The position numbers and the translations under genes were made by a program. Shown piece by piece: positions 1-64,000 of a stretch of DNA of 64,000 bases. How positions within the stretch are numbered: the first letter of the stretch is position 1; each line of letters starts with the position of its first letter. The notes under the pieces are model-generated. The model was not told where the DNA came from. It was given only the letters and a program-made list of their open reading frames with translations, and did not search any database. This DNA is from Aphrocallistes beatrix (lineage: Eukaryota; Porifera; Hexactinellida; Sceptrulophora; Aphrocallistidae), in the NCBI GenBank assembly GCA_963281255.1, contig OY725491.1, forward strand, positions 5,320,857-5,384,856, written 5' to 3'.

Positions 1-80
1 AAAACAGAATTCGGATATTATATAGCTACATTTCTCATAGACTAAATGAATATGTAGAATAGTTTAGTTGAAACAAATAC

Positions 81-347
81 CTTTTATTGTAAACTCTCCT
101 ACTTTGCTATCTCCGCCATTAGAATTGTTTGCTAAACAGATGAACTGATAAGTGCCAGGAGATAATTCGGTGAGATCAAGAGTTTGGGAGATGGAATTCG
201 TCTCAGTCTGAGCGTAGGCAATGCCTTCTATTATGAGAGTTAGTGTAGCGTGAGGGACACTGTTGATACCACAAGTAAATTCGTAAGGTGATGGACTGCT
301 GTAAGTCCCTTTAAACTCAAATGATAGTGTTGTGATTTCGAGTGGTG
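81..347 (-). CDS. Gene A Ig domain 4 (exon 29)
   Basis: A 267-nt exon, phase 1-1, with Cys in YEFTCGIN and YQFICLANNS. It is nearly identical, exon and flanking intron, to the first Ig exon of gene B at 38620-38886 in opposite orientation. It is the last gene A exon visible before the left edge. Confidence 0.85.
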
Positions 348-3300
348 CTAAAGGTGGAAAGATTCCATAAAGTTCCTGGAGACTTGTCTCAATTAAGCGA
401 TTTTCCCGATTAAGCGCAGTTGACTGTATTTTGAATGAATTTTCAAAATCTTAGAAACTTCATATGTGTATTTAATCATCGCAAAATTGAAAAAGAAAAT
501 TATAAAACAATTTTTTTTGTATTCGTTATAAAGTGAACTTATATATACCTGGATTTCCCCAAATGTACATCAAACTGTTGAAAGAGTTTCTAATGCTAGA
601 GTAATAGTAGCTGGATCTATAGTAGTCCAGGTTGAAAGCGACACCTCCAGTTTGCCACGCCACATCTACATAATTTTCATGCGTATTGTTGTTGGAGATG
701 ACATATTGCACAGGTGACAATGTATCAATGATTGAGCGAACAATTCCTGTGTAACCGAACCCAACTAAAGTCTGTTTAACCTTCGTAGCGGCCAGTATAA
801 CTGCACTTGATGATCCGAATGAAGAGTAGTCTCCAGCATTGGTTATCACACTGAGTATAATACCATTGGATTGTAATGCAGATAGAATTGAAGATTTTGT
901 GAAGCGAGATTGTACAATGCTTCGTGGCCACATAAATACATATCCGGACATTGAATTAATAAAAAATGAAATATCGATGAATCAGTTTGGCAATTCTAGA
1001 TTAAAGAGTATGTAATGATTTCTAAATATATTATTGTAATTACCTCATCAGTTAGTAGCACAATTGACTTCACTACATCTGTTCTGAAAGGATAATTATC
1101 TATGATGTATTGGATTCCAACAAATCCATCTTCAGTGCCTCCAGAGAAAGAGCTAGGTATCAGATTGTAGAGGATGTTGGAAGGGAAGAAGTAACCATTT
1201 CTCTCTGCACTACTGCTGCTAGAGATGTAGGCAGAAGCAGTTCTCTCAAAAGTAGTTAATCCGTATCTGTAGAGAAATGAAAATAAATAATTTAGTATTG
1301 AAATAACTCATTTTAATTCTAACAATGACCTATTTTGCTTTGATAAGGCAAAGGGCTTACAACCTAAATCAAATAACTTTCAGTTACTATAGTTCGAAGG
1401 ATGTATGTTTTGAAATTTTGCTAAATTTCAAAACAGAAATCCTCAGAACGATCAATAATCTATGCCGCACCTAGAAAATTCCTGCTCTAGGAAGCTAATT
1501 TTTGTGTACGAAATATTCTGAGAATCATGTATTAATCAAAAAGAAATTTCACCATGGTTAATAATAATACCTAAAATTGCTGAATTTAAATGATTGCATT
1601 ATAATATAAAATGCATAAAATGTCTTGATATTTAGCTTTAGTGTATTTTATATTTATAGGATATACCCACACACTTTTAGGGCTTCCCTCCCAAAATGAC
1701 TTAACCGAAAATGAGTCAGCAAAATTCCTAGTCCGAATAAGATATTTAAAATAATCCTATGAACTATACTTCAATATTAATCTCAAGATAAACTCCCTGG
1801 ACAAAAGTATTCATACACTCCACTATTTTCCATCCAAATTGTTATAATAGTACTAATCCATTTATGAAGTCAAAAAATTTGATCAGGAGCAACAGATACA
1901 ATAAATTTGACTTAAAATTTGTTTTCTCCATATTCAAATTACTCACTTTATAAGCTTTCAACTTAATTACTCTCCTTCAAGATCAAGTAGTTTCAGCAAT
2001 TGGTACCCTATGGTACATATCACGAGTTTTCACCATTGTATATGATGGCATTGGTGACACGTAGTGGCACGAAGTGGCACAGTTCGAAATTGTTCAACCC
2101 TGTGGCAAAGTAATCGAGTTAAATGATTATAAGTGAGCAATTCAAATGTGGAGAATTCGAATTTGAAGTTAAATTAAGCGCATCTCTTACAACTTAAGTC
2201 CCCTTGATCCGCTAAATATATTAGCATTTGTATATAAAATTTTGGGGAGTACGAATACTTTTGTCCAGGCAGTATTTCTTATTCCGTTTAAAATACTTGC
2301 AATATGTATAATAACTTCAAATTTAGAAATTTTACAATTTGTGACAGTATTCAACACGAAAATACTGGTATAGAATGTATAGTAATGTAGAAGTTGCATC
2401 TCTACATATTGCATTACTTTCAAAAATACAGTAGCCACTCTTTGAAGTAAAAAGTACATAAATTAAGAAAAGATAAATTAATCAGATTAGTATTAAAATA
2501 ATACATACTTGTTGTTGCACCCAACTCCATTATCAGGAAGATTATAAGCAAGAGATCTGAAGCTACTCCTGTAACTGCTCATAGAACCAGTTCTGTCGAG
2601 GAGGAACACCATGTCAACACAGCTGCTCTGAACTTGTGGTTGAATATCCTGCCATTGAATGTATGAGGGGAATTGAGTCCGTGTGGTAAATGCGTAGTCA
2701 ACAACTAGAAGGAATTTATAGTGTTTAGTTACAATGATGGACTAAGGATATTACTAAACTTCTCTCAGGTTAAGCCATTTGGGCGGGGAGCCCATTAACA
2801 TGCGGAATCTATCATAAATGTCAAATTTAGTTCAACATTAAACATTATCTTCAAATTTTTCTTTTATTAAATTTAAACTTCAATATTTTCATCAAAAAAC
2901 ATTGATTGTTCTCGGTCTAGTAGTCTAATAAAATTTGGAAATCTACAGAGTTCTTGCCAAGTACTTGCCAACTCACTTGTTAGAATACAAGGGAAGTTCT
3001 GAATGATTCCAAACTGGAATATGTCATCAAGTAGTGTAGAGCAGAAGGAGTTTCCAGATTCTTCAAAATATTCCAAATCAAAAGAACTGCCATTAGATCT
3101 CCAAGCAAGTTCGACATAATCCCGATGCATTCTCGAATTAGAGACATTGTATTCTGCACTGGGCACAACGCCTAAATTCCCATTCAACTGTGTGCAACTT
3201 GAAGAGTAGTTACCAATCCCTGTTCTCGAGTTATAGTGCATCCCAATCAATCTGTTGTTAGAATCTCCATAGTAGTAGTGATAACTGTCTGCATTCGAAA

Positions 3301-6300
3301 TTGTGTTGAGGGTAATTCCATTTGTCAAGAGGAGTTGTAGTATGTTAGAAAATGTCAAGTTATTCGATGAAGAATCAATCTCTCTTGCCTAAAATATGAA
3401 GTCGATTAACTTGCAAGTTAATGCGTAAATATGTATAAAAAAGGACGAAATTGTATTATTATAATATTCTTTGTGCTAAAAACTAGTATAATAATATAAT
3501 GTGATAAAGTAGATTGTTAAACCAAATCTACTTACTTCATCTGCAATTAAGATAATCTTCTTCTGCACATCACTTCTGAATGAGTACTCCTTAATAACGC
3601 TAGCTATCGCTTCATATCCATCCTTAGGACCAGTTCCTGAACTATTTGCAGCGACCTTCTGACTCACAATAGTGTTGCTTAGCTGAGAAGGAGACCCGAA
3701 CTTGGATCCTTGGTTGGTTATCGAGATAGTTTGAGAAAGGCTTGAAGTTCCATAGACTGTAAGACCATATCTAGAGAACATTCATGAATAAATCAAGAAA
3801 ACATCCAGTGTCTTATATGATGAGATTTCCGTTTATTTTTTTAGGTAGCCACAATGTTTCACAAAGCATCCGTTAAACCATGCACCCAAGGCCTGTGGGG
3901 GACCTGGTCCCAAAATTATTAGTAGCCTCCCACCAATTTATAATTATATCGCAAAATATCCTGTGTCGACTCAGAAATTCGTAACCTGTTATGCCCATGT
4001 GCCAATAAAAGTTTTTCTCACCTGTTAGTACAGCCAGATGCAGTTGTAGGAAGAGATCCAGCTAGAGAGCTGATTCTATCGATGAGTGTACTGGAGTAAC
4101 CAGACATGTCAATGACAAATATTGCATCTATGCAATGACGAGATTCTAGTGCTACTGATTCACAATGGATTTTGTCATCTGGAATGTAGGTGAATTGTGA
4201 GTACTGCTGATAGATACCTGATGTGTCTAAAGGAAACAACTTTTGATCTAAACTACGCATATTTCATTTCAGCTTGGAAGATAATCATCAAAATTTAGCA
4301 GAAATTGCAGGATATGATATAATAGAAGTCTTTTGCTCTACTAGGCTAGTATCAATGCCGTATTTACTAGGTGTGAAGTGGTCCGGTTGAGACTAAATTG
4401 GTCGGGTCGAAGCCGAATTAATAAGACCGGTAAATACAGACCTGAGTATGCAAAGATCGAAATTAGACATTCTATAATTGAGAATACTCACCAGGAACTG
4501 TATAAATACCGAGTGTTTGATCTCCTCCTATAGAATTGTTCGCCACACAAATAAAGTTGTAAGAACCAGGATGAGGATAAGGATAGTCAGAAGTTAGAGA
4601 TTGTTCTATCTGGTTCGTGTTATACTCTGAATACCATTTCCCGTCCACAAACATGCTCATGTTACTGACAGCTGAGGAGCTAGCCACACACACGAATCTG
4701 TGCACGAGTAATCCCGCCTGTGTAGTGATAGCAGTGGAGTTGATAGCTGTCACAAGGACTGGGGCTAGATGATAAGGAGAATTCATCATACATGTATACA
4801 GTAGTATGCTAATATTCTGAATTGAAAAGTAATACTCACCATAGACTGACGAAATAGAAGAATTGGGTCTTCCACCCCAACTAAACATGAGTTTATTGAA
4901 GACAGCAGAGGTGCGAGCTCTGAGACTGGAATAGCTGTAGTAGCCTAGATCAAAAGCAACGCCACCAGTTTCCCAGGCGAGATCTACATAGTTTGTGTGT
5001 GTATTCGAGTTCACTTCGAGAGTCAGAATGGGAGATACGGCGTCGATTATCTCAGAACTATCACTTGTATTTGCAAATCCAATTCTTGTGTTGGAGATCT
5101 CTATTCCTGCTAGAAAGTAGGTACGAGCTCCATTTTGAAGAAAGTAGAAATCGTCTGCATTGGTAACCACACTTAGAATGATACCATACTGTGTTAGCTG
5201 ATTTAGTACACTCAGAGTTGTGATAGAAGAGACCACAATCGATCTTGGCTAAATTGAATTGAAATGTAGCACATAAATGGTGGAAATAACCTAAATAATA
5301 ATATCCAAAACCACAAACTACTAACCTCGTCTGTGAACAGTACGATGTGTTTCTGTGCATTACTTCTGAATGAACTAAGGTAGTTCTGAATAACATAGTC
5401 AATTGCTGCTAGTCCATCCTCTGTGGCTCCCGTTCGAGGGATTGGGAACTGAGATGCGAGCTGACTTGGAGTACCAAACAATCTACTTCCTCCTCCGACA
5501 TAATAACGAATGGAGGAACTGTGAAATATTGTCAATCCGTACCTAGAAGAGAATAGCTAACAATATACTGTTAATTAATACGTACATAGGTGTTGATCAT
5601 TTTATGTACTAACTATTTCACAAAATTAATATAATGTATTATGATGAATTTCTTTACCAACAAGGTTGCAACCGAATAATTCAATATTCAGTTAGCCAAA
5701 TACTATTACACAAATTGTTCGCCAGCCCGCGCAGCCCAAGCAAGCGGAGTGCACTTGTCCTTTTTTAGTTTTTAGTGTGCTTCCTATATTACTTGTATTA
5801 TATTGGATCTATGATCCTAATAGCACAGTACTAGTAAAATGAGTGCTGGTGTAGGGCCGGCCGTAAGTGGTGCACAGACCAGGGTTTAAAAGTTATTGCC
5901 CTGAAATCTTTTATGAAGCTGCGAACATATATGTAGATGTGCACTTACTCATACGATTTTCAATATATGCTAAATCATAACCATTACGTAGCATTTTGTG
6001 ATTTCATTCTTTTGCTTATTGCACAAAAACTAAAAGAGTTAAAAAAAGACAAAATTTTGCTATGAAGTTTAGCATATTCTTAGTATTAAAACTCGATTAA
6101 TGTGTGTATATATAGAAGTACAGGCCCGCTTTGCTTGCATTGATTAATTATAAGGTAGATAGCATCTATAAATACGTCTGTCTTACTATTATAATCAATA
6201 TCACTCGTAAAGTCACCAAATTTGCCAATTTTTCAATTTCAATGGTTCAGAGGAGGCAGTTGGCCTCCCCTCTGGTTGGATGAAGTCAATATTTATTTTC

Positions 6301-9300
6301 TAAATTATAAAATAATCGATAAGAAGAGTGTCATTAGAGTTCTAGAACCTCGAAAATTTACTTACTACACCCTTGGTGAAGTATTTGAATATTATCAGGA
6401 TTTTTGCTCTGTTAAAATAACCGAATACTATCAGTATTCGTAGTCGATTAGGGAACTATACATGAATACTGATATCCAATTGAGTCGGTTTTAGCTTTGC
6501 TTAATAATAATAATCGAAGTATAACGATCGTTTCAAATTTCAATAGAAAACTTTTTTGCTGAAATACTATAGCAAATAATATAAAATAAACCTATTGTAA
6601 ACTTAAATTTTAAAAAATAGTGTGCTCGTTGTCTTTCAACTTGCTACCTAACTATACGCCTACCGAGGTACATCAACAATTGTATAACTAAATTCATTCG
6701 GTTGGTAAAATAAAACCATGGATGAACTCACATATTGTCACATGAATCTCCCCTGGTGGGAAGATTTGATGCGACATTTCTAATGCTCGTAAAATATGAG
6801 TTCATTGATCCAGTCCTATCGACTAGGAAGACCATGTCTACACAGTTGGAGAAAGCTTGTGGATTGATGTCTTTCCATTGCTTGTATGTAACAGTTGAGA
6901 TTATATCACTGTAGGAGAATATCTGACCTAAAGAGAAAGTAAATAGCTGAACACTTAAAAAAGAATCAAATTTGTTGTGAAAATAGAACACAATACAGTG
7001 GAGTTTAATGTGTTCTTATAACTTACCAGAGAAATCACACTTAGTTTCTGTGAATATACCAAAAAGAAAGGTTTTCGAGAACAAAGAAGGACAGTAATCA
7101 GCTGATTTCAGATAGTTCAGATCAAACCCTGCTCCATTCGTGCTCCAAGCTAGTTCGATGTAACTGACGTAGATATCCGAATTGGAAATGGAATATTGGG
7201 AGTTTAGAACTGTTTTCATCTCTGAAGAAGAATCGCAATTGGTAGAAACGAATGTTCCAAATCCAATTCGACTATTATAGTTCATCCCAATGAGTTGTTG
7301 ATAGTTGGTGCTGGGAGTCGAGTAGTAGTAATCAGCTCCATTGGACACAATACTGAGGGAGATGTCGTTCTGTAATAGTGAAAGGAGAGTATTCTCATAG
7401 TTGTGCCGCTCTGTTGCAAGGACTATCTCTCGGTCCTAAAAGGAAATGTATTTACAATCAACTTTACATTGATAGAGCTGGGAAGTGTGTACGGTATTTG
7501 TTGTTGGAATTTATTAAGGAAATGTGATATATGATTAGAAAAATTCATCAAATGAATTGTTAGCAAATTCTATGATATTTAGTTCAAATTTAAATATAGC
7601 ATCCTGGACTATAATCAAATTAACCAATAATAATGACTCCATAAAGAATTTCGCCACTAAAATGTGTAGACATCGAAAAATGTTCATAAGTTATTACCGA
7701 TAAACATTATTTTTCTACTCTTTAAAATTTCACTGCATGTTTCTAATCAGGGTTGGCTTAAAAGAGTTATCAATTAAGTCATATTTAGACAAACAAGCGG
7801 ACCGTAAAACCTTTTAAATCGACAAAATTCATGCTCTTTTTACTTAAGCAAGCGCGCTTCGCTTACTTGCGCTGCGCGGCTTGCGGACACTATGTGTCTG
7901 CAGAGTCGCCATGCGGGCGCCTGGAGTTACTCAATCTAGCCTATTTGGGGAATTTGTTTACTTTATATGAATACTGTAATCAAAAGTTAACAAATAATTT
8001 CTCAAATAGATCTGAAAATATAATATTCTAAATCTACATTCAGGAAAACCCCATGTCACCTTTGGAAGCTAGCCTCTAGCTTATTTTTGTAATTTGTTTA
8101 CTTTATGTATCTATTGTAAACAAAAGTAGACAAATAATTTATCATATCGATCTGAAAATATGATATTCGAAATTTACACCCCTAAAACCCCATGTCAACC
8201 ATTGGAAGCTAATCTCTAGCATAATTTTCAAAATTCGTCAAATGGTATTAAAATATGTATATAAGGTGTGAAAATATATGCATAAACTTTTTTATTGCTA
8301 TATACTATAATATAATTGAGATATCTATTTAAGTTATTGCTTTGAAGTATTAATAACAATCACAGCCTACAATTGTGTCTACAATAGTTTCTATTGTGAG
8401 AGTGAAGCCTTACATAGTATTGTATAGAAAAGGTGTGAAAAATAGTTTCCCATTTTTTTTGCAGAGGTGTGAAAATTTCGCTTAGATCTTAGAACTTAAT
8501 CGTAGTCATATCATTTGACACCTACATGCCAATTTTCATACCTCTACAACTTGCCAATTCTTTAATCAATTCGGATAAACAAACAAACAAACAAATCCTA
8601 GCGTTTTAATATCTAAAATAGCTGTTATTTTGATCTTCATCTTAGTGATTTAATGGATTGTTTTTACTCCTTTTCACAGAATTGAATTATAGGCATGGCA
8701 AGACGTTAATTTTTCCATACAACTTTTTTTCAAATAGGACAATTGCTATACCATTTACAATTTGGTTCCGCCAGGGCCTGCAAATGGTGTTGAGATCATG
8801 TGATTGTTAATTTGCTGGGTTACGATCTCGATATTCTTTAGACAATCAAACGAGAATCACTGATATTTTTTTCCCAAATAATCGGATAGATGCACAATCT
8901 TAAGCATTTCGGATGTCTATGCAAATATTTTGCAGGTTTTTGCTTAGGTTAATATAGAAACTATTTTCTATAAATATCGCAACAATTAAAACAGTTCAGA
9001 AAATTAGGTTTAAACTCACATCATCTGCAAACAGGACCATGCGTTTCTTTACATCACTTCTGAACTCATATGAATCTAGGGCTTGGTGGATACCTCCATA
9101 TCCATCTTCATTTCCAGAACCAAACACCATACTAATGTTGAGATTCTGTTGTATCGCATTGCTCAACTGTTGAGGATTCCCAAAGTAAGAATTTGAAGAG
9201 ACATTTACAGTGATTGAACTGGTTGCAAGTCCATATATTGTAAGACCATATCTAAACCAAACAATTTCAATCACTGATATTTGTATGCATAGAAGCACGC

Positions 9301-12300
9301 AGATACTTATTTAAATAATCCATGATAACCTCTAATTAATAATTTTCTGAAAAATTGGGACTAAATGCAATAAAATGGATTGCTAACCTGTTAGTACAGT
9401 TATTGGTGGTATTTGGCAGTGTTGAAATTAATTCCATTATTCTCGCACTTGCATTGCCAATGGAAGATCTGAACTCCATTATGAAAACAAGGTCTACACA
9501 ATCTGTCAGTTCTAGGTCCCCACAGGTATTATCCTCGATTTGTAGATTTGAAGGTCCAAATTGCTGGAATGGATAGATGGGGATTTCTATACAAAATTTA
9601 TGTCATTATTCAATGGTGAACGAATTTTGCATAGTATGAGGTGATATTTATATTTTAAACTCACCAACAATTGTATAGTTAGCTATATTTGAATCAGATC
9701 CCAATGAGCTGTTAGCAACACACACATAGCTGTACAGGTCTGGTGGGAGATGAGTGAGACTCAGTTTAACCTCAACTGAACTTGTACTGAAGTTGAAACT
9801 GCTGTTAGTGTACCATTCTCCGTCTATTATGAGGCTGATGCCCAACCCAGGCGAGTAGGTAGCTGAGCATGAGAAAGTGTATTCAACTGAAACTTTGGAA
9901 ATGTAAGTGTCCACGTTTATTGCAATTATATTGAATGGTTCTAGAAGACAAATGCTCAGTAATTTATGCTAGGAAATATGTACTTGCACGTCAAGATTTT
10001 GTTCAATATTAAAATATCTTCGAATGATTGGAATGAAACTAATACTCGAAAAAATATACAAGTAAATAACAGCATTTAATGAAAATGTATTATATTCACC
10101 ATATGTGTGCGGGATACTGAAGTTGGATCTAGTTCCGTAACTGAACAGAAGCTTGTTGAAGAGAGTAGAAGTCTGCACATACTTGCTACTACCACTGTAT
10201 GCTGACAAGTCAAAAGCTACGCCACCACTCAACCACGCTAAATCAATATAATTAGTGTGTGCATTCGTATCAGAAATAACATTCCTGCTTGGAGAGAATG
10301 CATTGATGTTAGTCGCACTCTCTCCACTCAACTGTCCAAACCCGATCAAAATGTTAGATAATTCAACTCCTGCTTGCAATGTGTCACTGGGAGTTCCGTA
10401 GCTGTAGAAATCATCAGCATCAGTTACTGCACTCAATATGATGCCATTATTCAGAAGTTTCGCTAATACCGACGATTTGGTTACTGAAGCAAAGATGATG
10501 CTGCGGGGCTAGAAAAAATGATTATTAATACATGTCCGAATTTCTTTGTAGTATAAAGGCGAATCTCACCTCATCTCCAAATAAAACTATATGTTTTTCA
10601 GCTCCATCGCGGAAACTGTACTGAGAAATAACATAATCAATTGCATACAATCCATCTTCTTGAGATCCAGTTACACTGAATAAGCTTAATTGAGACAGCA
10701 ACTGACTGCTAGTACCCCAATTCCTTCCTGAACCTCCCACTTGAATAGTTGTAGCGTAGTGATGGAAAATGGTCAAACCAAATCTAGAAAAATTTAATGA
10801 TGTTTAACTTAATATAGTCTAACTAATCAACTTGATACTCTGATACAAATAACTGTAATAAACTTATGGTATTAGAACTAGTGACTCAAATATCAGAATA
10901 AAAAGGGAGGAAAAAAGAAATGAAAAACTGTCAGCCAACAGACTGATAGCGCAGCTCCATTAATTGACTCGTCGGGCATTTCCTTAATATACGTCCTTAA
11001 TTGAGTTTTGAACAATTCTTTTCACTTCAGCAAAGCAAATTTCAAGTTTAGAGAGTGATTCTGACTTGTTTCTGTGAATGGAATTAGGTCTAATCCCTAT
11101 TGGTCAATAAAATCAAAGCCAACTGTAATATTAAAACATTACAATTTCATTGACCAGTAGAGTTATGTTTTGTAAACATTTTTTCATTTCAGCCAATAAA
11201 AAAGATTCTAACTTTAATATGTTTATTGAGTCAGGTCTAAATTCTGCAGTCAAATTAAAGCCCTGAAATTTTATTGGTCACCACATATGTCACACTTTGA
11301 GTTAAAATGTGAAAATATGAATAATCCTTACACTAGGCTAGAGAGTGATTCTAACTTGTATATGTTCAGAGTTAGGTATAATCTCTATTCATCAATAAAA
11401 TCATTGAAGCACTGTAATGGTAAATCCCTGGATTCTGGTTGGCTAATACATTTTGACACCTTTTGTGGAAAGGTGCCAAAATATTTCATAATTTGGACCC
11501 ATGTTCAAATCTCCACCATATAAGGAGTATATGGCTCATATTTGGTGCAATTTGGTCCAATAGAATTTCCAGGAGCGAGCAGACGGACGTACGGACGTTC
11601 AACACTGATCATGACATAAGGTTCCTATGCTAGGAACTGCAGTAAGGGAGAGGAAAAATTGAGTTTACAATTTTGAATTAACATGATCCAAAGAATGCAC
11701 TTTCATCCTCATTTACACAAGAACTATGCCAGAATTATGCGGTCTAAAATATTTATCTTAAGTAATTAGTATATCAGCATGTTAGAAATATTAGAATGTA
11801 TACTTGTATATAATACTACTTAGTACATTAAAATTTTTCGACATTATGAGTTAAATTGCTGAGTTAATGAAATTTATCAGTAAGAGAAATTTTTTCTAAA
11901 AGTCTCTGCACGATCTAGATTCCAGAATCATAGGTGCAGAGCTGGTAGCTACTCATTTAAATTGAGCATTCATTAATGTTGTTTTTATACTACACTATAG
12001 TATACTCACTGATGATCGCAAGTATCTCCTGTAGTGGGTAGGTGCTGAGCTATATTTCTAATTGCGCCATAATAAGTGCTCATAGATCCAGTTCTGTCAA
12101 CTACAAACACCATGTCTATGCAGGAAGATCTCTGGCGAGCTGCGATGTCACTCCACTGTGTGTGTGTAGTTAGGGCTGAGAGGTTAGCATACTCATACAC
12201 AGCACCTTAAGATAGTTATCAAGTAATAATAATGAAAAGAAAGATTTTATAATAAATTAACTTTGCCAATGAGAGAATGAAGCCCTATATTAATTATTTG

Positions 12301-15300
12301 AGTTCACTGATTCTCAAAATACAAGTATAATACCTCTGCAATCGGAATAAATAACGAGTGCATATAGTACACGTATATAGTAACTTGATTTCTATTTGAT
12401 CAGCAGCGTTGATGGATTTTTCTACTACAGCACAAAATATGTCACCGTTATAAAAATACATTAGCTAACTTAATGCGCATAAAATAATACATTAAAAGGT
12501 TTGCCTATGCAAGAAAGTCAAGTTTTGATTGCACTTTGCCTCTGGCAATTAACTAACTACTAAACAGAAATTAATCATTGTAAACATTAGCTAACTTATA
12601 GACGAATCTTCATTTAGAAGCAATTGTAAATAGGGGAACTCCACCATACTAAAAAGTGGTCATTTAAACAATCTTTAGATCTTTGGTGCTAAGATCTTCT
12701 GAATTGCGAGATATATTGTATTATATGTTCAAGAAAACTAGATACTCCAAAAACATTTGGTCTGGATGTGATAAACACTAATTCTGATAGCCCTATGTTC
12801 TATTATGAACTATAAATCTAAGACCAGTTAGTTTCAAAGGATAAATAATGAATATGCATGCTCACCATTGAAGGTACAAGGTGTATCGACCAAAGTAGCG
12901 AATGAGAACACATCTGTAAGATGATTAGAACAGAAAGAAGGACTCGTAGATTCAAAATAGCTCATATCGTAAGAAGCTCCGCCAGTCGTCCAAGCAAGTT
13001 CCACATAACTGTAGTGCTCACTAGCATTACGAATCGTGTATTGTGCATTTAAAACTGTGTCCAGTTTGACTACTGGCAGAGTACTGCATGATGAGTAGTT
13101 TCCGTAGCCAATTCTATTGCTAGCAGTCATGCCGATCAACCTCTCTTGAGAATCTGCTGCTGAGTATGTGTCTCCGTAGGTAACCACGCTTAGGATGATG
13201 TTGTTTTCGAGGAGCAGTAAGAGAGTGCTTTCATAAGTATGGTATATTGCAGGTGAAGCTATTTTTCTTGACTAAAATCGGAAAGAAGAAGATCAGTAGC
13301 GATTAAATTTAAGTAATGCTGAATGTATTTAATACTAGTTAAAATCGGAAATGGAGGTTTACTTAGATGAGTAAAATTAATACATTATTTCAATCCTACC
13401 TGATCAGTGAACAGAACCATCTTTCTTTGTACGTCACTTCTAAACTGATAATTTGCAATCGCTTCATGGATACCAACATAGCCGTCATGAAGTCCTGAGC
13501 CTGAACCAATGGATGCGATGGTTGACCGTAATTCTGCTGGAGTTCCGAATGGTGAGTTTGTTGATATATTTACAGAAGTAGCCAGATTAGAATCTCCAAC
13601 TATCGTCAATCCATATCTACAAGTAGATAGAGGTGATTATATGTAGTATAGCTCTATCTATCATGTATTTTGCTGTCTATTGTTTCCAGAAGGTATTAGT
13701 TAAAACACAGTACATCTGAAGTAATGTTAAACCTGTTATTGCAAGAACTGTAAGATTGCTCCAATGATCCAGCCAAATATGCGATTCTGTTAAGTTTGTT
13801 GCTAATAGTTGCACTAACATCAATCACGAAAATAAGGTCGACACAGGATGTAAGAGTGTAGGTGTCACATGTGATTTCAGGTGCGTGTGGGACATAGTTG
13901 GGTGAAAATTGTATAAATGGTGAAATGGGGATCTCTAAAATCGTAATTGGTATTCATTATCAATAGAAATATACAAATAGATATAAACTGGTTGTTAGAA
14001 GAGAAACACAAGAATTCATACCTGGAACCACGAATATTCCTAGCCACACATTCCCTCTGTAGGTGTTGTTTGCAAGACATAGGAAGTTATAAGTCCCAGG
14101 TATAGTCGTCCACAATGGTGCTGTTACAGAGATGTAGCTAGATCCTGGTTGAGAATACCGTCTCCCATTGATGATGAGTGAGACCGTACTGTTTGTGATG
14201 TTATTCGTTTCGCATGTAAAGATGTAGTTAGGAACATTGTTCCTTATCCCAATTGCTGATGCGTTGATTGATAGAAGTTTATAGTTTTCTAGAAAATTAT
14301 TTTTGTTCAAAATACCAAATCAGCACTTATCTGAAGGCTAAATCCTCAATAGTTATACATTACACATGCTTAAAATTATGCGTAATTATATAGTGGGAGC
14401 AGATAATGAATGATTAAGTGGCAATTTTCACCCAATTGAGCCTAATACTCTCTATTTTTGAATCTTAATAGTGGCTATAATATTTTTATTTTCTGCTTAT
14501 CTATGTTTACTCTAGTCGTTTGTGATCCACCACTCATCCGCAATCTCCCCAGCAACCCTATAGGATCAACTTGTCGATCTTGATCGACCGATTGAGAAAT
14601 TTGTAATAGTACATATGAACCAGATTTGGTTCAAGCCCTGGAGTTTATTCAAGCCTGGCGCTTATTCAAGTCTAGACACTATTTTTCATGCTATTTGTAT
14701 TCCTGGCCCTTGGCGTTAATTCGGTGAAAGACAGTGTGTTCAGGCATCAATTTAATTTAAAGATGTTTTATTGAATAAGTCAGCCTACGTATTGAAACTA
14801 TAGTCGATTCCTTAGTAACAATGCCGCAAAGTTTTGAAAATTGGATTGAAAAGGAAATAAGTCAAATAAAATTAATATATTTACTAAATAAGCATAATCT
14901 TCGGAGCTGTAAATAGTTGAACTCACCATTTATTGCAGAGTAAGAAAACATGATTTTATTGAATATGGCTGAGTTTTTGACAGAGTTAGCAGTGGATTGA
15001 TAGAAGTCGAGATTGAATGCAATTCCTCCAGTATTCCAGGCCAGTTCAACATAATTGGTATGTGAATTTGAACTGCTGATGCTGTTGTATACTGGTGTAT
15101 ACGCGTCTACTACTGTTGGTTCGATCGTAGATCTCTCATTAAAACCGATCATTATATTTGAATACTCAACAGCTGCATGGATGGAAGAAGTAGAGGTAGA
15201 GGAAATTCGGTAGTTGAAATCTTCTGCATTGGTTACAACACTAAGGAAGACTTCATTCGTTTCCAGTCTGAGTAGAATTCCAGAAGTAGTGAGAGAAGAT

Positions 15301-18300
15301 GTCACTACTGACCTTGGCTATTGAGAAAGAATCCTCGTAAATTCTTTTTAATAATTACAATAACTTAAAATTCAAAGTACTCTAGTACACATTGTTACAC
15401 AATACAACAAAAAACATAACTATAGTTTAGGTGAGAATTTTTAAGTATTCTACTTGAGGTTGTGTACAAAACATTTAATATTGAAGTAACGGAATATATA
15501 AAAATCATACCTCATCAGTGAATAGAACAATATGTCTTTGTGCATTTGTCCGAAATGGGTAGTATCTCAGCACGTAATCAATTCCAACATAGCCATCTTC
15601 TTGTGAACCAGAACTTAAATAGGTCCCCAATGCAGTGTATAACTCACTGGGAGTGCCCCAGTACCCTGATGTTCCTACATACACCCTGGCAGCATATGTG
15701 GAAAAAATGGTGAGGCCATATCTAAGAGAAAATCGTTTAATTCACTTGGACCTGAATTAAAATACTACGTACAGTTATAAATTGGTACTCGCCTGTTAAT
15801 GCATGTTTCACCATTTTCAGGTAATTCACTTGATAGGTTTCTAATATTGCGTAGTTCAGTATTCATGGAGCCAGTTCTATCCACTAAAAAGACCATATCA
15901 ACACAGCTACTCTTTACATTCGGCATAATGTTGTTCCATCTTGTGTAATAGCCATTTGTAGGAATGTTCTTTGAAGCATATGTGTATGTAGTATCTAAAT
16001 TGTTATTCAATTTATTATTTTTGAAATAGAAACTATGAAAGTAATTTTGGATTGATAATTATAGAAATAGTTACCTTCAGGATCACACTTTATTCCTTGT
16101 AAAATACTCTGAGAAAACAGTGAAAATGCCTGAGTAGAACAAAATGAGGAAGTAGGTATATCAAAATAACTCAAATCGAAACTTGTTCCATTGGTATTCC
16201 AGGCCAACTTCACGTAGTCTAGGAAAATATCTTCTTGTCCTGCTCCAACTGAGTAACTAACATCTGATGTAATGTCTAAATCGTTGCTACAACTAGAATC
16301 TGAATAGTTCCCAAATCCGATTTGATCGTTGAATGTCATTCCAACTAGTCGATATCTACTTTGTTCGTTGGTATCTCCGTAATACTGAATTCCATTGGTA
16401 AACACGCTTAGAGTTATGTTGTTCGTAGTTAGAAGTAGGAGAGTGTTTTCGTAGGTGTATTGCTGTGTTGAAACAGTTGGATGGCGAGACTAAAATATTA
16501 ATTTTCAATGATATTTTCCTATTAAAATTATGCTGTTCTATCAAAATAGTGCTACAGCATGGGTCCTATCATATGTTTGAGGGGGCCACCCCCCCCAGGT
16601 ACCCACGCTTGGCGCCTATGATCATGGCTCAAGTTGGTATGCATGTACTAATGATATCCAAAGTTATAAATGTAAAGTCTCATTTGATGATATTGATTAG
16701 CATTGGAAATAAAAATGCTCTTATGTTACATAAATAAATTCTTGAAGAATATTTTTCATAATGCAATATTGTATAATATTATTCCAATAGGTATAGCTAA
16801 TTATATCATTCTACAGGTATGCAAAGATATAGAATTCACTGCTGCCATAGGCATAGTACATAAAATGTTATGAGCTAGTTTTCCTTACCTGGGCTGTGAT
16901 CAGAACTAACTTCCTTTCAACTTCGTCTCTAAAGGTATAAGTTTCTACAATTTTGTGGATACCAGCGTATGCATCTAAATGTCCAGATGTTGGCGAACTA
17001 GGAAGAGAACTGAGAGACTGGAGATAAGAATTGAACTCTGTTGCAGCACCAAAATACAAAGTCCCATTAATTTGAATGGGTGTTGTTGTTGCATTAGTTG
17101 ATCCATATACTGTTAGACCGTACCTAAGAACAAATTCTCAAGTATTTCATTAGAAATAAGAAAAAGGAGCACATTCTTCTATGCGCTCCTTTAAAATACT
17201 TCTCGAATTTTCTTTTCGAAATAAATGGGTTATAGTAGTACATAGGCGTAGCGTCAGTAGGGCAAGGTGGGGCACTTGCCCCACCACTTTTTATTAGGAA
17301 TGGGACGTATATTCATCATCCTCGGTTCCGGATGTGAAGACGAAGCCGAAAATCAGGCGGAGCCCCATGGATGCCAATGCGGATGCGGAAACTCAACCAA
17401 TTTAATGAGATCTTAGTTAAACTTGCGCGTGAGGGGGAGCTTCCCCTAGTATGTGCCCCACCGCTAACTTGACCCAAGCTACGCCCATGTAGTAGTACAA
17501 TGAAAATTATCGCAAAATTCAAACAAGGTCAGAAAAATTAAAGATTTGAATACATTCCTTTTTGAATGTCATTTTCTAATTTAAATTTATTCTGATTAAA
17601 TTTCAGTAGGAAAGGTTGAGAAAAATTGCTACATATTAGGGAAAATTTTGAAAACAAACTTTATTAAAAGGAGTGCGCTCCTCAAAAATAAGAGCGCTGA
17701 TCCGGCTTCCGATACTGTGTTCCAAAGGAGCGTGCTCAAATAGAAGAGCGAAACTGGAGCGCTGCTTTTCGGACGAACCACTTTAATACTATGTTTTATA
17801 ATCACTATCGCTTTCATTAATAGATTCATTAATGAAAGCAATAATTATAAATGATCAGTGGTGGCTCCAGAGATTTTAATCTAGTGGGGGCTAACTTAAA
17901 TTCGACTGTCCTGGAATTAGAACACTAGTGTTAATGCTGAGACGAAGCCAGGATTTTGGATTGGGGGCTCCTGAGCAAGCGAAGCGAGCAAATAAGGGGT
18001 CTGAGGATAGGCTCCCCAGAAAGATTTCAAATCTTAGACACTGAAATATCAATCTACAGCTATCCCAACCATCTATGTAGCAATAATTTTGATCAAATTA
18101 ATATTTTATTCATCATTTTGATGCATAATAATCAAGACAAAAAGTAGAAACCAGCTTTAATACATTATATGGGGGAATCATGGCCCCCTTGACGCCCCTC
18201 CTCGTGGAGCTTTGGGAATGAATGTTAATGCGGATCCGCTATCAGACTGACCTCTTTTCTAATCTGAATGCAATGAGCCATAAAAGATAAAATATTGGTA

Positions 18301-18757
18301 CATAATCGTATACAGAACAATCCGTCAGAGAATTGGATCAGAAATTTTGTTTAAAAGGCCTAAGTTTTAATACACAATATTTTGTTGTATATAGTAGATC
18401 AGAGAGACAAATTAGCAGGATATTAGCTTATTAAAATATTACCTATTAATGCAGGGACCAGAGAAATCAGACAGGTTCGCTGCTAGAGTAATCAAATTGT
18501 TCAGTTCAGAGTTGATTGATCCACTAATATCAACCAAGAACACCAGATCGTGGCAGTTCTGACCTCTAATAATACACTGATCCGCATTGCTGGTTGTAGT
18601 GAATTGAGAGAAAGGAGATGAATTTGTCCCGATCAAAGAAACTAAAAATTAAATACATTTTGAATTTAATTGTCAAGCTACAAGTATATTTGTAGTGCAA
18701 TAGTAATATACCTATGATGAAGATGCAATGCGTAAAAAACGCATGATGAGAGATCAT
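81..18757 (-). CDS. Gene A: giant secreted or membrane protein, (vWA-vWA-Ig)x4, 3' end outside the window
   Basis: I assembled 29 exons by eye from splice sites and reading frame: 7,738 nt, about 2,579 residues, with no stop. Every junction keeps phase. Order: signal peptide, then four repeats of two vWA domains plus one Ig domain. The intron-phase plan is constant: vWA exon a to b phase 2, b to c phase 0, c to next module phase 1, Ig exons 1-1, so units can be duplicated without a frameshift. Even-numbered vWA domains carry an intact DRTGS metal site; odd ones are variable. The same cassette occurs in gene B ahead of FN3 and an adhesion-GPCR module, so gene A may also end in a 7TM region left of the window (inference). 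Exon 28 lacks a normal AG acceptor and exon 5 uses a GC donor. A secreted protein is the alternative. Confidence 0.85.
383..425 (-). repeat. Remnant of a pogo/Tigger-like terminal repeat
   Basis: On the minus strand this reads TACAGTCAACTGCGCTTAATC, matching the ends of the TA-flanked element at 59662-59830. Only one end is visible. It sits in the gene A intron before exon 29, and the matching intron of gene B lacks it. Confidence 0.5.
549..2704 (-). CDS. Gene A vWA domain 8 (exons 26-28), broken acceptor on the last exon
   Basis: Exons 2704-2509, 1266-1044 and 927-549. MIDAS is CVDMVFLLDRTGS. Exon c should start at the CCACGAAGC codons (Pro-Arg-Ser, as in the sister exons), but the two bases before it (928-929) read GG on the coding strand instead of AG. 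Phase and homology still fit perfectly with a start at 927. Possible causes are a splice-site mutation, a non-canonical acceptor or a base error. Confidence 0.75.
2977..4226 (-). CDS. Gene A vWA domain 7 (exons 23-25)
   Basis: Exons 4226-4022, 3770-3536 and 3388-2977. The MIDAS reads CIDAIFVIDMSGY: the last Ser is Tyr, so metal binding is doubtful. Exon b has KKIILIADE; exon c has DYVELAWRSNG and the odd-type Cys pair. The acceptor of exon 23 could instead be 10-20 nt further upstream; 4226 was chosen because it keeps phase 1 and the usual exon length. Confidence 0.82.
4492..4764 (-). CDS. Gene A Ig domain 3 (exon 22)
   Basis: A 273-nt exon, phase 1-1, acceptor CATCTAG|CCCC. The Cys pair is in HRFVCVAS and YNFICVANNS. 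It closes the third vWA-vWA-Ig unit. Confidence 0.8.
4840..6927 (-). CDS. Gene A vWA domain 6 (exons 19-21)
   Basis: Exons 6927-6732, 5542-5326 and 5248-4840. MIDAS is CVDMVFLVDRTGS. The exon 19/20 junction encodes Met where other copies have Arg. Exon c starts PRSIVV and has TNYVDLAWETGG. The 1.2-kb intron at 5543-6731 has only repeat fragments. Confidence 0.85.
5716..6240. repeat. Fragments of the GC-hairpin repeat family in a gene A intron
   Basis: Bases 5716-5760 contain an inverted piece of the GC-rich block (CGCGCAGCCCAAGCAAGCGGA). Bases 6120-6240 match the part of the 22822 copy just after its GC block (TTAATTATAAGG, then ATATCACTCG and CACCAAATTTG). Nothing else was recognised in this 1.2-kb intron. 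Confidence 0.5.
7027..9586 (-). CDS. Gene A vWA domain 5 (exons 16-18), degenerate metal site
   Basis: Exons 9586-9388, 9251-9020 and 7435-7027. The MIDAS segment reads CVDLVFIMEFRSS: the first Asp is Glu and the first Ser is Arg, so metal binding is probably lost. The rest of the fold is well kept: RYGLTIYG, KKRMVLFADD and SYIELAWSTNG. The 1.58-kb intron between exons b and c contains a complete copy of the GC-hairpin repeat family. Confidence 0.85.
7849..8612 (+). mobile_element. GC-hairpin repeat family, full-length copy 1
   Basis: About 764 bp. It begins CAAGCGCGCTTCGCTTACTT, followed by GCGGACACTATGTGTCTGC, and ends with AAACAAACAAACAAAT then CCTAGCGTTTTAATAT. The body closely matches 36964-37730, including two tandem versions of a segment ending GGAAGCTA. 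It lies in the gene A intron at 7436-9019. No transposase is encoded and the superfamily is unknown. Confidence 0.75.
9665..9940 (-). CDS. Gene A Ig domain 2 (exon 15)
   Basis: A 276-nt exon, phase 1-1. The conserved Cys residues are in YTFSCSAT and YSYVCVANSS. An additional DGEWY motif lies between them. It follows vWA4 as in the other three units. Confidence 0.8.
10100..12205 (-). CDS. Gene A vWA domain 4 (exons 12-14)
   Basis: Exons 12205-12010, 10783-10570 and 10508-10100. MIDAS is intact, CIDMVFVVDRTGS. The junction of exons 12 and 13 gives Gln where other copies have Arg (CDHQ-FGL). Exon c has TNYIDLAWLSGG. The 1.2-kb intron at 10784-12009 holds a direct repeat and no coding signal. 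Confidence 0.85.
11050..11402. repeat. Direct repeat pair in a gene A intron
   Basis: About 62 bp starting AGAGTGATTCT and ending CAATAAAATCA occurs at 11050-11112 and again, diverged, at 11341-11402. It is in the intron at 10784-12009. No protein-coding signal was seen. Confidence 0.5.
12866..13934 (-). CDS. Gene A vWA domain 3 (exons 9-11)
   Basis: Exons 13934-13733, 13616-13400 and 13271-12866. MIDAS is DVSAT, with Thr in the last position. An extra Cys pair precedes it (ITCDTYTLTSC). Exon c has NRIGYGNYSS, SYVELAWTTGG and the odd-type Cys pair (FCSN and TPC). Confidence 0.85.
14022..14288 (-). CDS. Gene A Ig domain 1 (exon 8)
   Basis: A single 267-nt exon with phase 1 at both ends. The Cys pair lies in NYIFTCET and YNFLCLANN, the usual B- and F-strand positions, with the extended YxCxAxN motif. 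Several NxS/T glycosylation sites are present. It ends the first vWA-vWA-Ig unit. Confidence 0.8.
14927..15994 (-). CDS. Gene A vWA domain 2 (exons 5-7)
   Basis: Exons 15994-15793, 15721-15511 and 15317-14927. MIDAS reads CVDMVFLVDRTGS (DxTxS). Exon b ends QRHIVLFTDE. Exon c starts PRSVV and has TNYVELAWNTGG. The donor after exon 5 is CAG|GCGAGT, a GC-AG intron; this is needed to keep the AAC-AG|A-TAT junction in phase. Confidence 0.85.
16075..18641 (-). CDS. Gene A vWA domain 1 (exons 2-4)
   Basis: Exons 18641-18443, 17123-16889 and 16489-16075. Exon a has CHDLVFLVDISGS, an intact DxSxS metal-binding (MIDAS) motif. Exon b has the RYGLTVYG strand and the RKLVLIT strand. Exon c carries DQIGFGNYS and a YVKLAWNTNG block, plus the late Cys pair found in odd-numbered vWA domains of this protein. 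The 1.3-kb intron between exons a and b holds a hAT-like element and another repeat. Confidence 0.85.
17241..17489. mobile_element. hAT-like MITE with 8-bp target duplication
   Basis: A 249-bp element with 12-bp terminal inverted repeats: CATAGGCGTAGC at the left and GCTACGCCCATG at the right (one mismatch). It is flanked by the direct 8-bp repeat TAGTAGTA (17233-17240 and 17490-17497). An 8-bp duplication and this type of terminus fit the hAT superfamily. It encodes no transposase. It lies in the first large gene A intron. Confidence 0.8.
17856..18010. repeat. Dispersed repeat, copy 1 (CAGTGGTGGCTCCAGAGAT)
   Basis: It shares about 150 bp with 26783-26920: a CAG start, CCAGAGATTTTAAT, then TTCGACTGTCCTGGAATTAGA and a purine-rich GCGAAGCGAG stretch. 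The start resembles hAT termini, but no opposite end was defined. It lies in a gene A intron. Confidence 0.55.
18712..18757 (-). CDS. Gene A exon 1: start codon and signal peptide
   Basis: The ATG at 18757 opens MISHHAFFTHCIFII, continued by VSLIG from exon 2, a plausible secretion signal. The donor is ATAG|GTATAT and phase is 1. Exon 2 starts at 18641. This start was chosen because the first vWA exon has no other Met upstream and the hydrophobic run is directly joined to it. No convincing core promoter was seen upstream. Confidence 0.7.
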
Positions 18758-20008
18758 TTTTGTTCCTCAAATCGTATTCCAATTATCTTCAATCTATCAG
18801 ATCAATAACTTGATAAATTGTGCAAATAAGTAAAATTATAAAAATATATTAACTAAATTTGATTATATACGTATAGTAGTGCATATCTAAATGAAGCAGC
18901 TGTAATATTGTGCTTACAACTACGTAGTAGTTGTACAAGTAACTACGACAGTTAAAATTCATGAATAAATAGCTTTTACAAGTAAGTGTGATGCTTGCCT
19001 CAAAAATGTCTTACAAGTAGATTTAACTAGAATTGGCTATAGTCAGTAACTAATGAGCCGGATAAGATTGCAAAGCAAAGATTTTGCAGTTAAAGCAAAT
19101 ATTTTTGTCTTTGTCGTCCTATGATGAATGTCTTTTTAGATTGCCGACTATACTATGTATAGTGGCCACTTCTGAAATGAGTGCCTCCCTATATTTATTT
19201 TTGTTTCTTTCATCCATAACGGCTTTTTCGGGAATACCATAAGGCAATGATATTTTGACAAAAAGTGTAGACTGTTTATGTGCAGACGAATTTACTATAC
19301 GTTTTTTTATCTAACACCTCGCGACACATTGAGACATTTTTTAAAATCCAGACATTCTTTAACTCTGAATCCATGAATGCAACCCTATCATTCTTTTGAC
19401 AATTTTAACACTTGCAATTGCAGATATTTTCTATGACGTATCATTTTTACAATCTTCGTTTAAAATTAATTATTAATTTCACACTATGTAATACGAATAG
19501 ATTTCTATTGTTCTGGATTTGACACCCGTTACCAGAAGCTAGTTTGAGATTTGAGATTGTGAAAAACTTGAAACTATTAATATATATCAAAATTATATCA
19601 CACAGGTATTACAAAGCTACATTAATCATATCCATATAAGGAATATATTCTACAATATGCTTGAAACTTAATAGCTTGATAATGAAAAGTGACAAAAACA
19701 AACCTTCAACGGATAAATGTTTAACATATATCTTGACACCTTTTAGTGAATATGTGGTCAAGTGACGATGACTCAAAAGCATCAAAAATGTTGAATTTTA
19801 ATTAATATGCTATACAATGTTTACTAAACCATTTCCCCCAAAACAGCAGAATTTTTAAATTTTTTTTGACAATATTTCCATGAAGTGGATATTTATATAT
19901 TAAAGCGCAATATTTGCTTTCTTTTGTTTGTGCGAGTTGATTGAGGAACTGGGAGGTGCTAAAAACAAACAAAAACAAAATCCTAGCGTTTTAATATATG
20001 AGCTATAC

Positions 20009-20032
20009 TATATATATATATATATATATATA
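20009..20032. repeat. TA microsatellite
   Basis: An uninterrupted run of alternating TA of about 24 bp, just after a CCTAGCGTTTTAATAT repeat end. Confidence 0.9.
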
Positions 20033-20039
20033 GATATGT

Positions 20040-20420
20040 ATATATGTAACGAATTGATTGAACAAACAGCCAGGCACAGAAAGCTGATTTTGGCATATGA
20101 GAATCTTTGGCTGTGGCTCCACTAAGTTCTCACCTCATCTTGGAATTATGACGTCATTATTGCTATTTATATAATTAGAAATTTCAGTTTTTCGACTAGC
20201 TCAGCCAATTCAGGTAATAGAAAGCTGAAATTTTAATATACTGTGCGTATTACTATATTTCAAATATGATACAACTCTCATCAAAAATGACGGCTCGCTC
20301 ATCACTCTGTTATGACGTCATCATGATGCATCAACAAGTCAAAAATGACAAATCTTTCGAGTGGATATCAAATAGTATGACAATAAGACAGACCATAGCT
20401 TACTATATATAAGACCTCAG
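20040..20420 (-). repeat. Inverted partner of the 22822 repeat body
   Basis: The reverse complement matches 22940-23290, sharing TGACGTCATAATTCC, AGAACTTA and TGGAGCCA blocks and TTTCGAGTG. The two copies are in opposite orientation about 2.6 kb apart. Confidence 0.6.
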
Positions 20421-20848
20421 AGTAACTTGCGGATTTGGGACTAGGGATGCGGTAGAAGATGGTTGAACTAATACATGAGCTGCCTTAAATCATTAACAAA
20501 AGCACAATAGAGCTTAGGAATGTATTACCAACATATATAAATATGGTAGCAAAGTATCCATATCCGTTGTTAAAATTTTGATTAGTCACCATATGGTTGC
20601 GGAATGGGTTATATTTGTGACAAATTTGTTGATTTTGCGTTTAAGGGCACTTCTAAGTGTTTTTATCATGAAATTTTTGCATAGAACTGAGATGTAAATG
20701 AGTTCATACGAAAAATTTGGATTTTTTTCATGGAATGTTTATACACTCCAGTGTTGCTATGGAAACGTGTTTTGGTCAGTTGGGGTTGTATCTTAAAAAT
20801 CCGCGATAGCTAGACATTCAAATATGATAGCCAATAGACTATTTACTA

Positions 20849-20989
20849 TTAAGTGATAATATGATATATTTGTCTAAATTCAATGGTTTACGAGTTATTA
20901 GACAATTTATCATATTAGTTACATCTGGTAATTTGTCGAATATCTCGTAAACCATTTAATTTAGACGTCGAAATGATATTATCGCTTAA
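20849..20989. repeat. Imperfect palindrome
   Basis: The left half TTAAGTGATAAT through TCAATGGTTTACGAGTTATT mirrors the right half AATATCTCGTAAACCATTTA through ATTATCGCTTAA. The arms are about 57 bp. It may be a decayed foldback element or a degraded relative of the neighbouring 767-bp element. Confidence 0.65.
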
Positions 20990-21350
20990 TAAGAAGTAGT
21001 ATATTCGCTTTGTTATCTACCATATAATTAATCAATGTGAGTCTAGGCGCCCAAAGGGAGAATCTGGGAGATACAAAGTATCCGCCAGCCGCGCAGCACT
21101 AGCAAGCGTTTGTTACTAATATTTTGCTTGAAATGTTACTTTTCGCAATATAATTAAATGATATGAATCATCCTTGTGTAGATATCATTTCCTACAAGGG
21201 ACTTCGATCTAAGTCCTATCCTAACAAGAAAGTTAAATATTATTTGATATTCAACTACTAATTGTGAATAATGGATGATTTCCATAATATATGGCCGATT
21301 TTTTCTCACTTCGGAATTATCTAATCTAGAACAAAAGGTCAGCAGAATGG

Positions 21351-22117
21351 CATAGACTCCTTAAATAGAAGGACTAGTATCTGGCAATCTCGGATTACGG
21401 AACTTGGGTCCCATTGTGTATTATTGATATCCCGTAATCCGCTCAAGTTAGACATGGGAGATGTATTATTGTTGAATAGGAAGTCGTATTTTTAGAGTCC
21501 ATTGGTCATGATGGCCTACCTCAACTATGTGTGGAATGTGAGTTATGTGGATATGGTATTTAACAAATATGATTCATAAAATATATTGCACCATATCTCG
21601 AAAACCTTAAGATTTAATGTTTTAAAATGTATTAGGAGCTAATAGAAAGTAACCTCTTATCTATCAAATATAGTCAAATTTGACTGTCTAACTGTAACGG
21701 TTTTCAAGATATCGGTTCAAATGGTATACATACGTTTCCATAGCAACGCTGGAATGTAGCAACATTCCATTTGAAATGTCCAAATATTTCGAATTAACCC
21801 GTTCCTACCTTGATTATCATCGAAAATCATACATTAATAACGCTTTAAAATGTGCTTAAAACAGGTCAGAAAATTGACAAAATGTATCTTAAATATGTGA
21901 AAAACAGGTGTGAAAAACCACATAACTCACATTCCACACATAGTTGAGGTAGGCCATCATGACCAATGGACTCTAAAAATACGACTTCCTATTCAACAAT
22001 AATACATCTCCCATGTCTAACTTGAGCGGATTACGGGATATCAATAATACACAATGGGACCCAAGTTCCGTAATCCGAGATTGCCAGATACTAGTCCTTC
22101 TATTTAAGGAGTCTATG
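21351..22117. mobile_element. Foldback MITE, 200-bp inverted repeats, 9-bp target duplication (Mutator-like)
   Basis: The arms 21351-21550 and 21918-22117 read as reverse complements along their length, starting CATAGACTCCTTAAATAGA. The flanks carry the 9-bp direct repeat GCAGAATGG at 21342-21350 and 22118-22126. Long inverted repeats with a 9-bp duplication are typical of Mutator-like elements. The 367-bp core encodes no protein, so the element is non-autonomous. The near-perfect arms suggest recent insertion. Confidence 0.85.
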
Positions 22118-22821
22118 GCAGAATGGTCATAATTAAAAGTAACCCTATATTCTAGAGGTTGCTCTCCTGTGCATTTACCTAACTTTCAGGTGTTCAGTAC
22201 CTCCCTTCCAATATTTTGGGTTCATCATTGATCTGCCCAAGTAATCTAAAATATATGTGATCTGCTCTTTGTAACTTAATATTAGTATTAGATCATTGAA
22301 TGGAATTTGTACCAGTGCACAAACAGAACGAATACGTAATAGAAGATATTGTATTACAATATTGGACATCATGAAATTTAAAATTGAAAGTGAGTTTTTA
22401 AAATCAAAGTTAATGTCACATACATATTATAGTAGTTAGATATTGGATAGATTGATATTTTTCCATTTTATAGAGATTCCTAACAATATTCTATTCAAAT
22501 TTATTAGATAAAGTGATAATTTTCATATCCAGAGAATTTTTTGAACATGTCTAATCCATCAAAGGGTATAAATGCATGGTGAGCGATTTTGTTTCCTAAT
22601 AATACATACAGTATTCAATGTTTAGATATCAGTGAAGGCAGCGAAAACATTTTGATCGTGGATACTCAAAAAAGTAATCCATATTTTGTGGTTACATTTG
22701 TACAGCCATACTTTTAGCTTCGTAAATTACTTTATTTATTGCATTGACCCTAGATTTGGAAACACTGATACTACCGAGTCAAAGTATCTTCATTCCCTAT
22801 TCTGTTAGTGATTAACTATTA

Positions 22822-23300
22822 CAAGCGCGCTTCGCTTGCTTGCGCTGCACGGCTGGCGGACACTTTGTGTTCGCCGGAGGCTCCCTTCGGTCGCCTGGGG
22901 TCACATTGGTTAATTATAAGGGATATATCATTTCTAAATATGCCCATCTTAGTTTTAAAATCGATATCACTCGAAAAAACACCAAATTTGTCAATTTTTA
23001 AAATTTTGATGAGTAATGATGACGTCATAGCAAAGTGATGAGTCATCATTTTTTGATGATAGTTGCAACATACGTGAGACGTGATAGTATACAGATTCTA
23101 TTAAAATTTCAGCCTTCTATCTCCTATAATGGCTGAGTTATGCTCGAATAACTCTGTTGCTTAACTTTTAAAAATATGACAATGACGTCATAATTCCATG
23201 ATGAGTCGGCATTTTGCTCTGAGTTCAGAACTTACTGGAGCCATAGCCAAAAGACTCCCATATCCCAAAAGATACTTCGTATTAAAATTAAATCAATAAA
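22822..23300 (+). mobile_element. GC-hairpin repeat family, variant with a different body
   Basis: It begins CAAGCGCGCTTCGCTTGCTT, then GGCGGACACTTTGTGTTCGCC (a hairpin), but the following sequence differs from the 764-bp copies and contains TGACGTCA twice. It matches 20040-20420 in inverted orientation. The right boundary is not defined. Confidence 0.6.
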
Positions 23301-24031
23301 ATTTTTCTTATAAAAAACTACTTCATGTTGCAGTTCGGGCGATGTGTTTACGTATTGTACTTTTGAACGACGTAATAGCTAGAAAATTAACACCAACACA
23401 GCTACAAATACAAAATCACAATATGTGGTAGGTAAGACCATTATTTGCATTAGTTAACATCATTAAATGAATTTCAAATGATTTGTAGACTTCAAATATC
23501 CCAATGCCTTTGCAAGTTGATGGAGATCTAAAGGTTTTAAATCTTATTGTATTACACTGAAAATACTATCTCAAATGATCCCGCCCTAATCCTACTGTTG
23601 TTGTAATTCTATATTCATTGAAATATGTATAGTTAACATTGCTACAGAATGCACAGGCGTGAAAATTTATCGACTGATCCGCTTTCAAACCACATTAAAT
23701 GGGATTTCTCTCTTCTACCCTCTTCTAGAAGGATAACATATAAAACCTACTTTAAGTACTCATCCTCTAATGCTCCCTCTTTATTTCACTTCAGTAGCCA
23801 ATTCTCGATATGTACGACCGGGCTTGGAATCTCTAAGCTCACTGTTCCTTCAGCAATAACAAGATATCATATTTTATGTAACATTGTAACTAGATAGAAC
23901 CTACGAAATTACTCCTACACGAGGTCATCAATAGCATGCATTTAGCTATATATTCGATAGTAACCTGAATTCTATGTATTTTAACCTAGCTTTCATTACG
24001 AGTTCAAAATCAAATAGATTTTGTTCTCACC

Positions 24032-24110
24032 ATGAAGTCCAATATTAACTTGTTTATGCTCTGTTTTGTTTTATTTTATACCCAATTTGGAATCGTAACA
24101 AATGCTCAGA
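24032..24110 (+). CDS. Gene B exon 1: signal peptide
   Basis: The ATG at 24032 encodes MKSNINLFMLCFVLFYTQFG followed by IVTNAQ, a clear secretion signal with likely cleavage at or near NAQ. Donor A|GTAAGT, phase 1. Gene D exon 1 is a paralogue (MKWNINL...SNAQ), which supports this start. Confidence 0.85.
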
Positions 24111-27100
24111 GTAAGTTTTGAATATATCTATCATTTAAACCAATCTATGAATATTATTCTGATTATAATAGATAATATAATCATATTTTACAAAGCAGAT
24201 AATCGAACGAAGTATTAATTCTTTTGGTAAAATGATGTTTTTCCAAAACATAAATATATTTTATTAAGTTGGATAATCATATTTTTCAAAGCCAAATTGC
24301 ATATTATACAGCTGTTTTTGTTTAAATTTCTAAATAATATTTCTAAACTTTAAACTTAAGCAAGCATGCATGATTAGACGCGAAGCAATATTTTACCAGT
24401 TAAATCCTAATTTATAGAATGTAGTATTCGACAAGGAATTTTACAATAGCCCCAATAGCTTGGGATTGAGTTAAGATTTGGATAACCCTCAAAATTTTAT
24501 ATCTCTAATTCCTCGTCAGATATTGAATAGTTTGTGCTAAATTTTCTAATAAATTTGCTATTGCTATACACTCTCTTAAGGTAATGGAGATTTACGCTTA
24601 ACAGAAGGAAACAGCGGACAGTTGGAAGTATACTTCAATGGGTGGGGATTTATCTGTGACGACAGTTGGAGCATTGTAGAAGCAAATACAACTTGCAAAA
24701 TATTAGGTTATGGAACTGCTGTTACCACAACAACTGGGCGATACAATGCAAGCACAAATTACAAGTTAAACCTAATTGATTGTATTGGAAATGAGACCAG
24801 CATCCTAGACTGTGGATATCGTACATATGTAGCAGGATATTGTTCTTCTTATGAACACATCTATATCGAATGTGGATATGGTGAGTAAAATTTCTTAAAT
24901 TTTCTCTTAATAAAGCTACTATAATAATATACAGTAATATTTATTTTAATTACATTACACATACGAATGGCTTTATTTTTAAAAATGCAGAAATATCAAA
25001 TGTTTTTCGTGTGTCTAAAATATTTTTGGGAAGTGAGGGAATGATTTTGGTTAAAAGACTGTATATGATCCCTTTTATATCTTGTATATATGTTAGGGAA
25101 AATTTGCGAAATCAACAATTATGCATAATTGTTGATTTCGCAAATTTGTCCTAACATATACACTAAGAATACAAAAGTATTTGCAAACTCATGCCCGGCG
25201 CCATTGGTCCAGTTAGTACGGTTTTAACGCTACCATTTTTCAAAAGTGCCCCCAGACTGGCCCTGTTAAACCGGACAAAAGTGGTCCGGTTGGTTCAGTA
25301 AAACCAGACCACTTCTAAATCCGTGGAGCCGGCGCTGAAACTGGGGTACCTTCTGAGGATATGTGGTGCTCTTACATGAATGTATTAATTCTACGTATGA
25401 TGTTAGCCTATGGTGGATTGACAGAATAAATTTTTCCATTCCTGCTAAGTTATTTCAAAAAGTATTTTTCCGAATTAATTCCCTGATTTAAACATTTATG
25501 GCATCAATTCGAGGATGAATTCGTATAAAAGCGTTGAATTAAGTAAATGACATTAATTCAATTTACGAAATCTGGCGAAAGAAATTGGGAAATGGTTAGC
25601 ATAAACCTTAACAATATAAAGTGTGTACTAACAACTTGAACTTCGATTTATGGGTATGCAGTTAGAAAAGTTTGAGAACCAAGTTGCTATACAATATCGC
25701 CCCGGATATTATTCGAAGATTATAATAATTTAATTATTGATAGAAAGTTTAAATTTTAATGTTGTGTACATTGAATTTTGATTGCACTTAAGCTTATATT
25801 ATAATATTTATTAGTCAAGTATTTTGCAAATATTACATTTCCAACATTTTAAAAATCAACAATTTAATAGTAAATGGAAATGTACGCTTGAATGGAGGAG
25901 ATAGTGGGCTGTTAGAAGTGTATTACAACGGTTGGGGATTCATCTGTGACGATGGGTGGGGTACTGTGGACGCAAATACTGTGTGTCAAATATTGGGGTA
26001 CGGAGCAGCATTATCTACTAGCACCAGCAGATATAATAGCAGTACTAATTACAAACTCAACTATATCAATTGTGGAGGGAATGAAGCCAGTATCTTAGAG
26101 TGTGGCTATAGTCTTTATACGTCAGGTTACTGTTCTAGCTTTGAACACATCTACATTTCTTGTGGACCAGGTGAGTTCATGATCATTCATATGATTATTA
26201 CTTGTATATTAAGAATTGATTTTGGGATTGACATTGGTTTATGCCACTTAATAGTGTTTCTTTAACAATAATTTTGGTCATCATTCTATGTTAAGCAAAC
26301 TAATATAATAATTTTGTTTCTAAATATTTGTACTTTGATATTAAAATCAATATACGTAATACAGTATGGAGGAAACAATGATTCAATTACTTATTTACTA
26401 TTAAATCAAAATTTCAATAGCTAACGGTGAAATCCGCTTGACAGAAGGATTCAGTGGGTTACTGGAAGTCTATTACAATGGATGGGGATTCATCTGTGAC
26501 GATGGATGGGGTAATATAGATGCAAACACTAGCTGCAGAATTTTGGGTTATGAAGGAGCAATTACAACCTCAATTGCCAGATATAATTCGAGTACAAACT
26601 ACAAGCTGAATTACATAGCCTGTACCGGAAGTGAGAGTAGTATTTTGGACTGTGGATACAGTCTATATACACCATATTACTGCTCGTCATCTGAACACAT
26701 CTTTATTGAATGTGGACCTGGTATGTTTTCCTATACCATAGATTAATGGAGAGTCAATGGATTAATATGCAAATATATGACCCAGTAACGGTTCCAGAGA
26801 TTTTAATTTAGTGGGGCCAACTTTAATTCGACTGTCCTGGAATTAGAAGACCAGCGTTAATGCAGGATCATAGCCAGGACTTTAGATTGGGGGGAGCGAA
26901 GCGAGAAAATAAGGGGGTTAATTTCTTTGAATAATATATGCACATATTTTATCTGGCTGTTCAATAGTGAACGGAGATCTACGCTTGACTGGAGGAGATA
27001 GTGGACTGGTAGAAGTGTACTACAACGGTTGGGGATTCATCTGTGACGATGGGTGGGGTTCTGTGGATTCAACTACTGTATGTATAGCATTAGGATATGG

Positions 27101-30100
27101 TTCAGCATCATCTACCACTACTAGTGTCTATCACAGTAGCACCAATTACAAATTGCGCTCTATCAATTGCCAAGGAACTGAAACGAACATTTTAGACTGT
27201 GGATATACCATCTACGCACCAAATGTCTGCAGTCGCTATGAACACGTCTCTATTTCGTGTGGACGTGGTACGTATAAATATTATAGTGTATTATTACAAG
27301 TATATAAGATCTATGATCCTATATCATGCTAGAAGTGCATAGTTCTACAATGGGTGGTGGTGTCTGCCTGACCGGCCGTATCTACTATACTAATCACAGT
27401 TAAAAAGATAATTAGTTAATTTTTTGTGATAATGAGACATTATATGAAGATTAGTAACTATTAATCCTTCGGTTTCAAAATACGCATGTTAAATCGTCAT
27501 AATTACGCAACATTTTGTGATTTTATTAGACTCGAAATGAACCCCAGGATCTCCCAATCTCTACGCCATTGTATGGCCCGGTTATGTTTCAAAGGATCGT
27601 GCATACGGACGTAAAACACTTGAAGGGGTACACTGTCCATAACATTATAGCATCTGTGTACTATAGAAGCTTTACTAAATAGCCTGTAGACTTAAATAAC
27701 TAAGAATCAGACTATTAGATTATTTAGTATGTCATATTGACAGTGATGCACTGACAATCTTCACTGTTTATATTAAGTTGTTGTTTGGCAGTTAGATACA
27801 TCTATGAAGTTATATTATATTTGACGTAAATTTAAAACAATGACTTATTTTAAAATAAGCATACAACCTCTGAATTAGAATTCAAAAATATTGCAGTAGG
27901 ATAGGATTTACTACAATATAAAAAAAACAATATGGACCAAATAATGAGGTTATTTCACAAGTCTTTCTATAGCTAACGGTGAAATCCGCTTGACGGAAGG
28001 ATTCAGTGGGTTACTGGAAGTTTATTACAATGGATGGGGATTCGTCTGTGACGATGGATGGGATGTTGTGGATGCAAATACTAGCTGCAGAATTTTGGGT
28101 TATGAAGGAGCAATTACAACCTCAATTGCGAGATATAATTCGAGTACAAACTACAAGCTGAATTACATTGCCTGTACCGGAAATGAGAGTAGTATTTTGG
28201 ACTGTGGATACAGTCTATATACACCATATTACTGCTCGTCATCTGAACACATATATATTGAATGTGGACCTGGTGTGTTAAATAAACTCCAATTGGTACT
28301 TTTATCCAAATTGGATAAGAGTAAACACAAGTTGCAGTTTATGAATAATCATTTGGAGTTACATTTATTGATACTGTTTGTACCAAGTAGGAATTTCAAC
28401 TTAGCTTTGCGCGCAAAGCAAGAATTACACATTGATAAGTATTTATTTGTAATTTTTAGAGATTACTAACAGTATCGGCGTTGCATACATCGAGAATAAA
28501 TGTAGTATTTACTAACCACGAAATATTTTATGCAGGTGATTACTGACACAAAGTTGATAATGTCACACCTAACAATAATTATTAGGGCTTTCATTGTGTA
28601 ACGGACGAATTTGAGACCAGATATTTATTCTGTAAAAATTTTTAATATTTATTTGTTCCCATATTCTATTTATGCAACTTCAATATTGCTAGTAAATCCC
28701 AAATGAATTGCAAATAAATACTTTTCAATATATAAAATAATAAACTTTGCGCAGTGATAAGTAGAAATATTTCAAATTATTCCTATAAGTTTGATGAATC
28801 AAGTACGAATTTTTCATTATGTAAGATTATTTCAATTTTGTTGCGCCAAGGAGTTCCTACTTGACTGTGTCGAGTAGGAACAGTCTCACTTGTCGCAAAT
28901 TTCCCAATGGCTCAGAACAATACTATTACTAATTCATACATGTGCATCTGGATGAAAATATATCTTCTTTTGGTCATGTTTAGCACCGTTAACATATTTT
29001 GCACAAATTTATATTTCTACTCAATAGTAAACGGAGATCTACGCTTGGCTGGAGGAGATAGTGGACTGGTAGAAGTGTATTACAATGGATGGGGATATAT
29101 CTGTGACGATGCATGGGGTACTTCGGACTCAAATGCTGCGTGCCGAATATTAGGTTATGGTTCATCCCTATCTACAACTACGAGTAGCTATCATGTCAGT
29201 ACCAATTACAAACTCAACTATATCAATTGTGGAGGGAGTGAAGCCAGTATCTTAGATTGTGGTTACAGTCTTTACACGCCAGGTTTCTGTTCTCGCTATG
29301 AACACGTTTACATTACTTGTGGACCAGGTGAATTGGTACTTTAGCTTTTTATTGATTGTAAATTATCTCTATTTTCTTGAGTTGCCATATTCTTTTACAA
29401 TATTATGCACGAGATTTTTGACAAAATCTAATATTGATCAATAATTTAATATGTTATATAATTTCTAGCAAACGGAGAGATACGCTTAACAGGAGGATTT
29501 AGTGGACTATTAGAAGTCTACTACAATGGATGGGGATTTGTTTGTGACAGTGGATGGGATGATGTCGATGCGAATACCACTTGCAAAATATTGGGTTATG
29601 AATCTGTGATCACAACGTCTGTTGGTCATTACAATTCGAGCAGTAGTTACAAGTTGACCAGCATTGCCTGTAGCGGAACTGAGTCTCAATTCTTGGACTG
29701 TGGATATTCTACTAGTTATTACTCACTCTATTTCTGCTCCGCGAGTGATCATGTCTTTGTAGAATGTGGACCTGGTAAGCATTTATATATTTTAAACTCC
29801 GATCTGATGAATGGAATGCTGAGGTTCAGGTCATAACATTAGTTAAATGTCCTATTACTTATTAGTGAATGGAGATCTACGCTTGGCTGGAGGAGATAGT
29901 GGACTGGTAGAAGTGTATTACAACGGTTGGGGATATATATGTGACGATGGGTGGGGTTCTGTGGACTCGACTACGATATGTCAGATATTGGGTTATGGAG
30001 CAGCATTATCTACCACTACCCGTAGCTACCATGTTAGCACAAATTACAGACTCAACTTCATCAGCTGTACAGGAAATGAATCCAGCATTTTAGATTGTGG

Positions 30101-33100
30101 TTATCGTGAATACACACCGAATTATTGTTCTCAAAATGAACATGTCTATGTTACCTGCGGGCCTGGTTAGTTTTTTCAATTTTTAGTATAATATAATTTG
30201 TAGACATTGTAAGAAAATTTCCTTCACCAAATTCCTAATTGAACTAGCTTGGAGCTTTGGGATAGATTACAAATTATTGATTAATTAATTCTAGCAAATG
30301 GAGAAATACGCTTGACAGAAGGTTTCATGGGACTCCTAGAAGTGTATTACAACGGTTGGGGATTTATCTGTGATGATGGATGGGGTTCTATAGATGCAAA
30401 TACAACATGTCAAATTTTGGGCTATGAATCTTCAATCACGACATCAATTAGAAGATATAATGCAAGCACTAACTACAAACTCAACTTTATAGACTGTAGC
30501 GGAAGTGAGACCAGTATTCTTGATTGTAGTTACCAGATTTATACACCAAATTATTGTTCTGCGTATGAACACATATACATTGAGTGTGGTCCTGGTGAGT
30601 ATATTAATAGAGATCAAAATTATTTTCTTATGGCCAAAAGATTTTTTTTATTCCTCCAAAATTTTTATCGTTTAATAGTTAATGGCGATCTACGCTTGAC
30701 TGGAGGAGATAATGGACTGTTAGAGGTGTACTACAATGGTTGGGGATTCATCTGTGACGATAGGTGGGATACTGTGGATGCGAATACCGTGTGTATATTG
30801 TTGGGGCATGATTCAGTGAACTCTACACAGATTAGTAGATATCATAGCAGCACTGATTACAAGTTGAACCTCATTGATTGTACAGGAAATGAGACTAGCA
30901 TTCTAGACTGTGGCTATCGTGAATATCAACCAAACTTCTGCTCTCAAAGTGAACACATCTATCTTTCCTGCTCACCAGGTTAGTTTACTGGCAATATATC
31001 ATTTTAATAATTTGATTTCAAATTTATGATGGTACATACTCATATTTTCAAGTATCTTCAAATTTAAATTGATTTTTCTAACTTTTGAAATATTCTATAT
31101 TTTTTAGCCCACGGGGAACTACGTTTAACAGAAGGATTTAGCGGACTCTTGGAAGTGTATTACAACGGATGGGGTTTCATATGTGACGATGGATGGGATA
31201 GTACTGATGCAAATACTACTTGTCGAATATTAGGTTATGAGTCAGTTATTGCGACCTCAATTGGTCAATACAACTCAAGCACTAACTACAAACTTAACAA
31301 TATTGAATGCCAAGGCAGTGAGACGAGCATTTTGGACTGCAATTATAGGATATATTCCTTATATACTTGTTCTGGAAGTGAACACATTTATATTGAATGT
31401 GGACCTGGTTAGTAGATTATTTGTAGACATTGTTAACAGGGGCGTAGACTCAGGATGAGGATTGGTAGGGCTATTTTGTACAAATCGTATTATGGCTAAT
31501 TATTTGGAAGGCCATCGCACTACCAACTCTACCGGAGCCTACGCTTATGGTTAACTTAGAAATGTTATGATACTCTCAATTTTGGGTAAATAATGTTATT
31601 TAATACAATATCGAATAGTAAATGGAAATCTACGCTTGGCTGGAGGAGATAGTGGACTGGTAGAAGTGTATTACAACGGTTGGGGATATATATGTGACGA
31701 TGGGTGGGGTTCTGTGGACTCGACTACGATATGTCAGATATTGGGTTATGGAGCAGCATCATCTACCACTACCAGTAGCTACCATGTTAGCACAAATTAC
31801 AAACTCAACTACATCAGCTGTACAGGAAATGAATCCAGCATTCTAGATTGTGGTTATCGTGAATACACACCGAATTATTGTTCTCAAAATGAACATGTCT
31901 ATGTTACCTGTGGACCTGGTTAGTTTTTAACTGAAAGTTTATTTTCTTTGGAATATAATACTTAAAAGCTTTTTCTAATATACTAGTAGAGCATTAGGAT
32001 CGCTCGATCTTTTCTTTTGGAAAAAAAACATCGCTCATAAACCACGATTGAATATCTGATAGTGTATATAAAATCCCTCGATTTTTATCTAAATTATAAT
32101 CCGAAATATAAAACTATATTCACACCTTGTAGCAAACGGAGAAATACGCTTAACAGGAGGTTTCAATGGACTCCTCGAAATCTATTACAATGGATGGGGA
32201 TTTATCTGTGATGATGGATGGGATACTGTCGATGCGAATACTACATGCCAAATTTTGGGATATGAAAGAGCTATCACGACATCAATTGGAAGATATAATG
32301 CTAGCACCAACTACAAGATAAATTACATAGAATGCTTAGGGAACGAAACTAATATATTGGACTGTAGTTATCGTCTATACTCCTTATATTATTGCTCCTC
32401 AAGAGAACACATCTATCTTGAATGTGGACCCAGTAAGTTGAATTGTTTTTATTGTATTTAACAGATTGAGTGAACCAGGGTATTATACAGCCCTACAGCG
32501 ATAAGCTCCAAGTCTCAAGCACATAAATGATCATAAACCTAAATCATGAAATAATATTAGAATATAGAGTAAATTGGGCAATATTCTAAATTTTCACGCT
32601 ACAAAACACTTTCGAGCATAAAATCAGAAGTCTAAAGGAGTGTCTTGCAGTCCTAGATAATCCCTTGGAGTGAACCAATCATTGTTGAATGGTGTACTAA
32701 ATATAATTTCAAGTATCGTCATATTGACCGAAAACAGCTGAAATTAAATAATAGTTCATCCTTTGTGATCTATAATCAACGAAAATAAAATTAAAATGGC
32801 TGCCTTCTAGTAAATGGAGATCTACGCTTGGCTGGAGGAGATAGTGGACTGGTAGAAGTGTATTACAATGGTTGGGGATACATTTGTGACGATGGGTGGG
32901 GTACTGTGGATTCGAATACTGTTTGTCAAATATTGGGATATGGTGCTGCATTATCTACCAATATCAGGAGCTACCATGTTAGCACAAATTACAGACTCAA
33001 CTACATCGGTTGTACAGGAAATGAAACCAGTATTTTGGATTGTGGCTATAGAGTATACAGACCAAATTATTGTTCTCAATATGAACACGTCAACATTACC

Positions 33101-36100
33101 TGTGGTCCTGGTAAGTCGAATATTTATTTTATTATAGTATCATAGTTAATCAGAGCTACAATAGGATTACAAGAAGTAATCCATGAGTCATGTGACTCAT
33201 CCTTTAAACTCTACGTCATGGTACATTGATTACTTAATATCATTTTCGGGTTTATATGTTATTTCAATGAGAAGGTAATTTAATGAGCATAATTATATAT
33301 AGCATAATTATATATAGCATAATTAAGAGTTTTTACAACCTTCTAAGTTCCAATTCAACAGGGATCGAGTTAGCACACTGTGCAAGTACCACGTTCTGTG
33401 AATATATCAACCATTTCCGATGGGTCCAATGTCCGTATGGTCAACGATTCATTTGAGTTCTTTTGTCTGATAATCGTTTATGCTGGTCTGGAGTTAGAGA
33501 ACTACAAATTTTAACATCTTCTCGTCTGGGTTACATTCGAAATTTTCAAATTTTCTACTCATTAGCATAATTTACTTTAATATATGTTATACTGTCATGT
33601 ATTATAACATTTTTCATAGGGAACGGTGCTATACGGTTAACAGGGGGATATATCGGATTGCTAGAAGTCTACTACAATGGATGGGGGTTTATCTGTGATG
33701 ATGGATGGGGTAACATTGATGCAAACACTACTTGTAAAATATTGGGCTATGAAGCAGTAATTGCGACGTCTATTAGAAGATATAATGCAAGCACTAACTA
33801 CAAACTCAACTATATAGACTGTAGCGGAAGTGAGACCAATATTCTTGATTGTAATTATCAGATTTATACACCAAATTATTGCTCTGCGTATGAACACATC
33901 TACATTGAGTGTGGTCCTGGTGAGTATATTAATAGAGATCAAATTATTTTTATGACAAAAAATGTTTCTAACAATTAATGTCATTTTCAATGTGCAATAG
34001 TTAATGGCGATCTACGCTTGACTGGAGGAGATTACGGACTGTTAGAGGTGTACTACAATGGTTGGGGGTTCATCTGTGACGATGGATGGGATAATGTGGA
34101 TGCGAATACCGTGTGTATATTGTTGGGGCATGATTCAGTGAACTCTACACAGATTAGAAGATATCATAGCAGCACTGATTACAAGTTGAACCTCATTGAT
34201 TGTACAGGAAATGAGACTAGCATTCTAGACTGTGGGTATCGTGAATATCAACCAAACTACTGTTCTCAAAGTGAACACATCTATCTTTCCTGCTCACCAG
34301 GTCAGTTTACTGGCAATATATCGTTTGTATAATTTGATTTCTAATTTTATGATGGTACATACTTATATTTTCAAGTATCTTCAAATTTAAATTGATTTTT
34401 TTAACTTTTGAAATATTCTATATTTTTAGCCCACGGGGAACTACGTTTAACAGGAGGATTTAGCGGACTCTTGGAAGTCTATTACAATGGATGGGGTTTC
34501 ATATGTGACGATGGATGGGATAGTACTGATGCAAATACTACTTGTCGAATATTAGGTTATGAGTCAGTTATTGCGACCTCAATTGGTCAATACAACTCAA
34601 GCACTAACTACAAACTTAACAATATTGAATGCCAAGGCAGTGAGACGAGCATTTTGGACTGCAATTATAGGATATATTCCTTATATACTTGTTCTGGAAG
34701 TGAACACATTTATATTGAATGTGGACCTGGTTAGTAGATTATTTGTAGACATTGTTAACAGGAGCGTAGGCTCAGGATGAGGATTGGTAGGGCTATTTTG
34801 TACAAATCGTATTATGGCTAATTATTTGGAAGGTCATGACCCTACAACTCTACCGAAGCCTATGCTTATGGTTAACTTAGAAATGTTATGATACTCTCAA
34901 TTTTGAGTCAATAATGTTATTTAATACAATATCGAATAGTAAATGGAGATCTACGCTTGGCTGGAGGAGATAGTGGACTGGTAGAAGTGTATTACAACGG
35001 TTGGGGATATATCTGTGACGATGGGTGGGGTTCTGTGGACTCGACTACGATATGTCAGATATTGGGTTATGGAGCAGCATTATCTACCACTACCAGTAGC
35101 TACCATGTTAGCACAAATTACAAACTCAACTACATCAGCTGTACAGGAAATGAATCCAGCATTCTAGATTGTGGTTATCGTGAATACACACCGAATTATT
35201 GTTCTCAAAATGAACATGTCTATGTTACCTGTGGACCTGGTAAGTTTTTGAACGAAATTTGTTTTTTTCTTTGAAATATCATATTTGAAGGCTTTTTCTA
35301 ATATACTAGTAGAGCATTAGGATCGCGATCCTATTTTTTTTGAAAAAAATTACCGCTTATAAACCTCGATTGGATATCTGATAGTATGTATACAATCTCA
35401 AACTTGATTTTTGTTTAAATTATAATGCGAAATGCAAAACTATATTTTACACCTTGTAGCAAACGGAGAAATACGCTTAACAGGAGGTTTCAATGGACTC
35501 CTCGAAATCTATTACAATGGATGGGGCTTTATCTGTGATGACGGATGGGATACTGTCGATGCGAATACTACATGCCAAATTTTGGGATATGAAAGAGCAA
35601 TCACGACATCAATTGGAAGATATAATGCTAGCACCAACTACAAGATAAATTACATAGAATGTTTAGGGAACGAAACTAATATATTGGACTGTAGTTATCG
35701 TCTATATTCCTTATATTATTGCTCCTCAAGAGAACACATCTATCTTGAATGTGGACCCAGTAAGTCGAATTGTTTTTATTGTATTTAACAGATTGAGTGA
35801 ACCAGGGTATTATACAGCCCTACAGCGAAAAGCTCCAAGTTTCAAGCACATAAATTGTCAGAAACCTAAATCATGAAATAATATTAGAATATAGAGTAAA
35901 TTGGGCAATATTCTAATTTTAACGCTACTAAACACTTTCGAGCTTAAAATCAGACGTCTAAATGAGTGTCTTGCGGTCCTAGATAATCCCTTGGAGTGAA
36001 CCAATCATTGTTGAATGGTGTACTAAATATAATTTCAAGTATCGTCATATTGACCGAAAACAGCTGAAATTAAATAATAGTTCATCCTTTGTGATCTATA

Positions 36101-39100
36101 ATCAACGAAAATAAATTTATAAATGGCTGCCTTCTAGTAAATGGAGATCTACGCTTGGCTGGAGGAGATACTGGATTGGTAGAAGTGTATTACAATGGTT
36201 GGGGATACATTTGTGACGATGGGTGGGGTACTGTGGACTCGAATACTGTTTGTCAAATATTGGGATATGGTGCTGCAGTATCTACCAATATCAGGAGCTA
36301 CCATGTTAGCACTAATTACAGACTCAACTACATCGGTTGTACAGGAAATGAAACCAGTATTTTGGATTGTGGCTATAGAGTATACAGACCAAATTATTGT
36401 TCTCAATATGAACACGTCAACATTACCTGTGGTCCTGGTAAGTTGATATTTAGTTTATTGGTGGTAATATAACTGCCACAAAGTAATAGCCATCAATCTA
36501 ATAAAACATTAGTAAATATATGAGTATTATAGTCAATCAGAGCTACAAAAGGATTACAAGAAGTGACCCATGAGTCATGTGACTCATCCTTTAAACTCTA
36601 TGCCATGGTATATTGATTACTTAATATCATGTTCGGGTTTATATGTTATTTCAATGAGAAGGTAATTTAATGTGCATAATAATATAGCATAATTATATAT
36701 TGCATAATTAGGAGTTTTTATAACTTTCTAATTTCCAATTCAACAGGGACCGAGTGAGCACACTGTGCAAGTACCACGTTCTGTGAATATATCAACCATT
36801 TCCGATGGGTCCAATGTCCGTATGGTCAACGATTCATTTGAGTTCTTTTGTCTGACAATCGTTTATGCTGGTCTGGAGATAGAAAACTGCAAATTTTAAC
36901 ATCTTCTCGTCTGGGCTACATTCGAAATCTAGTCATTAGCTTAATTTACTTGAATATATGTTACAAGTGCGCTTCGCTTACTTGCGCCTCGCGGCTTGCG
37001 GACACTGCGTATCCGCAGAGTCGCCCAGCGAGCGCATGGAGTTACTTAATCTAACCTATTTGGGGATTTTTTATTTTATATAAATATTGTAAGCAAAAGT
37101 TAAGGAATAAATTCTCATGTCGATCCGAAAATATAATATTCTAAATCTAGAGCCCTGAAAACCTCATGTCAACCGTTGGAAGCCAGCCTCTAGCTTATTT
37201 TTGTAATTTGTTTACTTTATGTACCTATTGTAAACAAAAGTAAATAAATTAACCATCATATTTACTCGAAAATATGATATTCGAAATTTATACCCCTGAA
37301 AACCCCATATCATCCGTTTGAAGCTAGTCTCTAGCATATTTTTCAAAATCCGTCAAATGGTGTGATAATATATATATAAAGGTGTTAAAATATGCACTTA
37401 ATTTTTTTAATTGCTATACGTTATGATACATTTAAGATATCAAACATAAGTTGTGGTTTTGAAGCATTAATAACAAAGACAATATATTGTAGTGCCGTAC
37501 AGTGATTTCCATTGTGATAGTGTAGTCATATATTTTGTATAGAAAAGGTGTGAAAAATTGTTTTCAAATTGCTTTTTTTGAACAGGTGTGCAAATTTTGC
37601 TTAGATCTTAGAACTTAATCTAGTCATGTCATTTGACACCTACATGCCAATTTTCAAATTCCTACGACTTGCCAATTCTTCAATCAATTCGGACAAACAC
37701 ACATAAAAAAAAATCCTAGCGTTTTAATATATTGGATATTGTCATGTGCTGCTATAACATTTTTATAGGGAACGGCGCTATACGGTTAACAGGAGGACAT
37801 ATCGGATTGCTAGAAGTCTACTACAATGGATGGGGGTTTATCTGTGATGATGGATGGGATAACATAGATGCAAACACTACTTGTAAAATATTGGGCTATG
37901 AAACAGCAATTGCGACGTCAATTAGAGGATATAATGCAAGCACTAACTACAAACTCAACTATATAGACTGTAGCGGAAGTGAGACCAATATTCTTGATTG
38001 TAGTTATCAGATTTATACACCAAATTATTGTTCTGCGTATGAACACATCTACATTGAGTGTGGTCCTGGTGAGTATATTAGTAGAGATCACAATTATTTT
38101 CTTATGGCCAAAAGATTTTTTTATTCCTTCAAAAATTTTATCATTCAATAGTTAATGGCGAGCTACGCTTGACTGGAGGAGATTACGGACTGTTAGAGGT
38201 GTATTACAATGGTTGGGGATTCATCTGTGACGATGGATGGGATAATGTGGATGCGAATACCGTGTGCACATTGTTGGGGCATGATTCAGTGAACTCTACA
38301 CAGATTAGAAGATATCATAGCAGCACTGATTACAAGTTGAACTTTATTAATTGTGTTGGTGGTGAGACTAGCATTCTAGATTGCGGTTATCGTGAATATC
38401 AACCAAACTACTGTTCTCAAAGTGAACACATCTATCTTTCCTGCTCACCTTGTAAGTTGTATTTATCCAAACTTTTCAGCAAGTAATTATGTTGTATTGG
38501 GTTTACGATAGGTTTAGTCTCAAATATCCAAAAATTAGAGAAAAGTTAGTTCAAAATCGAACTTTTCAAAGTATAATACGTGTCGTAAGAAGAAATTTAT
38601 GGAATCATTCGACCTTTAGCTCCGCCAAATATCACAACACTGTCATTTGAGTTCAAAGGGACTTACAGCAGTCCATCACCTTACGTATTTACTTGTGGTA
38701 TCAACAGTGCCCCTCACACGACACTAACTCTCATAATAGAAGGCATTACCTACACTCAGACTGAGACGAATTCCATCTCCCAAACTCTTGATCTCATCGA
38801 ATTATCTCCTGGAACTTATCAGTTCATCTGTTTAGCAAACAATTCTAATGGCGGAGATAGCAAAGTAGGAGAGTTTACAATAAAAGGTATTTGTTTCAAC
38901 TAAACTATTCTGCACATTCATATAGTCTATGAGAAATGTAGCTATATAATATCCGAATTCTGTCATTACATTTCTAAATTTCTTCTTCTAGAACCAATTC
39001 CCTCTCCTTTCTCACAGTTCGCTTACTTACCGAAAGCTGGTCGCCCATGCAACACATTCGACATTACGAATTGTGTAGACCTGATATTCATTGTGGATAT

Positions 39101-42100
39101 TTCGGCTTCTATAAATACTGAGTTGAATCGGATCGCTGAACTAGCTGGTAATCTTCCTGAGAATAGCGGTGCATGTAACAACAGGTAACTGGATATTGTC
39201 CACTGATTGTATTCCAAATACATAACATGATAACTACTTAAAATGGAAATCAAAATATCCTCAAGTTAAAAATAATGGGATTAAACTTAAATTTATTTTG
39301 CTTCTTTAAAACTACATATTGTTGAGAAAATCAGGAGTAATTTATAAATAAATGATCGAATTTACTTTTACACTAAAGTATAGCATAACTCGCATAATCT
39401 GATGCTCATAGAATATGAAAAATTTTGTCGGATTGTGCAGGATTCATTCTATTTATCTGTGACTATAATTAGTTTGTTTTCTAAAATTTAACAATGAAAA
39501 CTATTATTATTCTATTTTACAATAATTTCATTTTAGATACGGTTTTGTGATATTTGGAGTTCAGAATTACTCTAAAATACTGAACCTTACAAGCAATTCT
39601 TTGTACGGTACACCGACTCAGCTCAAGTCAGTTATTCTAAACTCTAGAGGCTTAGACAACACAATAGGCTATGGTCCTGAAGACGCATACCCTGCTATAC
39701 ATGACGCTGTCACGACCTATGAGTTCAGAGATGGAGTACAGAGGAAAATTGTTCTATTTGCAGATGAGGTAATATATTGCTTTGTCATATACAAATATAT
39801 CGATATCATTCTAGTCTGTTTATAAAAAAAGACTATTTAAGATATTTTTTCTTAGAATGTCAAAATTTTAAATTCATTTACTTGCTTCAGATAGTTCCTG
39901 TGACTCATACAATCATGATTAATCTTATCGTCTTTCCAAACATTTACAGCTTTGTTGAAATTCTTGTAGATGCGCCAATCTGACAGTTCTACACTGAAAT
40001 ACACCTACGAGAACACACTATCTCTTCTACTTTCCAACGACATAACTCTCTCTGTTGTCTCATACTTGGGAACCATCCGATATCACAACCAAGCATCCCA
40101 AAACAGACTCATCGGAATGAAGTTCTTTAATAACATTGGATTTGGGAATTTCTCATCCATAATCAACGATTCAGATCTTACAGTTGTGTCAACTCCCTAC
40201 TTTCTTGCATCTTCTGCTAATATCTATTACAGTTATGTCTTCTTGGCTTGGGATACGAAAGGCTCTGCCTTCGATATGACATATTTCCATCAATCCAATA
40301 CACCATATTTCCCTCATCTTATCGCAAGACTGTTTGAATTTGCTGTCATCCAAGATGTTCCATGTCAATTTACAGGTATGTAAGAACTGATTAGCAGTAG
40401 TAGGGAATATTGTTGTCAACGAGTACAATGTATAATGATATTATATATAAAGTTTGATAATCTTCAAAAGTTTTATATTGCTGCTGACCAAAAATTAATC
40501 AACTTGTCAATGCTATTCCACTACATCGGGTAGGGTATTTTAATTATACTTCTTATTTAGATCTCTCATTTAATTTCGATCGACGTTATGTGTCTACACC
40601 ATACCTTTACTCGAGATGGACAGATATTAAACCTCAGATGCAGTCAGAATGTGTGGATATGGTGTTCCTTGTTGATAGAACTGGTTCAATGAGCAGTAAT
40701 ATCGCTGCTATTACTAATTTAGCACAGTATCTACCAGATAATAGTACAAATTGCAATAACCGGTAAGTATCCTCGCATGAGAAAATGAATCTATTTAAAC
40801 TCGTATAAATACTAAATATAATATCGTATCATTTGTATAATATATTTCAAAGTACATCGTAACGAAATATTGATAATTTATCTTCATATACTATATATTG
40901 CATGTAATGGACGTAATTTAATAGTGAGATGTGATATTTTAGTGGAGGGTACAATCTATTGTTTAACATTCCAATTAGGCAGCCAAGTTAAAAGAAATAT
41001 ATGTATTATTCAAAATCTCAATCCATTTTAGATATGGTCTCGTTTCATTCGAGTCAACTGCTAACATCTTCAACATTGGTGGAGGCAATGCTAAATTCGG
41101 AACAGCTGATCAGCTCTATACAGAGCTGTCATCATTCAGTCTAAGCGGTGCTACAGAAGATGGTTATGTTGGAATAGATGCGATATTGAGAGAGTATAAC
41201 TTCAGAATGGATGCTGATATACGCAAACATATTATTCTCTTCACAGATGAGGTATTATAACGATCTTTAGTAAATTCTTACTGTGCACTAAACTCCCACC
41301 AAATTATAAAAGATGATTATTTGGGATGTTTTATTTATTTGCTTAAATTCTTTTTGACACATTCTACTTAACCTTTATTGTTAGAACTCTTATCATATAG
41401 CCCAGGAGCATAGTGAATTCTTCCTTGACAAAGTCATCTCTTCTTCCAAGACTGGGAGAAAATGGTTTCATTCTCAGCGTTGTCACAGATGCGGACTATT
41501 TCTACAGAGTTGGATCTACCATTACTAGAATGGTTGCTACAGCAGTTGTATCTGAGAGTTATGTGGGATTTCGAACAACAGGCAGTGTTCAACAGTTTAT
41601 AGACTCTTATTCACCTGTGACTGTCAGCACGCGATCAAGCAACCAACACAATAGCTACGCGGAATTGGCGTGGAAAACTGGAGGACTAGCATTTGATTTG
41701 GCATATTTCACATCCAGCACCTCAAATCAGTTGAGAACTGTGAGACTCTTCCAGAGTTTGATGTATAGCTGGGGAACCTATGGTAAACATTAGTACTTTT
41801 ATATTTTCTGTTATTATTTCGCGTCAAATTCTTCAAACATCCATTTGAAATTTTTTTAGATTCGATATAAGATTAATAGTATACTGTTTGTTTAATTAAT
41901 ATTGTATCTCTCCCATAGTACCTCTGAAAATCAGCTCCACAAACTCAGAAGTGAAGGGTGGGAATATAGAAGTGAGTTGTACCACTAACAATGTGCCCAA
42001 TGTCTCCATCAGCTTGATAGCAGGCGGACAGCGATTCTCAGAAGACAATGCAGTATCCATCAAAGCTAATCTGTCTCTGTCTACCATCGATACAGAATCT

Positions 42101-45100
42101 CTAGCTTACGTCTGTTTAGCCAATAATTCTATTGGAGGAGATTCTGCAGTCAACTCGCTTAACATTCAAAGTAAATGAAATAGACATGATCCAATGAATT
42201 AAGTATAACAAGTTATTTAACTAATATAAATTCTTTAGTCGAGCATGGACCTCCAGTGAATGCCACTCTGACTGTACAAAGTTCCACCTCAATCCATGTT
42301 GAATGGAGTCCTCCTATCTCAAGCTTAGCAAGTCTATTCACATACACAGTTTTCTATAGTGGTGATCCTTTTGACACTAGCATGAAGTCTGTAACAACAG
42401 GTCCAAGCACTACACGGGTATTACTGATCAATTTGACTCCATATACCCTGTACAGTGTGTATATAACAGCAGTGACGCATTTTGACAGTAATCAAACTGA
42501 GATATTAACAGCAAAGACATTACAGCAAGGTGAGTTTCTAAAGTATAGTTTATTGCAAAATAGAGTTTATTTATAAAGAGACAATATGCTGAAATGTACC
42601 TGAAGCGTTAGTTGGAGAAGTATTGTTTATATACTATGCTACGTGGAGAGGTTAAGATACTGCTTAAAGTACCAAACGTTTCTAAAATCATGTGAAACAT
42701 TTAATTAATTTAAGCGTAAAATATGCAATCTCTAACTGTATTATCATAACTTAAAATCTCATATATTCCCACCCGATACTGAAAGTGCCGCAGTAGATAC
42801 CTATGTTCCGTATCTTTGTCTTAAATATCTCTTTAACCCCAGGATTCCAAATGTCGTTTTAGAACGCTAGAATTCTCAATATAAAAATATTGACATTAAT
42901 TTGAGTTAGAGACTAACTTCCAATGGTTTGTAGTATGGACAAATATACATTATGAATATCAAATTTTGAAAAGATATTGCGAGGCGACTGAAACGGACAC
43001 AAAGAGCCCTCAAACCGAGCAGCGAAAGCGAGCGAAACGCGCTTGTATTATTATAAATCCCAAGCATTTCATGCTTAATTATGTAGCTCCTACTGCTGGA
43101 CCTGAGGAAGCGATTGCGATAGCACTAAACTCTACTTCTCTCCTTATCCAATGGAGTCCTCCCTCACCCATTCACCAGAACGGGCCTATTAGAAGCTATA
43201 CGCTCTCCTACCCTACTGATGGTCTGTCTGATGCTGGCACTGTGTTGATGCAAATAACCGTCTCAGTTGTTGGAGATGCAGAGTATCCACTTACCGCGAG
43301 AAGCGAATACATTTTGAAGGATTTAAATCCATACAATTTATACAATGTTACAATTGTTGCAAGGAATGATGAAGGCAGAAGTCCTCAGACCTCAGTTACT
43401 GAAAGAACACTGGGAATAGGTAATGATTCATTTTGTAGAATTTGTGTCTTTAAGGGTATTATTTAAAAATATATTAATAAATAGTGATATTAAGGATGGT
43501 ATAGTCATTCGAAACTGTTGAGTATCTCTGTTTTTTTCTTGTATCAAAGGGATTGGTACTTCAAAGTTTATTTTTATTATCATATTTACTTGAAAACCCC
43601 CTCACTTGACTAATCACCCTACAAAAGGGTGCTAGGTAGATTTACAATTGAAAAAGTCTGCTGGAACTCAAGTTTAAATCTGTTCCATAGTGCAATAGAA
43701 GCATATATCTAAGCAATCTCTTACGATAATAGTAGTTTATATGTAGCATATTATGGCATATTTTTCCTAAAATAACTCTAGCGGAACATTCATTGAAGAG
43801 TAACTGTCATCTAAAACAGTAATTTCATCAGATCTTAAAATCCCGCATTGCTCCTGGGATTTTTCTATCTATAGTAACTACCCCAACCTTGAATGGCTTT
43901 ATCTCGAAACATTCCAGGAGCAACGGAGGTTAAATGGGGCTCAAAATAAATTAGTATAGACGTTTTTAATAAATGCGCTTTTTTACAGCTCCCAGTCAAT
44001 CACCACGAAATGTGACAGTCGAAACCGAAAGCTCCACAGCAATTCAAGTATCTTGGGATCCTCCTCCTATCAGCGGACAAAACGGTATCATAACAGGTTA
44101 CCGAATATACTTTAGAGGAGTTACATTCGATACAGAAAGGAGTATTGTAGAATTCACAATCCAAACTCCAGTCTATCCAGCTCATGATAGGAATAGCATG
44201 CTACTGCCACAGCTTGAAGAACACAATCAGTATAACATTGCAGTGGTGGCTGTTAATATAAATGGGACTAGTGCCTCTAGTGATGAGGTTGCAGCTGATA
44301 CCTTGCCAGCAAGTGAGTTCAATGAATGACCTTAGCTAGAAAGAAAGAAAGACGTTTGTGTAGAAGCATTTATCATTATCCTGTGTGCATCGAATAAGCT
44401 ATTTGAAATATAACTGCTCTTAGGTCCATCTTCCCCGCCTGAATCTATACGAATAACTACTGTCTCTTCAACATCGGTTAACATCTCCTGGTACCCTCCA
44501 ACTGCCATCAATCAGAATGGAATTATAAATGGCTACACCATATTGTATCAGAAGGCATCAGGTGATGATGCTGTGATGACTGTCGAAATAGACTCAGACT
44601 CCAAGGATTATCCTCAATCTGAGCTACACTATTATGTTTTGAGACACCTTGAAAAGGAGACGAACTACTCAATAGAGATTAAAGCAAAAAATACTGCTGG
44701 TCTAGGAGTAGCCAGTTTACCCCAATATCATTATACGAAGGAGCTAGGTGAGTAAATAACTTCTTTGGTAACATTATATAGAAGAATCATAATCCATATA
44801 TTTAAATTATTATTTTGAAAAGCACATTGCATACATATAGGAATTGCAGACTACATAAATAATTGAATCTAGTTACATATATGCGCACGAGATGGATGTT
44901 TCTATTTTAAGTCTGAATTATTTCAATTTGGTATATAACTAACGTTCTTCCATACAAAATATAATCCTTATACTTTAATAGTTCCTGGATTAGTTCGAGC
45001 TTTGACAGTTGTGAGTAAGACTTCAAGCACTATAACAGTATCATGGAATCCTCCACTTCTTCTATACCCAGACAGTACCATATCTACATTTACTCTGGAG

Positions 45101-48100
45101 TATGGAGAAAACATAGACAGTTTACAAAGCATGACAGTTTTAGTAGATGAGCGTGAGAGTTATCAACATACATTTTCAAATCTCAAGTCTCAGACACCCT
45201 ATCTAATCAGGGTATACGCTAGTAATGTGTTTGGAAATGGAGAAAATGTTGACTTAGAAGTTGTAACTAATCCACAAGGTGAGTTGAAGTACTCTCTACG
45301 ATAATCCTGAGATTTCATTCATTAGTTCACCTTTCATAGAGATATAACACATTGAAATATCTTATATTGCAATATTATACTCTAGATTCCGTCCCACAAA
45401 TAACAGATCCAGATTCCAATAAAACTCTAACAGAAGACTTGTCTCTCAATTACAACAGGACCATCAGCTGCACAGCTAGCGGTTATCCCCCACCAACCAT
45501 CCGCTGGTACAATTCTGAAAATGAAGCTGTCACTGATGGTCCGATCCTTTTCATAACTGTCAGAAATGTCACGAATGGCATAGTCTTCGTTTGTAAAGCA
45601 GAAAACAGGGCCGGTTTTGTGAGTAGATCAATTCAAATCGTCATCAGAGTTGTGGATCCGGACAGTACACTGGATGATCTTGAGGACGAGATCGATGTAG
45701 CTGGATTCAATCCAGAAGAGGCTGGTGAAGTTGCAGACACCATAAGACTAGCACTTCCAAAAACAGACAATGTTCTCCCTGAAGATACAAACAAGACAAG
45801 AGACACCCTAGATAAAGCAGCTGGCGTGAATGAAGTGCTCTTAGACAAAATAACTGACAACAACACTGACATACCACTTGACGATGCGGAAAGGATTGTG
45901 AATACTGCTGGCGAAATCGCTGTTAAAGACACTGAACTTGATGCTGGTGTTGACACTCCAATTCTCTCTCCAGAAGCCTTAAATCGGGTATTTTTAATCG
46001 ATACTTAAGTCCTATTATGTACTTATTTGCAATTGGAAGATTAGTTGGCTTCTACAATTCTTTCTAGGGCATAATTTCCTTTGCTTCAGATGCTTTACTG
46101 ATCACTTTAAGAACAATTGAAAAGGTCTGCCGGAACTTAGGAAACAATCATTTAAAGAACGATTCAACACAAGAAACTGTTATTATCAACTCAACATATG
46201 TCAAAGTCTATGGAGTAAATCTTCCAATCAAAGAACAACCAGAAGAGCTCTCTTTACCCATCAATGAGGAGATCGCTATTGGGGAGAGTGTGAAGGTTTC
46301 TAAAGATACAATGGTGGGATTAGCAGATGGTCAAATTAATGTTAAGGTATGAATAAATATAATTGTAATAAATATGATAATTGCTTGTGTGATACTTTAG
46401 TATTTATTCTTTTAGATATTTGTGGCCACTTTGAATTTGGACTCAGCGTTGCTCATTCGAAAAGGAAGTGGTACTAAACACGCCTCGAATATCGTGATTG
46501 TTGTCATACCAAAGATCTTAACGAATGTATCATTATCTAAAGATGTAAGTTCTGTAAATGTATTTGAATATTAGATAGTACAAGTATATTTGGGATCTAT
46601 AATTTACCGATTTGAAGGTACAACGGAAATGCTTTCTAGGTTCATAAAATCTAAGTATAAAATTACTATCCATTTTTCGAATTATTACATATTCAGCTTT
46701 AGTCATGTCTTTTGCAAGCATAGACTTCGTTGATGGGGACCTGAGGGGTTTGCCCCTACCCCCAAAGCTTGGAGCCAGGAGAACCTGAAAAATCCTGTTT
46801 TTATTTACCGTTTAACTTTAACTAGAATGCTGAATATGTACTATCTTGTGTTCATCGTTAGCTTCTATGCATGGTTGTTGCCCATTATTGAAATTGAGAC
46901 GATCATAAAAATATTTACTGATTTGCACATGATTCACTTTTATGCTTCTACATTGCAGAATTAGTGTACTTGTTTTTAAAGTGAATATCCTGAATGAATC
47001 ACAAATGAAAATATTTATTTGTAAATATTGTACTCTTAAGCATTTGTATTTTGACACCCATTCAGAAATATTATAATTTACATTTAGGCTACGATCTCTC
47101 TTCCAACTCGTGCAAGACGTTCCTCAATCCAGTCAGGAACATACCTGAGAGGAAACGCTTGGGCTGCAAGTGGAATAATAACAAACGTCATTTCAGAGAA
47201 TATGACCGAATTGGAGACGAATCACTTTACAAGTTTTGCTCTATTCGGTACCCCAACAGCTGTTGTAGATTGGGATTTTTATCTGTCTATCATTAGTTAC
47301 GTGCTGTCTTTCACATCAATCGTATTCCTCATCCTGTCTTTACTCCTCTTTATATTCTCAAGCAGAAAAGGATTCTTCAAAGTAGAAATCAACATACTGT
47401 ATTTCAATCTCGCATTAGCATTACTATTTGCGAATGGGATATTTGCGCTGTATGGAATCAGAGCTAATGTTTTTCCTGATTTGTTCTGTAAAATATTGGC
47501 TGGCATCATTCATTATTCTTGGATTACAGTCTTCACATGGTGTCTCTTATTTGGCATCTATATTTTCTACAAACTAAGTTGTGGTAAGTTTGTGGGATAA
47601 CTCCTTAAAACCTACTTTAAAATAGAATTATGTTCCAAAGAAAGTATATAGTACAGTATATATACATATTTCTCCATTATTAAAACTTCTCAATTCTTCA
47701 GGTATCAACAAAGAAAGAATAGTCTATCCCTACCTCATTATAATCGCATGGACAGTCCCACTGATATTCCCCGTGATTACAGTCGCATTAAAGCTAGACG
47801 AGTATATTGATAACACTGAGCACTGCTTCCCTTCCATTAAGCAAATCGTCGTAGTTGGTCTCGTTGGGCCTGTATTGGTTCTATCCATTGTGACCATTTT
47901 GTTGGCTGTAGTGTTTTCTTTCAGGTTTATATCTGTTAAAAAGCGAATTGAGAGCGAAAAGCAACGAGCACACATCAAACACATATTAGTTAGTACTGGA
48001 GTATTCAGCTGCTTCCTAATCGTGCCATGGATATTCCTTATTGTCTACGCTCTATTGGGTTATTTCGAAGTGGCATTTCAGTGGATTTTCATGATTGAAT

Positions 48101-49342
48101 GGGTGTTTGTACTCTTAAATGATTTGATGGGAATCGTATTCTTCTTTGTCATTGCTATCAGAAACAGGCAGGTCATATTATTAATAACCAGAAAACAGGA
48201 TGATGATGAGACTGAGATTATTCAGAGAGCAATTCCACGAAGAGATGTTATCGATAACCCAACTTACGGTGGTGTGACAAATTTTGGTGCTGAAAATTTA
48301 GCATTTTGTGATTCAATTGAGAAGAATCCAGGAGCTGAATATTCCATTTATGGTAAGTTGATAAAATTCTTAGTTTATACTATATTGGATTTATATTTAG
48401 AAGTACTATGTATACAGCAAGTAGGCAAACGTACATATTTAGAATTATCAATATTTCCCATCATATGTAGATAGTTATACAATAGGTCTATATATATATA
48501 TATAACGGAAAAGCAATTACCGTCTTTCCTTGAATAATTGTTATGGCTAGTTGTATTTATGAATACTCTTAGTGATTAGTAATGAGATTGAAATCGTTTA
48601 TCCCTTCCTAAAGAGTGGGTTTTTCAACCGATGCGTCGCTTTAAATCTTTGAGCCCCGGGGTTTTTGATCACGAAAAAACAAGCGTCGGTGTTTTAAGAG
48701 ATGAACGAAAAAGTAAGCTTTGAGGTGCTTGTGCTTGTTCTCTAATTTATCAATCTGTGACTATTTCTGCCATTGATTATTATAATAACCCTTTTTCATT
48801 AAGCTGATTTTCACTTGCGTTCAGTTATTCACAAAATTTATCCATTATGTCAGAGCCACACCTAACGCTACCATCCAATTATACAATGGGTTAGGTTTAC
48901 AAGTATGAGCTAATAAATGATTCGATGCTGTAAAAAGCACTAGTTTGTAACGCTAACAACTTCACAATATTATCATATCTTCTTTTACATTTTAGCTGAA
49001 ATTGGAGATTTCAAGTGTGAAAAAAGTATAATGGAAAAGAAGGGAATTGTCAGCTACAACCCATATGCCACCAGTGACAATATGGCTTGTGATGCACTCC
49101 CTACTCCGTTCGATAACGAACTTCCACCCGTTTACGATCAGGTCACACGTGTTACATCCACAACATTTGGATTTAATAACCCTGTATATGGAATGGGAGG
49201 AGAAGAAGCACCTCAAGAGGTCTATCAAGATATGCATTTTGCTGATAATCCTTGTCTCGAGGAATTGAAACCTGAAGAGGAGCCCTATTCCATCAATTCT
49301 ACTGGAACTAGGATTGAAAAAGAGAATGACTACGATGTATAA
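24032..49342 (+). CDS. Gene B: giant adhesion-GPCR-like receptor, 22 SRCR, Ig, 2 vWA, Ig, 5 FN3, Ig, GAIN/GPS, 7TM
   Basis: Forty-two exons, assembled from splice sites and frame, sum to 12,912 nt and encode 4,303 residues plus a stop. Order: signal peptide (1-26), 22 SRCR domains, Ig, two vWA, Ig, five FN3, Ig with Ser/Thr/Asp-rich stalk, GAIN region, a GPS with HF|T at 3852-3854, seven helices (about 3870-4160) and a cytoplasmic tail with NPxY-like motifs. Extracellular introns are phase 1 except inside vWA and GAIN, which allows module shuffling. Adhesion GPCRs use the GAIN domain for self-cleavage and the freed N-terminus as tethered agonist. This ectodomain is far longer than usual. It probably acts at the cell surface in adhesion or recognition (inference). 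A tandem duplication inside the SRCR array could in principle be an assembly artefact. Confidence 0.88.
24581..24880 (+). CDS. Gene B SRCR 1 (exon 2)
   Basis: One 300-nt exon. It has six Cys and GQLEVYFNGWGFICDD; the Phe in YFNGW and the ECGYG end are shared only with SRCR 1 of gene D, so the two are positional counterparts. Subtype B. Confidence 0.9.
25087..25160. repeat. 74-nt near-perfect palindrome in gene B intron 2
   Basis: The arms TATATGTTAGG...CAACAATTATG and their complement meet at ATGCAT (25121-25126) with a single mismatch and no loop. It may be a MITE remnant or cruciform-forming site. Confidence 0.85.
25196..25345. repeat. Dispersed repeat with internal CCGGAC/GTCCGG inversions, copy 1
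   Basis: Related to 61695-61835 (TTTTCAAAAGTG, AAGTGGTCCG, GACCACTTCTAAA, GGAGCCGGCG). A short related stretch lies at 4370-4440. No coding content. Confidence 0.6.
25871..26170 (+). CDS. Gene B SRCR 2 (exon 3)
   Basis: 300 nt, subtype A: SGLLEVYYNGWGFICDDGWG and an EHIYISCGPG end. It is preceded by a 990-nt intron that contains a 74-nt palindrome and a repeat. Confidence 0.9.
26421..26720 (+). CDS. Gene B SRCR 3 (exon 4)
   Basis: 300 nt, subtype B, TEGFSG start and IECGPG end. It is nearly identical to SRCR 5, pointing to a recent duplication of an SRCR pair. Confidence 0.9.
26783..26920. repeat. Dispersed repeat, copy 2 of the 17856 family
   Basis: Starts CAGTAACGGTTCCAGAGATT and follows the 17856 copy closely to GCGAAGCGAGAAAATAAGGG. 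In the intron between SRCR 3 and SRCR 4. Confidence 0.55.
26968..27267 (+). CDS. Gene B SRCR 4 (exon 5)
   Basis: 300 nt, subtype A but divergent: CIALGYGSASS replaces CQILGYGAA, and the end is SISCGRG. All six Cys are kept. Confidence 0.9.
27973..28272 (+). CDS. Gene B SRCR 5 (exon 6)
   Basis: 300 nt, subtype B, twin of SRCR 3 (FVCDDGWDVVDANTSC here against FICDDGWGNIDANTSC). The flanking introns of 705 and 755 nt hold no recognised gene. Confidence 0.9.
29028..29327 (+). CDS. Gene B SRCR 6 (exon 7)
   Basis: 300 nt, subtype A (CDDAWGTSDSNAACRILGYG, YITCGPG end). The sequence just upstream of its acceptor is open in the same frame and carries a Met followed by a hydrophobic stretch, so an alternative first exon is possible. 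Confidence 0.9.
29469..29774 (+). CDS. Gene B SRCR 7 (exon 8)
   Basis: 306 nt, the only gene B SRCR exon not 300 nt long; the extra two residues are in the STSYYSLYFC loop. One Asp of the CDD motif is changed (CDSGWD) and the Glu of SEH is Asp (SDH), so the usual metal-site residues are altered. Subtype B. Confidence 0.9.
29866..30165 (+). CDS. Gene B SRCR 8 (exon 9)
   Basis: 300 nt, subtype A (SVDSTTICQILGYGAA, YVTCGPG end). Very close to SRCR 12 and 18, forming a homogenised set. Confidence 0.9.
30295..30594 (+). CDS. Gene B SRCR 9 (exon 10)
   Basis: 300 nt, subtype B (CQILGYESSITTS). First exon of a six-exon block that is repeated with introns from 33620. Counterparts are SRCR 15 and 21. 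Confidence 0.9.
30679..30978 (+). CDS. Gene B SRCR 10 (exon 11)
   Basis: 300 nt, A-position variant with CILLGHDSVNSTQ and a LSCSPG end; CDDRWD replaces CDDGWD. Counterparts are SRCR 16 and 22. The upstream intron is only 84 nt. Confidence 0.9.
31108..31407 (+). CDS. Gene B SRCR 11 (exon 12)
   Basis: 300 nt, subtype B, starts AHGELRL. Counterpart is SRCR 17, almost unchanged in protein. A short inverted-repeat element (31437-31549) follows in the intron. Confidence 0.9.
31437..31549. mobile_element. Short inverted-repeat element, copy 1
   Basis: The ends CAGGGGCGTAGACTC and GAGCCTACGCTTATG are imperfect inverted repeats, flanked by GTTAA on both sides. The superfamily is unclear (TTAA target as in piggyBac, termini like hAT). 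Duplicated at 34759-34870 with the SRCR block. Confidence 0.6.
31619..31918 (+). CDS. Gene B SRCR 12 (exon 13)
   Basis: 300 nt, subtype A; counterpart is SRCR 18, differing at very few positions (GAASS against GAALS). Confidence 0.9.
32133..32432 (+). CDS. Gene B SRCR 13 (exon 14)
   Basis: 300 nt, subtype B (CQILGYERAITTS, LECGPS end). Counterpart is SRCR 19. Donor A|GTAAGT. Confidence 0.9.
32811..33110 (+). CDS. Gene B SRCR 14 (exon 15)
   Basis: 300 nt, subtype A (LSTNIRSYHVSTNY, NITCGPG end). Counterpart is SRCR 20. Its downstream intron is 509 nt; the sister intron after SRCR 20 is 1,331 nt because of an insertion. Confidence 0.9.
33287..33325. repeat. 15-bp tandem repeat
   Basis: GCATAATTATATATA occurs twice and then partly a third time. 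A degraded version is present at the sister position near 36675-36710. Confidence 0.8.
33620..33919 (+). CDS. Gene B SRCR 15 (exon 16)
   Basis: 300 nt, subtype B, unusual start GNGAIRLTGGYIG shared with SRCR 21. First exon of the second six-exon block. Confidence 0.9.
34001..34300 (+). CDS. Gene B SRCR 16 (exon 17)
   Basis: 300 nt, A-position variant (CILLGHDSVNSTQIRRYHSS, LSCSPG). Near-identical to SRCR 10 and 22. Upstream intron 81 nt. Confidence 0.9.
34430..34729 (+). CDS. Gene B SRCR 17 (exon 18)
   Basis: 300 nt, subtype B, twin of SRCR 11 (TGGFSG here, TEGFSG there). Followed by a duplicated copy of the short inverted-repeat element. Confidence 0.9.
34759..34870. mobile_element. Short inverted-repeat element, copy 2
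   Basis: It was copied with the segmental duplication rather than inserted independently, since its flanks are the same as those of copy 1. Confidence 0.6.
34940..35239 (+). CDS. Gene B SRCR 18 (exon 19)
   Basis: 300 nt, subtype A, twin of SRCR 12. Confidence 0.9.
35460..35759 (+). CDS. Gene B SRCR 19 (exon 20)
   Basis: 300 nt, subtype B, twin of SRCR 13 including the LECGPS end and the A|GTAAGT donor. Confidence 0.9.
36138..36437 (+). CDS. Gene B SRCR 20 (exon 21)
   Basis: 300 nt, subtype A, twin of SRCR 14 (GGDTG here, GGDSG there). The following intron carries a GC-hairpin transposon copy. Confidence 0.9.
36964..37730 (+). mobile_element. GC-hairpin repeat family, full-length copy 2, with an empty-site allele in the paralogous intron
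   Basis: 767 bp from CAAGTGCGCTTCGCTTACTT to CCTAGCGTTTTAATAT. The duplicated intron after SRCR 14 reads straight from ATATATGTTA into TACTGTCATG, where this copy is inserted, which defines both element ends. No clear target duplication longer than a few bases. Confidence 0.8.
37769..38068 (+). CDS. Gene B SRCR 21 (exon 22)
   Basis: 300 nt, subtype B, third version of SRCR 9/15 (GNGAIRLTGGHIG). It opens a partial third copy of the block, of which only two exons are present. Confidence 0.9.
38152..38451 (+). CDS. Gene B SRCR 22 (exon 23)
   Basis: 300 nt, A-position variant (CTLLGHDSVNSTQ), third version of SRCR 10/16, ending LSCSP with donor CCTT|GTAAGT. Last SRCR before the Ig/vWA section. 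Confidence 0.9.
38620..38886 (+). CDS. Gene B Ig domain 1 (exon 24)
   Basis: 267 nt, phase 1-1, Cys in YVFTCGIN and YQFICLANNS. Exon plus flanking intron (38595-38965) match gene A bases 371-1 in inverted orientation, with only scattered differences. Confidence 0.85.
38992..40375 (+). CDS. Gene B vWA domain 1 (exons 25-27)
   Basis: Exons 38992-39184, 39537-39768 and 39970-40375. MIDAS is CVDLIFIVDISAS, intact DxSxS. Exon b: RYGFVIFG and QRKIVLFADE. Exon c starts MRQSD in place of PRS and has SYVFLAWDTKG. It corresponds to the odd-numbered vWA type of gene A. Confidence 0.85.
40561..41782 (+). CDS. Gene B vWA domain 2 (exons 28-30)
   Basis: Exons 40561-40762, 41032-41251 and 41401-41782. MIDAS is CVDMVFLVDRTGS as in the even-numbered domains of gene A. 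Exon c starts PRSIV with a canonical ATATAG acceptor and has SYAELAWKTGG. Confidence 0.85.
41919..42170 (+). CDS. Gene B Ig domain 2 (exon 31)
   Basis: 252 nt, phase 1-1. Cys pair in IEVSCTTNN and AYVCLANNS. It completes a vWA-vWA-Ig unit of the same design as gene A. Confidence 0.8.
42239..42529 (+). CDS. Gene B FN3 domain 1 (exon 32)
   Basis: 291 nt, phase 1-1. FN3 hallmarks: GPPVNATLTV, VEWSPP (Trp in strand B) and LTPYTLYSVYITAV (Tyr corner). Confidence 0.85.
43087..43419 (+). CDS. Gene B FN3 domain 2 (exon 33)
   Basis: 333 nt, phase 1-1. IQWSPPSPIHQNGPIRSYTL and LNPYNLYNVTIVARNDEG. The open frame extends upstream to 42966, but the acceptor ATTATGTAG|CTCCT at 43087 keeps phase, and the upstream stretch contains repeat sequence, so it was excluded. 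Confidence 0.85.
43989..44312 (+). CDS. Gene B FN3 domain 3 (exon 34)
   Basis: 324 nt, phase 1-1. SPRNVTV, VSWDPPPISGQNGIITGYRI and EEHNQYNIAVVAVNINGTS are typical FN3 strands. Confidence 0.87.
44424..44747 (+). CDS. Gene B FN3 domain 4 (exon 35)
   Basis: 324 nt, phase 1-1. ISWYPPTAINQNGIINGYTI and ETNYSIEIKAKNTAG. Upstream intron is 111 nt. Confidence 0.87.
44982..45278 (+). CDS. Gene B FN3 domain 5 (exon 36)
   Basis: 297 nt, phase 1-1. VSWNPPLLLYPDSTI, LEYGEN and QTPYLIRVYASNVFGNG. Confidence 0.87.
45386..45987 (+). CDS. Gene B Ig domain 3 and start of the GAIN region (exon 37)
   Basis: 602 nt. The first half is an I-set Ig: TISCTASGYPPPTIRWYNSE and IVFVCKAENRAG. The second half is acidic and predicted helical (LDDLEDEIDVAG to ALNR), like the alpha-helical GAIN subdomain A of adhesion GPCRs. 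The donor CGG|GTATTT gives phase 0. Confidence 0.8.
46068..46544 (+). CDS. Gene B GAIN beta region (exons 38-39)
   Basis: Exons 46068-46346 and 46416-46544, phase 0 junctions. The segment is rich in beta-type stretches (VIINSTYVKVYGV, IFVATLNLDSALL, ASNIVIVVIPKIL) as in GAIN subdomain B. Sequence similarity alone is weak; position between the helical region and the GPS supports the call. Confidence 0.7.
47088..47583 (+). CDS. Gene B GPS and transmembrane helices 1-3 (exon 40)
   Basis: The GPS tripeptide reads NHF|TSFALF (His codon 47223, Thr codon 47229), matching canonical HL|TxFA and leaving TSFALFG as a possible tethered agonist. The Cys and paired Trp residues that normally brace a GPS are missing; only NAWAASG keeps one Trp. 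Helix 1 is about IISYVLSFTSIVFLILSLLL, helix 2 NILYFNLALALLFANGIFAL, helix 3 HYSWITVFTWCLLFGIYIFY, the last very like the adhesion-GPCR helix 3 pattern. A Cys at FCKIL can pair with the extracellular loop 2 Cys. Confidence 0.85.
47702..48352 (+). CDS. Gene B transmembrane helices 4-7 and proximal tail (exon 41)
   Basis: Helix 4 PYLIIIAWTVPLIFPVITVA, loop Cys in EHCFPS, helix 5 VGLVGPVLVLSIVTILLAVV, a basic loop (KKRIESEKQRAHIKH), helix 6 STGVFSCFLIVPWIFLIVYA, helix 7 WVFVLLNDLMGIVFFFVIAI followed by RNRQV, like the class B2 NSLQGFFIF...NRQV signature. The tail starts with an acidic cluster and contains DNPTYGG. Confidence 0.9.
48996..49342 (+). CDS. Gene B cytoplasmic tail and stop (exon 42)
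   Basis: 347 nt with the stop at 49340-49342. Acidic and Tyr-rich: YNPYATSD, FNNPVYGMGG, VYQDM and a DYDV C-terminus. NPxY-like motifs can bind PTB adaptors or mediate endocytosis, and a hydrophobic C-terminal Val could bind PDZ domains (inference). An AATAAA at 49695-49700 is a possible poly(A) signal. Confidence 0.85.
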
Positions 49343-50939
49343 ATAGATAAGACTCTTTCCCCTCGTACTACTTTGTGTTTATCGTCGTTATTTCATCTTA
49401 ACTCTACATATAAGTAATGTTTTTGCTATAACAACTCTATTTTGATACTACTTGTATACCATTACTGGATTATTTGAAAAAGTAGATTAGTAGTATGCTC
49501 TTGTGTATATCTTGACGTTTTTGATTCTACCCTATTACGTACTGTGTATATTGCGTATGAATTAAATTTACTTATAGAAATTTCGCAATCCTCAATGCCT
49601 TAGTAATAGATTGAATCTGGGAAAAATTTTGGTTATTTTCCTGAGTTGATGGGAAATTTGCAATACTATCAAAAATTAAATTGTTTAATCATAAAATAAA
49701 TGATTAATTAAGGTATAAATCTTTTAAAGATTTAAGAGTGTAGATTTTAACAGAATTTTGTAATAATACTTAGAAGGTCTAATGGGTCCAAGTGTTATAA
49801 TCACGGTCCAGGAAGTGATCAACTACTCGGAATCGAAAATATAGTATAATGTGATAAAATATGAGCTACAAAGGAAATAGAATTCTAGTAAGTAATTGTA
49901 TGCACTAATGCCTTCTGAAGTAGAGCAAAGGGTCATTCCTATCTCTAACTAAGATCTGGTTGCCTAATAACCTAACCATAGTAATACAAGTGTAGACTTT
50001 ACTGAATATTCTGACTCTTGCATCCATCATACTCAAGAATTTCTATGACTCACAAGTTCTTCCTGCAGTGTGGGATGATGAACTATCATTGTGAAACAGA
50101 TTTCTTTGACATCCATCTTTCGTTTTCAATAGCGCTATAGTCATTTAACTGAGAAGGCGGACTGTTGTCAACTACAACCGGTCTCAAGAAAATCCATTTC
50201 ATTCGCCTACATATAACAGTTTTACAGTTATGGAGCAAATCGCAATTTTGATTATACCTGAGGAAACAGTGTCTGAAAATAGCAAGAGTGTTCATAAATA
50301 ATGAACGGCGCGAAAGGAAGTTTGGCAAATTCCCCAGCTCTTAAATACAAAATTCTGAATGAATAATTCATAATGTTCATAATGTTATTATTCTTTAATC
50401 CCCCCATGACATATGAGCTTCCGACGCCCCTAGGAGTAGCTATTTATAGCTTCAACTATAGCTGTGCTGAACTAAGGAATAACTCCTCTATATAATGGAT
50501 AGTATCATTTTCAATGGTTTCAAATCATTTATTAAGCCTTTAAGCGAGTTCTCGAAGGTTAATACATTACTCGTAACAATGACAGTCTATTGTAGTGTCG
50601 CACATTGAGTTTTATCGTGAGAGTGACACCATATATATTGTATAGAAATGTGTAAAACATCTCTATTTTTCTCTATTGAGCTGAAAGCACTAAGGATGTT
50701 ATCTCGCTAAAGGTAAAGTTAGGTGCTATCTTTCTGCCTAATGATAGCCGAATTGTTCTCTATAAACATGCGATTATGTACACACATGCTGTATACACCT
50801 CAGTCAGCAACTATCAGTAGGTTTAGCACTTCACCCAGATTGTGAACCCCCTGAAAACATATTAGCATGGATTCGGGGGTATATAAATCTATAAACTTTA
50901 CTTTTACTTTTACCAATTTTCATATCTTAGCTATATTAT

Positions 50940-51420
50940 ATTAGGATCCAGGGATTTAATGAAAAATCCAGGGATTTTGACCTTTCAACTAGCCTATAAT
51001 AATTTCCTATTAATGGAATATATAGTTTATGGAATTTATTGTAATTTTATGTTCCGTACTATTCAGCAAGTCTTCAGGGATCCTGGAAAATTTCCTGGCT
51101 CACGAATTTCGAACGCATAAGCATATATTAAATACGTTCATCCGCATGCGGATGAAAGTTTTTAATAGCTCCGCATAAGATAACATTATACGATGTACCT
51201 TTCTATAAATAGTTTACTTGTCCTTTTCGAACATTTTAATTACATATATTTGGCCTTTATTTAAAATCCAGGAAATTCCCTAGATATCCAGGGTTTTTCC
51301 TGGATCGCGAAATTCGAAATTTAACCAGTCTATTGATTCATGTTAATTTAGTCATTAAAATTAAAAATATGATAACATCCAGGGATTTCACTCCCAAAAT
51401 CCAGGGAAATTTTCCAGAGG
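50940..51420. repeat. Cluster of CCAGGGATTT-type motifs
   Basis: ATCCAGGGATTT, its variants and their complements (GGATCCTGGAAAATTTCC, CCAGGAAATTCCC) recur at least eight times, with CACGAATTTCGAA/GCGAAATTCGAAA twice. Probably two diverged copies of an inverted-repeat element. Confidence 0.5.
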
Positions 51421-51564
51421 GATTGGTAGGTATTGAGTGTCCCCTAAGTGTTGGCGCCCGGGCGATCGTCCAGGTCGCCACTCAAAGTCCAATTGATATG
51501 CATTATAGGAAGTTAGGTACCTATTATTTATCAAAGTCTCTGTTACACCTGTTACATATCTTAT

Positions 51565-52308
51565 ATATTAAAATGCTAGGATTTTTTGTTTTTGTTTGTT
51601 TGTTTGTCCGAATTGATTGAAGAATTGGCAAGTCGTAGAGATACGAAAATTGGCATGTAGGTGTCAAATGATGAATCTAGGATTAAGTTCGAAGATCTAA
51701 GCGAAATGTTCACACCTCGCCGAGATAGGTGACAAAATGTGCTGACCATACAAATTCGATTATTTTATAATGCAAATACATTGGAATAAAATAGTAGTGA
51801 CTTATGCATACAATCAAAAGAACTATTTGTGATTGAAATTCATTGGTTTATGTGAAACAATCAAATATCAGCCTTTTATAATGCCATTCACACGATTCTA
51901 TTTCATATAAATGATTGAATACTGCTATTTTGAGTCTATAATTTGATTGTTAACAACAATTAAAGTGTGTTATATGCTACGATCAATCAATTCGATCATA
52001 AAATAACTTTTAACGACATGTACTGGAATTGATTATTTAAGTATAATAATCTTTAGCAATGAACTTTGTGTATTCAAATTGAGCTTACATTCAGGATTAG
52101 TTGACTTAATACGAAGTAAATTATATTTATCACGAAACAAAATTTCTGCTACAGTTCTGATTTCATTAATGTAACCGTAGACAAATGACAATCCAGCGTA
52201 CTTAGTTTAAAACAAGAAAGTGACGTATATTCCCAAGCACCCACTGGGTAAATCTGCGGACACGCAGTGTCCGTAAGTCGCGCAGCACAAGCAAGCGAAG
52301 CGCGCTTG
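51565..52308 (-). mobile_element. GC-hairpin repeat family, inverted copy with a different interior
   Basis: On the minus strand it starts CAAGCGCGCTTCGCTTGCTT (52308) and ends at 51565 with CCTAGCATTTTAATAT after an AAAC-rich stretch. Both ends match the 764-bp copies, while the middle is mostly unrelated. Confidence 0.7.
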
Positions 52309-53057
52309 TAGTTTCTGAAATATAGCCTTAATTAATCGAATTAAATCTCGCAAGCAAGGCTTAATATGTTAACATTCCAATGAATATTTCCACATATTTC
52401 TAAACAACCAGTCTATTTTGAACTTCCTACACTAATTAAGCATCTACGCCCAATTCAGTCCACTACTCTCGTAACTGCACGTTCTACGGCAGGGTAATCA
52501 ATTCTAGATAACGCGTGAACACGTCCACGATGCGCAGGAAATGTAGAAATTTCTCATCGCCCAAGGAAGAGTAGCGACGTCCATTGCAACTAACTCCCCT
52601 GAACCATGCCCTCTATTTTGAACTCTTGTATCTACTCTAGCGAGACATTTTTGCTCTTTTTGCATGTAAGGCATTTCCGGAAAGGAACTGGCTATCTCGG
52701 GCCATTCCAACCCTGAAATAGCTCCTTCGGAGCTCTTCTAAAGTCCTTTTCTGGCCAAAGTGCCCCGTTGACTGGATGATTACATCATGAAATAATAGAC
52801 ATTAGTGGGTTTTCTAAAGATCGATATATACAAGTAGGTCTACCTAATGGCCAAACCAAGTTACCGACCATCTGTAGGAAAAATTAAGTTTTGACCGGTC
52901 GACCAATCAAGTAAGACGGCTTAGACTTAAGGAATACTTCTGTACCTAAACCTAACTTATCTCTTCTTCTCCATCTGGAATTTAATAAAGTATTAGCAAA
53001 ATTAGCATTAGCATATCTGACTATAATCATATTTCTAGATAAGCCATTAGAACTAGT

Positions 53058-53226
53058 AGATTAAAAATTCACAAAATCAACAAAATTAGCAAAATCAAGA
53101 AAATTAGCAAAAGGTGAGATAAAAACACAATAAAATTAGCAAAAAGTAGCAGATACTATAGCAGAAATTCACAAAATCAAGAAAATTAGCAAAAAATGAG
53201 ATAAAATCAAGAACATTAGCAAAAGA
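53058..53226. repeat. Tandem A-rich repeat upstream of gene C
   Basis: Short units such as AAAATTAGCAAAA, AAATCAAGAAAATTAGC and AAATTCACAAAATCAA alternate over about 170 bp, ending about 90 bp before the gene C start codon. Confidence 0.8.
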
Positions 53227-53314
53227 ACCGAATAGTTTAATCTCATTAGATCATTAATTCAATCGGTTATAAATAGAGATTTGTCTGATTATATTAAATT
53301 TGAATTTGCTCATT

Positions 53315-56300
53315 ATGGTAAAGCCAATATTAATCCAGTCCATCATCCTTTTAACTGCATTCAGTTTTGCAGCACAAATTAAGGCACAAAATTGTGCGGA
53401 CGCAGGATATCAAGACCGCTCTTCATCAGGTACTAAACATACATTTCTATGTATATATAAATATACACATATATATTATTATAAAATTTGTGCATAGAGA
53501 GAAGCATTCTCTGCTCTAACAAAAATCGTTGCTGTAACGATAATGAGACAGAAAGAATCGGCGAACTATTCCGAATGCAAAGAGAAAGATGTTGGACTGA
53601 TGATTTTGAAAACAGCAGGCAATCTCTCAATGCATTCTTCGAACAATATCAAGGTTTGTTGTACAGTAGTTTAATTGAATATTATGAAATAATCTTAACT
53701 TTAATTTAATTTATCCAACTGTGTATACTTCCATTTTGAATACCACAGCCGAATAATATGGCCAAAAAGAAATAATGGTACTCACTCGAAGTTTTGATGA
53801 GATTGACATCTCATTAAAATTAAAATAATGCATATTTGTACTTCACGTAGATTAGATCATAACTAAATTATAATCATTTTTTTAAAAATGGTATTTTATT
53901 GTCTTAGAAATTCATTGACCCTATTCTAATCAAATAATAATATTTATATGTTATGGAGATGACTATGATGCATATAGCAATTTAGTGTGAGTTAGTGCAT
54001 TTTACAAAATTATTCTATAGCGTATCTCAGGATATGGCATCCAATAGTTAATGATATAAACATTGTATGAGTAATGGTGTTTAAATCTAGATTATTTAGA
54101 AAATCTAGATTTAAACACCATTACTCATAAATTTGCTTTAGGACTGATTAAAAACATTGTGCAAAGTTCTGCAACAGTAAGCTTCGGAAGTTTCGAAACA
54201 ACTCCAAACGAAAACGGAGATTACTATGATGTAATGGTGTTGGAAGATGCAGAACAAATTGGAGAATTTGCGAGCGATTATGTCCAAGGCATTCGAAATA
54301 TTGACCAAGTTCAATCGCTCTTAGAAACTTCAATATGTGGCTTGTTAGCAAGTCGTTTATTGACGAGTAGGTATGCTGAATTGCAACAAGACTATGCCAT
54401 CTGTGGAGCATGTCTCTGTGCGAGAATAAGAGCTGATAACTCACAACTGACATTAAAAACCTTAGTCAGAGATAGAGTTCAAAATGCGTGGATGAGATAT
54501 TCCAGGTGAGTACTATCATTATAAATAGCTAACACTCCAATAATTCGAATTGACGCATCAAATTTATTTTAAAGGCACTTGCAGAGGCTACGAACTATCT
54601 ATGTTCAGATAGAAAATATTTCATCAGAGACAGGAGGGAATCAGGAGATCTCACAACTTTGCAACTCTGAATCAATTCGATTGTTAGGCTGTAGACGTTG
54701 TGCTGGATATAATGAAGGTGCTTGTTCCAGTGTTTGCTCTTCTTTGTTTTATTTCTGCAGAGAAGCATATAGAAGAGTCGTGTTAATACACCAAAATGCA
54801 CCAAGGTAAGAATAAAGGTACTGTATTAGATTTTGACGATAAAATTCGCATATAAAAGTAGAATAGATTCACATCGAATTATCAACATTATTTTTCTCAC
54901 TTACTATTAAAAACAATAATTTAATGCCTTTTAGGAATTTCTTGGGTATTGCAAGAGCTTTTCAGGGAAGTGGTGAGAACAATGAATTCAGTACTGATAA
55001 TGCGAGAGAAACGGTTGCATTAATAAATACGGCTGTGAGTGGAATGGTAGCGAACGCTTTCGAAGCCTTAAACATGGCTAATAGAGACATCCCAAACATC
55101 AACGACCAAGTGGTAAGAAAGAATATATTATAAAAAAATATGAGTTTGCAAGATAATTTAGTTTGTCCAGTTTCAAAAGAACAAAATTGTTCATACATTC
55201 GCTAGTAGTATCAAGTAGATGAGATTAAATTTAATTAAATAAACAAAATACAACTGGATTGAAATGCTATATAGCCAAAAAAAGCAAAAAGCAATTTATG
55301 AGGGTTCATGTAGAAATGGGAATAGCTTTTAACTCTCTGTTGTCCCTAGAATGTATCGCGTCATTTCCGCTTAAGTTATTTGGGGCGGGAAAGTCATAAA
55401 AATTTGAGGTATTCACTATATATAGAAAAAAACCATCCATCCGTTAAAATATGGGAATCGGATGGAAATGAGAAATATGATTCCATCTAAGGCAACCTTG
55501 CTATTTATCCATAACAAGGCAAATCAAACTGGAAATAGCACTCCTAACACCAATATTATGGATTAAGAAATTGTTGAAAGTACACTATTATTCAGCTTTT
55601 TCGTTTCTAGTGTTTTTTTGCAACGATCACCAACATCACGAATAACAGCACTGGAAATTCATTGAGAAAAGGATGTCCTAATTGTAATGATTGCTCCAGT
55701 TGCAAGGATGAGTGTGCGATAAATAGATGCAAAAAGGATTGTGGAAAGGAAGTTGTTTGCCAACCTCCTTTTTGCAACGAGGATGAACAAATTTGTTTTG
55801 GAGAGAAATTATGTAAATGCAAAAGTATTTTGAACGATCCCAATAAATGTAAGTTACAAGTAAATGAAACATTTTTGTTGAAATTTTTAGCTTGTAATGA
55901 ACTCTTATATCACCAACACATAAACCCAGATAAAATCGGGAAGTAAGTTGAGACATTTAGAAACATTCCATTGAGAAGTGGACACTACTGAAATTAGCAG
56001 AATAGATAGAGACGAATGGAATATACATATCTAAGAAGAATGTGACAATATTTGCTTTAAACGGAGTTGGAAATGTTTTGGAAATCTTTTCATACAATTC
56101 TATTCATTATTAAATATAATTCACGTTAATGGAATTCAATTAATAAATGAGTGAGTCGATAACTAACTTTTGTGTTTCTAGGTTCTGGAAAAAGAAGACG
56201 CGACGTTGGACTTGTCATTCGAAGTACTGATGCTGTCTTATCTAACTACGTCCTCATGTTCCAGAATCTAGCAGAAGTTGCGTATATGAGAGGAATGAGA

Positions 56301-56779
56301 GTTAATATCAACAGTATTTTCCAAAGTAAGTCTTTTCTTGCTAATATACTAATATAAGGGATAATTCAACTTGTGTGAATATTTATCTGATCATGAATAG
56401 CACAGTAGATCTATCTGCATAATGGGATCTGTTTCTGAATAAAATAATTAAACATAATGATTTAACTCGTATAGGAGACTGTGTGTGTGGAAGTACATTG
56501 AATCAATATAGAGAAATAGCACTCGGTACTTCAGATACTTGCTACAATCCGCTTGGTGATTTCACACTGAATGAAAATGATTTCAGAGACAATCCTGTAT
56601 ACAGGAGCCTAAGCACTTCTCAACAGATAGATTATCAAAATGGAGCCAGTGTGGAAGCATTAGAAAATGACTTGAACGCGTTTGAAATGGAAGTCATGGA
56701 AGGGAGCAATGCTATAAGGATGTCCTACAGTATTGTGATTGTTCTGATAACCTTGGTGCTAACATTCCTGTATATCTAA
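53315..56779 (+). CDS. Gene C: divergent glypican-like GPI-anchored protein
   Basis: Eight exons: 53315-53429, 53498-53653, 54142-54505, 54575-54805, 54935-55112, 55611-55848, 56182-56325, 56475-56779; 1,731 nt, 576 residues, in frame, close to normal glypican length. The signal peptide is MVKPILIQSIILLTAFSFAA. Glypican-like traits are the early LCSNKNRCC motif followed by a helical segment, and the later LLGCRRCAGYNEGACSSVC block, which resembles the YCxxCxG..PCxxYC region. A basic GKRRRDV site (about residue 430) resembles the convertase site. The C-terminal hydrophobic tail after MEGSNAIRM fits a GPI signal. Odd: an extra Cys-rich insert in exon 6 and no clear Ser-Gly cluster near the C-terminus; GSGENNE in the middle is the only good candidate glycosaminoglycan site. 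Glypicans are cell-surface proteoglycans that tune morphogen signalling. Confidence 0.68.
54066..54129. repeat. 28-bp perfect inverted repeat next to a splice acceptor
   Basis: Arms 54066-54093 and 54102-54129 (TATGAGTAATGG... and its exact complement) with an 8-nt loop. The hairpin ends 12 nt before the AG of gene C exon 3, so it could sequester the branch-point region. Confidence 0.9.
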
Positions 56780-59142
56780 TAGTGGCTAGGTTAGGTAGCA
56801 GTATTATTTGTGTACTGTGCATAGTTTTAGATTCCCATAAGTGATACTGTCAGTCATATTGAGGATGCATGATCTTAATGTATTAAACAATATTAATACC
56901 ATTGATTATTATGTTACACACATTATTGTTAGAGGGCTAAAATTATATTTGAAATTATTCGAAATGTAAGATATGCAACACAGGACGGTCACGTTTTTTG
57001 GATGATTCATTGGGTGATGGTCATGCTTATATTGTTAATTACCTATCCAAAATGGCTAATATATTCGTAGAACATATTCAATGCTTGCAGAGTGTGTTGA
57101 ACCAGTTTCTGTTGAAAAAGTTATAAAACAAGCTCATTTAAAAATAATGTAATCATCAAGTGTTCCCATTAAATTATTTCCTCTTTGAAATATCGTATGA
57201 ATGCTAGGTCGAATTAATAATTTAGTAACGAATTTGCCTGGAACAAGGGTCAAATAATGAGACCATTATGGGTCATTAAATTGCTGGGATAAATGGATTG
57301 TGGGTCCTTTTTTGTGATCCATTGGTAGCTCTGATGCAATAAGCAACAAATGCCTTATGCATCACTAGACCTTATTAAAATGGTTCTCAATTCGGCTCTT
57401 AAAATAATAACTTAAATTTGGATTAATACACGCCATGCATTAAAAAGATTTTTAACACATCAAGGCGAGGCTGTAAGTACCAACTGATAGTCACCTGTGT
57501 GTGGATATCAAGCACATAATTAAAGTCAAGAACCATGCATAATAAATGAGTTTAAATGAACAATTTGTAATATGATAAGTAAATACTGAAATATACAGTC
57601 AGATATAGTGGTTTGAAACTAATTAGAGTCGACTGATAAATTGTATTCTGATCATTGCAAGACTTAAATCCGATTACATTATTCTGAAATAAGGAACAAA
57701 CGCGCTTTGCGCACTTGTAGCGCGGCAAACGAGACAAATCATTTAATACTTACTACATGCCAATTTCCATCTTTCTACGATTAGCGAGTTCTTCAATCAA
57801 TTCGGGGAACAAAATGAGAAAAAATGCTAGCTTTTTGATAATTCGATATAACTCTAAAATTTTTGAATAATAAATAAATTTAAGAAATTCAACAAACAGA
57901 ACAATTAATAGAATGTTTGCCATGCGTAGGATATGCGAGATTACAATTCCCACTCAAATTCATGATGATGATGTTATTACTCTATGTAACTTTATCTTTC
58001 TATCGATTGCTCGACTTAGAAGAATTAATTTATATGCAAGGACTCAGGTCAACAACAGATAGCACAAACATATATGCAGTCCTTAATTAAAGATAAATGT
58101 TATTAAATCAAGTATTGCCCAATGTGTTGTCTAGCATGTTCAAAAAATAAAAAGTTCATGCCAAGTTCAAGAGAAAATTAGAAAGTTCATGGCATATTCA
58201 TGTCTTAAGTCAAAAGTTCATGAAAATGATCAAATCTATGATTTTTGTCATGATACAGCAACATTAATTAAACTCCATTCATAAACGCTGTTAGAACATA
58301 TAGAATAGTGGTGGGTGTAGGATTTATGAAAGGAGGGTCTGGGGTTTGTCTCCCAGAGAAATATATAATTCTTAGAAGCTCATCTATCGATTCTCTTCTA
58401 TTCTAGGCGCCTATGAGCCAAAAGAAATTACTTAACTCTTCTACATTATGCACAACAATATTTTATTATAATATAGGTACCACCGTAGATAGATATTGGA
58501 TAAAAAGAATTGAATATTATCCGTAGTGATAATTAGTCCAAAATTTCCCAGTCCATTATCACGTATCCATTATATAATGTGTATATATAAAATAAAAATA
58601 TAGGCTTGAGTCAGGCAATATGAAGGGTAGCTAAAGTCTTCTAGAATATCTCATTACTCTGTATTACTATGCATTCGTCAGATAAAATGTCCACTCAAAT
58701 GGAATTATGACGTCACTGTCACTTATTCCAAGGACAAGATAGTAGATCGTCCATATTTATACCTGAGTGGCACTAAAATGGATATCAAAATATGATGTGG
58801 AACCATTATATTGAAAAATTGCCAGATAGACAGACAGAGTTCAACAAGAAATTCTATTCGATAATACCTCAATTATTATCTTGTTATGTTTATTACCTAT
58901 TTGATTTGTACCCTGACCTGTTTGCATATATTGATTGTGTGTAGATAAGCAAAGCAGATGTGATAGTCAAGTAATTATGCTTGTAAGATGATACTCACTC
59001 ATGAATCCAACTATCATATAGGGAATAGCAACATCGTATAAATGATATAAATTTGTGTGAAATGCTAGCTAATATGCCCAACAACTGAATTAATGTTAGT
59101 TTGTTGCATAGATTCAGGATCGATTACTTTTTCTTTTTCATC
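56780..59142. other. Intergenic region between genes C and D
   Basis: No gene recognised. It holds a deleted copy of the GC-hairpin family at about 57697-57835, a stretch with repeated AAAGTTCATG motifs at 58141-58230 and otherwise unremarkable AT-rich DNA. TGACGTCA-containing sequence near 58690 resembles part of the 22822 repeat. Confidence 0.55.
57697..57835 (+). repeat. Internally deleted GC-hairpin family copy
   Basis: An AACGCGCTTTGCGCACTTG block is followed within 60 bp by the family's 3' part (CTACATGCCAATTT, TTCTTCAATCAATTCGG, ATGCTAGCTTTTTGATA). Almost all of the body is missing. Confidence 0.55.
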
Positions 59143-62100
59143 ATGAAGTGGAATATTAATTTAATATTATTCTGTATCGCCTATCTTGGAGTCATTTCAA
59201 ATGCGCAGAGTAAGTTATAATCAATATAAGAATATTCATATGCGAAGCATCTCGACTGTCTTAGATACTTGGTAGAAAACGAATTTTAATAAAAAACGAA
59301 TAGAAAACGAACATTGCCTTAAACCACTCCTAATTCTCTATTTCAAAATTTTCCTTCCATTGTCTGAATATAATATAATTATATAATATAACAAATTCAC
59401 CGCCTGATTTATATTTTGGATCCTTTTTTTCCCAATTTTATGCATCATTGCCATTGAATGTTAATTAATTAATTAATTAATAAGGCTTGATGGTATTAAA
59501 ATATTCTTCATGATAGAATGAGGAATGCCATAGCAGCTGTGATTAGATATCAAAATTTTATTGTCAAGAATTATAGTAAATAATTGCGGTTTCTGCTTTA
59601 TAGGCTTAATTTAAATCTATTCGATTCTAAATCAATCCCACAAAGATATGAACAACAAATACAGTCAACCCCGTTTATTCGGAGCACTGCTTAATCGGGA
59701 CAGGTTTCTAGGAACACAATGGTTCCCATACATGGAATCTAATATTAATTTTCATCAGTTAATTGGGACCTCCGCTTAATCGGAACAATATATCCTGAAC
59801 TAAAGTGTCTGGATTAAGCGGAGTCACCTGTATTTCAATTGATTTTTATGCTTCTGTACGCATTTTGTTTCTTTTACGGTCGTCTATTCGTGTAAATATC
59901 CGTTCTGGTCCGTGCGTTATCATCAATTAATTCGATATTAAAATATTTACAAACCAATATTATTTTAAGAAGATAAAAATTTTAAATTATAAATCATGAA
60001 AATGTTCATCATGGGTGACTCTACACTATCATCTGACCTCATCATTCTGACATAGGGACCAGATTATATTGTGCTTTTTTTTCTGAATGATGACAAATAC
60101 GAAATATTGTAGCTTTACCAAACACGAGGCCATCTTTTCAATTTTCATTCTACTATGTGAACTCAGATTGAATTTAGGAACGAAATAGTGATCAACTATT
60201 TACTCAGATATCAATTTAGTTATCTTATGCCAAGTTCCAATTTCTTTATTCTGGAGGGAAGGATTAAAAAACAAAATGCTACGGTATCATGACAATTTGC
60301 ATGATATCAAATCTTAAAGATAGTTGTAAATCTGTATACGTATTTCATCTTGACACAAAAATTATATCCGCTTTTAAGAATGAAACGACGTGTATAAAAC
60401 AAGTATGATGTCTATGTATAGAAGTATCTTAGATCTCTACGGGATTTACTTTTCCTTTCAAATTGAGAGCATCTAAATATTTATAGGAAATGGAGATTTA
60501 CGCTTAACAGGAGGAATCAGAGGACAGTTAGAAGTATACTTCAATGGTTGGGGATTTATCTGTGACGATGGTTGGAGTAGTGTTGATGCAAATACAACTT
60601 GCAAAATATTAGGTTATGGAACTGCTGTTACAACAACAATTGCACAATACAATACGAGCACAAATTACAAGTTAAACCTAATTGATTGTATTGGAAATGA
60701 GACCAGCATCCTAGACTGTGGATATCGTATATACATTGGAGGAACTTATTGTTCTACAAGTGAGCATATCTATATTGAATGTGGATATGGTAAGTCCAAT
60801 TTCATTTCACCTTTTCAGTCACACCTCTACAAATATATTTTCAAAGCTAAGCGATTTTTATTTGATTTTATAATACCGCATTAATACCCGGTACTTGGCA
60901 AATACCTGTTCCTGTATAGTGAGGTCCCCAAAATATTGGTGTCGCAACTACCACACCTAACTTCCTTGCCAGTGTTTGCAAGCGATACTAAGATTTGGAA
61001 ATATCTAAACGAAATATTTCATATAAATAAATTAGGTGAACACATCCATATCAAGGAAGCATAGATTACTCATTTTCCCATACATGTTTGATTAATTCCC
61101 CTGTAATTATAATGAAGAAATAGATGGATTTATAATTGTAGCCTAAAGTTTGGAATATCGAGCCATTTCTAGTACTTTCTTCCTATTTGATTGACTTACA
61201 AGTAAACAATTGGGTTTTGTTAAAAGAATATTCACTTCCAATTGCCCATTAATCAATTCAATAGTGAACGGTGATGTACGTTTGCCTGGAGGAGATAGTG
61301 GACTGGTAGAAGTGTATTACAATGGATGGGGCTTCATCTGCGATGATGAGTGGGATACTGTGGATTCAAATACTCTATGCCAGATATTGGGTTATAGCAC
61401 TGCTATAACTAGTACTACCGGTAGTTTCCATAACAGCAGAAATTACAAAATCAACTTTATCAACTGTGACGGTGGTGAATCCAGTATTTTGGATTGTGGC
61501 TATAGGGTATACAGACAAAATTACTGTTCTCAAAATGAACATGTCAACGTTACTTGTGGACCTGGTGAGTTCAGGATAATAAAATTTGATGATTTATCAG
61601 AAATATTTTTTGTTCCTGTTGTACATACGTATGGTATTTGGAAATTGCAGAAACTTTCGATTTTTACTATTTTTCGCTATATTTCAACTACCATCAATTG
61701 GCAGTATTAGTTTTAATCGGACCAATTTTCAAAAGTGTCCCCGGTTGGTCCTATTAAATCAGACAACTTTTCAAAAGTGGTCCGATTGATTCGGTAAAAA
61801 CTGGACCACTTCTAAAACTGCGGAGTCGGCGTTGAGATATAGTGTAACAAATTTAAAATCAAATGTAAACATTATCTCATAATTAAGTTTGCATCTACTT
61901 GCACAACCACTGATGAATAAAACACTTTGGTACTATTTTTATAGATTTTTGGGCTGGGATTTCCTTCTACTTACTACAGTGAAGATTGGATTTAACGACG
62001 TACCATCGGGCAAGAGAAAAATGCCGTTATTTGCGATCTGTCACTATATCCGATCAATGTTTTTGTATGCAGTCAAGTAGAATTGCGCTCTGGGCAAGGA

Positions 62101-63449
62101 AAAATGGTCGCTATTTGCGATTTGTCGTTATACCCAATCTTCACTGTACTATTTTATTCTTTTAGAGGAAAAGGTAGTATGCAAATATTCTGGAAGGCGG
62201 GATAAAAATGGGTAGCGAGTAAAAATAGTGCGTAAGTAAGCTAAAAGTAAAATTGAGAAAAAATAAAGTAGCAAGTAAATAGTTGCCCAAAAATCCGTGC
62301 ATTTTATTTTGCCAGTTCTGGAATCCCTGTATTTGTGGAGATAAATATTTTTGTCTGGGAGAGTACTAAGTGAAAAAGAGATTTAAATTGTATCTTAATG
62401 TCGAATCCTGAAAATACTGCTATTCACCCATCTTATAGTCCTTTAAGATTGAATATACGAGTGATAAATTTAGAAAATTGGTTAAATATGTCCAAAATAC
62501 TGAAAAAGACGCTTTTTAAAACGAATATTTTCAAGATTTAAGGAGTTAACTACACATTTTTCACAGGATATGAAGGAATTTAATGAAAAAGTGTCTCTAA
62601 TGACTTGTAACCATCTCGATAAAATATTGATAGTTTTCAAGGTAATACGTTTATGGGTTTTCAGTGCTCAATTACTTAGTAATTAATTAATAACGTTATT
62701 TTTGCAGCAAATGGAGACATACGATTAACTGGAGGATCTAGCGGACAACTAGAAGTATATTATGATGGCTGGGGATTTATCTGTGATGATAGATGGGATG
62801 ATGTAGATGCAGATGTTGCTTGCAAAATACTAGGTTATGACATGGCTATTAGAACAACGATTGGAGTATATAATTCTACTTCAAATTATAAGTTGATACA
62901 CATCGGCTGCCGAGGAAATGAGAGTAGCATTTTGGATTGCAGCTATAGCCTATACTCTTCTAATAGTTCTTCCCATTGCTCTGCCAACGAACATATTTAT
63001 ACTGAGTGTGGACCAGGTAGAACATTTATTTGATTTTGTCTAATATAAAAGAAATCAATAGCTTCCTAAAGTGACGCTTTAAACAGAATCATTTTTGCTA
63101 ACTTTCAACAATAAACAATTACTACTAATTATCGATTATTAAATAGTGAACGGGGATCTACGCATAAAAGGAAACTCCAGTGGATTGCTACAAGTTTATT
63201 ACAATGGATGGGGATTCATCTGTGACAATGGATGGGATACTGTGGATGCTAATACCACTTGTAGAATATTGGGTTATGATACTGTAACCATGACGTCAAT
63301 TGCGAAATACAATGCAAGCACCAATTACAAACTCTTCGACATTAGATGTACGGGAGGTGAGAACAGCATTCTGGACTGTGGATATCGTACATACTCATCT
63401 TCTTCGCTTTGTTCTGCTTATGAACATGTTTATATTGAATGTGGACCAG
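59143..63449 (+). CDS. Gene D: SRCR-array protein, partial, continues past the window
   Basis: Five exons are visible: 59143-59209 (signal peptide MKWNINLILFCIAYLGVISN-AQ), then four single-exon SRCR domains at 60487-60789, 61265-61564, 62708-63016 and 63147-63449. All junctions are phase 1 and no stop is met. The signal exon and first SRCR closely follow gene B, so the two are paralogues; the rest of gene D may carry more SRCR domains and possibly a receptor module (inference). The first intron is 1.3 kb and holds a pogo-like element. Confidence 0.82.
59462..59480. repeat. TTAA microsatellite
   Basis: Four to five tandem TTAA units in the first gene D intron. Confidence 0.85.
59662..59830. 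mobile_element. pogo/Tigger-like MITE at a TA site
   Basis: 169 bp. The ends CAGTCAACCCCGTTTATTCGG and CTGGATTAAGCGGAGTCACCTG are inverted repeats of about 22 bp, flanked by TA on both sides. Internal GCTTAATCGGGACA and its complement occur too. TA target and CAGT-type ends fit the Tc1/mariner-pogo group. No coding capacity. Confidence 0.75.
60487..60789 (+). CDS. Gene D SRCR 1
   Basis: 303 nt, six Cys. GQLEVYFNGWGFICDDGW and the ECGYG end match SRCR 1 of gene B; one extra residue is in the IGGTYC loop. Confidence 0.88.
61265..61564 (+). CDS. Gene D SRCR 2
   Basis: 300 nt, subtype A (LVEVYYNGWGFICDDEWD, NVTCGPG end), like the even-numbered domains of gene B. Confidence 0.88.
61695..61835. 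repeat. Dispersed repeat, copy 2 of the 25196 family
   Basis: Shares TTTTCAAAAGTG, GTGGTCCGATTGATTCGGTA and GGACCACTTCTAAA with 25196-25345. It lies in the intron after gene D SRCR 2. The rest of that 1.1-kb intron shows no recognisable feature. Confidence 0.55.
62708..63016 (+). CDS. Gene D SRCR 3
   Basis: 309 nt, longer C-terminal loop (SLYSSNSSSHCSANEH), TECGPG end. YYDGWGF replaces YYNGWGF and an unusual DADVAC replaces DANTTC. Confidence 0.85.
63147..63449 (+). CDS. Gene D SRCR 4
   Basis: 303 nt, LLQVYYNGWGFICDNGWD (second Asp of CDD changed to Asn) and YIECGPG end. The end is B-type although the position is even, so the strict alternation seen in gene B does not hold here. Confidence 0.85.
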
Positions 63450-63529
63450 GTAGGTATAACATAAATACAATTGATTTCTCAATTAACGAAGGAACCAGTT
63501 TAAAGAGTAATGGCTTAATCAGAAGAATT

Positions 63530-64000
63530 GCACTTCGTTTACTTGCGCCACTCGGCTGGCGAACACTTTGTGCCCACATGAGTCGTTCTCCAGACGCATC
63601 AACTAATTCAAAAATAATGGCCATCTATTTAATATAAATAATGCATAATGGTGGCTGAAAAGCTCAATAGTTGATTGTTAGGCAATTGGAAATCATCTTT
63701 CAATCTCAAAATATTATGAGTGTATGCATTAAAAAGTTTATTTGTCCACGCATAATGCATTGCATTCAATGCCAAAAATACTTAGCACTGATTGGTAGAA
63801 TCTCAAAGTTCCACTTTCTGAGTAAAATGCTAAAATATCGCTCCGAAACCTGAAAATTTTCACTAAGCACATAAAATACCCTCCTGTACAACCATAAAAT
63901 ATCCATAAAACTTGCTAAACACTAATTTCGCTATTATATATATAAGCGCGCTTCGCTTGCTTGCGCTGCGCGGCCCGCGGACACTTTGTGCCCACTGGAG
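63530..64000 (+). repeat. Two GC-hairpin family 5' ends after gene D SRCR 4
   Basis: A diverged block at 63530-63600 (CTTCGTTTACTTGCGC, GGCGAACACTTTGTGCCC) and a well-preserved one beginning at 63946 (AAGCGCGCTTCGCTTGCTTG) that runs off the right edge. The 60-base spacing between GC block and AT-rich body is the same as in other copies. Confidence 0.65.

Follow-up and report, generated by a model that had tools for sequence, protein, structure and literature searches.

The window analysed here, a whole 64,000-nucleotide stretch of Aphrocallistes beatrix DNA, contains an array of SRCR exons followed by a vWA-GPCR part, and these very probably belong to a single gene. We also favour, with somewhat lower confidence, the view that this gene encodes one giant adhesion-type GPCR of 4,303 residues, composed of a signal peptide, 22 SRCR domains, an Ig-like domain, two vWA domains, a second Ig-like domain, five FN3 domains, an Ig domain with a GAIN-like region, a 7TM part and a 179-residue cytoplasmic tail. 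The SRCR array would act as a cation-dependent scavenger surface, the segment TSFALF as a tethered agonist and the NPxY motifs of the tail in internalisation, with growth of the gene occurring in phase.

The gene, which spans positions 24,032-49,342 of the + strand, was modelled by dynamic programming on splice sites, codon scores and phase, without use of the exon list of an earlier note on this DNA. The program output consisted of 41 exons ending at 49,342, and 37 of the 42 exons were identical to those of the earlier list. The remaining five were set by hand: the start of exon 1 (at an upstream ATG), the end of exon 24 (at a donor), the starts of exons 25 and 40 (at acceptors) and exon 39, which the program had missed (129 nt, 46,416-46,544). 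The resulting model has 42 exons, 12,912 nt and one terminal stop, with GT-AG ends in all 41 introns, and bears out the reading frame of the same exon number and length (4,303 residues) proposed in the earlier note; the hand-set part was not blind, as the earlier total was known beforehand. The gene score was 1,373.4, versus 48.0 for the antisense strand of the same region and 38.0 for the top of 20 first-order Markov shuffles, a score that is partly circular, the same gene having served to train the codon table. A homologous signal exon in front of another SRCR array lends support to exon 1. tRNA and Rfam scans yielded no matches. The features of the gene are listed in Table 1.

Table 1. Exons, domains and duplicated segments of the receptor gene, with positions numbered from the first nucleotide of the window.
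Feature	Positions	Strand	Basis or remark
Exon 1, signal peptide MKSNINLFMLCFVLFYTQFGIVTNAQ	24032-24110	+	Homologous exon MKWNINLILFCIAYLGVISNAQ at 59143-59209, before another SRCR array
Exons 2-23, 22 SRCR domains, one per exon, six Cys each	24581-38451	+	PF00530 (22/22); Cys count
SRCR 9-14 block	30306-33133	+	Duplicated as 33631-36459 (SRCR 15-20)
Exon 24, Ig-like domain	38620-38886	+	AlphaFold2 beta-sandwich; no Pfam match
Segment with exon 24	38592-38963	+	94.4% identical to window 4-375 (inverted); self-blastn
Exons 25-27, first vWA (DISAS)	38992-40375	+	Exon model, Pfam, motif
Exons 28-30, second vWA (DRTGS)	40561-41782	+	Best stretch of PF00092
Exon 31, Ig-like domain	41919-42170	+	Below the Ig_3 cut-off (E 0.02); alignable with exon 24 and with four exons of the neighbour
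Exons 32-36, five FN3 domains	42239-45278	+	PF00041, five stretches
Exon 37, Ig domain and first part of GAIN-like region	45386-45987	+	Ig_2 E 1.3e-6; GAIN by ADGRL3 alignment
Exons 38-39, GAIN-like region (46068-46346, 46416-46544)	46068-46544	+	ADGRL3 alignment; exon 39 placed by hand
Exon 40, degenerate GPS (H3852-F3853-T3854), tethered-agonist-like TSFALF, TM1-3	47088-47583	+	Exon model, alignment
Exon 41, TM4-7 and start of tail (NPTY)	47702-48352	+	7tm_2
Exon 42, remaining cytoplasmic tail (NPVY), stop	48996-49342	+	Exon model

The Pfam family PF00530 matched every SRCR exon of the gene (26 exons were scanned, and the other four, from a gene further to the right, also matched). The six cysteines present in each domain are the number given for group A in the available text of PMC10855680, rather than the eight of group B. 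Residues D-D-E, matching cation site 2 of SALSA SRCR8 (D1019, D1020 and E1086; available text of PMC7043408), were found in 21 of the 22 domains, SRCR 7 having D-S-D. E71 was rejected as the third residue of this site, since the residue spacing in the same text (PMC7043408) and an alignment with CD163 led to E91; either choice gives a count of 21/22. The closest solved SRCR domains are those of CD163/M130. SALSA site 3 is not kept: under a partly assumed position mapping, 20 of the 22 domains have N at position 63 and 12 have Y at position 64.

SRCR 9-14 recur, together with their introns, as SRCR 15-20 (94.2% over 2,841 columns), and SRCR 21-22 form a partial third copy of this block. For the six duplicated pairs, pN was 0.018 and pS 0.114, and the resulting ratio of 0.16 speaks for purifying selection. 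Five of the pairs are 96.6-99.0% identical, whereas pair 9/15 (exons 10/16) is only 85.9% identical, and the duplicated block is therefore a mosaic. SRCR 15 shares 96.3% identity with SRCR 21, which may point to conversion or replacement.

Within the stalk, the VWA family (PF00092) matched the whole vWA piece with an E value of 7.2e-10 and gave two stretches at E values of up to 0.1, the second vWA being the better of the two. The metal-ion site of vWA domains consists of a DxSxS motif plus a Thr and an Asp. Both domains have the motif, and the Thr of the second metal-site loop is present in the second vWA (ATEDGY) and absent from the first (GPEDAY). A comparison of the vWA pair with PDB sequences gave no significant match (best E 0.29, integrin beta-6). 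Five stretches were recognised by fn3 (E 2.6e-65), and Ig_2 matched exon 37. Exons 24 and 31 fell below the Pfam cut-off, and both align with four exons of the neighbouring gene. Exon 24 was modelled by AlphaFold2 with seven strands (pLDDT 79.9), and Foldseek matched this model to beta-sandwiches of the PKD/Ig type and others, with a best E value of 2.1e-3 and none at or below 0.001. These two exons are Ig-like only.

The 7TM part was matched by 7tm_2 (PF00002) at an E value of 3.3e-13 and 49.9 bits, for a cut-off of 20.6, as expected of an adhesion GPCR (class B2). In phmmer searches, the part from GAIN to 7TM aligned with ADGRL3 (E 7.8e-12) and ADGRD1 (E 1.1e-11), and the best PDB sequence matches of the GPCR part were ADGRL3, ADGRD1 and ADGRE5. 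The GAIN families of Pfam gave no match, and the GAIN-like region was placed by the ADGRL3 alignment only. The GPS family remained below its cut-off (E 0.089; 13.8 bits, cut-off 22.5), and no Cys lies near H3852, indicating a degenerate GPS that has lost its cysteines. The sequence H3852-F3853-T3854 followed by SFALF is nevertheless kept, NHFTSFALF being aligned with NHLTNFAVL, and thus provides an H-x-T and a tethered-agonist-like segment. The degenerate GPS alone does not exclude membership of the adhesion GPCRs, because a GPS is present in 28 of the 40 Amphimedon members (available text of PMC4302439). A single-sequence model of exon 40 had a pLDDT of 61.7, mostly below 50 in the GPS part, and was left unused. 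The hydropathy profile has eight peaks beyond residue 3,800; with two of them overlapping (3,902-3,932), the count of helices is seven. Two NPxY motifs (NPTY and NPVY) are present in the tail, a result seen in 0.11% of 20,000 shuffles, for a motif chosen after the tail had been inspected. NPxY motifs serve endocytosis.

The domain list of the earlier note was supported for the SRCR, vWA, FN3 and 7tm_2 domains and for one Ig; two further exons are Ig-like only, and the GPS is below the cut-off. Pattern searches of prokaryotic genome contigs yielded 28 matches for exon 41 and four for the SRCR alignment, and those of viral contigs yielded five and 35, respectively; none was confirmed, and these searches have little bearing on animals.

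In the earlier note, matching phase at every junction was taken as proof of one continuous gene. The single-gene architecture is supported, but on other grounds. Phase closure is uninformative at the SRCR/Ig junction, as the exons for SRCR, Ig and FN3 domains are all 1-1 modules and 34 of the 41 introns are in phase 1 (five are in phase 0 and two in phase 2); the frame would stay closed even if two such genes had been joined within an intron. The evidence from the junction itself concerns intron 23, between exons 23 and 24, which at 168 nt is the 18th shortest of the 41. An arrangement of two neighbouring genes, the first for a secreted protein with the SRCR array that ends near 38.49 kb and the second, downstream of it, for a vWA-Ig-FN3 adhesion GPCR, would be compatible with the stop reached by read-through of exon 23 (38,484-38,486), with the vWA arrays of the divergent neighbour, which have no SRCRs in front of them, and with the presence of another SRCR array starting at 59-60 kb. 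The best two-gene sum among six split points, obtained at 38,460, is also near the one-gene score (1,347.7 versus 1,373.4), and the 25.7-unit margin includes start and stop penalties of our own choosing (12 units for the second gene). Two further observations count against one gene: an AATAAA lies at 38,879, within exon 24, and the donor score of exon 23 is the fifth lowest of the 22 SRCR exons. However, the read-through adds only CKLYLSKLFSK, with no anchor, and the second gene would begin with an exon lacking a hydrophobic core (38,489-38,544) or have no signal at all. No AATAAA or ATTAAA poly(A) signal is found at 38,400-38,878, whereas three are found downstream of the final stop, at 49,561-49,695. 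Exon 23 is followed by a GTAAGT donor, the acceptor before exon 24 is kept in the neighbour's copy, and 168 nt is nothing unusual for an intron of this gene. The introns of the main gene were scanned, at strict thresholds only, for secretory start exons (an ATG exon of 14 aa or more in the right phase, with a hydrophobic core and a donor score above zero), a relaxed scan being applied to the neighbouring gene; a single weak candidate was obtained from the 41 introns, in intron 2. A separate start before 38.6 kb, which the earlier note had named as an observation that would split the gene, was thus not found in intron 23 at these thresholds, and we consider two genes to be unlikely.

A chimeric contig, joining an SRCR gene to a vWA-GPCR gene inside intron 23, is more improbable still. 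Such a misjoin would stay open in frame, all the flanking modules being 1-1, and the SRCR-repeat similarity does stop at 38,449, with similarity to the inverted neighbour exon beginning at 38,592. Intron 23 nonetheless contains no long repeat within the window, having in common with the neighbour exon only a 24-nt end and no other match of more than 16 nt, and SRCR-bearing adhesion GPCRs occur in other animals. The single-gene model, built on the genomic sequence, is the most likely.

If the single-gene model is correct, the SRCR array would provide a multivalent surface for divalent-cation-dependent scavenging, with anionic ligands such as microbial surfaces, debris or matrix, and the vWA/Ig/FN3 stalk would add adhesion. 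Ligand or force would pass through the GAIN-like region to TSFALF, the segment after F3853, which may serve as a tethered agonist on the 7TM part with or without cleavage; cleavage-dependent and cleavage-independent activation are both described for adhesion GPCRs in the available text of PMC13197933. The NPxY motifs would support internalisation of the receptor. Such an arrangement would link the broad recognition of microbes or debris to signalling inside the cell in a simple way. Among the genes of the sponge Aplysina aerophoba that respond to microbial molecules are one SRCR gene and one GPCR gene (PMC6208332, available text), and by analogy a role of the receptor in immunity or symbiosis is plausible. 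A single gene might instead encode chiefly an adhesion or mechanosensing receptor for cell-cell or cell-matrix contacts, or give rise to several receptors through exon-skipping isoforms. Domains of the vWA, FN3 and Ig types are commonly adhesive, adhesive ligands and force activate adhesion GPCRs (PMC13197933, available text), and 1-1 exons are easily skipped; the D-D-E site kept in almost all of the 22 SRCRs points to broad ligand binding, and we regard a chiefly adhesive function or a set of isoforms as doubtful, although less so than two genes or a chimera. On the favoured reading, the gene grew through in-phase duplication of 1-1 exons, its SRCR part probably having been joined to a module common to the divergent vWA-array neighbour.

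The receptor resembles CD163/M130 and SALSA/DMBT1 in its tandem SRCRs and cation-site residues; to our knowledge, neither of these has a GPCR module. With 22 SRCRs, versus nine SRCR matches for CD163, the single-gene model implies an array more than twice the size of that of CD163, wired directly to a GPCR. ADGRL3 and ADGRD1 align in the GAIN region and/or the 7TM part, but differ in that the GPS cysteines are lost here, and we know of no SRCR or vWA in either of them. The earlier note knew of no described receptor with this combination of domains. SRCR-bearing adhesion GPCRs are already in print, from Amphimedon, amphioxus and, apparently, Acanthaster; the addition of vWA and a receptor on this scale were not found in print by our searches. 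The Amphimedon queenslandica adhesion GPCRs Aq712029 and Aq715659 carry multiple SRCR repeats, as here, and the domain list of that study also includes fn3 and Ig (PMC4302439, available text). The term vWA, a domain of the present receptor, is absent from the main text of PMC4302439; the comparison was made by description rather than by sequence. Each SRCR is a single exon here, whereas most SRCRs of the linked Amphimedon genes are encoded by three (PMC10855680, available text). Adhesion GPCRs with an SRCR domain are described from amphioxus (PMC2246102, available text), and 7tm_2 is among the five top partner domains of SRCR in Acanthaster planci (Table 1 of PMC10855680, as available). Both have SRCR together with an adhesion-GPCR module, as here, but these descriptions mention no vWA and state no numbers of repeats, as far as the available texts of PMC2246102 and PMC10855680 extend. 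Placozoan adhesion/secretin GPCRs provide a further case of scavenger-receptor-type recognition domains wired to a GPCR, with combined GPCR signalling and endocytosis proposed; their domains are of the C-type lectin type, and not SRCR or vWA (PMC6321704, available text).

The combination of SRCR, vWA and 7tm_2 in one receptor was not found in the literature searched, but it may be shown in the receptor drawings of PMC8242945, for which the legend of Figure 1, in the available text, names VWA, SR, GPS and 7TM among the domains of Halichondria panicea receptors. The terms 'SRCR' and 'VWA' are absent from the main text of a choanoflagellate GPCR study (PMC12716839), and 'SRCR' is not found in the available text of a review (PMC13197933). 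Most likely, the receptor is a longer form of one that sponges and amphioxus are known to have; it extends these reports and founds no new class.

A divergent gene occupies window positions 64-18641 of the minus strand and leaves the window at its left edge. It contains four copies of a [vWA-vWA-Ig] unit, one start exon of which was seen only among the ORFs, and the two of its eight vWAs subjected to Pfam analysis were both positive. No secretory start exon was found for it at strict thresholds; relaxed thresholds gave a tentative signal exon with a weak donor at 18757-18682, together with less convincing candidates around 23.0 kb. Its last visible Ig exon is the inverted near-copy of the segment containing exon 24 (Table 1), with 252 of 266 positions identical in the exon and 74 of 77 in the downstream intron. 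The two begin to be similar 28 nt upstream of exon 24, and the window edge cuts the similarity off. Recent copying between the two divergent genes thus took in exon 24 and perhaps the part that follows it; the 94% identity of the Ig exon, flanking intron included, suggests that the join of the SRCR and vWA-GPCR parts may itself be recent. More tentatively, the locus could be a receptor-building cluster, in which a vWA-Ig-FN3-GAIN-7TM chassis common to the two divergent genes, one with 22 SRCRs and the other with at least eight vWAs, was recently copied in inverted orientation, or at least its first exon was, with new receptors arising through the swapping and lengthening of 1-1 exon arrays ahead of a single GPCR. 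The block duplications and the near-identical inverted Ig exon make this locus a case for following the assembly of a large receptor from 1-1 exons.

On the right-hand side, a second SRCR-array gene lies in tandem on the + strand (window 59143-63449), which starts with a homologue of signal exon 1, continues with four SRCR exons and is cut off at the right edge of the window. A multi-exon gene at 54142-56779, also on the + strand, encodes a cysteine-rich protein with a hydrophobic C-terminus and no Pfam match at an E value of 0.1; the automatic model chained it to the right-hand SRCR gene, and this chaining was rejected as wrong. Between the divergent genes, a perfect 200-bp inverted repeat (21351-21550 and 21918-22117, 367 bp apart) is either a foldback element of recent origin or an artefact of the assembly. 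A dispersed repeat is present in introns of both large genes (7849-8612 and 36964-37730; 83% over 779 columns), and a piece of it, of about 160 bp, recurs in inverted orientation at 51556-51718.
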